Assembly (NCBI GenBank): GCA_025454795.1
Contig: JALONT010000033.1
Location: forward strand, 1 to 58,192
Direction: 5' to 3'
Length of the DNA stretch: 58,192 nucleotides
DNA from: Bacteroidales bacterium
GTDB lineage: Bacteria > Bacteroidota > Bacteroidia > Bacteroidales > VadinHA17
Below, one piece after another: positions 1-58,192 of the stretch. The position numbers were made by a program, and so were the translations under genes. The notes beneath the pieces are model-generated. The model searched no databases. It saw only the letters and a list, made by a program, of their open reading frames with translations, and was not told the origin of the DNA. The first letter of the stretch is position 1. Every line of letters starts with the position of its first letter.

Positions 1-198
1 GTCATTCCGAATGAATCCGCCGCAAGGCGGATGAATGAGGAATCTCCTCCTTGCCCAGTGATTATTTTTGAAATTGTAAAAGATGTGTATAAAGGATAGC
101 CGGGGAGAGAAGGGGGGTGTAATCTGAAGTATATTAATTATATAGCCCCTCTCCCCTGGGAGAGAGCCTGTCCCGCGACAGCGGGAGGTTGGGGTGAG
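1..198. repeat. Intergenic palindromic repeat sequences
   Basis: No credible gene lies before position 385. The first 50 bases contain a short GC-rich hairpin (CCGCC-gcaa-GGCGG). From about 100 to 198 there is a purine/pyrimidine-rich stretch with inverted segments (CCCCTCTCCCCTGGGAGAG, then TCCCGC-gaca-GCGGGA, ending GGTTGGGGTGAGG). This kind of sequence is a widespread dispersed intergenic repeat in bacterial genomes. I infer a repeat, not a gene. The AT-rich part after 200 holds the secDF leader, with a possible -7 element TATATTTG at 322-329 but no good -33 box. Confidence 0.5.
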
Positions 199-384
199 GT
201 CAATTGATCCAGAGGCAAAATAAATTTGTTTTCACGCGGATCATGCAGATATTCGCAGATTTACCTGAAACTTTACCTGTTTCCTGTTCTTTATTGATGA
301 AAGATTTTGTAAAAAAATTAATATATTTGCGCCTCGATAAATAAGAATCAGAAATAATTACAGAATAATTCAAAAGAAAATCAG

Positions 385-3351
385 ATGCAGAATAAAGCAG
401 CAATTATCATTCTGGCTATAGCATTAGGCCTTGTATCTATCTATTCACTTTCGTTTACCGGTGCAACCGCTAAGGTTAAAAAAGATGCAAGGGAATATGC
501 CAGGGGTGACCTGGTAAAATCAACCGCATATCTTGATTCGATTTCCACACTTACGAAAGATCAGTGGAGCTTCCTGGGCTATTCATTCAAGGATTGCCAG
601 AAAAGAGAGCTGAACCTGGGCCTTGACCTGAAAGGAGGGATGAACGTTATCCTTGAAGTTTCAGTTGAAGACATTCTCAAGGCACTTTCAAATTATAATC
701 CTGACAAGACATTTAACGATGCTATTGCCCGTGCGAAACAACTTCAGAAGCAGAGTCCTTCAGATTTTTTAACTCTCTTCGGAAGGGCATTCCAGGAGAT
801 TGATCCTAATGCAAGACTGGCAGCTGTATTCGGTACCGTCGAGATGAAGGAGAAGATAAACTTCAACTCAACAAATGAGGATGTTATGAAAGTCCTTGAT
901 GCAGAGGTAACCGGTGCAATAGAAAATGCATTTAACATCCTTCGCACAAGGATAGACCGGTTTGGTGTTGTTCAGCCAAATATTACGCAGCTGGCAACAA
1001 AAGGAAGGATTCTTATAGAACTTCCGGGTCAGACTGATCCCAAAAGGGTACGTGAGTTACTCCAGGGAACCGCGAACCTTGAGTTCTGGGAGACTTATGA
1101 AAACGGTGAGATAATCGGATATCTTTCAACTGCAAACAATATATTGCGTGAGATCCAGGCAAATACAGTGAAACCAACTGCAGAAGAACCTTCTGCCGGA
1201 GGAACTGTTACCGATACTACCACAGCGAAAGACCAGTCACTGCTTGACCTGATTGAAAAAGATACTGCAGCAGTTCCGGAGGCTGCAACCAGGGAAGAGT
1301 TTACCCTTCAGAATCCTCTTTTCGGAGTCCTTACTCCAAGGGTTACTTCCGAAGGACAGCCTATGCCTTCAAGTATGATAGGTATGGCACTTGGAAAAGA
1401 TACAGCAAGGGTTAACAGGTATCTGAAAATGAATCAGATAAAAGCTATTTTCCCACGTGATCTGAAATTTGCCTGGAGCCAGAATCCTTACAAATATGAT
1501 CCTTCAGGTACTTTATACGAGCTTCATGCAATAAAAGTCACTACCCGCGACGGACGGGCTCCTCTTGATGGAGATGTTATTACTTCTGCAAGGCCAACTA
1601 CAGGAGTAGGATCTGACGTTAAAGTCGACTTTACAATGAGTGCTGAAGGTGCAAAAACCTGGGCAAGAATGACACGCGAAAATATTGACCGGTGCATTGC
1701 AGTAATTCTTGACGGTTATGTCAGATCGTACCCAAGAGTCCAGAATGAGATAACAGGAGGAAGCACAGAAATAACGGGTGATTTTACAATTGAAGAGGCC
1801 GATGACCTTGCAAACATCCTCAAATCAGGTAAATTGCCTGCTCCTGCAAGGATTATTTCCGATACGGTTATAGGACCTACACTTGGTAAAGAGGCTATTA
1901 ACTCAGGGTTGATTTCATTTGTAATTGCATTTTTTATCGTGCTGTTGTACATGATCTTTTATTACAGCAGAAGTGCAGGCACAGTAGCGGATATTGGTCT
2001 GGTAGTGAACGTGTTCCTGATGATAGGTGTACTTGCCTCCCTCGGATCTGTACTGACACTTCCGGGTATCGCTGGTATTGTGCTAACAATGGGTATGTCG
2101 GTTGATGCAAATGTATTGATTTTTGAGAGGATCCGGGAGGAAATGCGTGCAGGGAAAAATGTCAAGCTTGCTATTTCGGATGGTTATAAGGGCGCTTTAT
2201 CTGCAATTATGGACTCAAACCTTACAACATTACTTACGGGTGTTATACTTTATGTTTTTGGTACAGGTCCTATAAAAGGTTTTGCTACAACTCTTGTTAT
2301 TGGAATTCTAACCTCCCTCTTCAGCGCAATCTGGATCACAAGGTTGATTTATGAATTTATGCTTAAAAGAAATGCAAAACTCAGTTTCTCAATTAAGATA
2401 ACTGCCAATATATTAAAGAATTCACATGTTGACTTCATTGGTAAAAGAAAATATTTTTATGCCTTTTCAATCCTTATAACCCTGATCGGGATAGGTTCAT
2501 TATTTGTTAGAGGACTTAACCAGGGTATAGATTTTACAGGTGGACGTACCTACGTTATCCGGTTTGATAAGCCTATACGGACTCAGGATATTGCCAAGAA
2601 TCTGACTCCATATTTTATCGATGCTCCTCTGGTTGTCACTTATGGCAATGATAGACAGATAAGGCTTACAACTAAATATAAAATTAATGAAACCGGGGTT
2701 GACGATGAGATAGAAACAGCTTTATATACAGGCTTAAAAGACATAATCGGTCCTGACGTAACAAAGGAAGAATTTCTTTCGGATTACAGGGTAAGTTCCG
2801 AAACTGTCGGCCCAACAGTTGCACGAGATATTAAATCAAAAGCTGTCTGGGCGATAATGATGTCAGTTGTTTTAATATTCTTGTATATCTTCATGAGGTT
2901 CAGAAACTGGCAATACGGATTGGGAGCTATCACTGCTCTTGTCCACGATGTTACAATTGTTATTGGCATTTACTCTCTTCTTTGGGGAATTCTGCCTTTC
3001 ACAATGGAGATAGACCAGTCTTTTATCGCGGCTATCCTGACTGTAATAGGATACTCTGTAAACGACACCGTAGTGGTGTTTGACCGGTTGAGAGAATTTC
3101 TGCCACTTCATCGAAAACGTCCGGTAAGAGAGGTTCTTAACATGGCTCTGAATGATACATTGAGTCGTACCCTTAACACGGGTATGACATCGATCCTTGT
3201 TCTTATGGGGATGTTCTTTTTCGGCGGGGCCACAATCAGGGGATTCCTTTTCGCAATGATCCTCGGTGTAATAATCGGAACATATTCCTCAATATTTGTT
3301 GCCACATCGGTTGTATACGACTTTACAAAGAAAAGGGGCATAAAATACTAA
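385..3351 (+). CDS. secDF: Protein translocase subunit SecDF (fused SecD-SecF)
   Basis: This RND-type membrane protein uses the proton gradient to help SecYEG pull proteins across the inner membrane. The 988 residues contain SecD and SecF in one chain, as is usual in Bacteroidota. An N-terminal membrane helix (residues 5-25) is followed by the SecD D1 motif LGLDLKGGM (about 78-86), a large periplasmic domain with a Thr/Ala/Pro-rich insert near 265-300, and a first six-helix bundle from about 510. The SecF half starts with a helix and the matching motif QGIDFTGG near 712, with a second helix bundle ending at the C-terminus. Length and order fit the family. The ATG at 385 gives a proper signal-anchor start. 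A hairpin followed by a T run lies just downstream, so it is probably transcribed alone. Confidence 0.97.
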   Translation: MQNKAAIIILAIALGLVSIYSLSFTGATAKVKKDAREYARGDLVKSTAYLDSISTLTKDQWSFLGYSFKDCQKRELNLGLDLKGGMNVILEVSVEDILKALSNYNPDKTFNDAIARAKQLQKQSPSDFLTLFGRAFQEIDPNARLAAVFGTVEMKEKINFNSTNEDVMKVLDAEVTGAIENAFNILRTRIDRFGVVQPNITQLATKGRILIELPGQTDPKRVRELLQGTANLEFWETYENGEIIGYLSTANNILREIQANTVKPTAEEPSAGGTVTDTTTAKDQSLLDLIEKDTAAVPEAATREEFTLQNPLFGVLTPRVTSEGQPMPSSMIGMALGKDTARVNRYLKMNQIKAIFPRDLKFAWSQNPYKYDPSGTLYELHAIKVTTRDGRAPLDGDVITSARPTTGVGSDVKVDFTMSAEGAKTWARMTRENIDRCIAVILDGYVRSYPRVQNEITGGSTEITGDFTIEEADDLANILKSGKLPAPARIISDTVIGPTLGKEAINSGLISFVIAFFIVLLYMIFYYSRSAGTVADIGLVVNVFLMIGVLASLGSVLTLPGIAGIVLTMGMSVDANVLIFERIREEMRAGKNVKLAISDGYKGALSAIMDSNLTTLLTGVILYVFGTGPIKGFATTLVIGILTSLFSAIWITRLIYEFMLKRNAKLSFSIKITANILKNSHVDFIGKRKYFYAFSILITLIGIGSLFVRGLNQGIDFTGGRTYVIRFDKPIRTQDIAKNLTPYFIDAPLVVTYGNDRQIRLTTKYKINETGVDDEIETALYTGLKDIIGPDVTKEEFLSDYRVSSETVGPTVARDIKSKAVWAIMMSVVLIFLYIFMRFRNWQYGLGAITALVHDVTIVIGIYSLLWGILPFTMEIDQSFIAAILTVIGYSVNDTVVVFDRLREFLPLHRKRPVREVLNMALNDTLSRTLNTGMTSILVLMGMFFFGGATIRGFLFAMILGVIIGTYSSIFVATSVVYDFTKKRGIKY

Positions 3352-3370
3352 TCTAAAATATTTTAACTTA

Positions 3371-3403
3371 AAAGACTACACAAAACAGTCGTCTTTTTTT
3401 TTT
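3371..3403 (+). terminator. Rho-independent terminator after secDF
   Basis: An AAAGAC/GTCTTT stem (imperfect inside, loop about 14 nt) is followed by a run of ten T residues, 20 bp after the secDF stop. Confidence 0.65.
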
Positions 3404-3526
3404 CGACACCTTTCTGTCGCTAATAATTAATATTATATTATTTTCAGAAGCCGTCCGGGGATATTGTTTATCATAAACTTTTCTAACTTTACGGTTTAAA
3501 TAATAACCAATAGAAGATAGGAGTTA

Positions 3527-3907
3527 ATGAGCGGACAGGAGATATTTGTTATTATAATTGTTATCCTCTTGCTTTTCGGAGCCGATAAGCTGCCTGAAAT
3601 CGCCAGGAGTGTCGGGAAAAGCATGCGTGACTTTAAAAAAGCAACCGACGAGATACGCCAGGAATTTGAGTCAACTACCCGGGATATCAGGAATGACATT
3701 GCTGATGTAAAAGATTCCATAACAAAAGATGTGACTGAAATGTCGGATAGCATAGGCAGTGATGTGAATGAAGCGAAAAGTAACCTTGAAAGCAATCTCA
3801 ACAGTATGAAAGGCGATATTCAGAAAGATGTAACCGATGTAGCTGATTCCGTCAAAAAAGACGTGAGTGAAGCTACTGACCCATACAAATACGATTATAC
3901 AGACTAA
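3527..3907 (+). CDS. tatA: Twin-arginine translocase subunit TatA/TatE-type
   Basis: TatA forms the variable pore of the Tat system that exports folded, often cofactor-containing proteins. One short membrane helix (residues 5-18) ends in the FG hinge, followed by the typical amphipathic helix KLPEIARSVGKSMRDF. The tail (about residues 45-120) is long and highly charged, with 10-12 residue units built around V-x-D-S/D-x-x-K-D (for example KDVTDVADSVKKDVSEAT), which suggests a repeating amphipathic helix. TatA and TatB are hard to tell apart by sequence alone. No tatC is present in the window. The start at 3527 follows a purine-rich GATAGGAG leader. Confidence 0.88.
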   Translation: MSGQEIFVIIIVILLLFGADKLPEIARSVGKSMRDFKKATDEIRQEFESTTRDIRNDIADVKDSITKDVTEMSDSIGSDVNEAKSNLESNLNSMKGDIQKDVTDVADSVKKDVSEATDPYKYDYTD

Positions 3908-3979
3908 TCTGCATATAAGGAAATCCTGAAATAATCTGAGATCAATCTGAATTTTCATGTCAGGCGTTATCTGTAAATT

Positions 3980-4639
3980 ATGATAAGAACCAAAGGAATA
4001 ACAAAAGCCTACGGAGACCTAAAGGTTCTAAAGGGAATTGATATTGAAATAGCCAGACGGGAAGTAGTTTCAATTGTCGGAGCTAGCGGGGCAGGGAAAA
4101 CAACCCTTCTCCAGATAATCGGCACACTCGATAAGCCGGACAGCGGAACCATATCTTATAACGATCGGGATATAAGCATATTAAAAGGGAAATCTCTTGC
4201 AGCATTCCGCAATAGTAATATTGGTTTTGTTTTTCAGTTCCATCAGCTGTTGCCCGAATTTACTGCACTTGAGAATGTCTGTATCCCTGCATATATTGCA
4301 GGTAAGGGAAAAGCAGAAGCTGAAGCAAGAGCTGGCGAGCTTCTCGGTTTCCTGAACCTTTCCGACAGACTTGAGCATAAGCCTTCTGAGCTCAGCGGCG
4401 GTGAACAGCAACGCGTTGCCGTTGCCCGTGCACTTGTGAATAATCCTTCGGTAATCCTGGCAGACGAACCGTCAGGAAATCTCGATACGGAAAATAAAAA
4501 CGAACTTCATAAACTTTTTTTCAGGCTCAGGGATGCTTTCGGACAAACAATCATAATCGTTACCCACGACCGGCAGCTGGCAAACATGTCAGACCGCATA
4601 TTGCAGATCAAAGACGGACTTATTGTTAATGAGTCCTGA
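3980..4639 (+). CDS. lolD: ABC transporter ATP-binding protein, LolD-like
   Basis: This 219-residue ATPase is of the MacB/LolD type, which powers extraction of lipoproteins from the inner membrane or related mechanotransmission. It shows Walker A GASGAGKT (about 33-40), a Q-loop within [18 protein letters not shown] (about 76-93, the QFHQLLPEF sequence being typical of LolD), signature LSGGEQQR (about 138-145), Walker B VILADEP and switch histidine in VTHD. The partner permease (LolCE) is not in this window, so the LolD name rests on sequence pattern only. It follows tatA by 72 bp on the same strand and may share its transcript. Confidence 0.85.
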
Positions 4640-4645
4640 AAAGGT

Positions 4646-4723
4646 ATGAACTATCGTCCCCTTCAGGAAGATGATGGCAGTGCTTCTGAAGTGAGATTCA
4701 GAAACCCGGATTGGAAAGCTTAA
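4646..4723 (+). CDS. Possible 25-residue small ORF
   Basis: An ATG seven bases after the lolD stop, preceded by GAAAAGG, opens 25 codons reading MNYRPLQEDDGSASEVRFRN then PDWKA. The spacing would permit translational coupling with lolD. I do not recognise the peptide. It may be chance or the end of a lost gene. The same stretch contains two weak inverted repeats (TCCTGAA/TTCAGGA and TTCTGAA/TTCAGAA) without a T run. Confidence 0.2.
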   Translation: MNYRPLQEDDGSASEVRFRNPDWKA

Positions 4724-4779
4724 CAGATACTTCTTTTTGATTGCTTTTTCAGAAATTCCTTCAAAAAAACAAGAAAATA

Positions 4780-4829
4780 TTTGTATTATGAACTAATGTT
4801 CATTATCTTTGTAGTGAACTATTGTTCAT
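4780..4829 (+). promoter_or_regulatory. Promoter with two DUF134-type operator palindromes
   Basis: A Bacteroidota promoter is visible: -33 TTTG at 4780-4783, a 20-bp spacer, and -7 TATCTTTG at 4804-4811. A perfect palindrome ATGAAC-TAAT-GTTCAT (4788-4803) fills the spacer. A second copy, GTGAAC-TATT-GTTCAT (4814-4829), lies at the likely transcription start, six bases before the DUF134 start codon. This is the layout of a self-repressed promoter. Assignment to the DUF134 product is inference from the same palindrome lying in front of the two other DUF134 genes. Confidence 0.8.
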
Positions 4830-4834
4830 AAAAT

Positions 4835-5419
4835 ATGTCGCCACGACCATTCAGATTACGGAAAATAAGCAACCCTCCGGTGATTTCGGGTTTTAAGCCT
4901 TACGGTAATAAAAAAAACGGAGGGAAAACAGAAAGTGTATTTCTGCATCTGGAAGAATATGAAGCATTGCGCTTATGTGATTACGAAATGCTTAATCATC
5001 ATCAGGCAGCTATTTTTATGGCTGTATCAAGACCCACCCTTACACGAATTTATTCAAAAGCAAGGCAAAAAGTAGCAGAAGCGCTCGTTCAGGGGAGACA
5101 GATTATTATCGAAGGAGGCAAGATATATTTTGACAGCGAATGGTATTCCTGCAAATCTTGCAGCTGCTATTTTAACAATCCTGAGAAACAGGAAGAGATA
5201 AAAGAATGTCCGTTATGCAGGAGCAGCAATTTTATGAATTATGAACCAGATCATGAGGAAACTGAAGATACTTTGACAAGATGTATGGATATCTGTATTT
5301 GTCCCTCATGTGGTTTTGAAACACCTCACCGTTTTGGTTGCCCCTGCAAGGATGAAATATGCCCTGAATGTGGAAACAATATGGTCAGAAAAGGAGCACC
5401 GCTTATAAGGAATCTTTAA
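4835..5419 (+). CDS. DUF134 (UPF0251) DNA-binding regulator with extended zinc ribbons
   Basis: This is a predicted transcription factor of the DUF134 family, whose regulatory targets are poorly known. The N-terminus has the family pattern PRPFRLRKI...P...GFKPYG and EEYEALRLCDYE, then a sigma-like helix-turn-helix (AAIFMAVSRPTLTRIYSKAR, about 58-77). At 194 residues it is longer than the two other family members here (150 and 134). The extra C-terminal part has four Cys groups, CKSCSC, CPLC, CxDICICPSC and CPCKDEICPEC, enough for two or more metal ribbons. It is the first gene of the redox cluster and sits behind the double operator, so self-regulation is likely. Confidence 0.88.
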   Translation: MSPRPFRLRKISNPPVISGFKPYGNKKNGGKTESVFLHLEEYEALRLCDYEMLNHHQAAIFMAVSRPTLTRIYSKARQKVAEALVQGRQIIIEGGKIYFDSEWYSCKSCSCYFNNPEKQEEIKECPLCRSSNFMNYEPDHEETEDTLTRCMDICICPSCGFETPHRFGCPCKDEICPECGNNMVRKGAPLIRNL

Positions 5420-5431
5420 TAAACAAATGAT

Positions 5432-5749
5432 ATGAAAGTAGCTATTACAAGTAATGGGAACAGCCTTGAAAGTAAATTGGATCAGCGTTTTGGCCGTTGC
5501 GGGTACTTTATTATTTACGATACTGAGACTCAAGGGTTAGAATTTTTACCGAATCCCAATAAAGATGTACAAGAGGGTGCAGGACCTGCATCCGTTCAAC
5601 TTGTTGCATCACGCAATGTTCAGAAGATTATTTCGGGAGAATTCGGAATAAAGATCAAGTCGTTGCTTGACAGTCTGAAAATCCAGATGATTGTTCTGAA
5701 ACAACCTGAAAAAAGTATAAAAGAAATTATTGATATGTTGAACAATTAA
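5432..5749 (+). CDS. NifX/NifB-type FeMo-cofactor-binding domain protein (COG1433)
   Basis: A stand-alone dinitrogenase iron-molybdenum cofactor domain (105 residues). It starts MKVAITSNG and has the family features SKLDQRFGRCGYFIIYD (about 15-30), NPNKD and a GAG-x-x-S/A region. Relatives include NifX and NafY, which carry FeMo-co, and the orange protein ORP of Desulfovibrio, which binds a Mo-Cu-S cluster. No nitrogenase gene is present, so a nitrogen-fixation role is not supported. It lies 12 bp after the DUF134 gene and is probably in the same transcript. The Cys in RFGRCGYF is a candidate ligand. Confidence 0.88.
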   Translation: MKVAITSNGNSLESKLDQRFGRCGYFIIYDTETQGLEFLPNPNKDVQEGAGPASVQLVASRNVQKIISGEFGIKIKSLLDSLKIQMIVLKQPEKSIKEIIDMLNN

Positions 5750-5763
5750 AAATGGAGGTAATT

Positions 5764-6009
5764 ATGCCAGGATTTGATCAAACAGGCCCGCAGGGAAAAG
5801 GTTCCCTGACAGGCCGCAGAATGGGTCGTTGTACAAATTATGGGAGGAATTTGAAAAAAGCAGAAAGCGCTACTTCCTCTGAACAAAATGATAATTCACC
5901 TGAAAACTTTCAGGGAAGAGGTTTTGGCTTTGGCTTAAGAAGAGTTGGATTAGGGAGAGGCAGAAGGAACGATACGGGACGACAAAATCGATTAAGGGGT
6001 AATTTTTAA
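5764..6009 (+). CDS. DUF5320-like Gly/Arg-rich small protein
   Basis: An 81-residue protein beginning MPGFDQTGPQGKGSLTGRRM, the pattern of the small Gly-rich DUF5320 proteins often found beside NifX and MinD/Mrp genes. The C-terminus is low-complexity RGxGFGxGxR. The start is set by the ribosome site: GGAGG at 5754-5758 lies six bases before the ATG at 5764, while an in-frame ATG at 5752 overlaps that site and is rejected. The gap to the NifX gene is 14 bp. The molecular function is unknown. A second family member is encoded at 13704-14033. Confidence 0.75.
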   Translation: MPGFDQTGPQGKGSLTGRRMGRCTNYGRNLKKAESATSSEQNDNSPENFQGRGFGFGLRRVGLGRGRRNDTGRQNRLRGNF

Positions 6010-6070
6010 AAATACGCGAAATGCTATGCCCCTTTTATAATAAGTTATTCATCAATTAATATTTATTTTT

Positions 6071-6409
6071 ATGAAAAAAAGAATTGCTATTCCGTTAGAA
6101 GACGGAATCTTGTGCTCTCATTTTGGTCATTGTCAGCAGTTTGCAATCATTGATGGTGATGACAGCACCATTTCAGCAGAGCAGCTTGTTACACCTCCGC
6201 CTCATGAACCAGGTTTACTTCCGGGATGGCTTGCTGAAAAAGGAGTCACAGATGTCATTGCCGGAGGAATGGGACAGAGAGCGATAAATCTCTTCAATCA
6301 GCAGAAAATCAATGTATTTGTTGGTGCACCGATAAAAATGCCCAAAGATCTCGCAAAAGACCTGCTGAACAATACTCTGATTGCGGGAGCAAATTATTGT
6401 GACCATTAG
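6071..6409 (+). CDS. NifX/ORP-type domain protein (COG1433), HFGHC class
   Basis: A 112-residue protein of the dinitrogenase iron-molybdenum cofactor family. It has MKKRIAIPLEDGILCSHFGH, then CQQFAIID, PPPHEPGLLPGWLAE and VIAGGMGQRA. The HFGHC and PPHEPG...P-WL motifs mark a branch distinct from the 5432 protein, typically linked to Mrp ATPases and in some Desulfovibrio fused to Mrp. His and Cys in HFGHC are candidate metal ligands. It stands 61 bp after the DUF5320-like gene and 12 bp before the DUF89 gene. Confidence 0.88.
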   Translation: MKKRIAIPLEDGILCSHFGHCQQFAIIDGDDSTISAEQLVTPPPHEPGLLPGWLAEKGVTDVIAGGMGQRAINLFNQQKINVFVGAPIKMPKDLAKDLLNNTLIAGANYCDH

Positions 6410-6421
6410 TTATTATTGAAA

Positions 6422-7291
6422 ATGTTATCAGATCACCGCTGTTTTTTCTGTTTTGCAAAAGCATTTGAGAAATTACTTCAGAAAGAAAATATTCCGAATG
6501 AATCAAAAAATAGTTTCACGCTTGAGATGATTCGTTTATATATAGACAGATGGGATGAATTCAACACTCCTGATTTTTCAAGGGAACTTCATGCTCTGTT
6601 AAGAAGTTATACTCATAATCCTGATCCATACAAGAAGGTAAAGAGGGAAAATAATGATCAGGCAATCAGTTTGGTTCCGGAATTAAAAAAATTGATTAAA
6701 CAATCAGGAGATCCTTTTGAAACTGCTTTACGCCTGGCAATTGCAGGAAATATAATCGATTACGCAGCAAGTGACAATTTTGATCTCAAATCAACAATTG
6801 ACAGAGTTCTTACTTCTGAATTTGCCATCGATCATTCAATGCATTTAAAGGTAGCAATAGAAAACGCAGGGACTGTTTTATATCTGGGAGATAACGCCGG
6901 TGAGATTATTTTTGATAAACTTTTTATAGAGACTATTAACCACCCCGACTTGATCTTTGTGGTAAGAGGCGCACCAGTTATTAACGATGCAACAATGGAT
7001 GATGCTGAATATACCGGTATAAACAAAGTAGCTAAAGTAATATCGAACGGTTATGATGCGCCCTCAACCATAGTGAATAAATCCAGTACTGAATTTCAGT
7101 ATTATTTTAATAAAGCCGACCTTATCATTTCCAAGGGACAGGGCAACCTTGAAGGGCTGCTTCATTTAAATGATAAAAGGATCTTTTTCCTGCTGATGGT
7201 CAAATGCAATGTAATGGCAGAATTTCTTAAAGTTGAAAAAGACAGTTTTGTAGTATATAATGCCTCTATCCTGAATAGCGTAACAAACTAA
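6422..7291 (+). CDS. DUF89 family protein (damage-control phosphatase/ARMT1-like)
   Basis: A metal-dependent phosphatase-type protein of the DUF89 family, members of which hydrolyse damaged sugar phosphates. Seen: N-terminal RCFFCFAKAFEKLL with a C-x-x-C pair, YLGDNAGEIIFDKLF (Asp-Asn metal motif), VRGAPVINDATMDDA, and SKGQGNLEGL. These are the conserved DUF89 subfamily I blocks and the length fits (about 290). I take the ATG at 6422; a TTG at 6416 is also in frame. No clear Shine-Dalgarno site is seen. Its place next to NifX genes is a recurrent context in anaerobes, but the substrate cannot be named. Confidence 0.85.
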   Translation: MLSDHRCFFCFAKAFEKLLQKENIPNESKNSFTLEMIRLYIDRWDEFNTPDFSRELHALLRSYTHNPDPYKKVKRENNDQAISLVPELKKLIKQSGDPFETALRLAIAGNIIDYAASDNFDLKSTIDRVLTSEFAIDHSMHLKVAIENAGTVLYLGDNAGEIIFDKLFIETINHPDLIFVVRGAPVINDATMDDAEYTGINKVAKVISNGYDAPSTIVNKSSTEFQYYFNKADLIISKGQGNLEGLLHLNDKRIFFLLMVKCNVMAEFLKVEKDSFVVYNASILNSVTN

Positions 7292-7307
7292 TCTATAATA
7301 CTATAAA

Positions 7308-8252
7308 ATGATCAGCTTCGGCCCCGTTCCATCAAGAAGGCTTGGAAAAAGTCTCGGGATCAATAATATTATTTCTCCAAAAGTCTGCTCCTATAGTTGC
7401 ATTTATTGCCAGGTAGGAAAGACAATAAAGAAAAGCTCTGTAAGAGAAAGCTTTTACAAACCTGATGTTATTTATGAAAAGGTTGTGAAGCATATAGATC
7501 AACTCGGCAGCGAAAATTATCCTGATTATCTGACTTTTGTTTCAAATGGAGAACCCACACTTGACATAAACCTGGGAAGAAGTATCAGATTGTTGAAAAA
7601 AACCGGAATTCCGGTGGCAGTAATTACTAATGCTTCATTACTGGAGTATGAATCAATAAGAGAAGACCTCTCCCCTGCTGACTGGGTGTCGCTTAAAATG
7701 GATGCTGGTGATAGCGATAAATGGCAAAAAGTAAACCGTCCCGCTCCCGGGCTCGATTTCGAAAAACTGACCGAAAGCAAGAAACTGTTTGCTTCTGAAT
7801 TTAGAGGGATATTATGCACCGAAACAATGCTGGTTGACAGGATAAACGACTTCCCGGAGAATCTTACCAATGTGGCACAACTTATTAAGAATTTAAACCC
7901 GGCTAAAGCATACTTGTCAATACCGATACGGCCCCCTGCCGGATTTTCTGTAAAAGCGCCAGATCCGGAAAAGTTGAACCAGGCATGGCAGATATTCAGC
8001 GATATGAATATTAAAACGGAATTTCTTACGGGCTTCGAAGGCACCAATGCCGGTTTTACAGGCAATATATATGAAGACATATTAAATATTACAGCCGTGC
8101 ATCCGTTAAGGGAAGATTCAATGATTAAACTTTTGGAGAATGATAATGCCGGATATGAAGTGGTTGAATCTCTTATCAGGCAAAGATTGATAAGGGTCTC
8201 AGTGTACGACGGGAAAAAATTTTACTTGAGGGAATATCATCTTGTTATTTAA
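7308..8252 (+). CDS. Radical SAM protein (FGPVPSRRLG family)
   Basis: A radical SAM enzyme of 314 residues. It opens with FGPVPSRRLGKSLGINNI and carries the [4Fe-4S]-SAM motif C27-x3-C31-x2-C34 (CSYSCIYC). TFVSNGEPTLD is the second conserved block and VITNAS the third. A C-terminal helix-turn-helix-like segment (residues about 250-310, PLREDSMIKLLE...VVESLIRQRLI) is common in this family. The family is widespread in anaerobes and methanogens, without an agreed reaction. It begins 16 bp after the DUF89 gene and ends four bases before the deformylase gene, so it is part of the operon. Confidence 0.9.
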   Translation: MISFGPVPSRRLGKSLGINNIISPKVCSYSCIYCQVGKTIKKSSVRESFYKPDVIYEKVVKHIDQLGSENYPDYLTFVSNGEPTLDINLGRSIRLLKKTGIPVAVITNASLLEYESIREDLSPADWVSLKMDAGDSDKWQKVNRPAPGLDFEKLTESKKLFASEFRGILCTETMLVDRINDFPENLTNVAQLIKNLNPAKAYLSIPIRPPAGFSVKAPDPEKLNQAWQIFSDMNIKTEFLTGFEGTNAGFTGNIYEDILNITAVHPLREDSMIKLLENDNAGYEVVESLIRQRLIRVSVYDGKKFYLREYHLVI

Positions 8253-8255
8253 TTA

Positions 8256-8798
8256 ATGGTTGCTCCTGTTATTTTATATGGTTCTCCTGTTCTCAGGAAA
8301 TCTTCGGCAGACATTACCGGAGAAGACAATATAACGGGAATTTCTGAAACGCTTTTCAGTACTCTTAAAAATGCTAAAGGTATCGGATTGGCAGGTCCAC
8401 AGGTAAGTTTATTAAAAAGAGCTTTTGTGATCGACACTTCGCCGCTTTCCGAAGATGATATTACGATTGAAAAATATGAAAAGGTTTTTATAAATCCCAT
8501 GATACTTGAAAGAAACAATGATGATGTAATGTTCAGGGAGGGATGCCTTAGTATTCCTGATATCTTCGAAGAAGTCAAACGTCCATCTAAGATTTGGGTA
8601 AGATATAATGACCTTTCTTTTAATATAGTTGAAGAAGAAATGACAGGCATTGTTGCACGGATTTTTCAGCACGAATATGATCATCTTGAAGGAATACTGT
8701 TCATAGACAAAATAAACCCTGTAAAGAGAAAAATACTCTCGCCAAAACTTAATAAAATAAAGATATTATCACGCGGTTCAGTTAATTATTATGGGTAA
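8256..8798 (+). CDS. def: Peptide deformylase
   Basis: This enzyme removes the formyl group from the N-terminal Met of new proteins. All three family motifs are present: GIGLAGPQV (42-50), EGCLSIP with metal ligand C97, and QHEYDHLEG with H139, E140 and H143. The 180 residues are normal for a bacterial enzyme, so it should be active. Its position inside a redox operon, eight bases overlapping the HdrC-like gene, is unusual for def and suggests either an accessory copy or a housekeeping gene captured by the cluster. Whether a second copy exists cannot be seen here. Confidence 0.95.
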   Translation: MVAPVILYGSPVLRKSSADITGEDNITGISETLFSTLKNAKGIGLAGPQVSLLKRAFVIDTSPLSEDDITIEKYEKVFINPMILERNNDDVMFREGCLSIPDIFEEVKRPSKIWVRYNDLSFNIVEEEMTGIVARIFQHEYDHLEGILFIDKINPVKRKILSPKLNKIKILSRGSVNYYG

Positions 8799-9477
8799 GA
8801 CTTTATATGAACGGCTGGAAGAGGATGTGCGTTTCAGTGAGGGACTGAAATCATGCATGAACTGTGGTGTCTGCACTGCAATATGCCCTGCAGCAGAAGT
8901 AAGCGATTATGACCCGCGCATGGTTGTAACTGTTGTTCAGCTAAGAGATGAAGCAGGAGTTGAGAAACTTCTTAAAAGCGATACCATATGGAGGTGCGGT
9001 GAATGTCTTTCGTGCAAAACAAGATGTCCTCGGGGGAATGTTCCGGGTTATATTATACAGGCATTAAGAGCTTTATCAATTGAAACTGGTTTGTTCATAG
9101 AGAGTGAACAGGGCAGGAAGCAACTGGCCATTAAACGCACCGTGGGCGACCATATCCTGAAATACGGTTATTGCGTGTATATCGACGAAGTTGATAATGA
9201 TATGTACCCCGAGCAGGGGCCGATATGGGAATGGCTCAGGAAAAACAGGGAGTCAATGCTGGAGCGCCTCGGGACAAGTTATAAAAAAGATCAGTCCGGA
9301 ACACTCCGCAATACTTCGAAGGAATCGCTTAATGACCTTAAAAGAATATTTGACGAAACCGGGGGAACCCAACGATTTGAAAAAATTGAAAAATATTCTT
9401 CTGAAAAAGCAAAAGAACTAGGCATCGGGTTTAAAGAAGGGAAGGATGATTATTTCAATCTTCTTTATAATGAATGA
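8791..9477 (+). CDS. HdrC-like 4Fe-4S protein (heterodisulfide reductase subunit C-like)
   Basis: An electron-transfer protein with two [4Fe-4S] sites: C22-x2-C25-x2-C28-x3-C32-P and C69-x2-C72-x2-C75-x3-C79-P, in the arrangement of HdrC (followed by GNVPGYIIQALR). The C-terminal 110 residues (from about 120) are charged and not part of canonical HdrC, which is often under 200 residues. The gene overlaps the deformylase stop by eight bases and is followed after 33 bp by an HdrB-like gene, so the two products probably form a complex. No HdrA flavoprotein is present in the window, so the electron donor is unknown. Confidence 0.9.
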   Translation: MGKTLYERLEEDVRFSEGLKSCMNCGVCTAICPAAEVSDYDPRMVVTVVQLRDEAGVEKLLKSDTIWRCGECLSCKTRCPRGNVPGYIIQALRALSIETGLFIESEQGRKQLAIKRTVGDHILKYGYCVYIDEVDNDMYPEQGPIWEWLRKNRESMLERLGTSYKKDQSGTLRNTSKESLNDLKRIFDETGGTQRFEKIEKYSSEKAKELGIGFKEGKDDYFNLLYNE

Positions 9478-9510
9478 TTAATGCATCTGCTGACTGAAAA
9501 GAAAAATTAA

Positions 9511-10578
9511 ATGAATATAAGAAAAAACGAAATATGGGCCTCTTACCAGAAAGAAATAGCTGATGATCATTATTATTTTGCCAGAAGCTGTATAAGGCAG
9601 AATTTCTTTCCTGCTGCCGAAAATCTTTATATCGATATTCTTCGCGATGTCCTTAAAAAAGATATTTATGACGATGCCAGGCAAACTACCTGCACCGGTA
9701 TTGCCTATCATTCGGGACTTATTCCTCTTGAGACAACCATGACGGTTATTGCACGGCAATTTGCACTGATGACTGAAGCCGGGTATGAAAATTTTGTTGT
9801 CTCATGTGTCACATCTTTTGGACTCTATGTTGAAACTCTTGAGACATGGAAGCATTTCCCAGTAACAGAACAAAAAACACGCGATGCATTAAAACGTGCC
9901 ACGGGTATGACTTTTTTAATACCGAAAAACCTTGTCCATGCCAGCGATGTCATTTATAAATTCCGTAAAGAAATAGCTGAAAAGATAAATCTGAGGCTGA
10001 TAAATAAAAGTACCGGAGAGCCTCTTAAAATTGTCGATCATATCGGGTGTCATTATGCCAAGATTTTTCCTCAAAAAGGAATTGGCGGCGCTGAATATTC
10101 TTATGTGCTGGCAGGTTTAATTGACGAATGGGGAGGCCTGCAGGTTGATTACCCTGAACGCCGTCATTGCTGCGGATTCGGGTTCAGACAATACCTCCTC
10201 AAATCAAACAGAGGATATTCCGTATCAAATTCAAAAAAGAAATTCGATTCAATGCAGCCATATAAACCCGATCTCATAATTGCCAACTGTCCGGGCTGTA
10301 CCTTTTTTCTCGACCGCTGGCAATTTGTAATAGCCGAGATGGAAGGTAAAACTTATGGTGAGAATGGTTATGGTATTCCTGTATTGACTTATGAAGAACT
10401 TGCAGGACTTCTTCTGGGTTACAATCCGTGGGACATAGGTTTGCAAACTCACCAGGTGTCAGTCGAACCTTTGCTTGGAAAGCTTGGAATCCGATATGAT
10501 CCGGAGCAAAAATATAAGGGAATTGATGGCAAAGATATCGGAAGACCTGAACATCCACAGGTACTGAAATGTATTTAA
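9511..10578 (+). CDS. HdrB-like protein with CCG cysteine-rich domains
   Basis: This resembles subunit B of heterodisulfide reductase, the family that holds noncubane Fe-S clusters in CCG domains. The second CCG module is clear: CHYAKIFP near residues 178-185, HCCGFGFRQY near 221-230, and NCPGCTFFLDRW near 258-269. The first module is partial: CTGIAYHSG near 60 and SCVTSFGLY near 106, without a full CCG. This asymmetry suggests one cluster site instead of two. It pairs with the HdrC-like gene upstream. The enzyme may use a disulfide or act only as an electron relay; the sequence does not decide. Confidence 0.88.
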   Translation: MNIRKNEIWASYQKEIADDHYYFARSCIRQNFFPAAENLYIDILRDVLKKDIYDDARQTTCTGIAYHSGLIPLETTMTVIARQFALMTEAGYENFVVSCVTSFGLYVETLETWKHFPVTEQKTRDALKRATGMTFLIPKNLVHASDVIYKFRKEIAEKINLRLINKSTGEPLKIVDHIGCHYAKIFPQKGIGGAEYSYVLAGLIDEWGGLQVDYPERRHCCGFGFRQYLLKSNRGYSVSNSKKKFDSMQPYKPDLIIANCPGCTFFLDRWQFVIAEMEGKTYGENGYGIPVLTYEELAGLLLGYNPWDIGLQTHQVSVEPLLGKLGIRYDPEQKYKGIDGKDIGRPEHPQVLKCI

Positions 10579-10586
10579 AAGATCTA

Positions 10587-10694
10587 ATGATGAATTCGCT
10601 TCATGTAGTTTACAGAATATCCTATTCAGATACTGACCAGATGGGATTCATGCACCATTCAAATTATTTCAAATACACTGAAAGAACTAATTGA
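10587..10694 (+). pseudogene. N-terminal remnant of a YbgC/4HBT-type thioesterase
   Basis: Thirty-five codons read MMNSLHVVYRISYSDTDQMG then FMHHSNYFKYTERTN. The stretch RISYSDTDQMGFMHHSNYFKY matches the N-terminal block of hot-dog acyl-CoA thioesterases (YbgC type: Y-x-D-T-D-x-x-G-x-x-H-x-x-x-Y). The reading then stops, and no continuation of the roughly 130-residue fold is seen before the CGGC gene at 10709. I infer a truncated relic left in the operon by a deletion. The conserved Asp is intact, so decay may be recent. Confidence 0.7.
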
Positions 10695-10708
10695 TAAATA
10701 ATTGAATT

Positions 10709-11152
10709 ATGGAGAAAATTAAAATAGGAATTATCATCTGTGACAGGTACAATACGTGTACCGGTGGAAAATGCTTCAGATCGGCAACTAACCGCGAGGG
10801 GGCCTTCTCAATCTATAAAGGCAAAGATCTTGAGGTTGCAGGTTTTACCACCTGCGGCGGATGCCCCGGCGGGAATATAGAATATGCTCCTGAAGAAATG
10901 AAGAAGAACGGGGTGACCCATATTCATTTTGCAACAGGTTTTCTGGTTGGGTATCCTCCATGCCCATATATGGGATATTTTAAAAAGTTTATTGAAGAGA
11001 AATACGGGATGAAGGTAATTCCGGGAACCCATCCGGTACCGCAAAAATATTACCTGACACATATGAAGCTTGATACATGGAAAGATGAATTTATGATGGA
11101 TTCGGTGGAAAATATCCTGGGTGATGAAAAAACACGGTTAAAATATGATTAA
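10709..11152 (+). CDS. CGGC domain-containing protein
   Basis: A 147-residue protein of the CGGC family, predicted to bind metal through conserved cysteines. It opens with IGIIICDRYNTCTGGKCFRS, then has the name motif TTCGGCPGGNI (about 48-58), HFATGFLVGYPPCPY and VIPGTHPVP. About ten residues before the stop the sequence is ordinary. The family has no proven reaction. It stands between the Hdr-like pair and the first MinD ATPase, six to nine bases before the latter, which places it in the same transcript. Confidence 0.88.
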   Translation: MEKIKIGIIICDRYNTCTGGKCFRSATNREGAFSIYKGKDLEVAGFTTCGGCPGGNIEYAPEEMKKNGVTHIHFATGFLVGYPPCPYMGYFKKFIEEKYGMKVIPGTHPVPQKYYLTHMKLDTWKDEFMMDSVENILGDEKTRLKYD

Positions 11153-11161
11153 GAGGACATG

Positions 11162-12037
11162 ATGAAGATCGCGATAGCCAGCGGTAAAGGTGGTACGGGC
11201 AAAACTTTTATCGCGACAAATATTTTCTATACCCTGTTGCAGAATAACTACAGGGCTATGCTCGTTGACTGCGATGCCGAAGCTCCAAATTCAATTGCAT
11301 TCTTTGAAACAAAACAGATAAAGGAATCTGAAGTTACACAACTAGTACCGGTAATTAACAAAGATACCTGCACTTTTTGCGGTAAATGCCATGAGTATTG
11401 TAATTATAATGCAATATTCATTCTGCCTCCAATGAAGGTTATTCAGGTTATTGAAGATCTTTGTCATGGTTGCGGGGCTTGCAGTGTTGCCTGTAAGGTT
11501 GGCGCCATCTCAGAGAAACCGGTTTCGCTGGGACAGGTTGCTTTATATTCAACTGACGGGTTGCCTGGACTTATTGAAGCGAGAATGAATATTGGGGTAA
11601 TGTCGCCGGTTCCGGTAATTAAAGCTGCAATAAGACAAGTTGACAACAAAGCTGATATTATCATAATGGATGCTCCTCCCGGAACATCATGTCCGTTTAT
11701 TCAAACAGTTGCATCAGCTGATTATGTTATTCTTGTGACAGAGCCAACACCGTTCGGACTCAGTGATCTTAAACAGAGTGTTGAAACTCTGAAAACAATA
11801 AATAAACCCTGCGGAGTAATAATTAACAGGTCAGGATTGGGGAATAACGAAGTGCAGGAGTATCTGAGTAATGAAGATATTTCTCTTCTGCTGGAGATTC
11901 CCTTTAAGAAGGAGATCGCAGAGTTATACTCCAGGGGAAAAATAGTCTCGGAAAACGATTCTTTCTTTGCCTGCCAGCTTTCGGAAGTAATCAGGGACAT
12001 AATTGAACAACATGGAAATAGCCATAATCAGCGGTAA
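11162..12037 (+). CDS. MinD-superfamily P-loop ATPase with inserted ferredoxin domain (COG1149), copy 1
   Basis: A deviant-Walker ATPase: SGKGGTGKT at the N-terminus, VDCDAEAPN, and MDAPPGTSCPF. Between about residues 60 and 115 two [4Fe-4S] motifs are inserted (CTFCGKCHEYC and CHGCGACSVACK). Two such ATPases in tandem are a hallmark of the orange-protein (ORP) gene cluster of Desulfovibrio, where they bind ORP and an Mrp protein. The start is ATG 11159 or 11162; I prefer the second because AGAGGAC lies at a normal distance. The end overlaps copy 2 by 26 bases. Confidence 0.92.
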   Translation: MKIAIASGKGGTGKTFIATNIFYTLLQNNYRAMLVDCDAEAPNSIAFFETKQIKESEVTQLVPVINKDTCTFCGKCHEYCNYNAIFILPPMKVIQVIEDLCHGCGACSVACKVGAISEKPVSLGQVALYSTDGLPGLIEARMNIGVMSPVPVIKAAIRQVDNKADIIIMDAPPGTSCPFIQTVASADYVILVTEPTPFGLSDLKQSVETLKTINKPCGVIINRSGLGNNEVQEYLSNEDISLLLEIPFKKEIAELYSRGKIVSENDSFFACQLSEVIRDIIEQHGNSHNQR

Positions 12038-12881
12038 GGGCGGCACAGGGAAATCGAGTTTAAGCGCTGCATTTGCAACATTAAATAGTGAAGTTGTTAT
12101 TGCCGACTGTGACGTTGATGCAGCAAACCTTTATTTGTTGTTTAATCCGACACATGAAGAAGAAATAGACTATATCTCAGGTCATAAAGCAGTTATAAAT
12201 TATGATTTATGCTCCAATTGTGGTATCTGTCAAAGTTATTGCCGGTTTGATGCCATATCGATTATAAACAGCAGTGTGGTCATATCAGAGATATCATGTG
12301 ATGGTTGCTTCCTGTGTTCACGTATATGTCCTGAAAACGCCATAAAAATGGTTCAGAATGATAAAAGCAGGATGTATTCAGGATCATTCCGTAATGGCAA
12401 AATGGTATATGGCAGGCTCGCACCCGGTGAGGAGAACTCAGGAAAGCTGGTGAATATGGTTCGTGAAAAAGCCAAACAGGTTAGTAGTGAAAACGGTCTG
12501 GAAACCATTATACTCGACGGTCCTCCGGGAATTGGTTGCCCTGTAATTTCAACCATTACCGGAGTAGATAAAGTTGTAATAGTTACTGAACCGACTATTT
12601 CAGGCCTGCACGATATGAAAAGGACAGTTGAGATAGTTCAGAAATTCAGTCTGCCTGCATTTGTTATTATAAATAAATATGATCTGAATTCTGATATGAG
12701 TTATCAGATTGAAGATTGGTGCAAACAGAATCGTATAACTATTGCAGGACTGCTGCCGTTTGACAAACAAATGGTCGAAGCGATGATAATGGGAAAAAGC
12801 ATAACAGAATTTAATCCGGATCTTGATATCAGTAAAAAAATAAAAACAATATGGAACAAAATCCTAAATCAAAAGAAATGA
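12012..12881 (+). CDS. MinD-superfamily P-loop ATPase with inserted ferredoxin domain (COG1149), copy 2
   Basis: The second member of the pair. It begins MEIAIISGKGGTGKSSLSAA, with ADCDVDAANL, two ferredoxin motifs (CSNCGICQSYCRFDAI and CDGCFLCSRICPENAI, about 68-115), then LDGPPGIGCPV. I choose the ATG at 12012 over a TTG at 12003. The gene overlaps the preceding ATPase by 26 bases and the following Mrp gene by 31, a sign of coupled translation and fixed stoichiometry. By analogy with ORP ATPases it probably couples nucleotide state to Fe-S or metal-cluster transfer. Confidence 0.92.
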   Translation: MEIAIISGKGGTGKSSLSAAFATLNSEVVIADCDVDAANLYLLFNPTHEEEIDYISGHKAVINYDLCSNCGICQSYCRFDAISIINSSVVISEISCDGCFLCSRICPENAIKMVQNDKSRMYSGSFRNGKMVYGRLAPGEENSGKLVNMVREKAKQVSSENGLETIILDGPPGIGCPVISTITGVDKVVIVTEPTISGLHDMKRTVEIVQKFSLPAFVIINKYDLNSDMSYQIEDWCKQNRITIAGLLPFDKQMVEAMIMGKSITEFNPDLDISKKIKTIWNKILNQKK

Positions 12882-13687
12882 GTGATCTGTTTAAAAAGAT
12901 CCCCATGGAAGGTGTTAAGCACATTATTGTGGTTGCCTCTGGCAAAGGCGGTGTTGGAAAATCCACAGTGGCAGCCAATCTGGCTATCGCATTAGCGCGA
13001 AACGGACTTAACACTGCACTGGTAGATGCGGATATTTTCGGACCTTCAATTCCGAAAATGTTCGGAATAGAAGATGCAAAGCCCGATGTTACTGCTTTCG
13101 GAGATAAAGAAATGATCTTCCCGATAGTAAAATACGGAGTTAAAATCATTTCGATAGGCTTTTTTATCGATCGTAGTCAATCACTTATCTGGAGGGGACC
13201 AATGGCTGGGAAAGCTGTTACCCAGCTTTTTGAAGACACACAGTGGGGAGAAATTGATTACATGATCATTGATTTTCCTCCGGGAACAAGCGATATTCAA
13301 CTTACAACTGTCCAGAAACTTAACCTGGCAGGGGCAATAATCGTAACAACACCTCAGGAAATATCCCTGAACGATGCAAGAAAGGCAACATCAATGTTCA
13401 AAAATCCTGATCTTAATGTCCCTATACTTGGAATTATAGAAAATATGTCATGGTTTACACCGGAAAAACACCCTGATGAGACTTACTACATTTTTGGCAA
13501 GGGAGGAGGACTTAAACTGGCAAAAGAGTTTGATACAGTTTTGCTTGGACAGATACCACTTGTATTGGAGGTAGGTGAAGCTGCTGAGCAGGGACTAAGT
13601 GTATTCAGTCAGAATAACAAAACTGTTGTCACTGCATTTGAGCATATAACAGAAATGATAATTTCAAGAACTGAGGTCAAATCCTGA
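12851..13687 (+). CDS. mrp: Mrp/NBP35-type Fe-S carrier ATPase
   Basis: A 278-residue P-loop ATPase of the Mrp/ApbC/NBP35 family, which bind and hand on Fe-S clusters. It has VASGKGGVGKST (about 27-38), DADIFGPSIPKMFG, WRGPMAGKAVTQL and DFPPGTSDIQLT. The usual C-P-x-C cluster ligand pair before YIFG is absent: the segment reads ENMSWFTPEKHPDETYYIFG. Many Bacteroidota Mrp proteins share this loss, so cluster binding may use other residues or a partner. It overlaps the second MinD gene and ends 16 bp from a convergent DUF5320-like gene. Confidence 0.93.
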   Translation: MEQNPKSKEMSDLFKKIPMEGVKHIIVVASGKGGVGKSTVAANLAIALARNGLNTALVDADIFGPSIPKMFGIEDAKPDVTAFGDKEMIFPIVKYGVKIISIGFFIDRSQSLIWRGPMAGKAVTQLFEDTQWGEIDYMIIDFPPGTSDIQLTTVQKLNLAGAIIVTTPQEISLNDARKATSMFKNPDLNVPILGIIENMSWFTPEKHPDETYYIFGKGGGLKLAKEFDTVLLGQIPLVLEVGEAAEQGLSVFSQNNKTVVTAFEHITEMIISRTEVKS

Positions 13688-13703
13688 AGTACTTAAACGA
13701 CTG

Positions 13704-14033
13704 TCACTCCTTCTCTTTCTCCAGTTCTCCCAGCCGTTTTTCAATATCGGCCTGAGAACGTTTAAGCTCATCTGCCTGGGATTTAAGAAGTTTTATTTCA
13801 TCTTCTTTACTAATGGCAGTTGTCCACGGTGAAGCCTGCATACCCCATCCTCTTCCAAAACCCAAACCCCTGCCAATACCTCTTCCACGACCTCTTCCAA
13901 ATCCGATTCCTCTTCCCATCCCTCCGACTGCACCCTTCATATAACCGGGTGAATCAAATCCGTAACAATAACCAAATGCTCTTCCGGTTCCGGGACCTTG
14001 TCCCAGTGGTCCGGTACGATCTCCTGCTGGCAT
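13704..14033 (-). CDS. DUF5320-like Gly/Arg-rich protein with coiled-coil tail
   Basis: A 109-residue protein starting MPAGDRTGPLGQGPGTGRAF, the defining block of DUF5320. The middle (about 35-65) is GxGRGxGFGRGRGRG low complexity. The C-terminal 40 residues (KEDEIKLLKSQADELKRSQA onward) form a charged heptad coiled coil, suggesting oligomers. It is convergent with mrp and has its own operator-bearing promoter. The family is a frequent companion of NifX/MinD clusters; the function is unknown. The 5764 protein is a shorter relative without the coiled coil. Confidence 0.85.
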   Translation of the reverse strand: MPAGDRTGPLGQGPGTGRAFGYCYGFDSPGYMKGAVGGMGRGIGFGRGRGRGIGRGLGFGRGWGMQASPWTTAISKEDEIKLLKSQADELKRSQADIEKRLGELEKEKE

Positions 14034-14089
14034 AACTTTAAATTTCTTAATTTATATTAAATGTTTAAGTGTTGCTTGCTTTGCCCACC

Positions 14090-14285
14090 GTAACTTTCTT
14101 TGACATCCGAAGCTTCAGCGAAGGATGTAGCGAAGCCGGGTTGCTAGTTTATTTTGTAAAGATACAAATTAAAATGAACATATGTTCACTTTAACCAGCT
14201 TTTTTTTATTTGATGAAAAAAAAGGAAGTCTATGCCTATTCTGACTCCCATCTTATGACTTCGGACTTCGGACTTCGGTCTTCCA
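14090..14285. repeat. Intergenic repeats: hairpin and ACTTCGG tandem units
   Basis: Two repeat types flank the operator. ACATCC...GGATGT (about 14103-14128) encloses GAAGCTTCAGCGAA, like dispersed palindromic repeats in Bacteroidota. At about 14259-14283 the unit GACTTCG or GGACTTC is repeated three to four times; related sequence in the other orientation occurs at 54437-54465. Neither looks coding. Confidence 0.5.
14174..14189 (-). promoter_or_regulatory. DUF134-type operator before the DUF5320-like gene
   Basis: ATGAAC-ATAT-GTTCAC is a near-perfect copy of the palindrome seen before the DUF134 genes. It lies 141 bases upstream of the minus-strand DUF5320-like start, next to a -7-like TATCTTTA read on the minus strand (14164-14157). 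The site covers the expected -33 region. Confidence 0.65.
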
Positions 14286-14292
14286 ACCTTTC

Positions 14293-15072
14293 TCAGAATT
14301 TTAAGGTGTCCCCCGTTTTAATCTGTCTGATCCCGAAACTGTCATAAAATGCAGCCAGTGCAGGAAGTTCAGTACAATGTGACGGCAATACATGTTTCAC
14401 TTTGTTTTCTTTAATATACATGATGGTCTCCTTAGTCTGAATATCAATTTCTTTCAGGTGAAAACCTCCCATTACCCCGTAAATCTTTTTTATTCCTGTG
14501 GTTTTCTTTGCATGCTCCAGAGTATTCACTATTCCTGCATGACCACAACCCGTTACTACAAATGAGCCTTCAGGCATAATCAGTACCAGTGCACTGTCAT
14601 CTATGACAAGATCAGGTGTGCCGTCCTCAAAAATAAAAGTTGTGTTTTTCGATTCAAATTCGGTCAGTCTGGGGATCTCTCCCAGAAAGAAAATCTTGTC
14701 CGACAATTTATATGGCTTCGAAGAAGTTATCAAATTAAACTTTTCTGTCAATTCCTTTTTTGAATTTTTCAGTCCTATATATGAATTATCAGATTTCCTG
14801 TACCTTTTGATAAAGCAACCCGGATGACATACAAGGCTGCCTGCGGAAAGAAGATCTAAACCGTCTCCGTGATCAAAATGTCCATGGCTAAGGACGATCA
14901 TGTCGATATTTTCCATACTGACATTCATTATTCCGGCATTTTTTAGAAACATATCGCTCTGTCCGGTATCAAAAAGGATTCTTTTTCCGTCAAATTCAAT
15001 CAGATACGATAAGCCATGCTCTGCCAGTGTAAAAGCCCCTGCATGATTTTCTGTAAGCACTGAGATCTGCAT
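14293..15072 (-). CDS. MBL-fold metallohydrolase
   Basis: A metallo-beta-lactamase-fold protein of 259 residues with the di-metal motif SHGHFDHGDG (H63, H65, D67, H68). It also has TGCGHAGIVNTLEHAKK (third metal His), GGFHL and the late SHCTELPA. This set matches the branch related to dihydropterin-linked hydrolases (COG1237), common in anaerobes and often beside NifX/MinD genes. The substrate is unknown. It is transcribed away from the DUF4405 gene, and the space between the two contains an operator palindrome. Confidence 0.88.
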   Translation of the reverse strand: MQISVLTENHAGAFTLAEHGLSYLIEFDGKRILFDTGQSDMFLKNAGIMNVSMENIDMIVLSHGHFDHGDGLDLLSAGSLVCHPGCFIKRYRKSDNSYIGLKNSKKELTEKFNLITSSKPYKLSDKIFFLGEIPRLTEFESKNTTFIFEDGTPDLVIDDSALVLIMPEGSFVVTGCGHAGIVNTLEHAKKTTGIKKIYGVMGGFHLKEIDIQTKETIMYIKENKVKHVLPSHCTELPALAAFYDSFGIRQIKTGDTLKF

Positions 15073-15085
15073 AGATATTTTTATT

Positions 15086-15126
15086 CAAAATTAGTCTAAA
15101 TAATTTTCAAATGAACAATTGTTCAT
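15086..15126. promoter_or_regulatory. Divergent promoter region with DUF134-type operator
   Basis: The perfect palindrome ATGAAC-AATT-GTTCAT occupies 15111-15126, midway between the divergent MBL and DUF4405 genes. On the minus strand a -7 element TAATTTTG is at 15093-15086, and the palindrome overlaps the place of its -33 box (ATTG, spacer 22). A single site could control both directions. Confidence 0.7.
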
Positions 15127-15176
15127 TTAATTTTACCCGAAATCGGAACAGGTTTAAAATTTAAGTTTTATACAAT

Positions 15177-15968
15177 ATGGAAAACTGGAGCAAAATCAAA
15201 CCAAAAATCAATCTTGTTATTGATACAATAATGTTCTTAGATCTTATGGCTGTTGCCGGTCTGGGATTCCTTATGAAATACATCCTTCTGCCAGGTTATA
15301 AGGTAAATGAAATATATGGAACTGATGCCGAATTATTTTTCTGGGGGCTGGATCGCCATCAGTGGGGTGGTATTCATTTATACCTGGCGTTATTCGGCGT
15401 ATTTCTTTTAATGTGGCACATAATTCTTCATTGGACATCCATTGTTAGCATCTTCCGGCAAATAGTCAAGGTCGGAACCGCAAGGATCATTATTGCATCA
15501 ATTGTTGGGATTCTAAGCCTCATCTTTGCACTTTCACCTTTCTTTGTCAACCCTGAAATTGCTCTTGTGCAGAGAAAACATAACCGTAACCGCGTACCTG
15601 AAAGATATGGCACTAATACTGATAGTATCAATAATAAATCTTATAATGATGCAAGTTTGCCTGATAACTTAACCGCACCTCAGGAGACAGATTCAGCAGA
15701 TAAGTCCGCTACAAATCCTCTTGAAGTCATTAAAGAAGAAAACGCTGATCCACATCTTCATCATAACCAGGTTAATATTGATGGTACCATGACACTGAGT
15801 GAAATCTCTGCCAGATATAAAATTAGTATTGATGATCTTGCCGGTGCTATAAATGTCCCGGCTTCATATGCAAATGAGCGTCTGGGAAGACTGAAGAAAA
15901 GATATGGATTCGAAATGGATGACCTGAGGGTATTCGTCATAAGTAAAACTGAGAAAAATGATAAATAA
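15177..15968 (+). CDS. DUF4405 membrane protein with C-terminal helical domain
   Basis: Three to four membrane helices occupy residues about 10-125, with the DUF4405 pattern HQWGGIHLYLALFGVFLLMWHIILHW. The repeated His residues resemble b-type haem ligands, so a membrane cytochrome role is plausible. A low-complexity acidic linker (about 130-190) leads to a C-terminal unit (MTLSEISARYKISIDDLAGA onward, RLGRLKKRYGFEMDDLR). This unit recurs at the ends of other bacterial redox membrane proteins. It is the first gene of the second half of the cluster and overlaps the DUF169 gene by 11 bases. Confidence 0.82.
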   Translation: MENWSKIKPKINLVIDTIMFLDLMAVAGLGFLMKYILLPGYKVNEIYGTDAELFFWGLDRHQWGGIHLYLALFGVFLLMWHIILHWTSIVSIFRQIVKVGTARIIIASIVGILSLIFALSPFFVNPEIALVQRKHNRNRVPERYGTNTDSINNKSYNDASLPDNLTAPQETDSADKSATNPLEVIKEENADPHLHHNQVNIDGTMTLSEISARYKISIDDLAGAINVPASYANERLGRLKKRYGFEMDDLRVFVISKTEKNDK

Positions 15969-16572
15969 GCTAAGGCAGCACTTCGGCAGGAAGTGTACAT
16001 CAATTTATGTAAACAGGGATTTGCCAGGTTTTATTAACATCCCTTTAAAACAAATGAAATATTGTGAAGCTGTTGTTCAGTCATTTAAAGTACCGCTACA
16101 ACTTAATTCAGGGAATCTGAATTGCCCTGGTGCCAGACGAATTATGGGATTTGAAAAAAATGATAAACAACTTGCAAAGGAAATATCAGAGAATAACCAT
16201 ATACCTCTGGGTTTTATCAAAACCGCACTGCAAGAGACACCTTCGTTAAATGGAGTTATAAACATAAATCTGGGATGGACAGAAAATCATGAAAATGATT
16301 TACATCCCGATTTATTCATTCTGTATTTTCACTGCCATATGATAACTGAGTTAATGCACAAACTCGCAAAAATGGGAACCAAACCATCAATCCTTCCTTA
16401 TTTTTTCCAGTCCGTTTGTGGAAACATTTTTGCAAATAGTTATTTGAATGATGTTGTAAGTATCTCATTCGGATGCCCTGAATCAAGAAAAAGCGGAGGG
16501 ATCGGGAAAAACGAAATTGTAATTGGCTTACCGTTCAGAATTGCAGTTGAATTGCTTAATTTTTACGAATAG
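15958..16572 (+). CDS. DUF169 family protein
   Basis: A 204-residue protein with the DUF169 block LNCPGARRIMGF (about 54-65) and later SVCGNIFANSYLND and SISFGCPESRKSGGIGKNEI followed by VIGLP. Cysteines in the first and last blocks are conserved in the family and may bind metal. DUF169 is found mainly in anaerobes and methanogens without a known activity. The gene overlaps the end of the DUF4405 gene by 11 bases, so the two are co-translated. Confidence 0.85.
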   Translation: MINKLRQHFGRKCTSIYVNRDLPGFINIPLKQMKYCEAVVQSFKVPLQLNSGNLNCPGARRIMGFEKNDKQLAKEISENNHIPLGFIKTALQETPSLNGVININLGWTENHENDLHPDLFILYFHCHMITELMHKLAKMGTKPSILPYFFQSVCGNIFANSYLNDVVSISFGCPESRKSGGIGKNEIVIGLPFRIAVELLNFYE

Positions 16573-16630
16573 GAACTTATAAAATATATAACATTATCGA
16601 TTGAGGGAACCAATAATAATATAATTAAAA

Positions 16631-17491
16631 ATGCATATCTGTAAAAATGCATACCCCTTCTTGTTCAGGCTGGCTTTTGTATTGATAATAATGAATATAA
16701 TTTTATTTTTTACATTATATCAACTAAAAGCAGACATGTTTATACCTTTAGCATCAATATTAATATTTGTCATTACCGCTCTTTTTTTCAGGATCCCGTC
16801 AAGAAAATCAGTAAAAAATAAAAATCATGTTATTGCACCAGCTGACGGCACCATCATAGCTATAGAAGAAATATTTGAGGATGAATATCTTAAAACTGTC
16901 TGCAAAAAGATATCCATATTCATGTCTGTCTTTAATGTGCACCAAAACATAATTCCGGTAAATGGTAAGATATTATACTGCAAACATCATCCCGGTAAAT
17001 ATCTTGTGGCATGGCATCCCAAATCAAGCTTAAAAAATGAATATACATCAATAGTTATTGAGACTAGTGACGGCTTAAAACTTATGATACGCCAGATTGC
17101 CGGTTTCGTGGCAAGACGTATCATCTGCAATGTAAAAGAAAATGATTATGTCGAACAAGGTAATGAGTTGGGTTTTATTCTGTTTGGTTCTCGGGTAGAT
17201 ATTTATCTTCCTGCCAACACTGTGTTAAAAGTTAAAACAGGAGATAAGGTTAAAGCAAAAATTAACCAAATTGCCGGGATCGCTAATACAGATGTTAACA
17301 AAGAGTGCAAATGGTACCAGGTATGTTCCATGAAAGTATTTTATGAACAGGGGAAACTGGATGGGAAATGGATCGAATTATATTGTAAAGGAGCATGGCT
17401 GAATTGCATAAGATACCAGATGGAAGAAAACGGAGAATCTCATCCTGATAATATGATGCCTGACGGGAGCATAGATGAAATGTTAAAATGA
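16631..17491 (+). CDS. Phosphatidylserine decarboxylase-like protein with extra Cys-rich C-terminus
   Basis: The first 225 residues follow the short (archaeal-type) phosphatidylserine decarboxylase. Two membrane helices come first, then APADGTI (about 75-81), IFMSVFNVHQNIIPVNGKI, and the self-cleavage site FGSRVDIYLP, where G186-S187 should give the pyruvoyl group. About 60 further residues follow that are not part of this family. They contain C-x5-C-x16-C-x6-C and the sequence ELYCKGAWLNCIRYQMEENG, then HPDNMMPDGSIDE. Four spaced cysteines suggest a metal or Fe-S site. No phosphatidylserine synthase gene is adjacent, so the native substrate may differ. Confidence 0.85.
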   Translation: MHICKNAYPFLFRLAFVLIIMNIILFFTLYQLKADMFIPLASILIFVITALFFRIPSRKSVKNKNHVIAPADGTIIAIEEIFEDEYLKTVCKKISIFMSVFNVHQNIIPVNGKILYCKHHPGKYLVAWHPKSSLKNEYTSIVIETSDGLKLMIRQIAGFVARRIICNVKENDYVEQGNELGFILFGSRVDIYLPANTVLKVKTGDKVKAKINQIAGIANTDVNKECKWYQVCSMKVFYEQGKLDGKWIELYCKGAWLNCIRYQMEENGESHPDNMMPDGSIDEMLK

Positions 17492-17545
17492 AAAACTAAG
17501 ATTTATATATAAAAAACCGTTATTTAAAAAAGAAGGAGGCAAATT

Positions 17546-17794
17546 ATGGCTTTAATGATTATTGATGAATGTACTTCTTGCGGACTTTGTGTTGACGAGT
17601 GCCTGTCTAGTGCAATTTTGGAAGGCGATCAGATCTATGTTATTAATCCTGATATGTGTACTGAATGTGCAGGTTTTTATATTGAACCTCAATGCGTTAA
17701 AGTTTGCCCTGCTGATGCTATCAAACCGGATCCGGCTCACTGTGAAAGCATTGAAGACTTGCTGAAAAAGCAGAAACACATTTATGGCGAGTAA
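17546..17794 (+). CDS. 2[4Fe-4S] ferredoxin (YfhL/Alvin type)
   Basis: A small electron carrier of 82 residues with C-x2-C-x2-C-x3-C (CTSCGLCVDEC) and a second site with a long insert, C-x2-C-x8-C-x3-C (CTECAGFYIEPQCVKVCP). This is the Allochromatium-type arrangement, which gives very low-potential clusters. A strong ribosome site (AGGAGG) precedes the ATG at 17546, suggesting high expression. It is a likely electron donor for proteins of this cluster. Confidence 0.93.
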   Translation: MALMIIDECTSCGLCVDECLSSAILEGDQIYVINPDMCTECAGFYIEPQCVKVCPADAIKPDPAHCESIEDLLKKQKHIYGE

Positions 17795-17859
17795 ATGCAT
17801 CCCGGATTGGTCATAAGTAGGAAGTATTTTATTATTGCCAAATATAAAAGAACATAATT

Positions 17860-18399
17860 ATGGAAAAGTATTTAGTCGCATCATCAGGTAATACGCCCGA
17901 TTCAAAAGTATCGGGCAGATTCGGTCATTCCGGATATTTCATGATAATAGATCCGCAAACTATGGAATTTGAAGCTTTTAAAGGGGTAAGTAAAGATGAA
18001 GAACAGAACATCGGAGAATTTATAACCCCGTCTGTAAAAAAGGTTATTGTCGGTAATATCGGCCCTTCGTCATATAGCGAGGTATTATCTTGCGGTTGTA
18101 AAGTTTATCTGTGCCGTAATATGTCTGTTATCGAGGCAGTAAGAAAAGTTAAAAATGATGAAGTCCCGATATTGAAAGAGCCGACATTAAAAGAGAGTAT
18201 CCATTCAGCACGCAAAGCAGATGATGAAGGTGGAGATGGCATACAAGGAGAAGACCGCGGAACAGGAAGAGGTATGGGATCAGGACTAAGAAATGGCAGT
18301 GGAAGAGGTATGGGCAGAGGACACGGAGGAGGAATGGGAAGAGGAACAGGAAGAGGAACAGGAAGAGGAATGGGTGGCGGAAGAGGTAGAGGAAAATGA
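17860..18399 (+). CDS. NifX-type domain fused to a Gly/Arg/Met-rich tail
   Basis: Residues 1-105 form a NifX/ORP-type domain (SKVSGRFGHSGYFMIID, EVLSCGCKVYLC). After an acidic linker, residues about 130-179 are pure GRG low complexity (GMGRGTGRGTGRGMGGGRGR). The tail resembles the middle of the DUF5320-like proteins, so two parts of the cluster that are normally separate are joined here. The DNA of the tail (18255-18397) is a purine-only imperfect tandem repeat that may vary in length by slippage. The stop overlaps the next start (ATGA). Confidence 0.85.
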   Translation: MEKYLVASSGNTPDSKVSGRFGHSGYFMIIDPQTMEFEAFKGVSKDEEQNIGEFITPSVKKVIVGNIGPSSYSEVLSCGCKVYLCRNMSVIEAVRKVKNDEVPILKEPTLKESIHSARKADDEGGDGIQGEDRGTGRGMGSGLRNGSGRGMGRGHGGGMGRGTGRGTGRGMGGGRGRGK

Positions 18400-19187
18400 A
18401 AATAATAATGAATAAAAAAAGTGTAACGGATCTGAGAAACTGGTTCACAGGTTATGTGAATACATTTAAATATAACGATCCGGAATTACAGCGCAACATA
18501 GATATTAAAAGAGAACACACTGAAAGGGTAACCGAAGAAATTATAAATATCGGTAAACAGCTCGGTCTGAATGATAATGAGCTGAACCTGGCCGAAATAA
18601 TTGCCCTCTTTCATGATATCGGCCGGTTTGAACAATATAACACTTATAAAACCTTCTCCGACCATAAATCTGAGGATCATGCTGAGCTTGGGATAAAGAT
18701 ATTAACCAAATATAATGTTCTTGGGAATTTAGATGAAGAGATACAAAATCTGATTTTATGCTCAATAAATTATCATAACAAACCATCACTGCCAACAGGA
18801 GAAACAGAAACATGCCTTTTTTATTCCAGGCTTATCCGTGATGCTGATAAACTGGATATCTGGAGGGTGGTCACCGGTTATTATCACAGAAAAAACGGAA
18901 GGAGGAACGTTGCCCTCGAACTTGAGTTACCCGACACCCCGGATATTTCCGGAGAAGTTTATAAGACGCTAATGAACAGGCAGATTGTTGACATGAAACA
19001 CGTTAAAAACCTGAATGATATCAAACTGCTCCAGGCAGGATGGATCTATGACATCAGTTTTAAACCAACCTTATATCTTGTTAAAGAACGTCGTTACCTT
19101 GAGATGATCAGGGAGGCACTGCCTGAATCAACGGAAATTGATGAGATTTTCGATTCTATCTATCGTACTTCATATTACGCCGGATAA
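18396..19187 (+). CDS. HD-domain phosphohydrolase
   Basis: A 263-residue HD protein with H-x(n)-HD-x(n)-D pattern: KREHTERV, then ALFHDIGRFEQY (HD near 71-72), SDHKSEDHAELGIKIL, and RDADKLDIWR. This arrangement is that of small HD hydrolases acting on nucleotides or phosphate esters. The start at 18396 overlaps the previous stop; an alternative ATG at 18408 is in frame. It is the last gene of the second redox transcript. Confidence 0.85.
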   Translation: MKIIMNKKSVTDLRNWFTGYVNTFKYNDPELQRNIDIKREHTERVTEEIINIGKQLGLNDNELNLAEIIALFHDIGRFEQYNTYKTFSDHKSEDHAELGIKILTKYNVLGNLDEEIQNLILCSINYHNKPSLPTGETETCLFYSRLIRDADKLDIWRVVTGYYHRKNGRRNVALELELPDTPDISGEVYKTLMNRQIVDMKHVKNLNDIKLLQAGWIYDISFKPTLYLVKERRYLEMIREALPESTEIDEIFDSIYRTSYYAG

Positions 19188-19279
19188 AATTTTACACTTA
19201 CGCCATGGTTAAATTTGTAAGTCCATATGAAATTATTTTGCGATCTCTTACACAGTAATATAATTGTGCTCCTTAAACG

Positions 19280-19591
19280 TTGTCCATATCTCTGAAAAGA
19301 TACTGCGATTATTTTTTCTTGAAGTTGAAATATAGTCTGCTGAGGCATTCAACCGTGAATGTCTGTTTATCAGTGCTGATTATATTAGCTATTGATGCTA
19401 TCATGACCATATCGGAGCGCAGTGGCAGAAACTTTTATGTCCTGGTTCTTGCTTTATCAGAATTCGGGATGCATAAGGCAGCATTTATAGAAAAATTAAT
19501 CTTAATGTTATCTTCCTTATTTGCAACGATCCTTTTAGGCAAAAAAAAAAATACTCATCATAATTATTTTTACAAAATATATATATATTAG
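19280..19591 (+). CDS. Doubtful hydrophobic ORF before the ArsR gene
   Basis: This 103-codon frame starts only with TTG and has two hydrophobic stretches (VCLSVLIILAIDAIMTI and FIEKLILMLSSLFATILLG). It ends in an AT-rich Lys/Tyr tail that runs into the ArsR promoter palindrome. Just before it, 19205-19258 encodes a 17-residue fragment (MVKFVSPYEIILRSLTQ) ending in a stop. I recognise neither. The area could be the residue of a decayed gene. Confidence 0.25.
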   Translation: MSISLKRYCDYFFLKLKYSLLRHSTVNVCLSVLIILAIDAIMTISERSGRNFYVLVLALSEFGMHKAAFIEKLILMLSSLFATILLGKKKNTHHNYFYKIYIY

Positions 19592-19626
19592 CAGTTACTA
19601 ATATATAATTAAGCGAATACTAATAT
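19585..19626 (+). promoter_or_regulatory. Palindromic operator of the ArsR-ABC operon
   Basis: ATATTAG-CAGTTA-CTAATAT (19585-19604) is a perfect 7+7 inverted repeat. A further half-site CTAATAT lies at 19620-19626, touching the ATG. Twelve-two and related spaced palindromes at this position are typical ArsR binding sites. Self-repression is inferred. Confidence 0.65.
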
Positions 19627-19908
19627 ATGACTGATAAAGAAGTAATTGAAATTTTGAAAGCCTTATCTGTAAACTCCAGGATTCAGATTATTAAACTAAT
19701 CCGGGACAGAAAGCTTTGTGTAAATGCCATTGCAGGGAATCTCAGTATTACCCAATCTGCCGTTTCTCAACATCTCAAAGTGTTGACAAACAGTAATGTT
19801 GTTTATTCTGAACGTTATGGTTCAATTATTCATTACCAGCTGAAAAAAGAGAAGATTGAAGAATTTATAAACGTCTTGTCAATAATTTTAACCGGATCAC
19901 ATAAATGA
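19627..19908 (+). CDS. ArsR-family transcriptional regulator
   Basis: A 93-residue winged-helix repressor: ILKALSVNSRIQIIKLI, then recognition helix ITQSAVSQHLKVLTNSNVV and wing RYGSIIHYQL. The helix-3 metal site of classic ArsR (CVC) is not complete; only LCVNAIA with one Cys is present, so metal sensing by that site is unlikely. It overlaps the ABC ATPase gene by four bases (ATGA) and probably controls that exporter. Confidence 0.92.
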   Translation: MTDKEVIEILKALSVNSRIQIIKLIRDRKLCVNAIAGNLSITQSAVSQHLKVLTNSNVVYSERYGSIIHYQLKKEKIEEFINVLSIILTGSHK

Positions 19909-20879
19909 CAGATAAGATTTTGGAAGTGCAGGGCCTGAAAAAATCCTACAATGGCTTTATTGCGGTAAACGGTATCAGTTTCCATGTGAACAGGGCTGAG
20001 ATATTTGGTTTCCTGGGGCCGAATGGCGCCGGGAAAACCACGACAATCAATATGCTGATTGGCATGGCAAAGATTTCGGGAGGCAGAATATTTTACAAGG
20101 GTAAAGACTTAACGAACAATATAAAAAAGGCGCAGGAAATTATCGGTGTTGTCCCCGATGAGAGCAATTTGTATAATGAGATGAACGGTTTTGATAACCT
20201 CTGCTTTTGTGGCGCTCTCTATGGTTTGCCCAAACGGGAAAGAGAAAAAAAAGCGCATGGGTTATTGGAGTTATTCGGGCTGAAAGATGCAGCCGGAAAG
20301 AAATTCATGGCCTATTCCAAAGGAATGAAGCGTAAGCTGACTATTGCCGCCGCCCTTATCCATGAACCTGAAATATTGTTTCTTGATGAACCCACTACCG
20401 GCATTGACGTGTCAAGTGTCAGACAGATCAGAAACCTTATTAAAGAGCTTAACGAAAATGGCACGACCATCTTCCTGACAACACATTATATTGAAGAAGC
20501 CGAACGCTTGTGCAACAGGGTTGCTTTTATTGACAAGGGTGAGATTATTCAAATAGATAGTGTCGAACAGTTGATAAAGGCAAGCAGGGAAACAAATATT
20601 ATCGAAATCCATTTTGAACCTGTGACTTATGATAAAACCCGGTTACTGGAAAAACTAAATGAGATATTTCCGGGAATCGAATGTGTTTTGAAAAACGATA
20701 GCGCTATTAAAATGGTCAGTATCAGTAAAATTGATATTGCCCCGGTTGTAAACTACCTGTCAGCAGAAGGATTGTTTATTTACGAAGCCAGGTTGATAAA
20801 ACCCAGCCTTGAAGATGCTTTTGTAAAAGCAACAGGAATTGAAATTGATTTAATGAAAAAGGAAAAAGAGAAAAAATGA
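19905..20879 (+). CDS. ABC-2 type transporter ATP-binding protein
   Basis: The ATPase of an export system (324 residues): Walker A GPNGAGKTT (about 38-46), signature YSKGMKRKL, Walker B ILFLDEPTTGID and LTTHY. A C-terminal domain (about 215-320), typical of drug, antibiotic or lantibiotic exporters, follows. It overlaps both the ArsR gene and the permease gene by four bases, giving a three-gene unit. The cargo is unknown. Confidence 0.93.
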   Translation: MTDKILEVQGLKKSYNGFIAVNGISFHVNRAEIFGFLGPNGAGKTTTINMLIGMAKISGGRIFYKGKDLTNNIKKAQEIIGVVPDESNLYNEMNGFDNLCFCGALYGLPKREREKKAHGLLELFGLKDAAGKKFMAYSKGMKRKLTIAAALIHEPEILFLDEPTTGIDVSSVRQIRNLIKELNENGTTIFLTTHYIEEAERLCNRVAFIDKGEIIQIDSVEQLIKASRETNIIEIHFEPVTYDKTRLLEKLNEIFPGIECVLKNDSAIKMVSISKIDIAPVVNYLSAEGLFIYEARLIKPSLEDAFVKATGIEIDLMKKEKEKK

Positions 20880-21610
20880 AGAGTGCCATTGCATTTTGGA
20901 ACATCCTGCTTAAAGACATGAAAAATTACTATCTGAAACCCCCTAATATCAGTTGGGGTATTATTTTCCCTTTTGCATGGATGCTGATGATGTTTTTAAG
21001 AACTAAAACTGCATTCAACATAGAAGAAGTTTTTCCCGGAATTGTAGGTATGTCTATTCTTTTCGGCACAACTTCGATGCTATCGGTAACTATCACATTC
21101 GAAAGAAAGGCGCGTTCTTTCGAACGGTTATTATTAGCTCCAATCAGCATTGAATTGCTTATAACTGCAAAAATTGCCGGAGCGATATTGTTTGGAATTT
21201 TTAACAGCATTGTGCCTGTTTTGTTTTCTGTTTTATATTTTAAGGCTTTTGTTTCCAGCTGGGCTGTTCTGATTACAGGAATTATTCTTTTATCCATAAT
21301 CTCAACATTACTCGGGCTATTCATATCTGTATCGGCAAAGGAAGTTTTTGAAGCACAAACCTATTCTAATTTTTTCAGGTTTCCCATGATATTTCTTTGC
21401 GGACTTTTTATTCCGGTCTCTGCATTACCGCTGATTATCCGGCCACTTTCCTATATTTTACCTGTCACTTACGGGATCGACACCCTGCACCATGCAATTT
21501 CAGGAAACGGCTTTCTTCCCATTGGCATCGACTTTATTATTCTTGCTGTTTGCTGTTTCCTGTTGTTTTTTATCAGCATCTATAATATCCGGAGAAGATG
21601 GATAATATAA
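20876..21610 (+). CDS. ABC-2 type transporter permease
   Basis: A 244-residue inner-membrane protein with six predicted helices and the ABC-2 signature region (SNFFRFPMIFLCGLFIPVSA, LPVTYGIDTLHHAI). It is the membrane half of the exporter encoded just upstream and is translated through an ATGA overlap. It lies tail-to-tail with the UDG-like gene, 30 bp away. Confidence 0.92.
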   Translation: MKSAIAFWNILLKDMKNYYLKPPNISWGIIFPFAWMLMMFLRTKTAFNIEEVFPGIVGMSILFGTTSMLSVTITFERKARSFERLLLAPISIELLITAKIAGAILFGIFNSIVPVLFSVLYFKAFVSSWAVLITGIILLSIISTLLGLFISVSAKEVFEAQTYSNFFRFPMIFLCGLFIPVSALPLIIRPLSYILPVTYGIDTLHHAISGNGFLPIGIDFIILAVCCFLLFFISIYNIRRRWII

Positions 21611-21640
21611 AAATGGCTGCAATATCGGGCGGGTCGTTTG

Positions 21641-22171
21641 TTACACATATGCAGAATAATGATCGGGATTTACAACCTCGCGGTATTTGATAACAATTTT
21701 CTTATAGTCCTCCCAGGTATCTCTTTTCAACGAAGGATTGCGCAGCAGTGCCGCCGGGTGATAAACGGGCATGTACAGCCTGTTTTGCAGGTTAAGCCAG
21801 TTTCCCCGTTCACGTGTAATTCTGTATTCGGGTCCTGCCATATATTTTAATGTCGTGGCTCCAAGCAATATTATTATTTTTGGGTTTGCCAGTTCAATCT
21901 GTTTTAACAGCCAGGGCATACAAACGGCTGCTTCGCGAGACGTTGGTACCCTGTTTTCGGGCAGTCTGTATTTAACAATGTTACTGATAAATACATGTTC
22001 ATCTCGCGTAAACCCGCAGGCAGCCAATATCTTGTCGAGCAATTGGCCCGATTTACCAACAAAAGGCCTTCCCTGCAAATCTTCCTGCCTGTCGGGGACC
22101 TCCCCAATTATGAAGATACCGCCATTTTTATTTCCTTTGCCAAAAATTACATTCTGACGCGTCTGAGACAA
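21641..22171 (-). CDS. Uracil-DNA glycosylase family 4/5-like protein lacking some Fe-S cysteines
   Basis: The fold pattern is that of the thermophile-type Fe-S uracil-DNA glycosylase: IFIIGEVPDRQEDLQGRPFV then GKSGQLLDKIL, SNIVKYRLPENRVPT, and YHPAALLRNP. The four cluster cysteines are not all kept. The in-frame sequence before the start reads STKC where C-x-x-C is usual, and KYRLPENR stands where the third Cys (KCRPP) is normal. The active-site EAPG is changed to EVPD. No ATG start exists; TTG at 22171 is the best start, or a non-ATG codon up to 22205. It may be a divergent or failing paralogue. Confidence 0.75.
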   Translation of the reverse strand: MSQTRQNVIFGKGNKNGGIFIIGEVPDRQEDLQGRPFVGKSGQLLDKILAACGFTRDEHVFISNIVKYRLPENRVPTSREAAVCMPWLLKQIELANPKIIILLGATTLKYMAGPEYRITRERGNWLNLQNRLYMPVYHPAALLRNPSLKRDTWEDYKKIVIKYREVVNPDHYSAYV

Positions 22172-22207
22172 ATTGCATTTTGTGCTCAGGCGGAACCGGC
22201 AGATCTT

Positions 22208-22603
22208 TTATTTCTTCTTCTTCCTTGGGAGCACCTCCCCTTTTATTACCAGGATGCTGACTTCCGGTTTTGAATTAGTATATACTGTGATTGTCTTGCT
22301 AAAAGTTCCCGGGCGTTTGGCAGGATCAAATACTATTGTAACCTTGCCTGTCTTTCCTGCAGGGATCGGTTCTTGTGTCCATCCCGGAGTGGCACAACCG
22401 CATGAAACAACAACTTTTTTCATGATCAGAGGCTGGGAGCCTGTATTTGTGACTATAAAATCAAATGACTGCGGTCCTGCCTCTTCCTGGAAAGTGCCGA
22501 AAATATGCAGGGTGTCTGCAAACTTCAATGTTGTTAATGAAGACTGTGAACTCACATTTGAGCTGATGACAAATAAAGGAATAAATAAGAACAAGACTTT
22601 CAT
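22208..22603 (-). CDS. DUF1573 domain secreted protein
   Basis: A 131-residue exported protein: signal peptide MKVLFLFIPLFVISSNVSSQ, then the DUF1573 immunoglobulin-like fold with FDFIVTNTGSQPLIMKKVVV and SCGCATPGW (paired Cys), PIPAGKTGKVTIVFDP and KTITVYTNS. I start at 22603 because upstream codons precede the signal peptide without adding a domain. The family is abundant in Bacteroidota and acts in the periplasm, function unknown. It stands close upstream of the UDG-like gene on the same strand. Confidence 0.88.
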   Translation of the reverse strand: MKVLFLFIPLFVISSNVSSQSSLTTLKFADTLHIFGTFQEEAGPQSFDFIVTNTGSQPLIMKKVVVSCGCATPGWTQEPIPAGKTGKVTIVFDPAKRPGTFSKTITVYTNSKPEVSILVIKGEVLPRKKKK

Positions 22604-22705
22604 TGTGGTATTTTTAATATTGATGATGTTTCTGTGTGATATCAACGCTTTTAATACAATCAGCTTGTCCAAAGTACATAATTCACTTTTCATCATATGT
22701 ATTTA

Positions 22706-23686
22706 TTACTGATTATCATTTAATACTATATCGCCAGCGATATTGAATGTAAGAGCAAATTTGTTAGCGAGCTGAACCTCGTTATAATATTTATAAACGG
22801 GAATCTCTGCCAGTAATGAAATATTCCATTTTTCCCTGATTGTATAATTAAGCTGGGGCACCAGCAATAATAAATGACCGCCAGATCCATTAACTATGTG
22901 ATCTTCCAGATTATAGTTGAGATTATGAACTCTGTATTCATGCCTTACCTGCATTATGGCAGTCCAGTTTTCGGTAAGCCATTCATATCTGAAATGAAGG
23001 TGCTTTGAAATGAACAGTGATGTATATAAAGCCTGTCCCCATTTGAAGTCCTGGTTATTCGTGAAGTTATATTCATAACGGTTAATCATGAAATAGCGTA
23101 ATGCTTTCAGTGAATTCTCCTTAAGTAAGAATGACTGCAGAACAATTCCCCATGCCATGGCAGAAGGTTGTACATCAACAGGAAGAATAGCCCCGTTCGA
23201 GTACTGGAGCTTTAAACGCAGTGGTATTTTTGATCCCGCACCCAGAGACCATTTTAAACGATTTATATCGTCATGATATAAGAGATATTTGAGAGAAGTC
23301 ACTGCATGAGTAAAACCATACCCGGTTTTTTCATATTCAGGAAGTGTGTAGGGTAGCCTTTCATCATAGAAGATGGTTTTGTTGATAAAATATCCTGCTT
23401 CTGCCTCAAGAGTTATCCTGTTTGACAGACCATATGCAATCATTGTCCCCATATAGTTATAGAGAGCCTTGTCATAATATATAAAATCTGTCTTCTTATC
23501 CTGCTCAAAATACTGGTCGGAGAAACTATAACGATAGAACAGATTGCCACGTAATAATTTCTTTCCGACGGTTCCGATATTTGCCGTCCCTGCAATGGGG
23601 TTTCCCGGTGAAGTGAAGCACTGGGATTTCAACTGTAAAGAAATGCTGAAGAAAATCAGTGGTATATATATTATTCTCAAAATCAT
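22706..23686 (-). CDS. Outer-membrane beta-barrel protein
   Basis: A 326-residue protein with a signal peptide (cleavage near LQLKSQ) and alternating aromatic beta strands throughout, such as GNLFYRYSFSDQYF, RITLEAEAGYFINK and WNISLLAEIPVYKYY. It looks like a 12-16 strand outer-membrane barrel of the type often annotated as a transporter-like or MetA-pathway protein. It ends without a terminal Phe. It lies in a minus-strand group with the lipoprotein and FISUMP genes, so a cell-surface role is probable. Confidence 0.7.
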   Translation of the reverse strand: MILRIIYIPLIFFSISLQLKSQCFTSPGNPIAGTANIGTVGKKLLRGNLFYRYSFSDQYFEQDKKTDFIYYDKALYNYMGTMIAYGLSNRITLEAEAGYFINKTIFYDERLPYTLPEYEKTGYGFTHAVTSLKYLLYHDDINRLKWSLGAGSKIPLRLKLQYSNGAILPVDVQPSAMAWGIVLQSFLLKENSLKALRYFMINRYEYNFTNNQDFKWGQALYTSLFISKHLHFRYEWLTENWTAIMQVRHEYRVHNLNYNLEDHIVNGSGGHLLLLVPQLNYTIREKWNISLLAEIPVYKYYNEVQLANKFALTFNIAGDIVLNDNQ

Positions 23687-23690
23687 TGAA

Positions 23691-24044
23691 TTAATAAACC
23701 TCTATTACTATTTTCTTTGTCAATGAATTATTGGCTTTATCGCTTATTGAACATGTAATTTCATTACTGCCGATTGTACATGGTGGCGAGATGTACGTGA
23801 CCCGATTACCACTGCCCAGAATATCTCCTGCAGTTGCTTTCCAGGTATAAAATAACTGATCACCACTGGCAGTAGCAGTTATGGTGGTAGATTCACCCGG
23901 ATGTATCATGTTCTTCTCTGCGACAAGCTGGTTGAAAACCAGAGGTTGATTGACAGAAGGCGGCTCCTCCTTTTTGCAAGAATATAGAAGAATGATAAGT
24001 ATCGTAATGATGATAAGACCTGATACTCGTTTTAACGATTTCAT
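23691..24044 (-). CDS. Lipoprotein with Ig-like domain
   Basis: A 117-residue lipoprotein with lipobox LLYSC. The mature part is an immunoglobulin or PKD-like domain (VAEKNMIHPGESTTITATAS, LFYTWKATAGDILGSG, EITCSISDKANNS). I use the ATG at 24044; a TTG at 24050 is also in frame. Four bases separate it from the outer-membrane barrel gene, so the two probably share a transcript and act together at the envelope. Confidence 0.78.
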   Translation of the reverse strand: MKSLKRVSGLIIITILIILLYSCKKEEPPSVNQPLVFNQLVAEKNMIHPGESTTITATASGDQLFYTWKATAGDILGSGNRVTYISPPCTIGSNEITCSISDKANNSLTKKIVIEVY

Positions 24045-24074
24045 ATTCAATGCTTTTAAATCTTTTTGTGCGGT

Positions 24075-25022
24075 TTACTGAACAATAATTTTCCCCGTCG
24101 AGATTCGATTGCCCTTTCTTGCCTTTATAACATACAAACCCGAAACCAAATGCGGTAGATTGATCGATGTATCTCCTGAATTGCCAGTATGATAAAAACT
24201 TATTTCTGATAGTTGTTCGCCGGTTAAATTACATATGCACAGATAGATCCACCCTTTGAAAATATCCTCCCCCGATATTAATAAAGATTTCGTTTCATTT
24301 ATGTATGAAAATTCTAATTCATTCTGATCATTAACTTTCCTAATACTGTTTGGTTGGAAGTCCATGATACATCTTACCGAAAAGGAGTATAATTTTGGAA
24401 AAGTATTGTACCGGCCAACATTGGCAGATGAAAGTCTTATACATCTCCTCCAGGCTTCGGTTCCCGATTCTGTTGATGTATACAGATATTCATAACTGTT
24501 GAGCAACATGAATGAACCCGGCCCAGCCCAACATCCGGAAAGCAAAGCATTAAAACCCGAGTTCCCTCCTGTTTTAAGCTGTGTGCCCTGATCAGAACCC
24601 CTCCATGAATCCAGATTAGCTGCTTCAGGTGTCATACCCAATGATATTTCAAGTTTTTTAAATTCAGCATCGCTAGGAATATGCCATCCTGCAGGGCAGA
24701 TACCACTTGTTTTTTCGGTAGTAACATAGTTCATCATTTCATTCCACATGTATAATCCACCGTATATGCTGCAATTATCCTCATTATCGTTATAGCAATA
24801 CTTTTCAATGATGCCGTTGTCTGCAGCAATATAGGAACCGGATAACATAACACCAATATTGAGATTTTGAGCCATCCAGCACTGATCACCGATTTTCACG
24901 GTTGTATATTGCTTCCCGTCGCGGGCATCAATAAGTATATCACCGCAAACCCATTGAGCAAAACAGTTATGATTGCCTGAAATCAGAATAACACAAAATA
25001 AGGATCTAAACAGAGTATTCAT
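24075..25022 (-). CDS. FISUMP-domain surface protein with type IX secretion tail
   Basis: A secreted protein of 315 residues. After a signal peptide (from ATG 25022, ending CFAQ) comes a Fibrobacter succinogenes major paralogous domain: DARDGKQYTTVKIGDQCWMA, YMWNEMM, CPAGWHIPSDAEF, LLSGCW and YSFSVRCI. The last 80 residues resemble a type A sorting domain (SGLYVIKARKGNRISTGKII), which directs export by the type IX system and attachment to the surface. The upstream codons that extend to 25115 overlap the DUF134 gene and are rejected. Confidence 0.85.
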   Translation of the reverse strand: MNTLFRSLFCVILISGNHNCFAQWVCGDILIDARDGKQYTTVKIGDQCWMAQNLNIGVMLSGSYIAADNGIIEKYCYNDNEDNCSIYGGLYMWNEMMNYVTTEKTSGICPAGWHIPSDAEFKKLEISLGMTPEAANLDSWRGSDQGTQLKTGGNSGFNALLSGCWAGPGSFMLLNSYEYLYTSTESGTEAWRRCIRLSSANVGRYNTFPKLYSFSVRCIMDFQPNSIRKVNDQNELEFSYINETKSLLISGEDIFKGWIYLCICNLTGEQLSEISFYHTGNSGDTSINLPHLVSGLYVIKARKGNRISTGKIIVQ

Positions 25023-25053
25023 TATTAAAATATCTATAATCCATTTACCTCTG

Positions 25054-25506
25054 TTAAGTTGTTTTTCGCTTGCCGTACACATTGTTACACTGTTTTCTAT
25101 CCGAATCCTGATCATTGAGCTGAGTTATATTTTCAGAATCGCATTCGCTGCAATATTCGACCGGCTGATCTGAGATGGTTGTCTCATGACAATCATCACA
25201 CCTGTACCAGTAATCATCGGTAATATAAGTCCCTCCATGGATAATAATTGCTTTCCCTTCAACAAAAGCTTTTGATATACTTTTGCGGGCTTTATCATAA
25301 AGACGTGTAAAGGTGGGTCGTGAGATATTCATTTTCTTAGCAGCTTCTTCCTGTGTAAGGTTCTCATAATCTGCAAGTCGTAATGCTTCATACTCTTCAT
25401 ATAATAAATTAACAGATTCCAGTTCACGCATGGGAACCCCAAATGGCTTATATCCTTCCATTATAGGAGGCATTTTTATTCTTCTGGATCTTATTCGGTT
25501 CGGCAT
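25054..25506 (-). CDS. DUF134 DNA-binding regulator, second copy
   Basis: A 150-residue DUF134 protein: RRIKMPPIMEGYKPFG, LYEEYEALRLADYENLTQEE, HTH AAKKMNISRPTFTRLYDKAR (about 57-76), FVEGKAIIIHGGTYI, then one zinc ribbon (YRCDDC ... YCSEC). It is divergent from the ferritin-like gene, and the operator palindrome stands between them. This suggests control of both itself and iron storage. It is closer in length to the third copy than to the long first copy. Confidence 0.9.
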   Translation of the reverse strand: MPNRIRSRRIKMPPIMEGYKPFGVPMRELESVNLLYEEYEALRLADYENLTQEEAAKKMNISRPTFTRLYDKARKSISKAFVEGKAIIIHGGTYITDDYWYRCDDCHETTISDQPVEYCSECDSENITQLNDQDSDRKQCNNVYGKRKTT

Positions 25507-25544
25507 TCTTTCAGGGTTGTCCTGTTTGTAAATTTTTTATAGTA

Positions 25545-25576
25545 CAAATTTAACATATAAATGACCATATGTTCAT
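25545..25576. promoter_or_regulatory. DUF134-type operator between DUF134 and ferritin-like genes
   Basis: ATGACC-ATAT-GTTCAT at 25561-25576 is the palindrome with one mismatch. On the minus strand a -7 element TAAATTTG is at 25552-25545 in front of the DUF134 gene, and the palindrome covers the area just before its -33 position. The ferritin-like gene starts 156 bp away on the other side. Confidence 0.7.
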
Positions 25577-25731
25577 TTAATTTTAGTATTTTTATTAAAC
25601 TGTTCTTATGATTTCATATAGAATTATTTGTCTATTTACTTTTTCTTATGCGGGAATGGTTCTTTGTGAATAATTATTATCATAATGGATAAAAACAATA
25701 TAATTAAATTATTAACCTACACTAAAATACT

Positions 25732-26232
25732 ATGGGACAAAAAGGAAGATCAATAGTTAAAATGGATGTTGACAAACTAATCAACCTTCTAAACAAAGCA
25801 TTATCGGATGAATGGCTTGCCTACTATCAATACTGGATTGGAGCTAAAGTAGTAAAAGGTCCGATGAAGGATGCGGTAATATCGGAGCTTAACCTCCATG
25901 CAACTGAAGAACTAAGCCACGCTGAACTTTTAGCGACAAGAATCATACAGCTGGGAGGAACTCCTGTTTTATCACCAGAAGAATGGCTTAAGATTACCGG
26001 TTGCGGGTACGATGCTCCCGCTGATCAATATGTTGAAAAAATTCTTGATCAAAACATAAAAGGGGAACAATGCGCCATAAATTATTACAGCGGATTACTT
26101 GATAAAACAAGGGAGGGAGACCCTGTTACCTATAATATTATCCTGACAATTCTTTCACAGGAAGTTGAGCATGAAGAAGATCTTTCAGCTTTAAAGGAAG
26201 ACCTTGATTTAATGCTTGAGAGAAGAAGGTAA
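25732..26232 (+). CDS. Ferritin-like DPSL (thioferritin-type) protein
   Basis: A four-helix ferritin-fold protein of 166 residues with carboxylate/His iron ligands E27, E60-x2-H63, E112 and E144-x2-H147. Two cysteines, C91 (in CGYDAP) and C114 (in GEQCAINYY), sit next to the metal site; this Cys pair marks the Dps-like thioferritins, which use peroxide to oxidise and store iron. An alternative start at 25762 (MDVDKL) would remove ten residues. Its neighbours are a DUF134 regulator and a peroxiredoxin, which fits protection from peroxide. Confidence 0.83.
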   Translation: MGQKGRSIVKMDVDKLINLLNKALSDEWLAYYQYWIGAKVVKGPMKDAVISELNLHATEELSHAELLATRIIQLGGTPVLSPEEWLKITGCGYDAPADQYVEKILDQNIKGEQCAINYYSGLLDKTREGDPVTYNIILTILSQEVEHEEDLSALKEDLDLMLERRR

Positions 26233-26339
26233 AAAATGCGCAAAATATAAAATGCAGAACATTATCAGACAAGCAACAAAAAACGAGAAACGAGAGCAAG
26301 GGACTATTAATAAACAAGTTAAACTAAATAATTAATAAC

Positions 26340-27047
26340 ATGGAAGACAATCAAGTAACACCAATGCCACGTATTGGTGACAAAGCGCCTGAATTTAAGG
26401 CAGTTACAACACAGGGCGAAATTAATTTCCCCGGAGACTACAAAGGAAGCTGGGTAATATTGTTTAGTCATCCTGCTGATTTTACGCCAGTTTGCACTTC
26501 TGAATTCATGACATTTGCCAGCATGGAAAAACAATTTAATGAAGCAAATTGTAAGCTCGTTGGCTTATCAGTCGACGGCCTTTACAGCCATATTGCCTGG
26601 TTGCGTACCATTAAGGAAAAGATTGAATATAAGGGAATGAAGAATGTCGAGGTTACATTTCCTCTCATCGAAGACATAACCATGGAAGTAGCTAAAACTT
26701 ATGGGATGCTTCAACCCGGAGAAAGCTCAACTAAAGCTGTGAGAGCAGTTTTCTTCATTGACCCAAAGGGTATCATCCGCACTATCATTTACTATCCGCT
26801 TAGTCTTGGCCGTAACTTTGATGAGCTGTACAGGGTCGTTATTGGACTGCAGACTGCAGATGCCTTCTCCGTAGCCCTTCCTGCCGACTGGCAGCCGGGT
26901 GATGATGTTATAGTGCCTACTGCCGGTTCGTGTGGAGTGGCAAAACAACGTATGGAAAGCAAAGAAGAGATGCATTGCTACGACTGGTTCTTCTGCACCA
27001 AAAAACTTGATAAGGAAAAGGTGCTGAAGACTGTGCTGAAGAAATGA
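26340..27047 (+). CDS. Peroxiredoxin (Prx6/AhpC-TSA type)
   Basis: A thiol peroxidase of 235 residues. The peroxidatic C52 lies in SHPADFTPVCTSEF. The C-terminal region has GSCGVAKQRM and C213-YDWFF-C219, the resolving-Cys arrangement of archaeal-type Prx6 proteins. RNFDELYRVVIGLQ is the dimer-interface block. It follows the DPSL gene by about 107 bp on the same strand and ends at a strong terminator, so the two may form one peroxide-defence transcript. Confidence 0.95.
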   Translation: MEDNQVTPMPRIGDKAPEFKAVTTQGEINFPGDYKGSWVILFSHPADFTPVCTSEFMTFASMEKQFNEANCKLVGLSVDGLYSHIAWLRTIKEKIEYKGMKNVEVTFPLIEDITMEVAKTYGMLQPGESSTKAVRAVFFIDPKGIIRTIIYYPLSLGRNFDELYRVVIGLQTADAFSVALPADWQPGDDVIVPTAGSCGVAKQRMESKEEMHCYDWFFCTKKLDKEKVLKTVLKK

Positions 27048-27070
27048 AGTAATTATTGCAGTTAAATGAG

Positions 27071-27103
27071 GCCGTCTCATAACATAATTGAGACGGCTTT
27101 TTT
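27071..27103 (+). terminator. Rho-independent terminator after the peroxiredoxin gene
   Basis: A perfect 9-bp stem GCCGTCTCA / TGAGACGGC with a 9-nt loop, followed by TTTTTT, begins 23 bp after the stop. Confidence 0.93.
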
Positions 27104-27188
27104 ATTTGAGTTTTTTCTGATGATTTTTAAAAACATAGGATTTTGAGGAGATTTCTATCGGATTCCCAACAAAAACAAGGATTTTCTG

Positions 27189-28092
27189 CTAATTCCTTGC
27201 AGCTATTTTGCTCAAGTTGTGTGATAAAGCCAATAATCTCACTTCTATTTCTGCTTTTTCAAGACCTCTGAGCAAAAATTTCCTGTAATTTTTATTTCCT
27301 TTTATTATTCCAAAAACAGCTTCCACATCAACCGGGCGTTGACTTCGATATTTTCTACCCCGCTCACTCGTCAACCGTTCCCTTATAATTGATTTATAAT
27401 AACTTAATCCTGGATTTATTTCTATTCTCCTGTTGCCTTTACTTTTATTACATGCTTCTCTTACTGGACATCCCTTGCAGTCTTGTGCCTGGTATAACCG
27501 ATTGACCTGCCTGAACCCATTATCGGTTATTCTGATTTTTTCTCCAATAAAGTTCATTTTCCAGCCCATTGGGCAGGTATAACAGTCATCATTCTCATCA
27601 TACAGTAAATTCTCAGTTCTGTATGGATCATCTTTCCACTTTTTACTCTGTTCCTTATGGAAGTACTGGTATTTTACGAAAGCCTCTACATCATTGTTTT
27701 CCAGATACTCATAGTTTTCTTCACTCTCTCAAAACACCTTTTAACCTGTCACTGCTAAAGCGGTTAATAGTGTTGTGATCAGGATAGCTCATTGCGCTAA
27801 GCCACATAAAATGTATATTCTGCTTTGTTGCCTGTTCTATTTTTCGGCTGGAGTATTGGTTAGAAAGGTAACCGTATACCAGAAGTTTAAGCAGTAGACG
27901 AGGATGATAACTCGAGCATCCTCCTTCCTTAAATTTTTTTATTAATAAATCTAAATCAAGACTATCAATGACTTGATTTACAATTCTTACCGGATGGGTC
28001 GGATCTATCATCTCTTCCAGCGAAGGGGGAAGAAGTAAAATTTGGTTGGGACTATAGTCTTTAAAGACTACCTTTGATTTGTTATTTTGTAT
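27189..28092 (-). pseudogene. Inactivated IS1182-type transposase
   Basis: The N-terminal part (28092 down to 27721) reads KVVFKDYSPNQILLLPPSLE then EMIDPTHPVRIVNQVIDSLD, with a DUF772 domain (YHPRLLLKLLVYGYLSNQYS). The C-terminal part (about 27719 to 27189) has CYTCPMGWKMNF, CKGCPVREACNKS and RSQRPVDVEAVFGIIKGNKN. The two halves are in different frames, and roughly 200 residues with the first catalytic acids of the DDE core are missing between RLKGVLRE and ENYEYLEN. No ATG is found before the N-terminus; the codon at the expected place is ATA. I see no clear terminal inverted repeats. The element is dead. Confidence 0.88.
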
Positions 28093-28408
28093 ACCTCAGG
28101 TCACATAACCTGAGGTTCCTGGAGGGGGGAGGCATCCCCCTTCTTTTCATCAGTTATCAACAACTTAAAAATAAAACACCCATCTTCTTCATCATACAAA
28201 GTTTTCCTGATCAGGTGCGATGGCAAACCGGAAAAGGTGCGAACCTCACCATGTTTGTTGGAGCGGGAAATGGCATAGCGCAATAGGCGACAAACTGGTG
28301 AGGTTGTCTTTTCCGGCCTCCTTTTCTTTGGTTCATTTCTTTTGGAGGAGCAAAAGAAATGAACATTAATCAAAAAAGAGAGGGTGACCTTTTGAAACAC
28401 CCTCTTTA
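28093..28408. repeat. Multi-hairpin intergenic element
   Basis: Five inverted repeats follow one another. ACCTCAGGT-N6-ACCTGAGGT is at 28093-28116 and GGGGG/CCCCC at about 28124-28140. A long interrupted stem occupies 28228-28316: CCGGAAAAG, AACCTCACC and GTTTGT pair with ACAAAC, GGTGAGGTT and CTTTTCCGG. A perfect 14-bp stem with loop GAGGAG is at 28331-28364. A terminator-like AGAGGGTG/CACCCTCT with T-rich tail is at 28379-28410. A 99-codon minus-strand frame across it is low-quality and probably not a gene. It may be a non-autonomous mobile repeat or a structured RNA. Confidence 0.7.
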
Positions 28409-28477
28409 TTTATTCCCCATCAACAGAAATTAAAAATAAAGATTATATTTGATGTCAAAATTATTTAATTCCATAAA

Positions 28478-28849
28478 GTGTTACCGGTAAGAAACATAGC
28501 CAGAATAATTGTCCCGGTTCTACTGGCAGTAACACTTTGTTTTCTGACAAATACGACAATAAACCAGCATTTTCATAAATTATCATCAGGTATTGTTATA
28601 AAACATGCACATCCTTTTGATAAGGAAAATACGGGCAACCCTTTCCAAAAACATCAGCACAGCTCGTCAGAACTGGTTTTACTGGACCAGATGTACAATA
28701 CTGTATTCTGGATCTATTTATCTATACTTTTTCTCACACCTCTTTTATTTGAAAATGAAATAACAAATTCGCCATTCGTTATTACACTTAAAAATCCTGA
28801 TTTTTATTTTTTAAGAAACTACCACGCTCCTCCTGCTTACTCTTATTAG
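28478..28849 (+). CDS. Small His-rich membrane protein of the metal-uptake locus
   Basis: A 123-residue protein with a GTG start (a stop codon lies four codons upstream, so no longer form is possible). Two membrane helices (about 8-25 and 74-92) enclose a loop with many His residues: NQHFHKLSSG, KHAHPF and QKHQHSSS. The tail NYHAPPAYSY is also typical of small Bacteroidota proteins beside zinc transport genes. I infer a metal-binding accessory part of the downstream transporter. Confidence 0.65.
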   Translation: MLPVRNIARIIVPVLLAVTLCFLTNTTINQHFHKLSSGIVIKHAHPFDKENTGNPFQKHQHSSSELVLLDQMYNTVFWIYLSILFLTPLLFENEITNSPFVITLKNPDFYFLRNYHAPPAYSY

Positions 28850-28930
28850 TTTTTCAATTATTGATCAATAAATCAGATTACATTTCTGATCTCCATTGAT
28901 CATAGCTATTAATACTAATAAGTTTAATAC

Positions 28931-30268
28931 ATGAGAAAAAGGTTATTTATTTTATTCACATTTCCATTCCTTGTTCCCTGCTATTTTCTTTCAGCCCAGG
29001 ATCAGCTATCTAAACAGGATTCACTGATTTTATTAAGAAAAGAACTGGCTCATCTGAAATCAGCGCAAATGATCATCCGCGCCAGGCTCGATTCTCTCAT
29101 ATTAAAATTCTATCAAAAAGAAGACCAGACAAAAACAGAAGACGGTTTGGGAAAATTATTGGAAGAAGCAAACCAGCTGGCTGAAAGGGAAAAGGAGGAA
29201 GAAATCCATCTTTCGAAAAAATTCCAGAGCGGGGTCAGGCAGCAGCAAGGCCTTAATCCAAATATAAGCCTTGGCGGAGATTTTTTTGGGGCGAGAAGTT
29301 CATCAAACCATGACTTTATCTCTGATCCCGGATATATATCCTATGGCAATAACGGCTTTTTCATGAGAGAGGTTGAACTTGCGCTGGAATCTCCCCTGGA
29401 TCCGTTTACACGTGGCAAAACATTTATTTCAGTTACTAAAGATGCTATCAGTATTGAAGAGGCATATATGGAATGGCTGAACCTTCCTCTGAATATGAAT
29501 CTCAAGATCGGGATATTTTATCCCGAATTTGGTCCCCTCAACAGGTATCACGATCACGCACTCCCGCAATTTGACCGTCCCAGGGCACTGGTAAATCTTT
29601 TCAGCAATAAGGGATTAGGGGGCACTGGCCTATCCTCGTCCTTTATGTTGCCTGAAATTCTCTTTGCTGATGCTTCTGCTTTAGATATGACTGTGATCCA
29701 TGGCACTGATACAGGAGATAATTTCAGTTTTGCCAATACCGGATTGTTATATCTTGGCCAGTTTAAGAATTATTATGATATCAATCAGAACAGCTATTTT
29801 GAGATCAGGTTAAGTGGTGTTACCGGCATAAATCCTTCGGCAGGAGATAACCGTTCTTATGTGGGAAGCCTGGGACTGACATATAAATGGGTTCCCATGG
29901 GAAGGGAAAAATATAGGACACTCGACTGGAGAACAGAGATATTTTATAGTTACAGGAACGAAATTCCCGGAACAATTAAAAGCAAAGGATTTTACTCTTC
30001 GATACAAAATAAATTAAACGCAAGATTCTGGATCAGCGCCAGGATTGGGTACTCGGAATTACCTTATGATAACAACCAGCATGAGTGGGATTACACTGTC
30101 AATCTTGATTTTTGGCAAAGCGAATTTGTATTTACGAGACTACAGTATCAGTACAACAGAAGATTCAGGGATATGGCGCTGGTACCGATAGGCCCGCTGC
30201 CGGATGATCATTCACTGCTATTACAGGTATGCTGGGCTATGGGACCGCATAAGCATGAAGCATATTAA
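28931..30268 (+). CDS. Outer-membrane porin-like protein of the metal-uptake locus
   Basis: A 445-residue exported protein: signal peptide ending LSAQ, a coiled-coil stretch (about 25-95, KQDSLILLRKELAHLKSAQM onward, with long Glu/Lys heptads), then a beta-barrel with a conserved N-terminal strand block (NPNISLGGDFFGARSSSNHD) and terminal HKHEAY. Coiled coil plus barrel is the layout of trimeric porin-like proteins often found with zinc ABC genes. It likely brings metal through the outer membrane. It overlaps or abuts the SBP gene downstream. Confidence 0.72.
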   Translation: MRKRLFILFTFPFLVPCYFLSAQDQLSKQDSLILLRKELAHLKSAQMIIRARLDSLILKFYQKEDQTKTEDGLGKLLEEANQLAEREKEEEIHLSKKFQSGVRQQQGLNPNISLGGDFFGARSSSNHDFISDPGYISYGNNGFFMREVELALESPLDPFTRGKTFISVTKDAISIEEAYMEWLNLPLNMNLKIGIFYPEFGPLNRYHDHALPQFDRPRALVNLFSNKGLGGTGLSSSFMLPEILFADASALDMTVIHGTDTGDNFSFANTGLLYLGQFKNYYDINQNSYFEIRLSGVTGINPSAGDNRSYVGSLGLTYKWVPMGREKYRTLDWRTEIFYSYRNEIPGTIKSKGFYSSIQNKLNARFWISARIGYSELPYDNNQHEWDYTVNLDFWQSEFVFTRLQYQYNRRFRDMALVPIGPLPDDHSLLLQVCWAMGPHKHEAY

Positions 30269-30290
30269 TACAACCTCATATATTAAAAAA

Positions 30291-31394
30291 ATGAAACAAA
30301 ATATGAAATCCATTAAGTCATTAGTCAAAATAACATTGCTTTTATCTTCATTCCTTTTATTGAGGGCTATCAGTATTGAAGCGCAACAGGTTCAGGAAAG
30401 GAATCAGCAGAGAAATCGTTACGGGCAATCAGGAAATAAACTGAATATTGTATGCTCTTTTTCCGATTATGCATCAATTGCGGAATTTATTGCCGGAGAT
30501 ATGGCAAATGTTTCGTTTATTGCTCATGGAGAACAGGATCCGCATTTTGTTCCTCCTAAGCCAAGTTATGCCGTTACCCTTTCAACTGCAGATATATGGA
30601 TAACAACAGGTATGGACCTGGAAATGTGGGCTGCGACCATTATGGATAAAGCCCATAACAAAAAGATCATGGATGGAGAAATCGGGTTCGTTGGTGTATC
30701 AGACGGTATAAATATCCTGGAAAAAATTGAATTCGCCAGCAGGACCGAGGGAGATGTTCATCTTATGGGAAATCCGCATATAAATACCTGTCCGCTGAAC
30801 TGGAAAGTAATAGCCCGGAATATTACCATCGGTTTAATTAAAACAGATCCTGCGAATACTGCTTTTTATCAAAAAAACAGAGATGATTTTATCAATAAAG
30901 TGGACCGTTCCCTTTTCGGGGACAAGCTGGTAGATCTTATAGGAGGTACTACCTTAACCAAACTACTCGAAAACAAAACGTTGTTTACTTTTCTGGAAAG
31001 ACCTTATGAGGGTGGTAAACTCATTGATCATCTGGGAGGCTGGCTGAAGGAAGCCCTGCCATTAAGAGAAATGCGGATTATAACATATCACAAAAACTGG
31101 TCATACCTGGCAAATACTTTCGGCATTGAGGTATTAGGATATATTGAACCGAAACCCGGTATTCCACCATCTGCCAAACATGTCCAGATGATGATTGAAA
31201 TGATAAAAGAACAAAACATTAAATTTATGATTGTTGCCAGTTATTTCGAGAAGAAGACTGCCCAGATGATTGAAGAAAAAACAGGCATAAAAGCGGTCTA
31301 TTTACCTCTGTTTGTTCATGGAGTACCGGGTATTGAGGATAATTTCGATCTGCTTGATTACTGGATTGACCAGATCAAGGCAAACATTCAATAA
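30291..31394 (+). CDS. znuA: Zinc/manganese ABC transporter substrate-binding protein (ZnuA-like)
   Basis: A periplasmic cluster A-I binding protein of about 367 residues from the ATG at 30291; codons upstream to 30204 lie inside the porin gene. The signal sequence ends near SIEAQQ. Metal-ligand His positions are visible: HGEQDPHFVPPKPSY, MGNPHINTCPL, ITYHKNWSYLA, with a late Asp region. The pattern of an H-x-F/Y in the first block and NPH in the second matches zinc or manganese binding proteins. The metal cannot be decided from sequence. Two permease genes follow. Confidence 0.87.
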   Translation: MKQNMKSIKSLVKITLLLSSFLLLRAISIEAQQVQERNQQRNRYGQSGNKLNIVCSFSDYASIAEFIAGDMANVSFIAHGEQDPHFVPPKPSYAVTLSTADIWITTGMDLEMWAATIMDKAHNKKIMDGEIGFVGVSDGINILEKIEFASRTEGDVHLMGNPHINTCPLNWKVIARNITIGLIKTDPANTAFYQKNRDDFINKVDRSLFGDKLVDLIGGTTLTKLLENKTLFTFLERPYEGGKLIDHLGGWLKEALPLREMRIITYHKNWSYLANTFGIEVLGYIEPKPGIPPSAKHVQMMIEMIKEQNIKFMIVASYFEKKTAQMIEEKTGIKAVYLPLFVHGVPGIEDNFDLLDYWIDQIKANIQ

Positions 31395-31443
31395 AAGCCA
31401 GGTAAATGATGAGTGATATGTTATTGCTTAAACCCTTATATCT

Positions 31444-32292
31444 ATGATAGACAATCTGTTATTCCTGACTGCACCGATTACAGTCAGTATCCTGCTGGCA
31501 GGAGTTTTAAGTTATTTCGGGAACCATATATTATCGAGAGGGATTATTTTTATCGATATTGCCGTTGCTCAGATAGCTGCGCTTGGAACCATGATCGGGC
31601 TTCTGCTGGGATTTACCGAAGAATCGCTGAATGTCCAGATGATTTCTTATTTGTTTACAGTTATTATAATTGCCTTATTTGCCCTTACAAAATTCCAAAA
31701 GCAGGTTATTCCGCAGGAAGCAATCATCGGGATCATTTACTGTATTGGACTCGGCCTTGCCATGCTGCTGGCGGAAAGAATCCCCGGAGGATCTAACTTC
31801 ATATCCAAGACCATTACGGGGAATCTTTTATGGGTAACCTGGGATAAGGTTCTTAATTGCTTTATAATGTTTTTGATAGTTGGCATTATTCATCTGATAT
31901 TCTGGAAAAATTTTATTCTTATCTCAGATACAAAAAATGGTTTGCCTTACAGCCTCTGGAAAACAAGATCCTATGAATTGATTTTTTACATAACCTTCAG
32001 TGTCGTGATTGTAAAGGCAGTCCCTGTCGGAGGCGTATTTTTCGTATTCATGCTTCTAATCGCCCCGACTGCTGCTGCAACACTCTTTACACAGAACTGG
32101 AAAAAACGTTTTATATGGAGCTGGATCATCGGTATCCTGGGTTCCATATCAGGTATGTACCTGTCGTATACCATGAATATTTCCAATGCGCCTGCCATTG
32201 TAACTCTTCTTGGTGTCACGGTGTTTCTCCTGGCATTTGGGAAACTTGCAGCACAGAAACTCATGAAGATTAATATTAATAAAGCAAACTGA
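31444..32292 (+). CDS. Metal ABC transporter permease (ZnuB-like), copy 1
   Basis: An inner-membrane permease of the ABC-3 family, 282 residues with about eight helices. It has ILSRGIIFIDIAVAQIAALG, the family block near the cytoplasmic face, and VVIVKAVPVGGVFFVFMLLI. The stop overlaps the start of the second permease (TGATG), so the two are co-translated and may form a heterodimer. No ATPase gene is found near. Confidence 0.9.
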   Translation: MIDNLLFLTAPITVSILLAGVLSYFGNHILSRGIIFIDIAVAQIAALGTMIGLLLGFTEESLNVQMISYLFTVIIIALFALTKFQKQVIPQEAIIGIIYCIGLGLAMLLAERIPGGSNFISKTITGNLLWVTWDKVLNCFIMFLIVGIIHLIFWKNFILISDTKNGLPYSLWKTRSYELIFYITFSVVIVKAVPVGGVFFVFMLLIAPTAAATLFTQNWKKRFIWSWIIGILGSISGMYLSYTMNISNAPAIVTLLGVTVFLLAFGKLAAQKLMKININKAN

Positions 32293-33164
32293 TGACTACC
32301 GGACTCGATTTTATGTTATTACCATTTATCGGATGTCTTTTATTGATCTTTATAATGGTTTATTTCGGAATTCATGTTATTGAAAGAGAGATAATTTTCG
32401 TGGATATCGCCTTAGCCCAGATCGCTGCTCTAGGCAGTGCGGTGTCGCTCGTCCTTGACACCCTGAACATAGGTCATCAGCATCATGTTCAGGAGCATGA
32501 TTCAAGAACATTTATGGCTTATCTTTTCTGTTTAATAGCTGCCGGGATATTTACTCTCTTAAAGAATAAACAAATAAAAATACCGCTGGAAGCGATTATA
32601 GGGATAGCCTATGCTGTGGCTACAACAAGCGCTGTTATTATACTTGATAAAGGAGCAGGAAGTGATGTACATATTCATGATATGCTGGCCGGATCAATCC
32701 TGTGGGTTTCGCGGCATCAGGTTTTTCGTCTTTTTATAATAGTCCTGATAATTGGTGGATTTCATTATTTTTTCAGAGAAAAATTTAAAGGTGTAACGCA
32801 ATTTTACAAGACCGGGGAAACAAATATCACTAATCCGGGTCTCTGGGATTTTCTGTTCTATTTCTCCTTTGGAATTGTTATAGTTGAAGCGGTTGCAATC
32901 GGAGGTATTATAACAATCTTTGCCTTCCTCATCATACCTTCATCAATATCCACACTGTTTGCAACCCGTTGGACTTCAAGGGTATTAATCGGATTGCTGG
33001 TAGGAGGGATCGCTACAATACTTGGTTTATACCTGTCATGGGTAATGGATGTACCATGTTCCCCCACAATTATCCTGTTCCTGGCAGCCATCCTGCTCTT
33101 ATCAGTTTTATTTAAAGGAATTCTGAAATACAGTAATTTGCTCAGAACAAAGACCAACAACTAA
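32292..33164 (+). CDS. Metal ABC transporter permease (ZnuB-like), copy 2
   Basis: The second ABC-3 permease, 290 residues, similar in outline to copy 1 (VIEREIIFVDIALAQIAALG; IVIVEAVAIGGIITIFAFLI). It differs by a His-rich loop near 60 (GHQHHVQEHD) and another near 125 (DVHIHD), which could hold zinc at the periplasmic side. It is the last gene of the locus; the next gene starts 92 bp later and is unrelated by sequence. Confidence 0.9.
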   Translation: MTTGLDFMLLPFIGCLLLIFIMVYFGIHVIEREIIFVDIALAQIAALGSAVSLVLDTLNIGHQHHVQEHDSRTFMAYLFCLIAAGIFTLLKNKQIKIPLEAIIGIAYAVATTSAVIILDKGAGSDVHIHDMLAGSILWVSRHQVFRLFIIVLIIGGFHYFFREKFKGVTQFYKTGETNITNPGLWDFLFYFSFGIVIVEAVAIGGIITIFAFLIIPSSISTLFATRWTSRVLIGLLVGGIATILGLYLSWVMDVPCSPTIILFLAAILLLSVLFKGILKYSNLLRTKTNN

Positions 33165-33255
33165 CCTTCATCCATTAAGTTATAGCTATTTCTTACTTTA
33201 ATTATAATATTCATCTGGATTTGGGTTACACAATGCCATTAAAATAAATTATTAT

Positions 33256-33936
33256 ATGATGACCAAAGTCAAACCCAGAATTATTGAAGGCGGCGCAATC
33301 GATGACAGCTCAGGTATGACCATGGAGCAATACAGCGAAATAATGAAAAAGCAACTCGGTAAAGAGTATATCAGGTTTGCTGACAACGTGATAAAGAAAA
33401 TAAATCCTTTGGAAGACTCAACCGTACTGGAGATCGGACCAGGACCCGGCTGGGCCGGTATCAATTTGTTAAAGAAAAGAAAAGACCTCAAACTGGTAGG
33501 ACTGGAAGCTTCTCCTGACATGATCAGAGTCGCTTCTGAAAATGCAGGGAGGGAAGGATTTTCAGATGTAAAATATATTCAGGGTTTTGGTGAAAACATG
33601 CACCAGATAAATGACGGACAGTTTGATCTGGTAATTTCAAGGGATTCCCTACATCATTGGACTGAACCGGACAAGGTATTTAAAGAAATTCGGCGCGTGT
33701 TAATGTCAAATGGGAAGCTTTACATTCACGATTCCAGACGGGATATGAGCTTATTCGGACGTCTGATCGTAGCGATAGCCAGTAAATTTATTCCAAACAA
33801 CATGGGATTTTACTGGAAATCCTCTATTGCTGCCAGCTATACCCCTGATGAAATAAAAACAATGCTTTCAGAAATCAGCTTTAATGATTGGCAGGTTGAA
33901 TCTGATTTGCTGGATTTAGTAATATACAGAACTTGA
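33256..33936 (+). CDS. Class I SAM-dependent methyltransferase
   Basis: A 226-residue methyltransferase of the UbiE/type-11 group: VLEIGPGPGWAGINLLKK (SAM loop, about 55-72), GLEASPDMIRVA, FDLVISRDSLHHWTEPDKVF and LIVAIASKFIP. The substrate is not known. It is the first of four methyltransferase-like genes in a row on this strand. Confidence 0.88.
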   Translation: MMTKVKPRIIEGGAIDDSSGMTMEQYSEIMKKQLGKEYIRFADNVIKKINPLEDSTVLEIGPGPGWAGINLLKKRKDLKLVGLEASPDMIRVASENAGREGFSDVKYIQGFGENMHQINDGQFDLVISRDSLHHWTEPDKVFKEIRRVLMSNGKLYIHDSRRDMSLFGRLIVAIASKFIPNNMGFYWKSSIAASYTPDEIKTMLSEISFNDWQVESDLLDLVIYRT

Positions 33937-34017
33937 CAACCCACTTAAGGGGCAGTTATATACAATCTAATGTAATCTGTACATTATCAATGAAATACTA
34001 AGCATATAACAGTTAAT

Positions 34018-34470
34018 ATGAGAAAAGAATATATGATTAATAAAATATGCCATATAGCATTACGTCTAATCTTTGGGGTTTGTTTGTTTTTATCACAGTT
34101 TACAAGTGGCAGGAATACATTTTTTACCGATAATACATATTTATTCTCCATGGGAATAGCATTCTTTGTTGCTGGAAATATTATCTGGATTATTGCTTCA
34201 TATAATTTAAAAAAGGCTGTGAGCGAAAATAAAATTGCAACAGGCGGACCATACAAATATATAAGGCACCCAATCTATACCAGTATTTACATCCTTTCGG
34301 TCGGATTGGGATTTATTTTCTTCGCATGGCTTTGGTTCGTTGTTATGATAGTATTTATACCTTTCTGGTACCTGGAATGCAGGAAAGAGGAAAAGGAAAT
34401 GATTGAATTGCTTGGAGAAGAATATATTAACTATCGGAAAAATACAGGAATGTTTTTCCCACAGATATGA
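34018..34470 (+). CDS. Isoprenylcysteine carboxyl methyltransferase family protein
   Basis: A 150-residue membrane protein with four helices and the ICMT/PEMT SAM-binding end: GGPYKYIRHPIYTSIYI and EEKEMIELLGEEYINYRKNT. Family members methylate isoprenylated thiols, phospholipids or small lipophilic thiols. Bacterial members are usually uncharacterised. The gene is AT-rich compared with the backbone genes, as are its two downstream neighbours. Confidence 0.87.
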   Translation: MRKEYMINKICHIALRLIFGVCLFLSQFTSGRNTFFTDNTYLFSMGIAFFVAGNIIWIIASYNLKKAVSENKIATGGPYKYIRHPIYTSIYILSVGLGFIFFAWLWFVVMIVFIPFWYLECRKEEKEMIELLGEEYINYRKNTGMFFPQI

Positions 34471-34536
34471 GAGGTAATAATAAAGAAAAAACTTACGCAT
34501 ATTGCATGGCTGTTAAATAAAATGTCTTTAAAGTAG

Positions 34537-35427
34537 ATGAGCAAGAGAAAAAGAATAGATAAGAAGAGTTCAAGAACTGCAGGTTATACTTGCATGTGCA
34601 GGGCATCATCATACCTTGAAAGCAATATTTATTACAGATCTGATGATTATATTGCCGTTAAACTATTGCCTCACCTTATTAAAATTTTACTAAAGTTTAA
34701 AATTATCAATTTAAAAGGAAGAATATCTCCCACTGGAATATATCCATATGTCATAGCAAGGACAAAATATATTGACACCATTTTTGAAGATTCGATAAAA
34801 AAGGGATTTGAACAGACAGTAATTATGGGTGCGGGATTTGATTCAAGGGCAATAAGATTTTATTCTTCAGGTAGGAGTAATATAAGAGTCTATGAAATAG
34901 ATACAAACCATACACAAAATGCAAAAACCAGACAGTTGATAAATCGAGGAATTAATATACCTGATAATAATATTTATATACCTGTTGATTTTAATAAAGA
35001 GAATATAAGGTCCAGATTAGATGAAAACAAATTCAAATCATCTAAAAAGACCCTCTTTATACTTGAAGGTTTCATAATGTATCTATCTCATGATGCAATT
35101 GATGAAACATTTAAGATTATTTATGATTATTCTGCTCCCGGCAGCTTAATAGTATTTGATTACGTTTATGCATCTGTTCTGAGAAAGGAGTTGAAATATT
35201 ATGGAGAAGGCGCAATATATCAAAGGGTAACTAAAGATAATGAGAAATGGACTTTTGGAATTGAAGAAGGGGGAATTGAAAGTTTCCTTAAATCTTACAA
35301 CTTCAGCCTTCTTGAACATCTTGATTCAAAAGTAATTGAAAAGAAATATTTTACAAATGAATCAGGAAATCTGATAACAAAGGTCAATGGAACCCATTGT
35401 ATTGTATTAGCTAAAAGAGATGATTAA
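34537..35427 (+). CDS. LCMT-type SAM-dependent methyltransferase
   Basis: A 296-residue protein of the leucine carboxyl methyltransferase-like group (TIGR00027/COG3315). Early block SSRTAGYTCMCRASSYLE matches the T-A-x-x-x-x-x-R-A start of the group; MGAGFDSRAIRF (about 92-103) is the SAM motif, then VYEIDTN, LFILEGFIMYLS. Bacterial members include polyketide O-methyltransferases. The stop overlaps a 31-codon reading frame leading to the next methyltransferase. Confidence 0.87.
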   Translation: MSKRKRIDKKSSRTAGYTCMCRASSYLESNIYYRSDDYIAVKLLPHLIKILLKFKIINLKGRISPTGIYPYVIARTKYIDTIFEDSIKKGFEQTVIMGAGFDSRAIRFYSSGRSNIRVYEIDTNHTQNAKTRQLINRGINIPDNNIYIPVDFNKENIRSRLDENKFKSSKKTLFILEGFIMYLSHDAIDETFKIIYDYSAPGSLIVFDYVYASVLRKELKYYGEGAIYQRVTKDNEKWTFGIEEGGIESFLKSYNFSLLEHLDSKVIEKKYFTNESGNLITKVNGTHCIVLAKRDD

Positions 35428-35515
35428 TAAGGTACATGACATTGCAGCATGTATAGATAAGTTAAACGTAAATGATAATTTTAAAGTGAGTGCACAAAAA
35501 AAATATCTCCAATGA
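35420..35515 (+). CDS. Possible 31-residue ORF coupled to two methyltransferase genes
   Basis: The ATG at 35420 overlaps the last codons of the LCMT-type gene, and the TGA at 35513-35515 overlaps the ATG of the next gene (ATGA at 35512). The frame reads MINKVHDIAACIDKLNVNDN then FKVSAQKKYLQ. The double overlap is unlikely to be accidental and suggests translation, if only to couple the two enzymes. It has no match I recognise. Confidence 0.4.
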   Translation: MINKVHDIAACIDKLNVNDNFKVSAQKKYLQ

Positions 35516-36198
35516 AACTGAAAGATTCTGTAAAAATCACCCTGAAAAATAGCATCTATTATGTTATTGATGATAATGGAAAAATCAAAAAATTCAAGCC
35601 TTGGCTCGGCGATATTTTTTCTTTCGTTTACGATCGCATTATGGAAAAATCTATATTCCCAAAAAAATTTAAGGGAAGCTTTGCAAAGCACTTTGATATA
35701 TTGAAAGAGGAATATCAGAATATTCATGGTATGAATATAATTGAAATAGGTACAGGAAGCGGATCTGCAGCATACTTATTAAATAATGATAATTATTATA
35801 CAGGCATAGATATCAGCAGTGGACTTCTATTTCAGGCAGTCAAGAAATTTAAAAACAATAATTTTCAGGAGGTTGAATTCTTTGTTTCAGATGCAAGTGA
35901 TTTACCGTTTAGTAACGAGTTCTTTGATGTGGCTATATGTGATTTGTCATTAAACTTTATTGGAAACATAGAAACCTTTGTTAAAGAAATAAAAAGAGTA
36001 ATGAAGCAAGGTTCGAAATTTTTCTGCAGTGTCCCTGTTCCTGAAAGAAAAGAGCCAAAAGTTAAGATACATGGAAGCTTATACTCTGAAAATGAATTGA
36101 AAACCTGTTTTGAGAAGTTTGGTTTTAGTTTCGTACCAAAGCCTACTGAAAATGGTGCTTTGCTATATTTTGTAGCCAAACTTAATACTGACAACTAA
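35512..36198 (+). CDS. Class I SAM-dependent methyltransferase
   Basis: A 228-residue methyltransferase with NIIEIGTGSGSAAYLL (about 78-93), TGIDISSGLLFQAVKKF, FFVSDASDLPFSNEFFDVAI and VKEIKRVMKQGSKFFCSV. The N-terminal 70 residues are not conserved motifs and may bind the substrate. It differs from the 33256 protein and is not a simple duplicate. Last of the four methyltransferase-like genes. Confidence 0.88.
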   Translation: MKLKDSVKITLKNSIYYVIDDNGKIKKFKPWLGDIFSFVYDRIMEKSIFPKKFKGSFAKHFDILKEEYQNIHGMNIIEIGTGSGSAAYLLNNDNYYTGIDISSGLLFQAVKKFKNNNFQEVEFFVSDASDLPFSNEFFDVAICDLSLNFIGNIETFVKEIKRVMKQGSKFFCSVPVPERKEPKVKIHGSLYSENELKTCFEKFGFSFVPKPTENGALLYFVAKLNTDN

Positions 36199-36277
36199 AA
36201 AAAATAATAACCGCAGGTACCTGAACTTCATATTGTAAGTATTCCCCTCATTGTATTCAATATTAAACCAATTTTTA

Positions 36278-36309
36278 TTTGCATTTTGAACGTAGGTTCA
36301 TTATCTTTG
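36278..36309 (+). promoter_or_regulatory. Promoter with DUF134-type operator
   Basis: -33 TTTG (36278-36281), 20-bp spacer, -7 TATCTTTG (36302-36309). The palindrome TTGAAC-GTAG-GTTCAT (36286-36301) fills the spacer exactly as in the 4780 promoter. The -33 and -7 boxes are identical in the two promoters, although the spacer bases outside the palindrome differ. Confidence 0.8.
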
Positions 36310-36324
36310 TTAAAATGCATTGCC

Positions 36325-36588
36325 ATGAAAGCATCACTATTCTTTAAAGTATTTTTTATACTGCCTCTTATTCTTTTTGGTGATTATCTATTAATGGCAC
36401 TTTTAGGTTGTTCAACCTGCCTTTTTGGTCTGGGTGATGAGTTTTATTGCGGCTCGTTTTGTATTGCAGGCAAAATAATTTTAGTTTTGTCAGCAGTGTT
36501 CTTCGTGTATTTGATTTACACGGATATTAAAGTTTTATTCAGATCAAAAAAGAATGGCACGACCGCAGAAATCAAGGAACGTCTCTGA
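36325..36588 (+). CDS. Small Cys-rich two-helix membrane protein, DUF134-linked
   Basis: An 87-residue protein starting at ATG 36325 (MKASLFFKVFFILPLILFGD). A longer frame with a TTG start lies inside the operator and is rejected. Two membrane helices (about 5-30 and 48-68) enclose a loop with five cysteines, CSTCLFGLGDEFYCGSFCIAG plus a neighbour in the helix, a pattern that could bind a metal or form disulfides. It overlaps the third DUF134 gene by 35 bases and is the first gene under the operator. I do not recognise a family. Confidence 0.6.
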   Translation: MKASLFFKVFFILPLILFGDYLLMALLGCSTCLFGLGDEFYCGSFCIAGKIILVLSAVFFVYLIYTDIKVLFRSKKNGTTAEIKERL

Positions 36589-36958
36589 TCCCCCAAAAAT
36601 GAAGGGTTTCAGACCCTTTGGCATGCAATCCTGTGTAAAAGATTCCCTAAAGTTGAAATATGAGGAATACGAGAGTCTAAGACTCGTTAATTACAAAATG
36701 CTACCACAGGATGTTGCTGCCAGACAAATGAATATATCCCGGCCCACCTTTACCCGGATTTATAACAAAACATTAAAGCTGATTGCAAAATCATTTGTGG
36801 AAGGAAAGGCTATTGAGATAGAAGGTGGAAATTATCTATTTGATAAAGACTGGTACCGGTGCAGGAAATGTTATAAGCTTATTCAAGGGATTGAAAATCA
36901 TTCTAAATGCAAAGATTGTACGGCATATGGAGAGAGCGAGCTGATAAAGCTTAATTGA
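36554..36958 (+). CDS. DUF134 DNA-binding regulator, third copy
   Basis: A 134-residue DUF134 protein: RPQKSRNVSDPPKMKGFRPF, YEEYESLRLVNYKMLPQDVA, HTH AARQMNISRPTFTRIYNKTL (about 55-74), FVEGKAIEIEGGNYL and a short ribbon (YRCRKC ... KCKDC). It is the shortest of the three. It is co-transcribed with the small Cys-rich membrane protein and stands behind the same operator palindrome as its paralogues, suggesting shared or overlapping DNA recognition. Confidence 0.9.
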   Translation: MARPQKSRNVSDPPKMKGFRPFGMQSCVKDSLKLKYEEYESLRLVNYKMLPQDVAARQMNISRPTFTRIYNKTLKLIAKSFVEGKAIEIEGGNYLFDKDWYRCRKCYKLIQGIENHSKCKDCTAYGESELIKLN

Positions 36959-37019
36959 TTTTCCCGAAAAAATTTGTTAACCATCGCTCTTAGAAAATCA
37001 AAATCACAACAAATTTCCC

Positions 37020-37799
37020 TTATAAAGATTCAAAATCTTCCGATACTCCTAATCCAAACAGGGCAAAATCATACTTTACAGGGTCATCCTTGTCCAGCTT
37101 TCTTAAAACTTTATCTAATTCTGACACTGCTCTGGCATCGTTTTTTTTCCGACGCAGAATTCCAAGTCTTCTTGCCACATTACCGGAATGGATATCAAGC
37201 GGACATGAAAGGATTGAAGGGGGTATCGATTTCCACAAGCCGAAATCAACACCTCTGTCATCTTTCCTTATCATCCACCTCAGATACATATTTAATTTTT
37301 TTGCCGCTGATCCTTTGAACGGATCAGATATATGTTTCATTGTCCGCTTATCATGCGGCAATTCAAAAAATATACTCCTGAATTGATGAATTGCTGGTTG
37401 TAAGGAATTTATAGTCTTATACTGATTAAATATGTTTTCCAGACCATTGTGTGCTATATAAACGTTTTTAAGTGCCTTAATGAAGTAGATAAAATCTGCC
37501 GAGTTAAAAGTCCTGTGGATGACGCACTTTATTCTTTCAAGGTCGGGTTCATTATGATATAAAATGAATTCATATGGTGAATCGTCCATGAATTCCATCA
37601 TACGTTTTGCATTCCTGAGGATCATAGTCCGGTTACCCCAGGCAATTGTTGCAGCCAGGAATCCAGATATTTCTATATCCTCCTTTCCTGAAAACTGATG
37701 CGGTATGCTTATGGGATCGGGTTCAATAAAATCAGGGCGATTATATTTATCAACCATTTCATCCAAAAACTCTTTCAGTTCTTCTTTTTTTAACAACAT
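37020..37799 (-). CDS. TIGR02757 (DUF2400) family protein
   Basis: A 259-residue protein of the TIGR02757 family, found in Bacteroidota and relatives, function unknown. Seen are the family blocks DPISIPHQFSGKEDIEISGF followed by LAATIAWGNR, HRTFNSADFIYFIKAL and LYLRWMIR-type KLNMYLRWMIRKDDRGVDFG with LDIHSGNVARRLG. The helix-hairpin-helix-like end suggests relation to DNA glycosylases, but no catalytic residues can be assigned here. Housekeeping-type gene of the chromosome backbone. Confidence 0.88.
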   Translation of the reverse strand: MLLKKEELKEFLDEMVDKYNRPDFIEPDPISIPHQFSGKEDIEISGFLAATIAWGNRTMILRNAKRMMEFMDDSPYEFILYHNEPDLERIKCVIHRTFNSADFIYFIKALKNVYIAHNGLENIFNQYKTINSLQPAIHQFRSIFFELPHDKRTMKHISDPFKGSAAKKLNMYLRWMIRKDDRGVDFGLWKSIPPSILSCPLDIHSGNVARRLGILRRKKNDARAVSELDKVLRKLDKDDPVKYDFALFGLGVSEDFESL

Positions 37800-37908
37800 C
37801 TACCTAAATTTAGCATCACAAAATTAAGGAATTATGAGATTGAATTATAAAGATTATTGTTCACTTTCAGAAACAGGAGCAAATGATCAAATCTGAAATT
37901 CCACAGTA

Positions 37909-38619
37909 ATGGCTAATAATTTCTTTGGCTTTAAACAATTCATTATTCACCAGGATAAGTGTTCTTTCAAGGTTGGTACCGACGGAGTACTGCTGGGTGC
38001 CAGCGCCGATGTTTCCGCCGCAGGTTTGATACTCGACATCGGAACCGGAACAGGTCTAATTGCCCTGATGCTTGCGCAGAGATGCGATGCAGAAATTCAT
38101 GCGATAGAACCTGACAGGAAATCATGGGAACAAGCCTGCAGAAATGTTTATGAAAGCAAATGGAGAAGAAGGATTAAAGTTGAAAATACGGATCTACAGA
38201 ATTATAATCCTGGGAAGAAAAAATTTGACCTGATAGTTACTAATCCGCCTTATTTCTCTGATTCACTGAAAAATCCAGATGCCAGAAAAGCAGCGACACG
38301 GCATAACGAAAGTCTCTCCAATGCAGAATTACTGGAAGGTGTTTCAAGACTTCTGAATTATCCTGGTAAGTTTCAGATCATTTTACCATATGTGGAAGGT
38401 AATCTTTTTATTGCGGAGGCGCACGGATATGGTCTCTATTGCAATAATATAATAAAAATAAGGCCATTACCAACCAGCGAAATAAGAAGAATGATCCTGA
38501 CATTTTCAAAGGAAAGGTTAAAAGTCAGGGAGAAATTTCTGACCATTGAATATGGAGAAAGGCATGAGTTTACGGAAGATTATAGAAATCTCACAAGAGA
38601 TTTCTATATCAAATTTTAA
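37909..38619 (+). CDS. tRNA1(Val) (adenine(37)-N6)-methyltransferase-like (TrmN6/YfiC)
   Basis: A 236-residue amino-methyltransferase: FKQFIIHQDKCSFKVGTDGV then LLGA, ILDIGTGTGLIALMLAQR (about 43-60) and catalytic NPPYF (about 120-124) typical of N6-adenine methylation. The order of motifs and length match YfiC/TrmN6, which modifies A37 of tRNA-Val. The start at 37909 follows directly on the divergent TIGR02757 gene. Confidence 0.9.
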   Translation: MANNFFGFKQFIIHQDKCSFKVGTDGVLLGASADVSAAGLILDIGTGTGLIALMLAQRCDAEIHAIEPDRKSWEQACRNVYESKWRRRIKVENTDLQNYNPGKKKFDLIVTNPPYFSDSLKNPDARKAATRHNESLSNAELLEGVSRLLNYPGKFQIILPYVEGNLFIAEAHGYGLYCNNIIKIRPLPTSEIRRMILTFSKERLKVREKFLTIEYGERHEFTEDYRNLTRDFYIKF

Positions 38620-38639
38620 CCAGGACTTTTAGATAAAAA

Positions 38640-38790
38640 TATTTACCGCTGAGTTACACTGAGTATCACAGAGTAAAACACGGAGTAAATTCCTTTATCA
38701 AGAATTTTATTCTATGGTTTATGGTAAACAAATATTTTTTCAGGATTAATAAACAGTGAACCTTCGTGTCAACTCCGTGCGACACCGTGG
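38640..38790. repeat. Degenerate CACTGAG/CACAGAG repeat region
   Basis: Between trmN6 and the saccharopine dehydrogenase gene, short repeated words occur: ACCGCTGAGTTACACTGAGT, ATCACAGAGT, AACACGGAGT, and at the other end TTCGTGTC, CTCCGTGCGACACCGTGGTT. They are related to the clearer 10-bp repeat at 40185-40300. No gene is seen. Confidence 0.5.
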
Positions 38791-40125
38791 TTAAGGTAAT
38801 TTATCACTTTCAGGCAATCCGAATTCCTCATTCATTTCAATGCCGAGAGTCTTTAATTCATTCAGAACAGGAATATAAATCTCCGGGACAACCGGTCTGT
38901 AAACACCTGCCAGGTTTAATCTTTTCTCAAGGATCATCCTGACCGCAATTGCTGCCGGAAGAGCTACAGTTCTGGAAATGGCAGTATTGGTTGCCGGGGT
39001 GCCGAAATCGAGCATTGAGGATTTAATGACTTCCCTTTTGCCATCAGGATATGTTGCAAGGAAAACATGTTGCATTACAACCATATCACGTTCATTATCA
39101 GCCAGTGTCATCATGCTGATCATTCTGTTTGCTGTAATATCAAAAGGCGATGTCTCCCGGCATTTAAGTTTTTCATGACTGAAGAAACCAAGCCATTCCA
39201 ACGATTTAAATGCAACGGATATTTCTGAAAGTCCAAGTTTAACAGAAATGTTTTTCCTCAGGTTTGATACACCACAACCTGTTCTTTCAGCAAGGAAATC
39301 CGCAAATGTCATTTCGCGGTAATCGTTTACGGAATCATCGAGCATATTTAATCCCTTCATTGCATCCAGCGTTTCACACCATCCTTTGTATCTGAATGTC
39401 CCCCTGTACATACTCTTTGCTTCAGAGATCCCGTATATATCTGCATAGCTTATTGAATCCCTGTTAGGATAAACTTCAAGTTCTCCAATACCCGGAAAAT
39501 CAAATGAAAACCTGTCTTTAAAAAGATCTGCCGGTTCTATATAAATTCTTTTTCCATTTTTCAGGTAAAGAGCGCTGTTTCGGCTTGCAAGTACAACACC
39601 CTTCGGGCTCCAGGAGAATTTGTAACCGAGAGGATTATCTGCAGCTTCCGGGGCAGGCAGTGCACCGCAGAGAGAATAAAACTCTTCAACTCTGCCGCCT
39701 TTATCATGTACATGATCGATGATCTTCATTGCCGACATATGATCTATCCCGGGATCGAGACCGGTTTCATTAAGAAAGATCACCCCTGACTTCCTTGCAT
39801 CTTCATGCAGAGACTGCATTGCAGGTTGTACGTACGAGGTGGTAACAAGCGGTTTTTTATACTTCAGACATACTCTGGCCACACCCGCATGGTAATTGAA
39901 AGGAAGGAGGGAAACAGTTATATCGTACTCATTAATAAGTTTTTCAAGGGTCTCAGGATCATCCATTGACCAGTCGAGTGAATTTCCGCCCGGATTCCCG
40001 TTTATCATCGCATCGGCTCTATCCTTCATTGGTGAGGCGATCATCAGGCTGAAGCCCTTTTCAAGCAGGTACTCAACCATTGGTTTTGCAACAAGACCGG
40101 CTCCAAGGATCAGTACCTTTTTCAT
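38791..40125 (-). CDS. Saccharopine dehydrogenase family protein
   Basis: An NAD(P)-dependent oxidoreductase of 444 residues with the N-terminal Rossmann motif LILGAGLVAKPMVEYLLEKG, then VSLLPFNYHAGVARVC and the block NETGLDPGIDHMSAMKIIDH (about 118-137), followed by CGALPAPEAADNPLGYKFSW. This is the LYS9-type saccharopine reductase pattern. Bacteria that lack the lysine saccharopine route still carry such genes, so the substrate is open. Repeats flank the gene on both sides. Confidence 0.88.
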   Translation of the reverse strand: MKKVLILGAGLVAKPMVEYLLEKGFSLMIASPMKDRADAMINGNPGGNSLDWSMDDPETLEKLINEYDITVSLLPFNYHAGVARVCLKYKKPLVTTSYVQPAMQSLHEDARKSGVIFLNETGLDPGIDHMSAMKIIDHVHDKGGRVEEFYSLCGALPAPEAADNPLGYKFSWSPKGVVLASRNSALYLKNGKRIYIEPADLFKDRFSFDFPGIGELEVYPNRDSISYADIYGISEAKSMYRGTFRYKGWCETLDAMKGLNMLDDSVNDYREMTFADFLAERTGCGVSNLRKNISVKLGLSEISVAFKSLEWLGFFSHEKLKCRETSPFDITANRMISMMTLADNERDMVVMQHVFLATYPDGKREVIKSSMLDFGTPATNTAISRTVALPAAIAVRMILEKRLNLAGVYRPVVPEIYIPVLNELKTLGIEMNEEFGLPESDKLP

Positions 40126-40184
40126 AGGAAGAAAATTAAAAGTCTAAGTTAATGAAACGATTTCATTTAAAACATGACATTTAT

Positions 40185-40300
40185 CTTTGTGTCTCTCTGT
40201 GTCTTCTCTCTGGATCTCTGTGTAATAAAAAAGAATTTAAGAACTTACACAGAGTTACACAGAGTTACACAGAGGATCACAGAGGTTACACAGAGGGAAA
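40185..40300. repeat. TTACACAGAG tandem and inverted repeat before mutS
   Basis: Three perfect copies of TTACACAGAG (40245-40274) are followed by two degenerate copies. An inverted copy, CTCTGTGTAA (40216-40225), could pair with the first to form a 10-bp stem. The block ends 64 bp before mutS. A -7-like TATCTTTG (40314-40321) for mutS lies just downstream. Confidence 0.75.
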
Positions 40301-40363
40301 TGATATAAAATTGTATCTTTGTTTTAAGCATAAAACTATAAATGTCTCTGTTCCCGAAACGCG

Positions 40364-42973
40364 ATGTCAGACAACCCCAAATACGCAGAAACACCGCTGA
40401 TGAAGCAATATTACAGCGTCAAGGCAAAGCATCCTGATGCGATCCTGCTTTTCAGGGTGGGGGATTTTTATGAGACTTTCGGTGAGGATGCCATCAGGGC
40501 ATCAGAAATCCTGGGTATCACGCTTACAAGGAGGGCGAACGGTTCGGCAACATTTGTAGAACTTGCAGGATTTCCATACCATGCACTCGATACATATCTT
40601 CCAAGGCTTGTCAGGGCAGGTCAGAGGGTGGCAATCTGCGAACAGCTTGAGGATCCAAAACTGACTAAAAAAATTGTTAAAAGGGGAATAACAGAGCTGG
40701 TAACACCGGGTATTCTGCTTAATGAAAATGTTCTGAACCATAAGGAGAATAATTTCCTTGCGGCAGTTCATATTGATAAAAAGATTGCAGGCGTGGCATT
40801 CCTGGATATTTCCACCGGCGAGTTCCTTGTGACGGAAGGTACCATAGAATATATAGATCAGATGCTGAATAATTTCCAGCCGAAGGAGGTTCTGTTCGAA
40901 AAAAAGAAGAAAGATCTCTTCCTCGAAAATTTTGGTTCAAAATTTTATACTTTCAAACTGGATGACTGGATATTTACTCCGGAAGCAGCAAATGATCGAC
41001 TTCTTAAACAATTTGAAACCAGTTCATTAAAAGGATTCGGTATCCAGAATTTGTCCTTCGGGATAATTGCTGCAGGTGCAATTCTCTGTTATCTTGACAT
41101 AACTCAGCATGATCAGCTGGGGCATATTACGACACTGGCCAGGATTGAGGAGGAACGTTATGTCTGGCTTGACAAATTCACAATCAGGAACCTCGAACTT
41201 TTTTTCTCTCCATACGAAGGTGCAAAAACCCTGATTGATGTGATGGATCATACCATTTCACCGATGGGCGGCAGACTCCTGAAAAGATGGCTATCCCTGC
41301 CCCTGAAAGATATACTGCCAATAAACGAACGGCTCGATATTGTTCAGCATCTTGTTGAAAAAGGTTCATTCACGGATGAGATCTCCGGGCTTATTAGACA
41401 TATCGGAGACTTAGAAAGACTCGTATCAAAAGTTGCTGTCAGCAGGATTAATCCCAGGGAAGTAGTCCAGCTGAAAAAAGCCCTTAAAGCAATTGAACCC
41501 CTCAAATCTCTTTGCTGCAACAGCGGCTCTGTTCCTCTTGTGCAGATTGGCGAACAGCTGAATCCATGCAAATTGCTGGCAGACAGGATTGAGCATGATA
41601 TAAACAATGATCCGCCGGTAATGATCAACAGGGGAAATATCATTGCTGCAGGAGTCTCTGCAGAGCTTGATGAGCTCCGGACAATACTCTACAGCGGCAA
41701 GGATTACCTTACAGACCTTCAGAACAGGGAAAGCGCACGTACAGGGATTACATCCCTAAAGGTAAGCTACAATAATGTTTTCGGATATTATATTGAGGTG
41801 AGGAATACACACAAAGATAAAGTGCCTCCGGAATGGATAAGGAAACAGACTCTTGTAAGTGCTGAAAGGTATATCACTGAAGAACTAAAGGAATATGAAA
41901 GTAAAATACTTGGGGCTGAAGAAAAAATCCTTGCCATTGAAACGAAGCTTTTCAATGATCTGGTACTGACAATAAACGAGTATATACCTCCCATACAGAT
42001 TAATTCATCGCTGGTAGGAAGAATCGACTGCCTTCAGTCGTTTGCTGTTCTATCGATCCAAAACAATTATGTAAGACCTCTCCTTGACGATTCTAAAATT
42101 CTCGATATCTCAGACGGACGTCATCCTGTAATAGAAAATCAATTGCCCGTTGGTGAATCATATGTGCCGAATGACCTTGTCCTGGATACAGACGAACAGC
42201 AGATAATTATTCTTACCGGCCCCAACATGTCAGGTAAATCTGCACTTCTGAGGCAGACAGCTTTGATAGTTCTTATGGCACAGACAGGATGTTTCGTACC
42301 TGCCAGGGCAGCAAAGATCGGGATAGTTGACAAGATTTTCACCAGGGTGGGCGCCTCAGATAATATAAGTCTCGGGGAATCAACATTTATGGTAGAAATG
42401 AATGAGACAGCCAGTATCCTGAATAATCTGTCGGACAGGAGCCTTGTTTTGCTTGACGAGATCGGACGGGGCACAAGCACCTATGATGGCATATCTATTG
42501 CATGGGCAATGGTTGAATATCTGCATGAGAATAAGCTAAGAGCCAAGACCCTGTTTGCCACTCATTATCACGAGCTTAATGAGATGGAGAATTCATTTTC
42601 AAGAGTTAAAAACTATAATGTCTCTATAAAGGAGATGAATAATAAGGTCATCTTCCTGCGCAAGCTGAAAAGAGGAGGGAGCGAGCACAGTTTTGGCATA
42701 CACGTTGCAAAAATGGCGGGGATGCCCAGAAGCGTTGTAAACAGGGCTGGTGAGATCCTTAAGGAGCTGGAACAAAGCCATAATAAACAGGAGCTTACCA
42801 AACCAATTGCAGATATTGCAGGACACAGGGAAGGATTGCAACTAAGCATTTTCCAGCTTGATGATCCTGTGCTGAAGCAGATCAGGGATGAGATACTTGA
42901 GCTTGATATTGATAACCTGACGCCCCTTGAAGCGCTTAACAAGCTTTATAATATCAAAAAGATACTGAAATAG
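40364..42973 (+). CDS. mutS: DNA mismatch repair protein MutS
   Basis: MutS recognises mismatches and starts repair. The 869 residues hold the mismatch-reading FYE motif ([11 protein letters not shown], about 33-43), connector and lever domains, clamp (about 440-540) and the ATPase with Walker A GPNMSGKS (619-626), [13 protein letters not shown] and ATHYHEL. Length is typical. The start ([20 protein letters not shown]) matches MutS N-termini. MutL is not in the window. A short overlapping frame upstream (40152-40400) is not coding. Confidence 0.98.
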
Positions 42974-43129
42974 AACTTATTAAAGATCACAATAATATAC
43001 TTACCTCTGCAATTTTGCTGCTTCTCTGATAGCACATCCCGCGGCATCGGGGTTTGAGAGCCACATTTCAGAGTATTTGTGTTATAAGATCACTCCGTGC
43101 GATCCAGCTTTAATGGCAGCTAGGGTAGC

Positions 43130-45050
43130 AGAATAAGTATCCTCAGGCGATGCCTTGCGGCTATCTTTCCCTGTAGGGATGTTGATGTCAATGCCTGGCA
43201 AAAGGTAATTGTCAGTGGTACTGTTACTTCATTATCGGATAACATGCCTTTGCCAGGGGCAACTATTATTGAAAAAGGTTCCGCAATGAATGCGACAACG
43301 ACTAATCTTAATGGGGAGTTTACACTGACGGTTTCCGGGGAACAAGCGATTCTGGTCATTTCTTTATATAGGGATGAAAACACAGGAAGTGACGGTAAAT
43401 GCAGGAAAAGCTCCATTGCTGATTACTATGGAAATAGACAGTTATAGCCTTGAAGAAGTCGTTGTGACAGGTTACGGAACTATTAAAAAGGGAGCATATG
43501 CAGGTTCTGTAAGCATCGTTAAAATGGATAAGCTTGCAGATGTTCCTGTTAATGTTATAGGTCAACTGCTGCAAGGCTCCACTACAGGAGTACAGTTTAC
43601 AAATCCACAATGAGTCCGAATGATATCGAAAGCATTTCAGTTATCAAGGATGCCACTGCAGCCTCACTCTATGGATTGAGGGCAGCAAATGGAGTTATTA
43701 TCATTACTACGAAGAAGGGAATCTCCGGAACGGCTAAAGTAAACTTTAAATCAGAGATGGGATTTTCAGATTTTGCAACTCCTTACAGACCCTTCATGGG
43801 TGGAGATGAAAGAAGGGAAACTATGTACGAAGGTCTGGTAAACAATGGGATCTATTATCAGAATTTGGATCAGGCAGGAGCCACTGCTTATGCTGATGCC
43901 AATATTGACAAATATGCAAAATTACCCTGGACAGGTGTATGGACCGATTGGAAGGCTTCTCTTCAGAAAAGGTAAGTACCGGAATAATGAAGTTTCAATA
44001 ACAGGAGGTAGTGATAAGATAAAATATTTTTCATCATTTGGATATACCGAACAGGAAGGAGTTTCAATCATGAGTTACATGAAACGTTTGTCAGGCCGCT
44101 TAAATTTAAGTTATGATGTATCCAAACGGTTAAGTGCCGGTATGAATACTTTATTCTCTAATGTTAAACAAAGTACAAATACAGAAGGTACAACTTATGT
44201 TGGACCTTTTTATTCAGTCTTTAACACAGTACCACCGCGAGATGTGCCTTTTCTTGAAGATGGAAGATATGCTTTTAACTTTCCAAGAAACGGACAGGGC
44301 AGGAATCCGAAAGCATATGCTGACCTGAACTACCAGCATGAAAACATTATCCGTGCTTACAACACAATTTATGCCGGTTACAGGATAATTGAAGGCCTGG
44401 AGTTTAAATCAACCCTCAACTATGATTTTAACATGATTAAGGGAGAGCAGTTTACCCACCCCCTCTCTGCCTATCCTCTTAGTCTTGGATCTATTTCAAA
44501 AAGTTTTAATGACATTAGAGCTACTGTATGGACCAATAGCTCCCAGTATTTAAAAACCTTCGCCAAAGTCCATAATCTTGATGCTTTGATCGCGTACGAA
44601 ATAAGTGATTATTCCGTTGACAATATTGATGCATCAAAGACAAATCTGGCTAACTGGGATATGGTAGAGCTGGATAACTTTTCTGCTCCCGGAAGTATTG
44701 GCGGATTGCATGAGGGATACAGGATGCTCAGTATTATCTCAAGAGTTAATATTGTCTATCTTGATCCAATTGTTCACAGAGCTAATCCTTCCAATACTAT
44801 TACAGGGACTGTTACTCTGGCACAGGTAATTAAAGAAAGACGCAAAGAACTGGTCGGAGAAGATCACAGGCAATTCGATGCTCTGAGAAATAATGAAACC
44901 ATTGTAAGGATCGGAGGCTGGCACATTCCAAACCTTATTGATGGAGTAAAAAGTTCTAACAAGGATTATTTTCATTCAATGTTACCTGTTCCTAAATATG
45001 AAATGGATGCTAATATCAATATGAAACAGAATCCCGGATATTCTTTATAA
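43130..45050 (+). pseudogene. Decayed SusC receptor fused by deletion to a SusD C-terminus
   Basis: Similarity to SusC/RagA starts near 43205 (VIVSGTVTSLSDNMPLPGAT) with remains of a leader before it. A frameshift lies at about 43370 (before MKTQEVTVNAG). The plug is broken at about 43605: [12 protein letters not shown]-stop runs into [20 protein letters not shown] in another frame, with the middle of the plug missing. A third frameshift is at about 43970. Barrel sequence continues to about 44750 (GGLHEGYRMLSIISRVNI). Then, in the same frame, comes SusD C-terminal sequence (TLAQVIKERRKELVGEDHRQ, then PVPKYEMDANINMKQNPGY). Most of the receptor and nearly all of SusD are gone. Confidence 0.92.
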
Positions 45051-45117
45051 AGCTGATTTACAGAAATTATTCTATTTTTGATCATTTACTGAGCCATCTT
45101 TAATTTATTAATAACGG

Positions 45118-46908
45118 ATGAAGGAAAATATTGTGAACATGATACTGGAGCGTGCTTCACGCTTCAGTTCGCGGGAGGTATTCAGATATAGAAAAGCCGA
45201 AAGCAAAATTTATGAGAGTATCAGCTGGGAGAGCTTTGCAAGTGAATCCCAAAAGGTTTCCAGAGCACTGATCTCTCTGGGATTGGGTCCCTCAGATAAT
45301 ATTGGAATTTTCAGCGAGAACCGTCCGGAATGGGTAATATCAGATCTTGGCATCATAGGGATCAGAAGTGTTGTGGTCCCTTTATATGCAACATCTTCGA
45401 AGCAGCAGCTTAAGTATATTGCTGATGAAACCCAAATGAAATTGATCATTGCCGGGAACCGGGAGCAGTATGAAAAGGCCATCTGGTTACAAAAAAATAC
45501 AAAAACTCTTAAAAAGATAATTGTTTTTGATCCTGATATTGCACCAGATAATGATAGTTGTATAGATTGGCATAAGTTTATTAACCTTGATGCCGGGAAC
45601 AGGTTTGAACCGGAATTGAAGCAAAGAATGCAGGAGATTCAACCCGATGATCTTGTTACTATTATCTATACTTCAGGAACAACGGGCGAATCAAAAGGGG
45701 TGATGCTTACGCATTCAACATTCCTTTATGCATTTAAAATACACGATGAACGACTTAATGTAAATGAAAGAGATGTATCAGTTTGCTTCCTGCCTCTGAG
45801 TCATGTTTTTGAACGTATCTGGACTTACTATCTTCTCTATCGCGGAGCAACTAACGTTTTTATCGACAATCCAAGGGAAGTAGTAACACAGCTTCCCATA
45901 ATCAAACCCACGGTAATGTGTACTGTTCCAAGGTTCTTTGAGAAAACCTTCGAGGGGATACAGTCAGAATTATCTAAATGGTCACCAGTCAAGAAAAAAA
46001 TCTTCAACTGGTCGGTTAAGACAGGTCTTAAGTACTCTGAATACCTCAGCAAAACTCAAAAGCCTCCAATTGGTTTAAGTTTAAAACACGGTGTCGCCGA
46101 TGCACTTGTACTTAAGAAACTGAGAAATATCTTTGGCGGGAAAATAAGATTTATGCCATGTGCAGGCGCCGCAATAAGTCCTTCGCTTCTCAGATTCTTT
46201 CATGCCGCCGGAATTTTTGTCAATTACGGTTACGGGGCGACAGAAACATCGGCTACTGTGTCGTGCTTTAAATCCGACAGGTACGATCTGGATACCTGTG
46301 GAACAATAATGCCCGGGATTGAAGTAAAAATAAGCGAAGAGGGAGAAATTCTGATCAAAGGGGGCACAGTTTTCAAAGGCTACTTCAACAAGCCGGAAGA
46401 GACAGGAAAAACTCTTATCGACGGGTGGTATCATAGCGGCGACCAGGGTTATATTACTCCGGACGGCGACCTGGTGATGACAGACAGGATAAAGGATCTG
46501 ATAAAGACATCTTCAGCGAAGTATGTTTCTCCCCAGAAAATTGAACTTGTATTAGGTCAGGATCCGTTTATTGAACAGATAATTGCCATTGGCGATAAGC
46601 GAAAATATGTTACTGCGCTTATTGTTCCATCTTTTGCGACACTAAAAAGTGAAGCCGAAAAAATGGGGTTTAAAACAACGGAAAATGCAGAATTAATTGT
46701 CAGGAAAGAGATTATCGAATTCTATAATATCAGAATTAATAAGATCCAGGAAGAATTTGCACCTTATGAGAGAGTTGTCAGGTTTAAACTATTACCGGAA
46801 CCCTTCAGCATACAGAATGGGATGCTGACCAATACCCTTAAAGTACGCAGAAACGCATTGATTGAACAATATAAAGAGGATATAGAAAAGATGTACCTAG
46901 CGGGTTAG
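45118..46908 (+). CDS. Long-chain acyl-CoA synthetase (AMP-forming ligase)
   Basis: An adenylate-forming ligase of 596 residues that activates fatty acids with ATP and CoA. Motifs: IIYTSGTTGESKGVMLTH (182-199), LPLSHVFERIWTYY, YGATETSATV, DGWYHSGDQGYI and DRIKDLIKTSSAKYVSPQKI (A10-type). The pattern fits the FAA1/FadD15 branch common in Bacteroidota. It is tail-to-tail with the acyltransferase gene, 12 bases overlapping, both touching lipid metabolism. Confidence 0.95.
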   Translation: MKENIVNMILERASRFSSREVFRYRKAESKIYESISWESFASESQKVSRALISLGLGPSDNIGIFSENRPEWVISDLGIIGIRSVVVPLYATSSKQQLKYIADETQMKLIIAGNREQYEKAIWLQKNTKTLKKIIVFDPDIAPDNDSCIDWHKFINLDAGNRFEPELKQRMQEIQPDDLVTIIYTSGTTGESKGVMLTHSTFLYAFKIHDERLNVNERDVSVCFLPLSHVFERIWTYYLLYRGATNVFIDNPREVVTQLPIIKPTVMCTVPRFFEKTFEGIQSELSKWSPVKKKIFNWSVKTGLKYSEYLSKTQKPPIGLSLKHGVADALVLKKLRNIFGGKIRFMPCAGAAISPSLLRFFHAAGIFVNYGYGATETSATVSCFKSDRYDLDTCGTIMPGIEVKISEEGEILIKGGTVFKGYFNKPEETGKTLIDGWYHSGDQGYITPDGDLVMTDRIKDLIKTSSAKYVSPQKIELVLGQDPFIEQIIAIGDKRKYVTALIVPSFATLKSEAEKMGFKTTENAELIVRKEIIEFYNIRINKIQEEFAPYERVVRFKLLPEPFSIQNGMLTNTLKVRRNALIEQYKEDIEKMYLAG

Positions 46909-47775
46909 CTTAAACCTGTTATGCGACCATAGCCAGTTCTCAGGCTTTTTCAGGATAACCGACTCCAGTTTCCGGGCGTACATTTCAGTAAGAGCTCCCT
47001 CCTTTATTTCAAGTGGTTTTGCAGTAAGCAACGTTAGTTCGACAGTGTAGCAGCCGCGCTTGATCCGTTGAACGTCAATGTAAATTACCGGGAGGTTATC
47101 TAAACGGGCATGTTTCTCTAATCCATGCAGGAAGGGAGTATTGTGGTTCAGAAAATGAATCCAGTATGCTTTTTCACTTATCTTCTTAGGCATTCCCTGG
47201 TCGGCAGCCATAAGAAAAAGAGTTTTGGTACCCTTACATTTTTCAAAGGTTAATGAAGTCTCAAATATTGCTGCAAGTGTCGTCCCAAAGCGGGAGCGGC
47301 TCCAGCGGACAAACTTGTCTATATATTTGTTATTTAGAGGTTTATAAAAAGCAATTACTTTAAAATCCGTTTGCAGACTTGCCGAAAGACTTCCCCATTC
47401 CCAGTTATTATAGTGACCGGTTACACCTATTATGCTTTGCCCCGAAACGGAAAAAGGTTCGATGACTTCCGGGTTAATTATACGATATCTCTTTAAAATC
47501 TGTTTCCGTGATATTGTGAATGACCATATCCCTTCTATTAAGATATCAGCAAGATTTTTATAAAAAAGATGTGTTAACCGTTTTAACTCTTTATCCGGGA
47601 TACCGGGGAATGAACTTTCAAGGTTTTTCTTAACCACATTTTTACGGTACCCGATGATCCTGTGTACTATGAACCGGAACAGATTCGAAAATCCGTAAAG
47701 CAAAGGGACTGGTAATAGCCCGATAAACAATACAGCTATAATAAATAAAAGAGCACCTGGAAGGTTCATGACCAA
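46897..47775 (-). CDS. Lipid A-type lysophospholipid acyltransferase (LpxL/HtrB family)
   Basis: A 292-residue acyltransferase with an N-terminal membrane anchor (MVMNLPGALLFIIAVLFIGL) and the family blocks VTGHYNNWEW (H-x4 catalytic variant, H in GHYNNWE), AADQGMPKK and VIYIDVQRIKRG. It probably adds a secondary acyl chain to lipid A or acts on another lipid. The 3' end overlaps the convergent acyl-CoA synthetase gene by 12 bases. Confidence 0.92.
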   Translation of the reverse strand: MVMNLPGALLFIIAVLFIGLLPVPLLYGFSNLFRFIVHRIIGYRKNVVKKNLESSFPGIPDKELKRLTHLFYKNLADILIEGIWSFTISRKQILKRYRIINPEVIEPFSVSGQSIIGVTGHYNNWEWGSLSASLQTDFKVIAFYKPLNNKYIDKFVRWSRSRFGTTLAAIFETSLTFEKCKGTKTLFLMAADQGMPKKISEKAYWIHFLNHNTPFLHGLEKHARLDNLPVIYIDVQRIKRGCYTVELTLLTAKPLEIKEGALTEMYARKLESVILKKPENWLWSHNRFKLTR

Positions 47776-48057
47776 AAAGTATCAGAATTCTATTCTAAAA
47801 AGATTGACAAAATAGTAATTATAAAATAACCATAAAAATTCATTATTCACAAACTTACAGATCAGGTACCTCCAAATCATCTGCTTTGGAGTGTAACTAA
47901 GAAGCGGGATAACGACAAACTACCATGTATTTTACTAAAAACTAAACCAAAATTCTATAATTAATCATATATTTGTTTATATGATAAGGAACGAATTATA
48001 TTCCAGATCTTATTTTTCCTGCATATCTATCTTATTACTAACTTAAAATGATCCATC

Positions 48058-48855
48058 ATGAAAAAAATTATTCCTCTGATTATTCTTCTTTTCTTTGTCA
48101 TTAATCTGACCGGCTATTCACAGCTTTCTGACAGAGTAAATAGTCCGAGTACTTTTAAAGTCGGGACCCGTCCTTTACAAGGTAATATGGGTTTATATTT
48201 TGGACTTGCATATAATGAGATTGAATATTGGTTTGATCATGATCTTGATTATACTGGTCTCCCGATTGTCAGTCTTAAATACTATATGACTGATAATGAT
48301 GTTATACGGATTGGAATTCAGACATCAAAAACCAAAGAAAAAATCAAGGGTACTGTTGACCCTTTGGTTGATGGATCAAGCCTGACCGAAAAAAACTATG
48401 TCGACAAGGAGTCAAGATTTCTTTTTTCACCCGGTATTGAACACCATTTCACCAGTTCAAATATTCTTGATGTATATGTAGGCGCGCTGCTCCCTTTCGG
48501 ATGGAAAGGTGAAGAATATGTAAATGATGAATCTTATACATTAGGCAGTTATTCGCATTATACACGTTCACTTTTTAGTTTCACTTACGGGTACGAAGTG
48601 TTCGTCGGGATTCAGTCATTTGTTGCCGATCTGCCATTAGCTATTGGTCTTGATTTTGGAGTTGCAGGAATGGGGCACTTAGGAACTCAGTATAAACATG
48701 TTGTGGAAAACAGAAGTGGGACCATTACCACAAAACAGACTTTTTATACTACTGATGCAGATGCTCTTGGAGTTAAATACAAAGACATGTCATCATCTGA
48801 CTCCAAATTCCAGGGGAACGTGCGCCTGACTATTGCCTACTTCTTTAAAAAGTAA
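48058..48855 (+). CDS. Outer-membrane beta-barrel protein
   Basis: A 265-residue exported barrel: signal peptide MKKIIPLIILLFFVINLTGY with SQ cleavage, then short beta strands with aromatic ends (NMGLYFGLAYNEIEYWF; SLKYYMTDNDVIRIGI; ILDVYVGALLPFGW; VRLTIAYFFKK). The aromatic ending is like outer-membrane insertion signals. Upstream is a -7 element TATATTTG (47968-47975) without a clear -33. The 282-base gap before this gene shows nothing else. It is first in a run of four exported proteins ending with the caspase-like gene. Confidence 0.75.
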   Translation: MKKIIPLIILLFFVINLTGYSQLSDRVNSPSTFKVGTRPLQGNMGLYFGLAYNEIEYWFDHDLDYTGLPIVSLKYYMTDNDVIRIGIQTSKTKEKIKGTVDPLVDGSSLTEKNYVDKESRFLFSPGIEHHFTSSNILDVYVGALLPFGWKGEEYVNDESYTLGSYSHYTRSLFSFTYGYEVFVGIQSFVADLPLAIGLDFGVAGMGHLGTQYKHVVENRSGTITTKQTFYTTDADALGVKYKDMSSSDSKFQGNVRLTIAYFFKK

Positions 48856-48976
48856 GTTTTGAAAAATTAATGAATAGTAATGCCGGCATAAATAAGATGT
48901 TCTTAATATTTCCTGTAGTATATATTAATTGAATACCCTTATGCCGGGATCACAAAAACTTATAAAACAGAGACAC

Positions 48977-49426
48977 ATGAAATACTTCATAAAAATATTT
49001 TTATTTTCCTGCCTTGCAATATTATTGATGTCTTCGTGCGCAAGCACCAATACATTCAGAGTTGGAAGAACTTCATCATTTCTCCCCGATCTGATCCGGT
49101 TTGATCTGACATCCGCTGATGTAGAACTTATTGGGGAAATGGATATTTCCGTTAACTATAGCCAATATTTGCTTTTCATTAAGAAATTTGAACTCATTAA
49201 TGATATGGAGGTAAGCAGCAGAACCGTAAATACAATGGTAATGTTTGGGAAACGAAATGTTCCGCTGAGTCCGGTTTTAAACAGAGCTCTTTATGATGTT
49301 TATCTGAAGTATCCTGACGCTGATTTCACTGTACCGGTTTATGTAATTGAAGAACAGCAAAATATGTTCATGGGTAAAAAGATAAAGAAAACTGCAAGGA
49401 TTAAAGCATATAAGATAAAGATTTGA
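48977..49426 (+). CDS. Lipoprotein of unknown function
   Basis: From ATG 48977 the product is 149 residues with a signal peptide and lipobox LLMSSC (Cys at about 22). The mature part has no recognised domain, but contains RFDLTSADVELIGEMDISVN, as in Bacteroidota lipoproteins of unknown role. Sixteen upstream codons to 48929 lie before the signal peptide and are not needed. The stop overlaps the TTG start of the next lipoprotein gene (TTGA). Confidence 0.75.
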   Translation: MKYFIKIFLFSCLAILLMSSCASTNTFRVGRTSSFLPDLIRFDLTSADVELIGEMDISVNYSQYLLFIKKFELINDMEVSSRTVNTMVMFGKRNVPLSPVLNRALYDVYLKYPDADFTVPVYVIEEQQNMFMGKKIKKTARIKAYKIKI

Positions 49427-50244
49427 AAACGCGTTGCCGGTATAGAAAACTTGTTTTTTCAATCTTAGTTCTCCTCCTGGTCCTGGTATCAGCATGTGAG
49501 AAAAAGCAAGAGGAAGCAGTAATTCTGTTAACTCCATTTCAGCTGGTTTTTGCTAATGTTCAACCTTCTGAGGTGGTGTCTCTTGTTATTGACTGTCAAT
49601 CACCGACCGAGATGGAACAATTTAATGTAACCAGCAGAGTCGAAGGGTCATATTCCAGAACAGAACTTGATACAATTATCACGGGAAAGAGATTTTATAT
49701 GAGATTTGATTATCTGGTACCTGACTTATATGAAAGCACCCGGATAATTCTTGAATTTACACTCAGTGATATTTTTGGCAACGTTGTGACAAATGCAAAA
49801 ATTATAGAAGTCGTTGCAACTGCCAAGTACCTTAAAGAAACAGCAGGACATGAGCTTTTTTCAGGCAACTCCGGGAAGCAGAATGCATATAACATTCTTG
49901 CAGGTATTCCTCTTTATATGGGTTTGGATAATAGAGGAATGATGCATATTGCAGACACTTCAGATAGTCCGGTATTAATAAAAAAATGGATATCCCCGGC
50001 TGGCCTGAAGTTTGTGAGGTTCAATGGTTTTGACTATCCTAACTGCACTAACCTCTCGGTCAGAAATTCGTTCAATGCAGGAATAAAAACAGAGTTCGTA
50101 GATAATTTAACTATTGGTGATATTTTTCTGACCCGGATTAATCCCAGCGGCATAATCGAAGAGTATATTGCAATAAAAATAGTAAGCATCATTGACGATA
50201 CAGGTAGCGAGTGGGATCGTTATATTTTCAATCTTAAGAAATAG
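49423..50244 (+). CDS. Lipoprotein of unknown function
   Basis: A 273-residue protein with a TTG start directly overlapping the stop of the previous gene; no ATG is available. The N-terminus (RKLVFSILVLLLVLVSACEK) is a lipoprotein signal with lipobox LVSAC. The body is beta-rich, with an immunoglobulin-like first half (PFQLVFANVQPSEVVSLVID) and an unrecognised second half. It lies between a lipoprotein and the caspase-like gene, as part of one run. Confidence 0.72.
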   Translation: MKTRCRYRKLVFSILVLLLVLVSACEKKQEEAVILLTPFQLVFANVQPSEVVSLVIDCQSPTEMEQFNVTSRVEGSYSRTELDTIITGKRFYMRFDYLVPDLYESTRIILEFTLSDIFGNVVTNAKIIEVVATAKYLKETAGHELFSGNSGKQNAYNILAGIPLYMGLDNRGMMHIADTSDSPVLIKKWISPAGLKFVRFNGFDYPNCTNLSVRNSFNAGIKTEFVDNLTIGDIFLTRINPSGIIEEYIAIKIVSIIDDTGSEWDRYIFNLKK

Positions 50245-50277
50245 ATTTTTCCAATTAACAGGATAATAATATTAAAG

Positions 50278-52428
50278 ATGATGATTGCGGGCAACAGGTA
50301 TCATAAGGGTTTATTAACAGTGATATGTCTGACATTTATGTCATTCACTGAATCTTCTGCCCAGTCGTTTTTAAAAATCGTCTGGGAAAAGGATTATGAT
50401 GTTATTACTACCGGCAGGATAAATTCTGTTATTAAGTCAGATGATGGTGCTTTTTTACTGATCGGGGAGACTGGCTTCGCCGGATCCGGCGGGACTAAAA
50501 TTCTTGTCCTGAAGGTTACCTCTGATGGGAATCTTCTCTGGCAGAAAACATTAGGTTCAAATGGAGATTTCAAATTCAGATCTGTTTGTAAATCCGGAAG
50601 CGAAGGCTTTTATGTCTTAGGTACAAAACAGGTTGGACAATCAAAAAAAATGATCTGGGTCGTAAAAGCTGATTCCAACGGAAACCTGGCATGGGAGAGT
50701 ACACTTAGCGGGGGTGATGGAGAACTAGTTTCAGATATTGCAGAATCTTCTGATTATGGCGTCTTTGTATGTGGTTCAAAAGTGATTAAGGGAGACCATG
50801 ACACTGATGGATGGCTCATAAAGCTAAATAAAAAAGGAACAATTGAATCTCAGGCACTGTTTGGCAAAAGGTATATTGATGATGAATTTAGTTCAATGAT
50901 CAGTGATAATTCAGGTGGATATATAATATCCGGTTCAACATCAGTAAAAATGGGAGATGATAAAGTACCATACTTTATTAGCGTCGATTTCAGAGGAAAC
51001 AAAAAATGGGAGAAATCATTTCCGGACCTTGTACGAACGATCCCTTCATCATTATATATAGGTAAAGATGGCTCAGTAGTATGCCTTGCTGAGGTTCTTT
51101 CTGGCTCAGGTCTGTTTGAAAAAGTTTCGAAACTTGTTATTAGTCAGTCGGGAGAACTTATCAAAAACGTCTCAATCAACAGGCATCTCAACATCTCAAA
51201 GAACTCCTATATTCAGGTTAAAGACGACCATCTGATATTGTTATCAGCAATGCAGGATCAATCTGAAATTATATCTGACAAATATATTATCCGGCTTGAT
51301 AATTCACTTAAACCCGTCTGGATAAAAACTCAGGATCTGGAAAGTGTATCTCTTGGGTGCCTGTACAGGATTGATGATACAAATTTCATTTCTGCCGGCA
51401 GTGTAAATCTTAACAATAAAATGAATTGTGAAGCGGCGGTATTTCAGGATTTATCAGATAGAGAGATAGAGACGTACATTGATCAAAAATTGATGAAGGA
51501 GGGAATGGCGCAGAATGAAAGCAAAAAAGATTTCCGAAACCGGATAGGCAGGTCAAGGTACGATGATTACATTGCCCAGTACTCATCAGATGCCAAAAAA
51601 GATTTATCATTAATTCCGGATATATATTCGAGGGATATTGGTACTTCTGCAGATTCGAGACCTTCGATAATTGTCTCTTCAAAAAAAGCTGCTGAGGAAG
51701 CTGGAGGTATTGTTTTAAAAGGCAACTATTATGCCCTCCTTATTGCAATAAATGAATATAAGGATCCTTTGATCAATTGGCTGGATAAACCTATTAGTGA
51801 TGCTCAGAAGCTATACGATGTTCTCGTTGATGACTATATGTTCGAAAAAGCAAACATCACATTCCTTAAAAATCCTACACGTGAACAGATTATCTCTGCT
51901 TTGGACAGAATGGAACAGGAGTTAACTAAATCAGATAATCTGCTTATTTTTTATGCCGGCCATGGTTATTGGAATTCAGTAACCCAAAAAGGTTATTGGC
52001 TCGCTTCTGATGCTAGCAAGCAAAACACTGCCAACTGGATTGGAAACAGTGCAATAAGCGATTACATAAGAAGTATTCCTGCTAAACATACATTATTGAT
52101 TGCTGATGCCTGTTTCAGCGGAAGTATATTTAAGACAAGAGCAGCTTTCGGGAACCTCGACAAATCGGCACAGAAACTATATGATCTTACAAGTCGCAAA
52201 GCAATGACCAGCGGAACCCTGACAGAAGTTCCCGATAAATCAGTTTTTCTCGAATATCTGTTAAAACAATTATCAGAAAATGCCGAAGCATATCTCTCCT
52301 CAGAACAACTTTTTTTTAGTTTTAAACCTGCCGTTCTTAACAATACTGAAAACGTGCCGCAATTTGGAGTAGTAGGTAACTCAGGTGATGAAGGCGGGGA
52401 TTTCCTTTTTATAAAGAGAAAAAAATAA
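50278..52428 (+). CDS. Secreted caspase-like (peptidase C14) protein with beta-propeller-like repeats
   Basis: A 716-residue exported protein. After a signal peptide (ending SSAQS) there are repeated 45-55 residue units of the type DGAFLLIGET...KILVLKVTSDGNLLWQKTLG (about 45-380), resembling a beta-propeller. A short linker precedes the caspase-like domain (about 478-716): YYALLIAINEYKDP, catalytic H562 in YAGHGYW and C612 in DACFSGSIF. Both catalytic residues are kept, so it should be a Cys protease cleaving after basic or acidic residues (family members differ). Its exported position with lipoproteins and a barrel suggests a surface role instead of cell death inside the cell. Confidence 0.88.
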   Translation: MMIAGNRYHKGLLTVICLTFMSFTESSAQSFLKIVWEKDYDVITTGRINSVIKSDDGAFLLIGETGFAGSGGTKILVLKVTSDGNLLWQKTLGSNGDFKFRSVCKSGSEGFYVLGTKQVGQSKKMIWVVKADSNGNLAWESTLSGGDGELVSDIAESSDYGVFVCGSKVIKGDHDTDGWLIKLNKKGTIESQALFGKRYIDDEFSSMISDNSGGYIISGSTSVKMGDDKVPYFISVDFRGNKKWEKSFPDLVRTIPSSLYIGKDGSVVCLAEVLSGSGLFEKVSKLVISQSGELIKNVSINRHLNISKNSYIQVKDDHLILLSAMQDQSEIISDKYIIRLDNSLKPVWIKTQDLESVSLGCLYRIDDTNFISAGSVNLNNKMNCEAAVFQDLSDREIETYIDQKLMKEGMAQNESKKDFRNRIGRSRYDDYIAQYSSDAKKDLSLIPDIYSRDIGTSADSRPSIIVSSKKAAEEAGGIVLKGNYYALLIAINEYKDPLINWLDKPISDAQKLYDVLVDDYMFEKANITFLKNPTREQIISALDRMEQELTKSDNLLIFYAGHGYWNSVTQKGYWLASDASKQNTANWIGNSAISDYIRSIPAKHTLLIADACFSGSIFKTRAAFGNLDKSAQKLYDLTSRKAMTSGTLTEVPDKSVFLEYLLKQLSENAEAYLSSEQLFFSFKPAVLNNTENVPQFGVVGNSGDEGGDFLFIKRKK

Positions 52429-52579
52429 TTTATTTAAGCAGACAAATAACCTCTTGTACTGTCGGTAACCCCGGGCTGTTAGGAAATTGCAACCACAATA
52501 CAAAAAAAGCATCTCTAAACAGGATAGAATATATCAGATAAAAAAATCCTTCCGGCATACAACATAAAAACAAATCAGG

Positions 52580-53119
52580 ATGAAGATAGTAGCATTCGGA
52601 GCTTCATACAGTAAACACTCTATAAATAAGAAATTTGCAGGTTTTGCTGCTGAACAATTCAAAAATGCAAGAATCGAAATATTGGATCTGAATAGCTATA
52701 AAGTTCCGATATTTACAGTTGATGCAGAATCTGAAACTGGTTTTCCGGAAAATGTAAAATTATTTCTTGATAAATTAAAAGAAGCTGATTTACTTATTAT
52801 ATCAATGGCAGAGCACAATGGCAGTTATACAGCAGCATTTAAAAATCTATTTGACTGGGCATCAAGAATGAAAATGAAGATGTTTGAAAGCAAGGGAATC
52901 CTGTTACTATCAACCTCTACCGGTCAGAGAGGCGGGGCAGGAGTTATTGAGGCTGCCAGGGTTCGATTTCCAAGACATGGTGCAGAAATAATTGCCACAT
53001 TTTCGTTACCTTATTTTCAGGAAAACTTTAATGTCGAAAAGGGCATTGTAAATGAAGATTTGGATAAACAATTCAGAGAAATTATTTCATCAACCCAAAA
53101 AATACTGAGGGAATCTTGA
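52580..53119 (+). CDS. NADPH-dependent FMN reductase
   Basis: A flavodoxin-fold reductase of 179 residues: MKIVAFGASYSKHSINKKFA (phosphate-binding loop), VPIFTVDAE, MAEHNGSYTAAFKNLFDWAS and LSTSTGQRGGAG. The family reduces FMN, quinones or azo compounds. It stands 151 bp after the caspase-like gene with no sign of an operon. The 253 bases after it hold only a 10-bp palindrome TGAACGTTCA (53149-53158) and no gene. Confidence 0.88.
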   Translation: MKIVAFGASYSKHSINKKFAGFAAEQFKNARIEILDLNSYKVPIFTVDAESETGFPENVKLFLDKLKEADLLIISMAEHNGSYTAAFKNLFDWASRMKMKMFESKGILLLSTSTGQRGGAGVIEAARVRFPRHGAEIIATFSLPYFQENFNVEKGIVNEDLDKQFREIISSTQKILRES

Positions 53120-53372
53120 GTTATTTTTATTTGTTCTTATCAGACTCCTGAACGTTCATAGATTCAGAGGATTATCGTTTAATGAGTTTGGTTTCCAGGA
53201 AAGGGACATTGTTCAGATTAATCCGTAACCTGAATCCATCTTCCGGAAAGGAATTGAGTTAGTTAGCAGTTTAAATGTTATCTCAGGTAAATCAAACTGA
53301 AATTTTATAATGGTTGTTTCTCATAAGTGACATTAAGAGAGCCAAAATTATAACTATATGAGTACTGAATTT

Positions 53373-54281
53373 TCAATTCAGTCGCCTGACAATTCTTTTA
53401 AAGGGAGCAAGAAGCGTATTCCATGGGAGTTCCGAAAGTACCATCAGGACAAGCATATCAGGTCCAAAATAGGTTGATGCCAGGACTATTGCCAGTCCGT
53501 TATTCATATAGGCTGATGTGACAGCCAGGGCAATCTTATTCTCTTTTTTTTCTTTATAGCATATAAGGTATCCAATGAAATGAAGTATGATGAATACCAG
53601 GAATAAGATTGCAGTTTTCAAGACGAGAGTAGCCGGATTATTGAGTATTATCTCACTCTGGGAAGAGATAGCAAAATATACAAATGCAAATAAGAGAATG
53701 ACATTTGCTGAAGTGAAGAAGTGCTGACTTTTAATAATTGTCATGGGGAATTTATTTTTGATAATCTGCGAAAGAATCAAAGGCAGGAAAACCATAAATG
53801 ATATGTCTTTGAATAGCAGCAATATGTTAATTTCAAGACCTTTGAAATTAATCACCCAGAATAATAAAGGAACTGTAAAAGGAGCTATCAGTTGAGTAAC
53901 AATCGCAATGCTCATTGCAAGGGAGATGTTCCCGTTTAGAATGTCAGTCAGGGCAGGGGTTGATACTCCTGCCGGCATGGCAGTCAGAAGAAGTACCCCG
54001 ATTGCCAGTTCTTTATCAAAAAAGCTAAACACCAAAAATAAGAGAACAGGAATAATGATCATATAGCTAGTGGCTATGAAGGCCATCAACCTGTAATTTT
54101 TGATATTTTCAAGTATTTCGAGAGCATCAATTTTCAGGAAGACAAGAAACAACATCATCCCAAGTAATATTTTGGGCAGGTAACCCGGTACAGCAAAGGG
54201 TGCCGGCATCCACAAACCAAAAAAAATTCCTGTAATCAGGAAGACCCAGAAATATTTTTCAATAAACCTGCTAATTTTCAT
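53373..54281 (-). CDS. Bile acid:sodium symporter family (BASS) transporter
   Basis: A membrane protein of 302 residues with about ten helices. Family features: LKIDALEILENIKNYRLM, LTAMPAGVSTPALTDILNGN (crossover region with Gly/Pro), ALAVTSAYMNNGLAIVLAST (second crossover). Members carry organic anions such as bile acids, pantoate or pyruvate with sodium; the substrate here is open. I start at ATG 54281, not GTG 54284. Confidence 0.85.
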   Translation of the reverse strand: MKISRFIEKYFWVFLITGIFFGLWMPAPFAVPGYLPKILLGMMLFLVFLKIDALEILENIKNYRLMAFIATSYMIIIPVLLFLVFSFFDKELAIGVLLLTAMPAGVSTPALTDILNGNISLAMSIAIVTQLIAPFTVPLLFWVINFKGLEINILLLFKDISFMVFLPLILSQIIKNKFPMTIIKSQHFFTSANVILLFAFVYFAISSQSEIILNNPATLVLKTAILFLVFIILHFIGYLICYKEKKENKIALAVTSAYMNNGLAIVLASTYFGPDMLVLMVLSELPWNTLLAPFKRIVRRLN

Positions 54282-54339
54282 CACTTACTCTCGGATTTTC
54301 CTTATAAAAATATGATTTAAAAATATGTTTCTTACTCCC

Positions 54340-54540
54340 CCGGGGAAAATAAGTTTGAGCGTGAGTGTGAGACAAGGATCCGCCATTTGGCGGAGACGCA
54401 GTTCCGCTCAGCAGAAATGGAAAAGTTGTAGTGAAAGACCGAAGACCGAAGTCGGAAGACAGAAGTTCTCAGACCGCATGACCGCACGACTGCATGACAA
54501 AAGGAGCGAGTGTGAGAGTGAGTCTTGAGAAAACCTTACG
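54340..54540. repeat. Intergenic repeats incl. GACCGAAG units
   Basis: The gap between the transporter and DUF5916 genes holds GAGCGTGAGTGTGAGAC-like and CGCCATTTGGCGGAG hairpin words, then GAAAGACCGAAGACCGAAGT (54432-54451) and GACCGCATGACCGCACGACTGC. The GACCGAAG/CTTCGGTC words are also present, inverted, near 14260-14283. A 67-codon frame over it has no sensible composition. Confidence 0.5.
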
Positions 54541-54550
54541 GTTTATGAAG

Positions 54551-56728
54551 TTAGTTAAACCAGTATGATAGTTTAACGACTAACCCCCGGTTTTTATTTA
54601 CGAAATTTTCCGTGCAGGAATTCCCTGTGTACACAATAAACAGATCCGACACCGGGGCAAAACGCCACTGGAAGCGGATATTCATATTCAGGTTATCGAT
54701 CTGGTTGTTGTACTGGACGAATGTGGTGAGGAATATTTTATCCGTGAAGGTTATATCCATTGTGGGTCCCACAAGGATCAGCTTTGCACTGTTGTAAGGC
54801 TCGGGTAATGAGATGTTGTTATAATTCATTGTCATACCGATGCTGCCATATGGCTGTACCCGGTAATTCATCGATCCGTTGATGTTCCAGCGGTTTCCGT
54901 TATAGAAACCTCCGATGCTTGCATTCAGGATGTAGTTGAATAATTTGCGGGCATCTGAGGTAAATCCCACCTGGGCGCTTTTCCATTGAAACTGCTCACC
55001 CGTGTCAAGTTTCTCTCCTTCTGTATTGGTAGGATCAAAAGCACGGCTGAGCTTAACGAATTGTTCTTCAATGCTGAAGGACAGCAGGCTTTTATTCTGC
55101 CATCCAATACTATATGAAAGCCGGGTTTCCCGGTCAGTGATGCTGAATTCCGGATCGAAGATTGCATTGAAGCTTGCCCCGGGACCATGACTGATGACCC
55201 TTTTCGACCCTGATGGATAAAACAGGTAGCTGACAGAAGGTGTGATCTCATAAAAACCAGTCCTCCTGATATAACCCGCTTCGGCAATGTAATCCGATCC
55301 TATCCACGACTGATGGATGCCGGCTTTCAGGTACTGTGAGGAATAGTTTATATTTCCGGAAACAGATGCAGCATTCATACCCGCTCCTGGATAAAATGAC
55401 TGATGATAGAATGTCTTACCCTGCCACCGGTTATCTGCAGTGGCGTAATTATATTCAAGTCCTGCCACCCTGTTGTAACGGTATCCGGTGAACGCAGTAT
55501 CATCATACGATTCGGTGATCTGTTTATTGACAAGAAATCCTACAATGCTGGAGCGACTGAAGATCTCACGCTGCAGAACAGCGACCGCGTAATTACCGGA
55601 ACGGTTTTCGACTTTTGATCCCGTCTGCATATCCATCATCCCGATCCTCCATTTATTGCCAATCCTTCCGGTCAACCTTCCACCGAAATCTACAGGGACA
55701 TTAAGTCCGATACGCCTGGAAAAGAAAGGACGTGCATGACTGCTCCCTAGATTGGCAAACAGGTCACTGTTCTCAAGAAAAAACTGTCGTCTTTCAGGAT
55801 AAAACAATTCAAAGCGATCGAGGTTAGTCTGCTGCCTGTCTTCCTCAACCTGGGAATAATCAGGATTGACTGTCAGGTCAAGGTTCATGGATGTTGACAA
55901 TATCATTTTAGTATCAAAGCCTGCATTCCATCTCCATTTTGCAGATTCACCTGCTTCTGTATTCTTTATGACTGTTGCAGTGGCATAAGGGATGACGGAT
56001 AACCTTAATCCTGCTTTATCAGGGGGCTTATCCCAGATCAGAGTCCCTGCGTGTGGAAGGGAGTTATGAGGAAATTGACGCGGAACAGGAGCCCATGCTG
56101 ATTTTTCGTTCGTTTTAAGATCAAGCCGGCCAAAGTTGACGCCCCATTCTTTCTCTCCCCCGAAATAACGGAGGCTGCGGAAAGGGATGGCCATCTCGGC
56201 CACCCAGCGATCGTTGTAGCTCTTCACTGCAGATTTCCATTTGATATCCCAGGTAAAGCTCGACTGGTTTCCGTCGTTAATCACTCCGTCACACTGGGCG
56301 CCCGCTGCAGAGACACCGAAGGCAAATCCATTCGTTTGGTTATTATAGGTATCTATGTGTATCCTGAAGTTATCATTTTTGCCAAACTCAAAATCCCTGC
56401 GCAGGGATTCCACAGGTCTTTTCCCTGGTAATGGATCATAGCAGACCGCTCCGACATATATATTTGATTTATCGCAGGTGATTACAACAGTAGTTTTTGC
56501 AATTGCAAAACCTGTATCTACCGGCGTCACACGTATAAAATTCTCAGCCACTTCTGAGACCTGCCAGGATTTCTCATCAAGCACTCCGTCAATCTTAATT
56601 GCCTCCCAGGTACGTGATATATTAATACGGTATTTATCCCGGTTCACACCCTTCTCCTGGGAATAGAGCAATATTTCTCCGGAAAGAAAGAAAAGGATTA
56701 AGAGAAGGAAACGGTTAGTGCTGAGCAT
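54551..56728 (-). CDS. DUF5916 outer-membrane protein with CBM9-like domain
   Basis: A 725-residue exported protein: signal peptide (ending LLYSQ), a carbohydrate-binding family 9-like beta-sandwich (about 35-220: ISRTWEAIKIDGVLDEKSWQ, VVITCDKSNIYVGAVCYDP, WVAEMAIPFRSLRY), then the DUF5916 beta-barrel to the C-terminus (GLVVKLSYWFN). The whole length and order match this Bacteroidota family, which probably sits in the outer membrane; its ligand is unknown. Confidence 0.9.
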   Translation of the reverse strand: MLSTNRFLLLILFFLSGEILLYSQEKGVNRDKYRINISRTWEAIKIDGVLDEKSWQVSEVAENFIRVTPVDTGFAIAKTTVVITCDKSNIYVGAVCYDPLPGKRPVESLRRDFEFGKNDNFRIHIDTYNNQTNGFAFGVSAAGAQCDGVINDGNQSSFTWDIKWKSAVKSYNDRWVAEMAIPFRSLRYFGGEKEWGVNFGRLDLKTNEKSAWAPVPRQFPHNSLPHAGTLIWDKPPDKAGLRLSVIPYATATVIKNTEAGESAKWRWNAGFDTKMILSTSMNLDLTVNPDYSQVEEDRQQTNLDRFELFYPERRQFFLENSDLFANLGSSHARPFFSRRIGLNVPVDFGGRLTGRIGNKWRIGMMDMQTGSKVENRSGNYAVAVLQREIFSRSSIVGFLVNKQITESYDDTAFTGYRYNRVAGLEYNYATADNRWQGKTFYHQSFYPGAGMNAASVSGNINYSSQYLKAGIHQSWIGSDYIAEAGYIRRTGFYEITPSVSYLFYPSGSKRVISHGPGASFNAIFDPEFSITDRETRLSYSIGWQNKSLLSFSIEEQFVKLSRAFDPTNTEGEKLDTGEQFQWKSAQVGFTSDARKLFNYILNASIGGFYNGNRWNINGSMNYRVQPYGSIGMTMNYNNISLPEPYNSAKLILVGPTMDITFTDKIFLTTFVQYNNQIDNLNMNIRFQWRFAPVSDLFIVYTGNSCTENFVNKNRGLVVKLSYWFN

Positions 56729-57240
56729 CGTTTTAAATTAAGATGCCAAAAATAGGAAAAAGGATTCAAGCATTATGTGTCTTAACCGGTTTGATTGAAT
56801 ATTTTCATTTTTTCGTACCCCGTACCCGCCGGTTGGCCAGCAGGCGGACAAAGGTTGCAACCAGCTGGCCGACTACTTTATCTCAAAAAAATCCAAATCA
56901 TTTACTTTAAATGTCCATTATATCAATAGATTAGTCAGAAAAGGGTGTTTCCTTATATCACGCTTCTGTATTCATTACAGGACTTAATACCTTTTCAAAG
57001 TAAAATCAGTTCTCATAAAATTGGATAGAGAACCAGGAAGTTTAGAGCATACCGAAAAACATTCCGTATCTCCGGAGATGCAGAATATAAACTCATACCT
57101 GCAATCCGTTGATTATAGTATTCAATCGGTGCAATTTCTTAATTAATTAGCATTTCATAAAGTGACATGGTCACTATAACGGACAGTAAAAGGGATTACT
57201 ATATTCCTTACTGTTTATTTACTAACCTAAACTAAAGATT
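56729..57240. other. Intergenic region with susC leader and palindromes
   Basis: No gene is seen in these 512 bases. At 56815-56880 GC-rich words GGTTGGCCAGCAGGC and CAACCAGCTGGCC form imperfect inverted copies. AGTGAC-ATG-GTCACT (57161-57175) is a perfect short palindrome 66 bp before the susC start and could be an operator. The ten-odd bases before susC are A-rich without a Shine-Dalgarno site, as usual for highly expressed Bacteroidota outer-membrane genes. Confidence 0.5.
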
Positions 57241-58192
57241 ATGAGAAAAGTTCTATTGTTTTTTTTAGTTTTTTGCTCAGCTTTACTATCAGCGAATGCT
57301 CAGCAAAAGACAATTTCCGGTACTGTTACCGGGGCTGAGGACGGACAGCCTGTTATAGGGTGTACAGTACAATTGAAAGGGATGGCTATCGGTACCAGCA
57401 CTAATGCCGATGGTAAATACTCTATTAATGTACCTGAAACCGCTACAGCATTGGTTTTTTCTTATGTAGGTATGAAATCACAGGAAATCGCGATTTCGGG
57501 GCTTAATGTAATTAATGTTGTTTTGGAGTCTGATATAATGGGACTTAATGAAGTTGTTGTAACAGCCCTTGGTATCTCCCGCGAGAAAAAATCTTTAGGG
57601 TATGCTACACAGGAGCTTAAAGGGGATGTAGTTTCCAATGTTAAGACAGCCAACTTCATGAACAACCTTTCAGGTAAGATCTCAGGTGTGCAGATTCAAA
57701 GGAACCAAAACATGGGAGGCTCTACCAACGTTATAGTTCGTGGCAGCAAATCATTGGTAAACAGCAACCAGGTCCTTTATGTTGTTGATGGGGTGCCTAT
57801 CAATAATCAAATTGGAAAATACACTGATGTTGGAGTAACCTCAGGCCAGGCTGCTACTGTGGCTGGATATGATTATGGGAATGCTGCCGCTGATATTGAC
57901 CCTGAAAGCATTGAATCCATCAATGTTTTGAAAGGTTCAGCGGCGACAGCACTGTACGGCTCCCGTGCATCGGCTGGTGTTATCATGATCACCACCAAAA
58001 AAGGAAGAATACTAAAAGAAGGTGATAAAGCTCCTATAGGAGTATCACTGAGTTCCGGCTTCACTTTCAGCACAATTGATAAATCAACCTTCCCTACCTA
58101 TCAGGATCAGTATGGTGCCGGTTATGGTTACGGAGATCCTCCTGATTTTGGCTTAAGGACTAAATCAGGGAGCCTTACAACAACTGATCCAA
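57241..58192 (+). CDS. SusC/RagA-type TonB-dependent receptor (5' part, cut by window end)
   Basis: A nutrient-uptake outer-membrane receptor, open at the window end (317 codons seen). The signal peptide is MRKVLLFFLVFCSALLSANA. The carboxypeptidase-like repeat (about 23-100: TISGTVTGAEDGQPVIGCTV, MKSQEI) is followed by GLNEVVVTALGI, the TonB-box-like region, and the plug domain (SGKISGVQIQRNQNMGGSTN, VLYVVDGVPINN, IDPESIESINVLKGSAATAL then YGSRASAGVIMITTKKG). It is intact as far as seen, unlike the decayed copy at 43 kb. A SusD gene is expected beyond the end. Confidence 0.95.
   Translation, partial: MRKVLLFFLVFCSALLSANAQQKTISGTVTGAEDGQPVIGCTVQLKGMAIGTSTNADGKYSINVPETATALVFSYVGMKSQEIAISGLNVINVVLESDIMGLNEVVVTALGISREKKSLGYATQELKGDVVSNVKTANFMNNLSGKISGVQIQRNQNMGGSTNVIVRGSKSLVNSNQVLYVVDGVPINNQIGKYTDVGVTSGQAATVAGYDYGNAAADIDPESIESINVLKGSAATALYGSRASAGVIMITTKKGRILKEGDKAPIGVSLSSGFTFSTIDKSTFPTYQDQYGAGYGYGDPPDFGLRTKSGSLTTTDP

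What the first reader, a model, noticed from the sequence alone, without database searches (positions are those of the whole stretch)
4780..36309. Six copies of a 16-bp palindrome mark a DUF134 regulon
ATGAAC-N4-GTTCAT (at most two mismatches) is found at 4788, 4814, 14174, 15111, 25561 and 36286. All three DUF134 genes have it directly upstream, and the two other promoter regions that carry it belong to the redox cluster. At 4788 and 36286 it fills the spacer between TTTG and TATCTTTG, both with 20-bp spacing. At 4814 it covers the likely transcription start. This is direct evidence for a DNA site of this little-studied regulator family and defines a regulon: NifX/MinD/Mrp/Hdr genes, an MBL/DUF4405 divergent pair, ferritin-like DPSL, and a Cys-rich membrane protein.
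Basis: partly seen in the sequence, partly recalled or inferred. Interest (0 to 1): 0.92.

Follow-up and report, generated by a model that had tools for sequence, protein, structure and literature searches.

The report
DNA code of DUF134 repressor family
A short mirror-image DNA word in front of a set of iron-sulfur genes is very probably the switch bound by a regulator family of unknown function (DUF134), and its letters change in step with the regulator's DNA-reading residues in bacteria of several phyla.

Summary
The six sites exist, each with at most one mismatch: 6 of the 17 such sites in the 3.29-Mb genome; 10 of the other 11 lie inside long reading frames. The genome's only three DUF134 genes are here and carry the site. 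In the same bacterial family, unbiased enumeration of inverted repeats upstream of DUF134 genes ranks TGAAC-N4-GTTCA first (48 of 59 regions; coding control 0 of 59), and 51 of 72 sites abut TAnnTTTG. Other DUF134 subfamilies carry different palindromes in one frame, TTAT-nnn-C-ATAT-G-nnn-ATAA, whose free bases follow recognition-helix residues 64, 67, 68 (Arg68: G3 in 87 of 88 half-sites; others: T3 in 24 of 24). A rule noted beforehand held in new genomes: base 5 78/78, base 4 70/78, base 3 66/78 half-sites. DUF134 is thus most likely a dimeric, autoregulating repressor of an ORP-like iron-sulfur module. Not shown: binding, sign of regulation, signal. Against: 87 of 229 regions lack a site, including 28 of 28 in one subfamily (f18) and 38 of 52 MPN-type proteins; tree-based independence tests were underpowered.

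The parts
4788..4803 (+). Operator 1 (ATGAACTAATGTTCAT), in the 20-bp spacer between TTTG (4780-4783) and TATCTTTG (4804-4811)
4814..4829 (+). Operator 2 (one mismatch), 26 bp downstream of operator 1, over the likely transcription start; a second site (up to 3 of 10 mismatches) at this 26-bp spacing occurs in 21 of 112 primary sites
4835..5419 (+). DUF134 protein 1 (194 aa), Cys-rich C-terminal half; helix VSRPTLTR
5432..13687 (+). Same-strand gene run behind DUF134-1: NifX-like x2, DUF5320, ARMT1-like, radical SAM, peptide deformylase, Fer4 (HdrC-like), CCG (HdrB-like), CGGC, two MinD-Fer4 ATPases, Mrp/NBP35; that it is one transcript is not shown
13704..14033 (-). DUF5320 gene; genes of this kind also stand behind the site in L074, L076 (Pfam) and L302, L305 (my reading)
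14174..14189 (+). Operator 3 (one mismatch), upstream of the minus-strand DUF5320 gene, overlapping its likely -33 region (inferred)
14293..15072 (-). MBL-fold metallo-hydrolase
15111..15126 (+). Operator 4 (exact) between the divergent MBL and DUF4405 genes; followed by TAATTTTA on the + strand; a site before similar genes in L302 (both) and L318 (MBL side seen)
15177..15968 (+). DUF4405 membrane protein, first of a run with DUF169 (15958) and phosphatidylserine decarboxylase (16631)
25054..25506 (-). DUF134 protein 2 (150 aa), helix ISRPTFTR, CxxC..CxxC tail
25561..25576 (+). Operator 5 (one mismatch), between divergent DUF134-2 and the ferritin-like gene
25732..26232 (+). Ferritin-like (DPS-like) protein
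36286..36301 (+). Operator 6 (one mismatch) in the 20-bp spacer between TTTG (36278-36281) and TATCTTTG (36302-36309)
36325..36588 (+). Small Cys-containing membrane protein behind operator 6 (start codon and membrane nature inferred)
36554..36958 (+). DUF134 protein 3 (134 aa), helix ISRPTFTR

Best explanation
The palindrome is the operator of DUF134 (PF02001), a helix-turn-helix regulator that binds as a dimer, one recognition helix per half-site. In the window three DUF134 paralogues with the same DNA-reading residues (S-R-P-T-x-T-R) share one operator, ATGAAC-N4-GTTCAT. By occupying the spacer between -33 and -7, or the -33 element, they most likely repress their own promoters and an ORP-like iron-sulfur gene module (NifX, MinD-Fer4, Mrp, DUF5320, DUF4405/MBL, ferritin-like). 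Residues 64, 67 and 68 of the helix select bases 4, 5 and 3 of the half-site, and Arg63 probably reads the G opposite C6. Shown by sequence: site, promoter position, conservation, covariation. Inferred: direct binding, repression. Speculative: that a metal or Fe-S cluster on the Cys-rich tail (or on a NifX domain, which is fused to DUF134 in three Bacillota and one Treponema plasmid protein) releases the DNA.
For: Clustering: 6 of 17 genome sites in the window; 10 of the other 11 lie in long ORFs. All 3 DUF134 genes of the genome carry it. Of 88 above-cut-off DUF134 hits in 98 genomes (own genome included), 87 had upstream DNA: 61 have a site with <=1 mismatch, 72 with <=2. Unbiased enumeration ranks TGAAC-N4 first, 48/59; coding control 0/59. 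Exact sites 93 versus 10 for the reversed pattern in 98 genomes; in 44 of 63 genomes with DUF134 versus 9 of 35 without, p = 4e-5. 51 of 72 sites abut TAnnTTTG. Blind frame scan: 142 of 229 regions versus 8 of 229 reversed. Residue-base agreement in 56 clusters: R68 to G3 87/88, non-R68 to T3 24/24, P64 to A4 65/66, T67 to A5 62/68, G67 to G5 13/14; over all 142 sites R68 to G3 is 251/256. New genomes, rule noted first: 42 of 47 loci with site versus 1 of 47 reversed; b5 78/78, b4 70/78, b3 66/78 half-sites. 13 plasmid loci (Bacillota, Spirochaetota, Gammaproteobacteria, Bacteroidota) and one viral contig: 14 of 14 have a frame site. Where Arg63 is Pro (SP[SA]TFSR; L362-364, 3 of 3) the C6 is lost. 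PDB: both sequence hits are DeoR; its R39, which I align with R68, contacts G4 of ATTGAAC in a 3.7-A structure (passages of PMC11229326).
Against: No binding or expression data. 87 of 229 regions lack a frame site: 28 of 28 f18 regions of the SRQTFGR/SRPTFGR kind, and 38 of 52 MPN-type proteins, which have the same SRPTFTR helix as the window's. A prediction of ATGRGCN4GCYCAT for f18 was not confirmed: 40 of 45 f18 genomes with DUF134 were given, 25 sites in 21 of 40 genomes versus 6 reversed, but none stands before a DUF134 gene by coordinates, and 18 of 21 looked at lie in stop-free frames of 450 nt or more. Residue changes are few on the tree (5, 8 and 10), so the independent-pair sign tests were underpowered. 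Q67, S67, S64, Q64 and A64 do not fix one base. 9 of 35 genomes without a DUF134 above cut-off still have an exact site (most are drafts in many contigs).
Confidence: 0.87

Rival explanations
1. The sites belong to another dimeric regulator (TetR-, MarR- or LexA-like; GAAC-N4-GTTC is the Gram-positive LexA box, recalled) that controls the same genes, and DUF134 is only one of its targets.
For: The site sits upstream of several genes besides DUF134, 9 of 35 genomes without a detected DUF134 have an exact site, and the recalled LexA box has the same core.
Against: LexA DNA-binding domain not found in the genome. Sites change with the DUF134 recognition helix in different phyla. Exact sites are commoner in genomes with DUF134. 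TetR and MarR genes were not searched for genome-wide.
Confidence: 0.06
2. DUF134 binds the site but acts as an activator, or as a sigma- or anti-sigma-like factor, rather than as a repressor; its HTH resembles sigma-70 region 4.
For: Pfam and Foldseek also give sigma-70 region 4 similarity; in 7 of 72 sites, among them 25561 on the DUF134-2 side, TAnnTTTG starts 6-9 bp further on, so the site overlaps the -33 region.
Against: 51 of 72 sites lie directly against -7 and a second site covers +1 in 21 of 112, positions expected to block RNA polymerase.
Confidence: 0.12
3. The palindromes are chance or structural features (e.g. AT-rich promoter hairpins) unrelated to a protein.
For: At two mismatches the window count (8) is only marginally above chance (5 of 100 shuffles reach it).
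Against:: strong excess over reversed and coding controls, with a preferred place in the promoter.
Confidence: 0.01

Closest known systems
B. subtilis DeoR (SorC/DeoR subfamily) DNA-binding domain, PDB 7bhy and 8r7y
   Same: Closest solved relative of the HTH by sequence (E 1.7e-4; Foldseek TMt 0.66-0.71 over 39-46 columns, E about 0.1). Helix ISRPTVSRL against ISRPTFTRL; operator half ATTGAAC against ATGAAC; R39 contacts the G. That R39 is the second Arg of this helix is inferred from a 5-residue offset in the PDB chain.
   Different: DUF134 has no sugar-phosphate-binding domain; it has a conserved N-terminal stretch, a Cys-rich tail or a NifX domain; its operator is a 20-bp palindrome with a 4-bp centre rather than DeoR's 39-bp composite operator.
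Sigma-70 region 4
   Same: HTH similarity.
   Different: No other sigma region was hit in the three proteins, and the sites are palindromes at more than one promoter position.
ORP (orange protein) complex cluster of Desulfovibrio vulgaris
   Same: Twin ferredoxin-bearing MinD ATPases, Mrp and NifX-like proteins; Orp3/Orp4 and Orp8 from passages of PMC6345978, Orp9 as Mrp recalled; window.
   Different: The Desulfovibrio cluster is described as controlled from a sigma54-dependent promoter; here the likely regulator is DUF134 with TTTG/TAnnTTTG promoters.

Membership tests
DUF134 (PF02001) | Profile match over the curated cut-off | tested here: met
   83.5, 85.1 and 69.4 bits against 27; only three in the genome
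Autoregulated HTH repressor | Palindromic site overlapping its own promoter | tested here: met
   not in the f18 and most MPN-type members
Autoregulated HTH repressor | Protein binds the site and lowers expression | not testable with these tools
   No experiment; covariation only
SorC/DeoR family | HTH of the DeoR type | tested here: inconclusive
   Hits, all weak (short domain, far below the DeoR cut-off)
SorC/DeoR family | C-terminal sugar-phosphate-binding (Rossmann-like) domain | tested here: not met
   Proteins of 134-194 aa, no such Pfam hit
LexA regulon | LexA protein encoded in the genome | tested here: not met
   PF01726 absent
ORP-type gene cluster | Twin MinD-Fer4 ATPases, Mrp, NifX-like protein together | tested here: met
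   window 5432-13687
ORP-type gene cluster | Purified multiprotein complex with the cognate metal cluster | not testable with these tools
   No experiment

The most novel reading that the evidence does not exclude
DUF134 is a bacterial (perhaps also archaeal) repressor family with a readable protein-DNA code: the operator of a DUF134 protein is TTAT-b3b4b5-C-ATAT-G-(complement)-ATAA, where b3, b4 and b5 are largely set by residues 68, 64 and 67 and C6 by Arg63. It controls the anaerobic NifX/MinD/Mrp iron-sulfur module in response to a metal or Fe-S signal carried by its Cys-rich tail or by a NifX domain.
Probability: 0.6. Interest if true: 0.85.

Novelty: new variant of a known kind. Interest (0 to 1): 0.8.

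Why it matters
DUF134 is still annotated only as a domain of unknown function. The library searches made here (listings, plus one passage each of two papers) showed no paper on its DNA site. The operator gives the family a probable function, a regulon (Fe-S, ORP-like module) and a simple residue-to-base rule that can be tested on other members, including those found on 189 plasmid records, mostly of Enterobacterales. It also offers a way into how anaerobes control NifX/MinD/Mrp proteins.

Tried and rejected
Two-mismatch counting in the window as evidence: too weak. ATGRGCN4GCYCAT for the main DUF134 of f18 (a family code of the tool; I take it to be green sulfur bacteria, not verified): not confirmed (40 of 45 f18 genomes with DUF134 given). 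My notebook gives 27 sites there; the recount is 25 against 6 reversed. Unbiased search in 28 f18 upstream regions: no common palindrome. LexA as binder: absent. Phage collection: no match. Viral contigs: no relative for A1 and A3, two hits for A2, of which only L294 is a plausible DUF134. Formal independent-pair tests: underpowered. Foldseek's top five (MCM N-terminal domains, TM about 0.2) were disregarded as spurious on a model with mean pLDDT 69. The one search hit PMC10434189 showed only DUF1349 in the passage printed, so it is a prefix match; others in that listing may be too. PMC5886521 names a UPF0251 gene only in a mutation table.

Rows dropped before counts: six sub-cut-off hits; one hit without upstream DNA (L123). 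In one search nine loci of genomes already seen, and three loci whose helix the pattern did not match (left out of the rule count, told separately); one partial new hit (G417) was never fetched. One search holds one gene twice (L352 and L374), so 46 distinct genes, 41 with site; without the duplicate b5 is 76/76, b4 70/76, b3 64/76. The rule allows two bases for S67, S64 and Q64, so part of b4 and b5 is lenient. The 12 base-3 misses are Arg68 proteins with A for G in one half; the 8 base-4 misses are SRATVGR (4, the duplicated gene) and one half each of L325, L330, L334, L358. The 229 regions contain some loci reached by two routes; clusters them.
Full report
Observation. The six sites are present at the stated coordinates, all with at most one mismatch to ATGAAC-N4-GTTCAT, two of them exact. 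With two mismatches allowed the count (8) barely exceeds shuffles (mean 3.8; 5 of 100 shuffles reach 8), so the strength lies in the one-mismatch level: 17 sites in 3,294,153 bases, of which 6 lie in this 58-kb contig, binomial P = 3e-7, to be relaxed by about 57-fold because the window was chosen for its sites. Of the 11 sites outside, 10 lie inside long open reading frames and one, on contig 9, is intergenic just before an ArsR-type gene.

Genes. The genome has exactly three DUF134 genes, all in this window and all with the site upstream. DUF134-1 (4835) starts a same-strand run of NifX-like, DUF5320, ARMT1-like, radical SAM, peptide deformylase, Fer4 and CCG (HdrC/HdrB-like), CGGC, two MinD-ferredoxin ATPases and Mrp. 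Operator 3 precedes a minus-strand DUF5320 gene; operator 4 lies between MBL and DUF4405; operator 5 between DUF134-2 and a ferritin-like gene; operator 6 precedes a small membrane protein and DUF134-3. Operators 1 and 6 fill the 20-bp spacer between TTTG and TATCTTTG.

Conservation near home. In 98 genomes of the same family (own genome included), 66 have a PF02001 match at E <= 0.001 and 63 one above the cut-off. Of 88 hits above cut-off, 87 had upstream DNA: 23 with an exact site within 350 bp, 38 with one mismatch, 11 with two, 3 with three, 12 with four. Enumerating all 1024 five-base half-sites with spacers 0-10 in 59 non-redundant 300-bp regions ranks TGAAC-N4-GTTCA first with 48 of 59; the same count in coding sequence is 0 of 59 and in reversed sequence 0. 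Of 72 sites with at most two mismatches, 51 are followed at once by TAnnTTTG, 7 at 6-9 bp, 14 have none in reach. A second site, up to 3 of 10 mismatches, lies 26 bp downstream in 21 of 112 primary sites, as at 4788/4814; the next commonest spacing, 30 bp, has 6. Exact sites number 93 against 10 for the reversed pattern; 44 of 63 genomes with DUF134 and 9 of 35 without have one.

Other subfamilies and phyla. In 129 further loci and in plasmid records of other phyla, DUF134 genes carry other palindromes in the same frame. SRATFGR: TTATGAGCATATGCTCATAA. SRQTFGR (L251): TTATGGGCATACGCCCATAA. SRGT[IY]QR: TTTTGTGCATATGCACAAAA. SRQT[FL]xN: TTATTAGC/TTATTGGC forms. Bacillota and Spirochaetota helices [SA]R[AT]T[VI]xx: TTATTGACATATGTCAATAA and near forms (perfect in Roseburia). 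SRST: ATGCAC in one or both halves in most. A blind scan that fixes only the frame (bases 3-5 free but symmetric) finds 142 of 229 regions against 8 of 229 reversed, and 14 of 14 of the plasmid and viral loci. In 56 clusters under 70% alike: residue 68 Arg to G3 in 87 of 88 half-sites, other residues to T3 in 24 of 24; residue 64 Pro to A4 65/66, Gly to T4 6/6, Thr to G4 10/10, Gln 7 G/4 A/1 T, Ala 6 A/4 G, Ser 6 A/2 C; residue 67 Thr to A5 62/68, Gly to G5 13/14, Ala to G5 6/6, Gln 11 G/7 A, Ser 4 A/2 G. Residues 64 and 68 vary together, so their shares for base 4 cannot be fully separated.

Prospective test. The rule was written down before new genomes were searched. Of 47 loci (46 distinct genes) 42 had a frame site against 1 reversed; the rule held for base 5 in 78 of 78, base 4 in 70 of 78 and base 3 in 66 of 78 half-sites, partly leniently where it allows two bases. 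The 12 base-3 misses are Arg68 proteins with A in place of G in one half. Three proteins with Pro in place of Arg63 (SP[SA]TFSR) have sites that lost C6, which suggests that Arg63 reads that base pair; this was seen afterwards, not predicted.

Structure. AlphaFold2 gives a confident HTH (helices 52-58 and 63-83), the recognition helix starting at Arg63, with a poorly modelled N-terminus. By sequence the only PDB relatives at E <= 0.1 are two DeoR entries; by fold, DeoR and sigma region 4 are the sensible matches, though none reaches E 0.001. In the full-length DeoR complex R39, which I align with Arg68, contacts G4 of ATTGAAC, the same G as base 3 here (passages of PMC11229326; 3.7 A; residue numbering inferred).

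Regulon. In relatives, exact sites away from DUF134 stand before ARMT1-like (L049, L303; L307 at 337 bp), DUF5320 (L074, L076, L302, L305), the MBL/DUF4405 pair (L302; MBL side in L318), NifX-MinD (L314, L315), peptide deformylase (L304), DUF169 (L310), a glyoxalase-DUF4405 run (L311) and others; these are largely the gene types of the window. Names are Pfam hits; those are my reading of printed proteins. Not every exact site is regulatory: 12 of the 18 family sites looked at fall in a predicted frame (two of them, L049 and L058, in short frames that I take to be spurious), and 6 of 21 sites (two of the own genome). The module resembles the ORP cluster of Desulfovibrio (passages of PMC6345978).

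Mechanism. Most likely: a DUF134 dimer occupies the palindrome, blocks RNA polymerase at its own and the module's promoters, and lets go on a signal. Shown: site, place, conservation, covariation. Inferred: binding and repression. Speculative: the signal. The Cys-rich tails here and the fusion of DUF134 to a NifX-like domain in three Bacillota and one Treponema plasmid protein (alignment; the domain name from the annotation and resemblance, not from a Pfam scan) suggest a metal or Fe-S cluster. The three paralogues have the same reading residues, so they should compete for the same six sites.

Limits. 87 of 229 regions lack a frame site, among them 28 of 28 f18 regions and 38 of 52 MPN-type proteins, although the latter have the window's SRPTFTR helix. 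The f18 prediction was not confirmed: 25 sites against 6 reversed in 40 genomes, none before a DUF134 gene and 18 of 21 looked at inside long stop-free frames. On the tree the residues changed only 5, 8 and 10 times and formal paired tests could not reach significance. Literature: the listings show no paper on DUF134 DNA binding; only open-licence papers are held, so this is not proof of novelty.

Noticed in passing
plasmid records, e.g. L287, L298 (Klebsiella), L297 (Morganella): A DUF134-NifX-PaaI thioesterase locus, in the two Klebsiella records followed by Dps, with SRQTLAN-type DUF134; DUF134 relatives occur on 189 plasmid records (114 conjugative), mostly of Enterobacterales; ligand and role unknown.
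   Followed up: partly
L288, L290, L291, L292: DUF134 fused to a C-terminal NifX-like domain in three Bacillota and one Treponema plasmid protein, hinting that NifX is the sensor module.
   Followed up: partly
L005 (G000 contig 9, 39955): The only intergenic site outside the window in this genome lies a few bases before an ArsR-family gene: possible link to another metal regulator.
   Followed up: partly
L362-L364: DUF134 with SPSTFSR or SPATFSR helix (Arg63 lost) and operators of the type TTATGAATATATATTCATAA.
   Followed up: partly
window 30204-33164: ZnuA-like and two ABC-3 genes (zinc-type uptake system) in the same window, without a palindrome of at most two mismatches.
   Followed up: no
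L214-L242 except L229 (f18 genomes): DUF134 paralogue (MKNxRAGRP-like, SRQTFGR or SRPTFGR) with no recognisable operator upstream in 28 of 28 loci, although a second paralogue (L261, L262) has one.
   Followed up: partly
G051 (L315), G047 (L049): Genomes with module genes behind an exact site but no DUF134 detected; a gap in the draft or another binder.
   Followed up: no
MPN-type DUF134 proteins, e.g. L134, L135, L153: 38 of 52 have no frame site upstream although their helix is SRPTFTR; they may be targets of other regulators.
   Followed up: no
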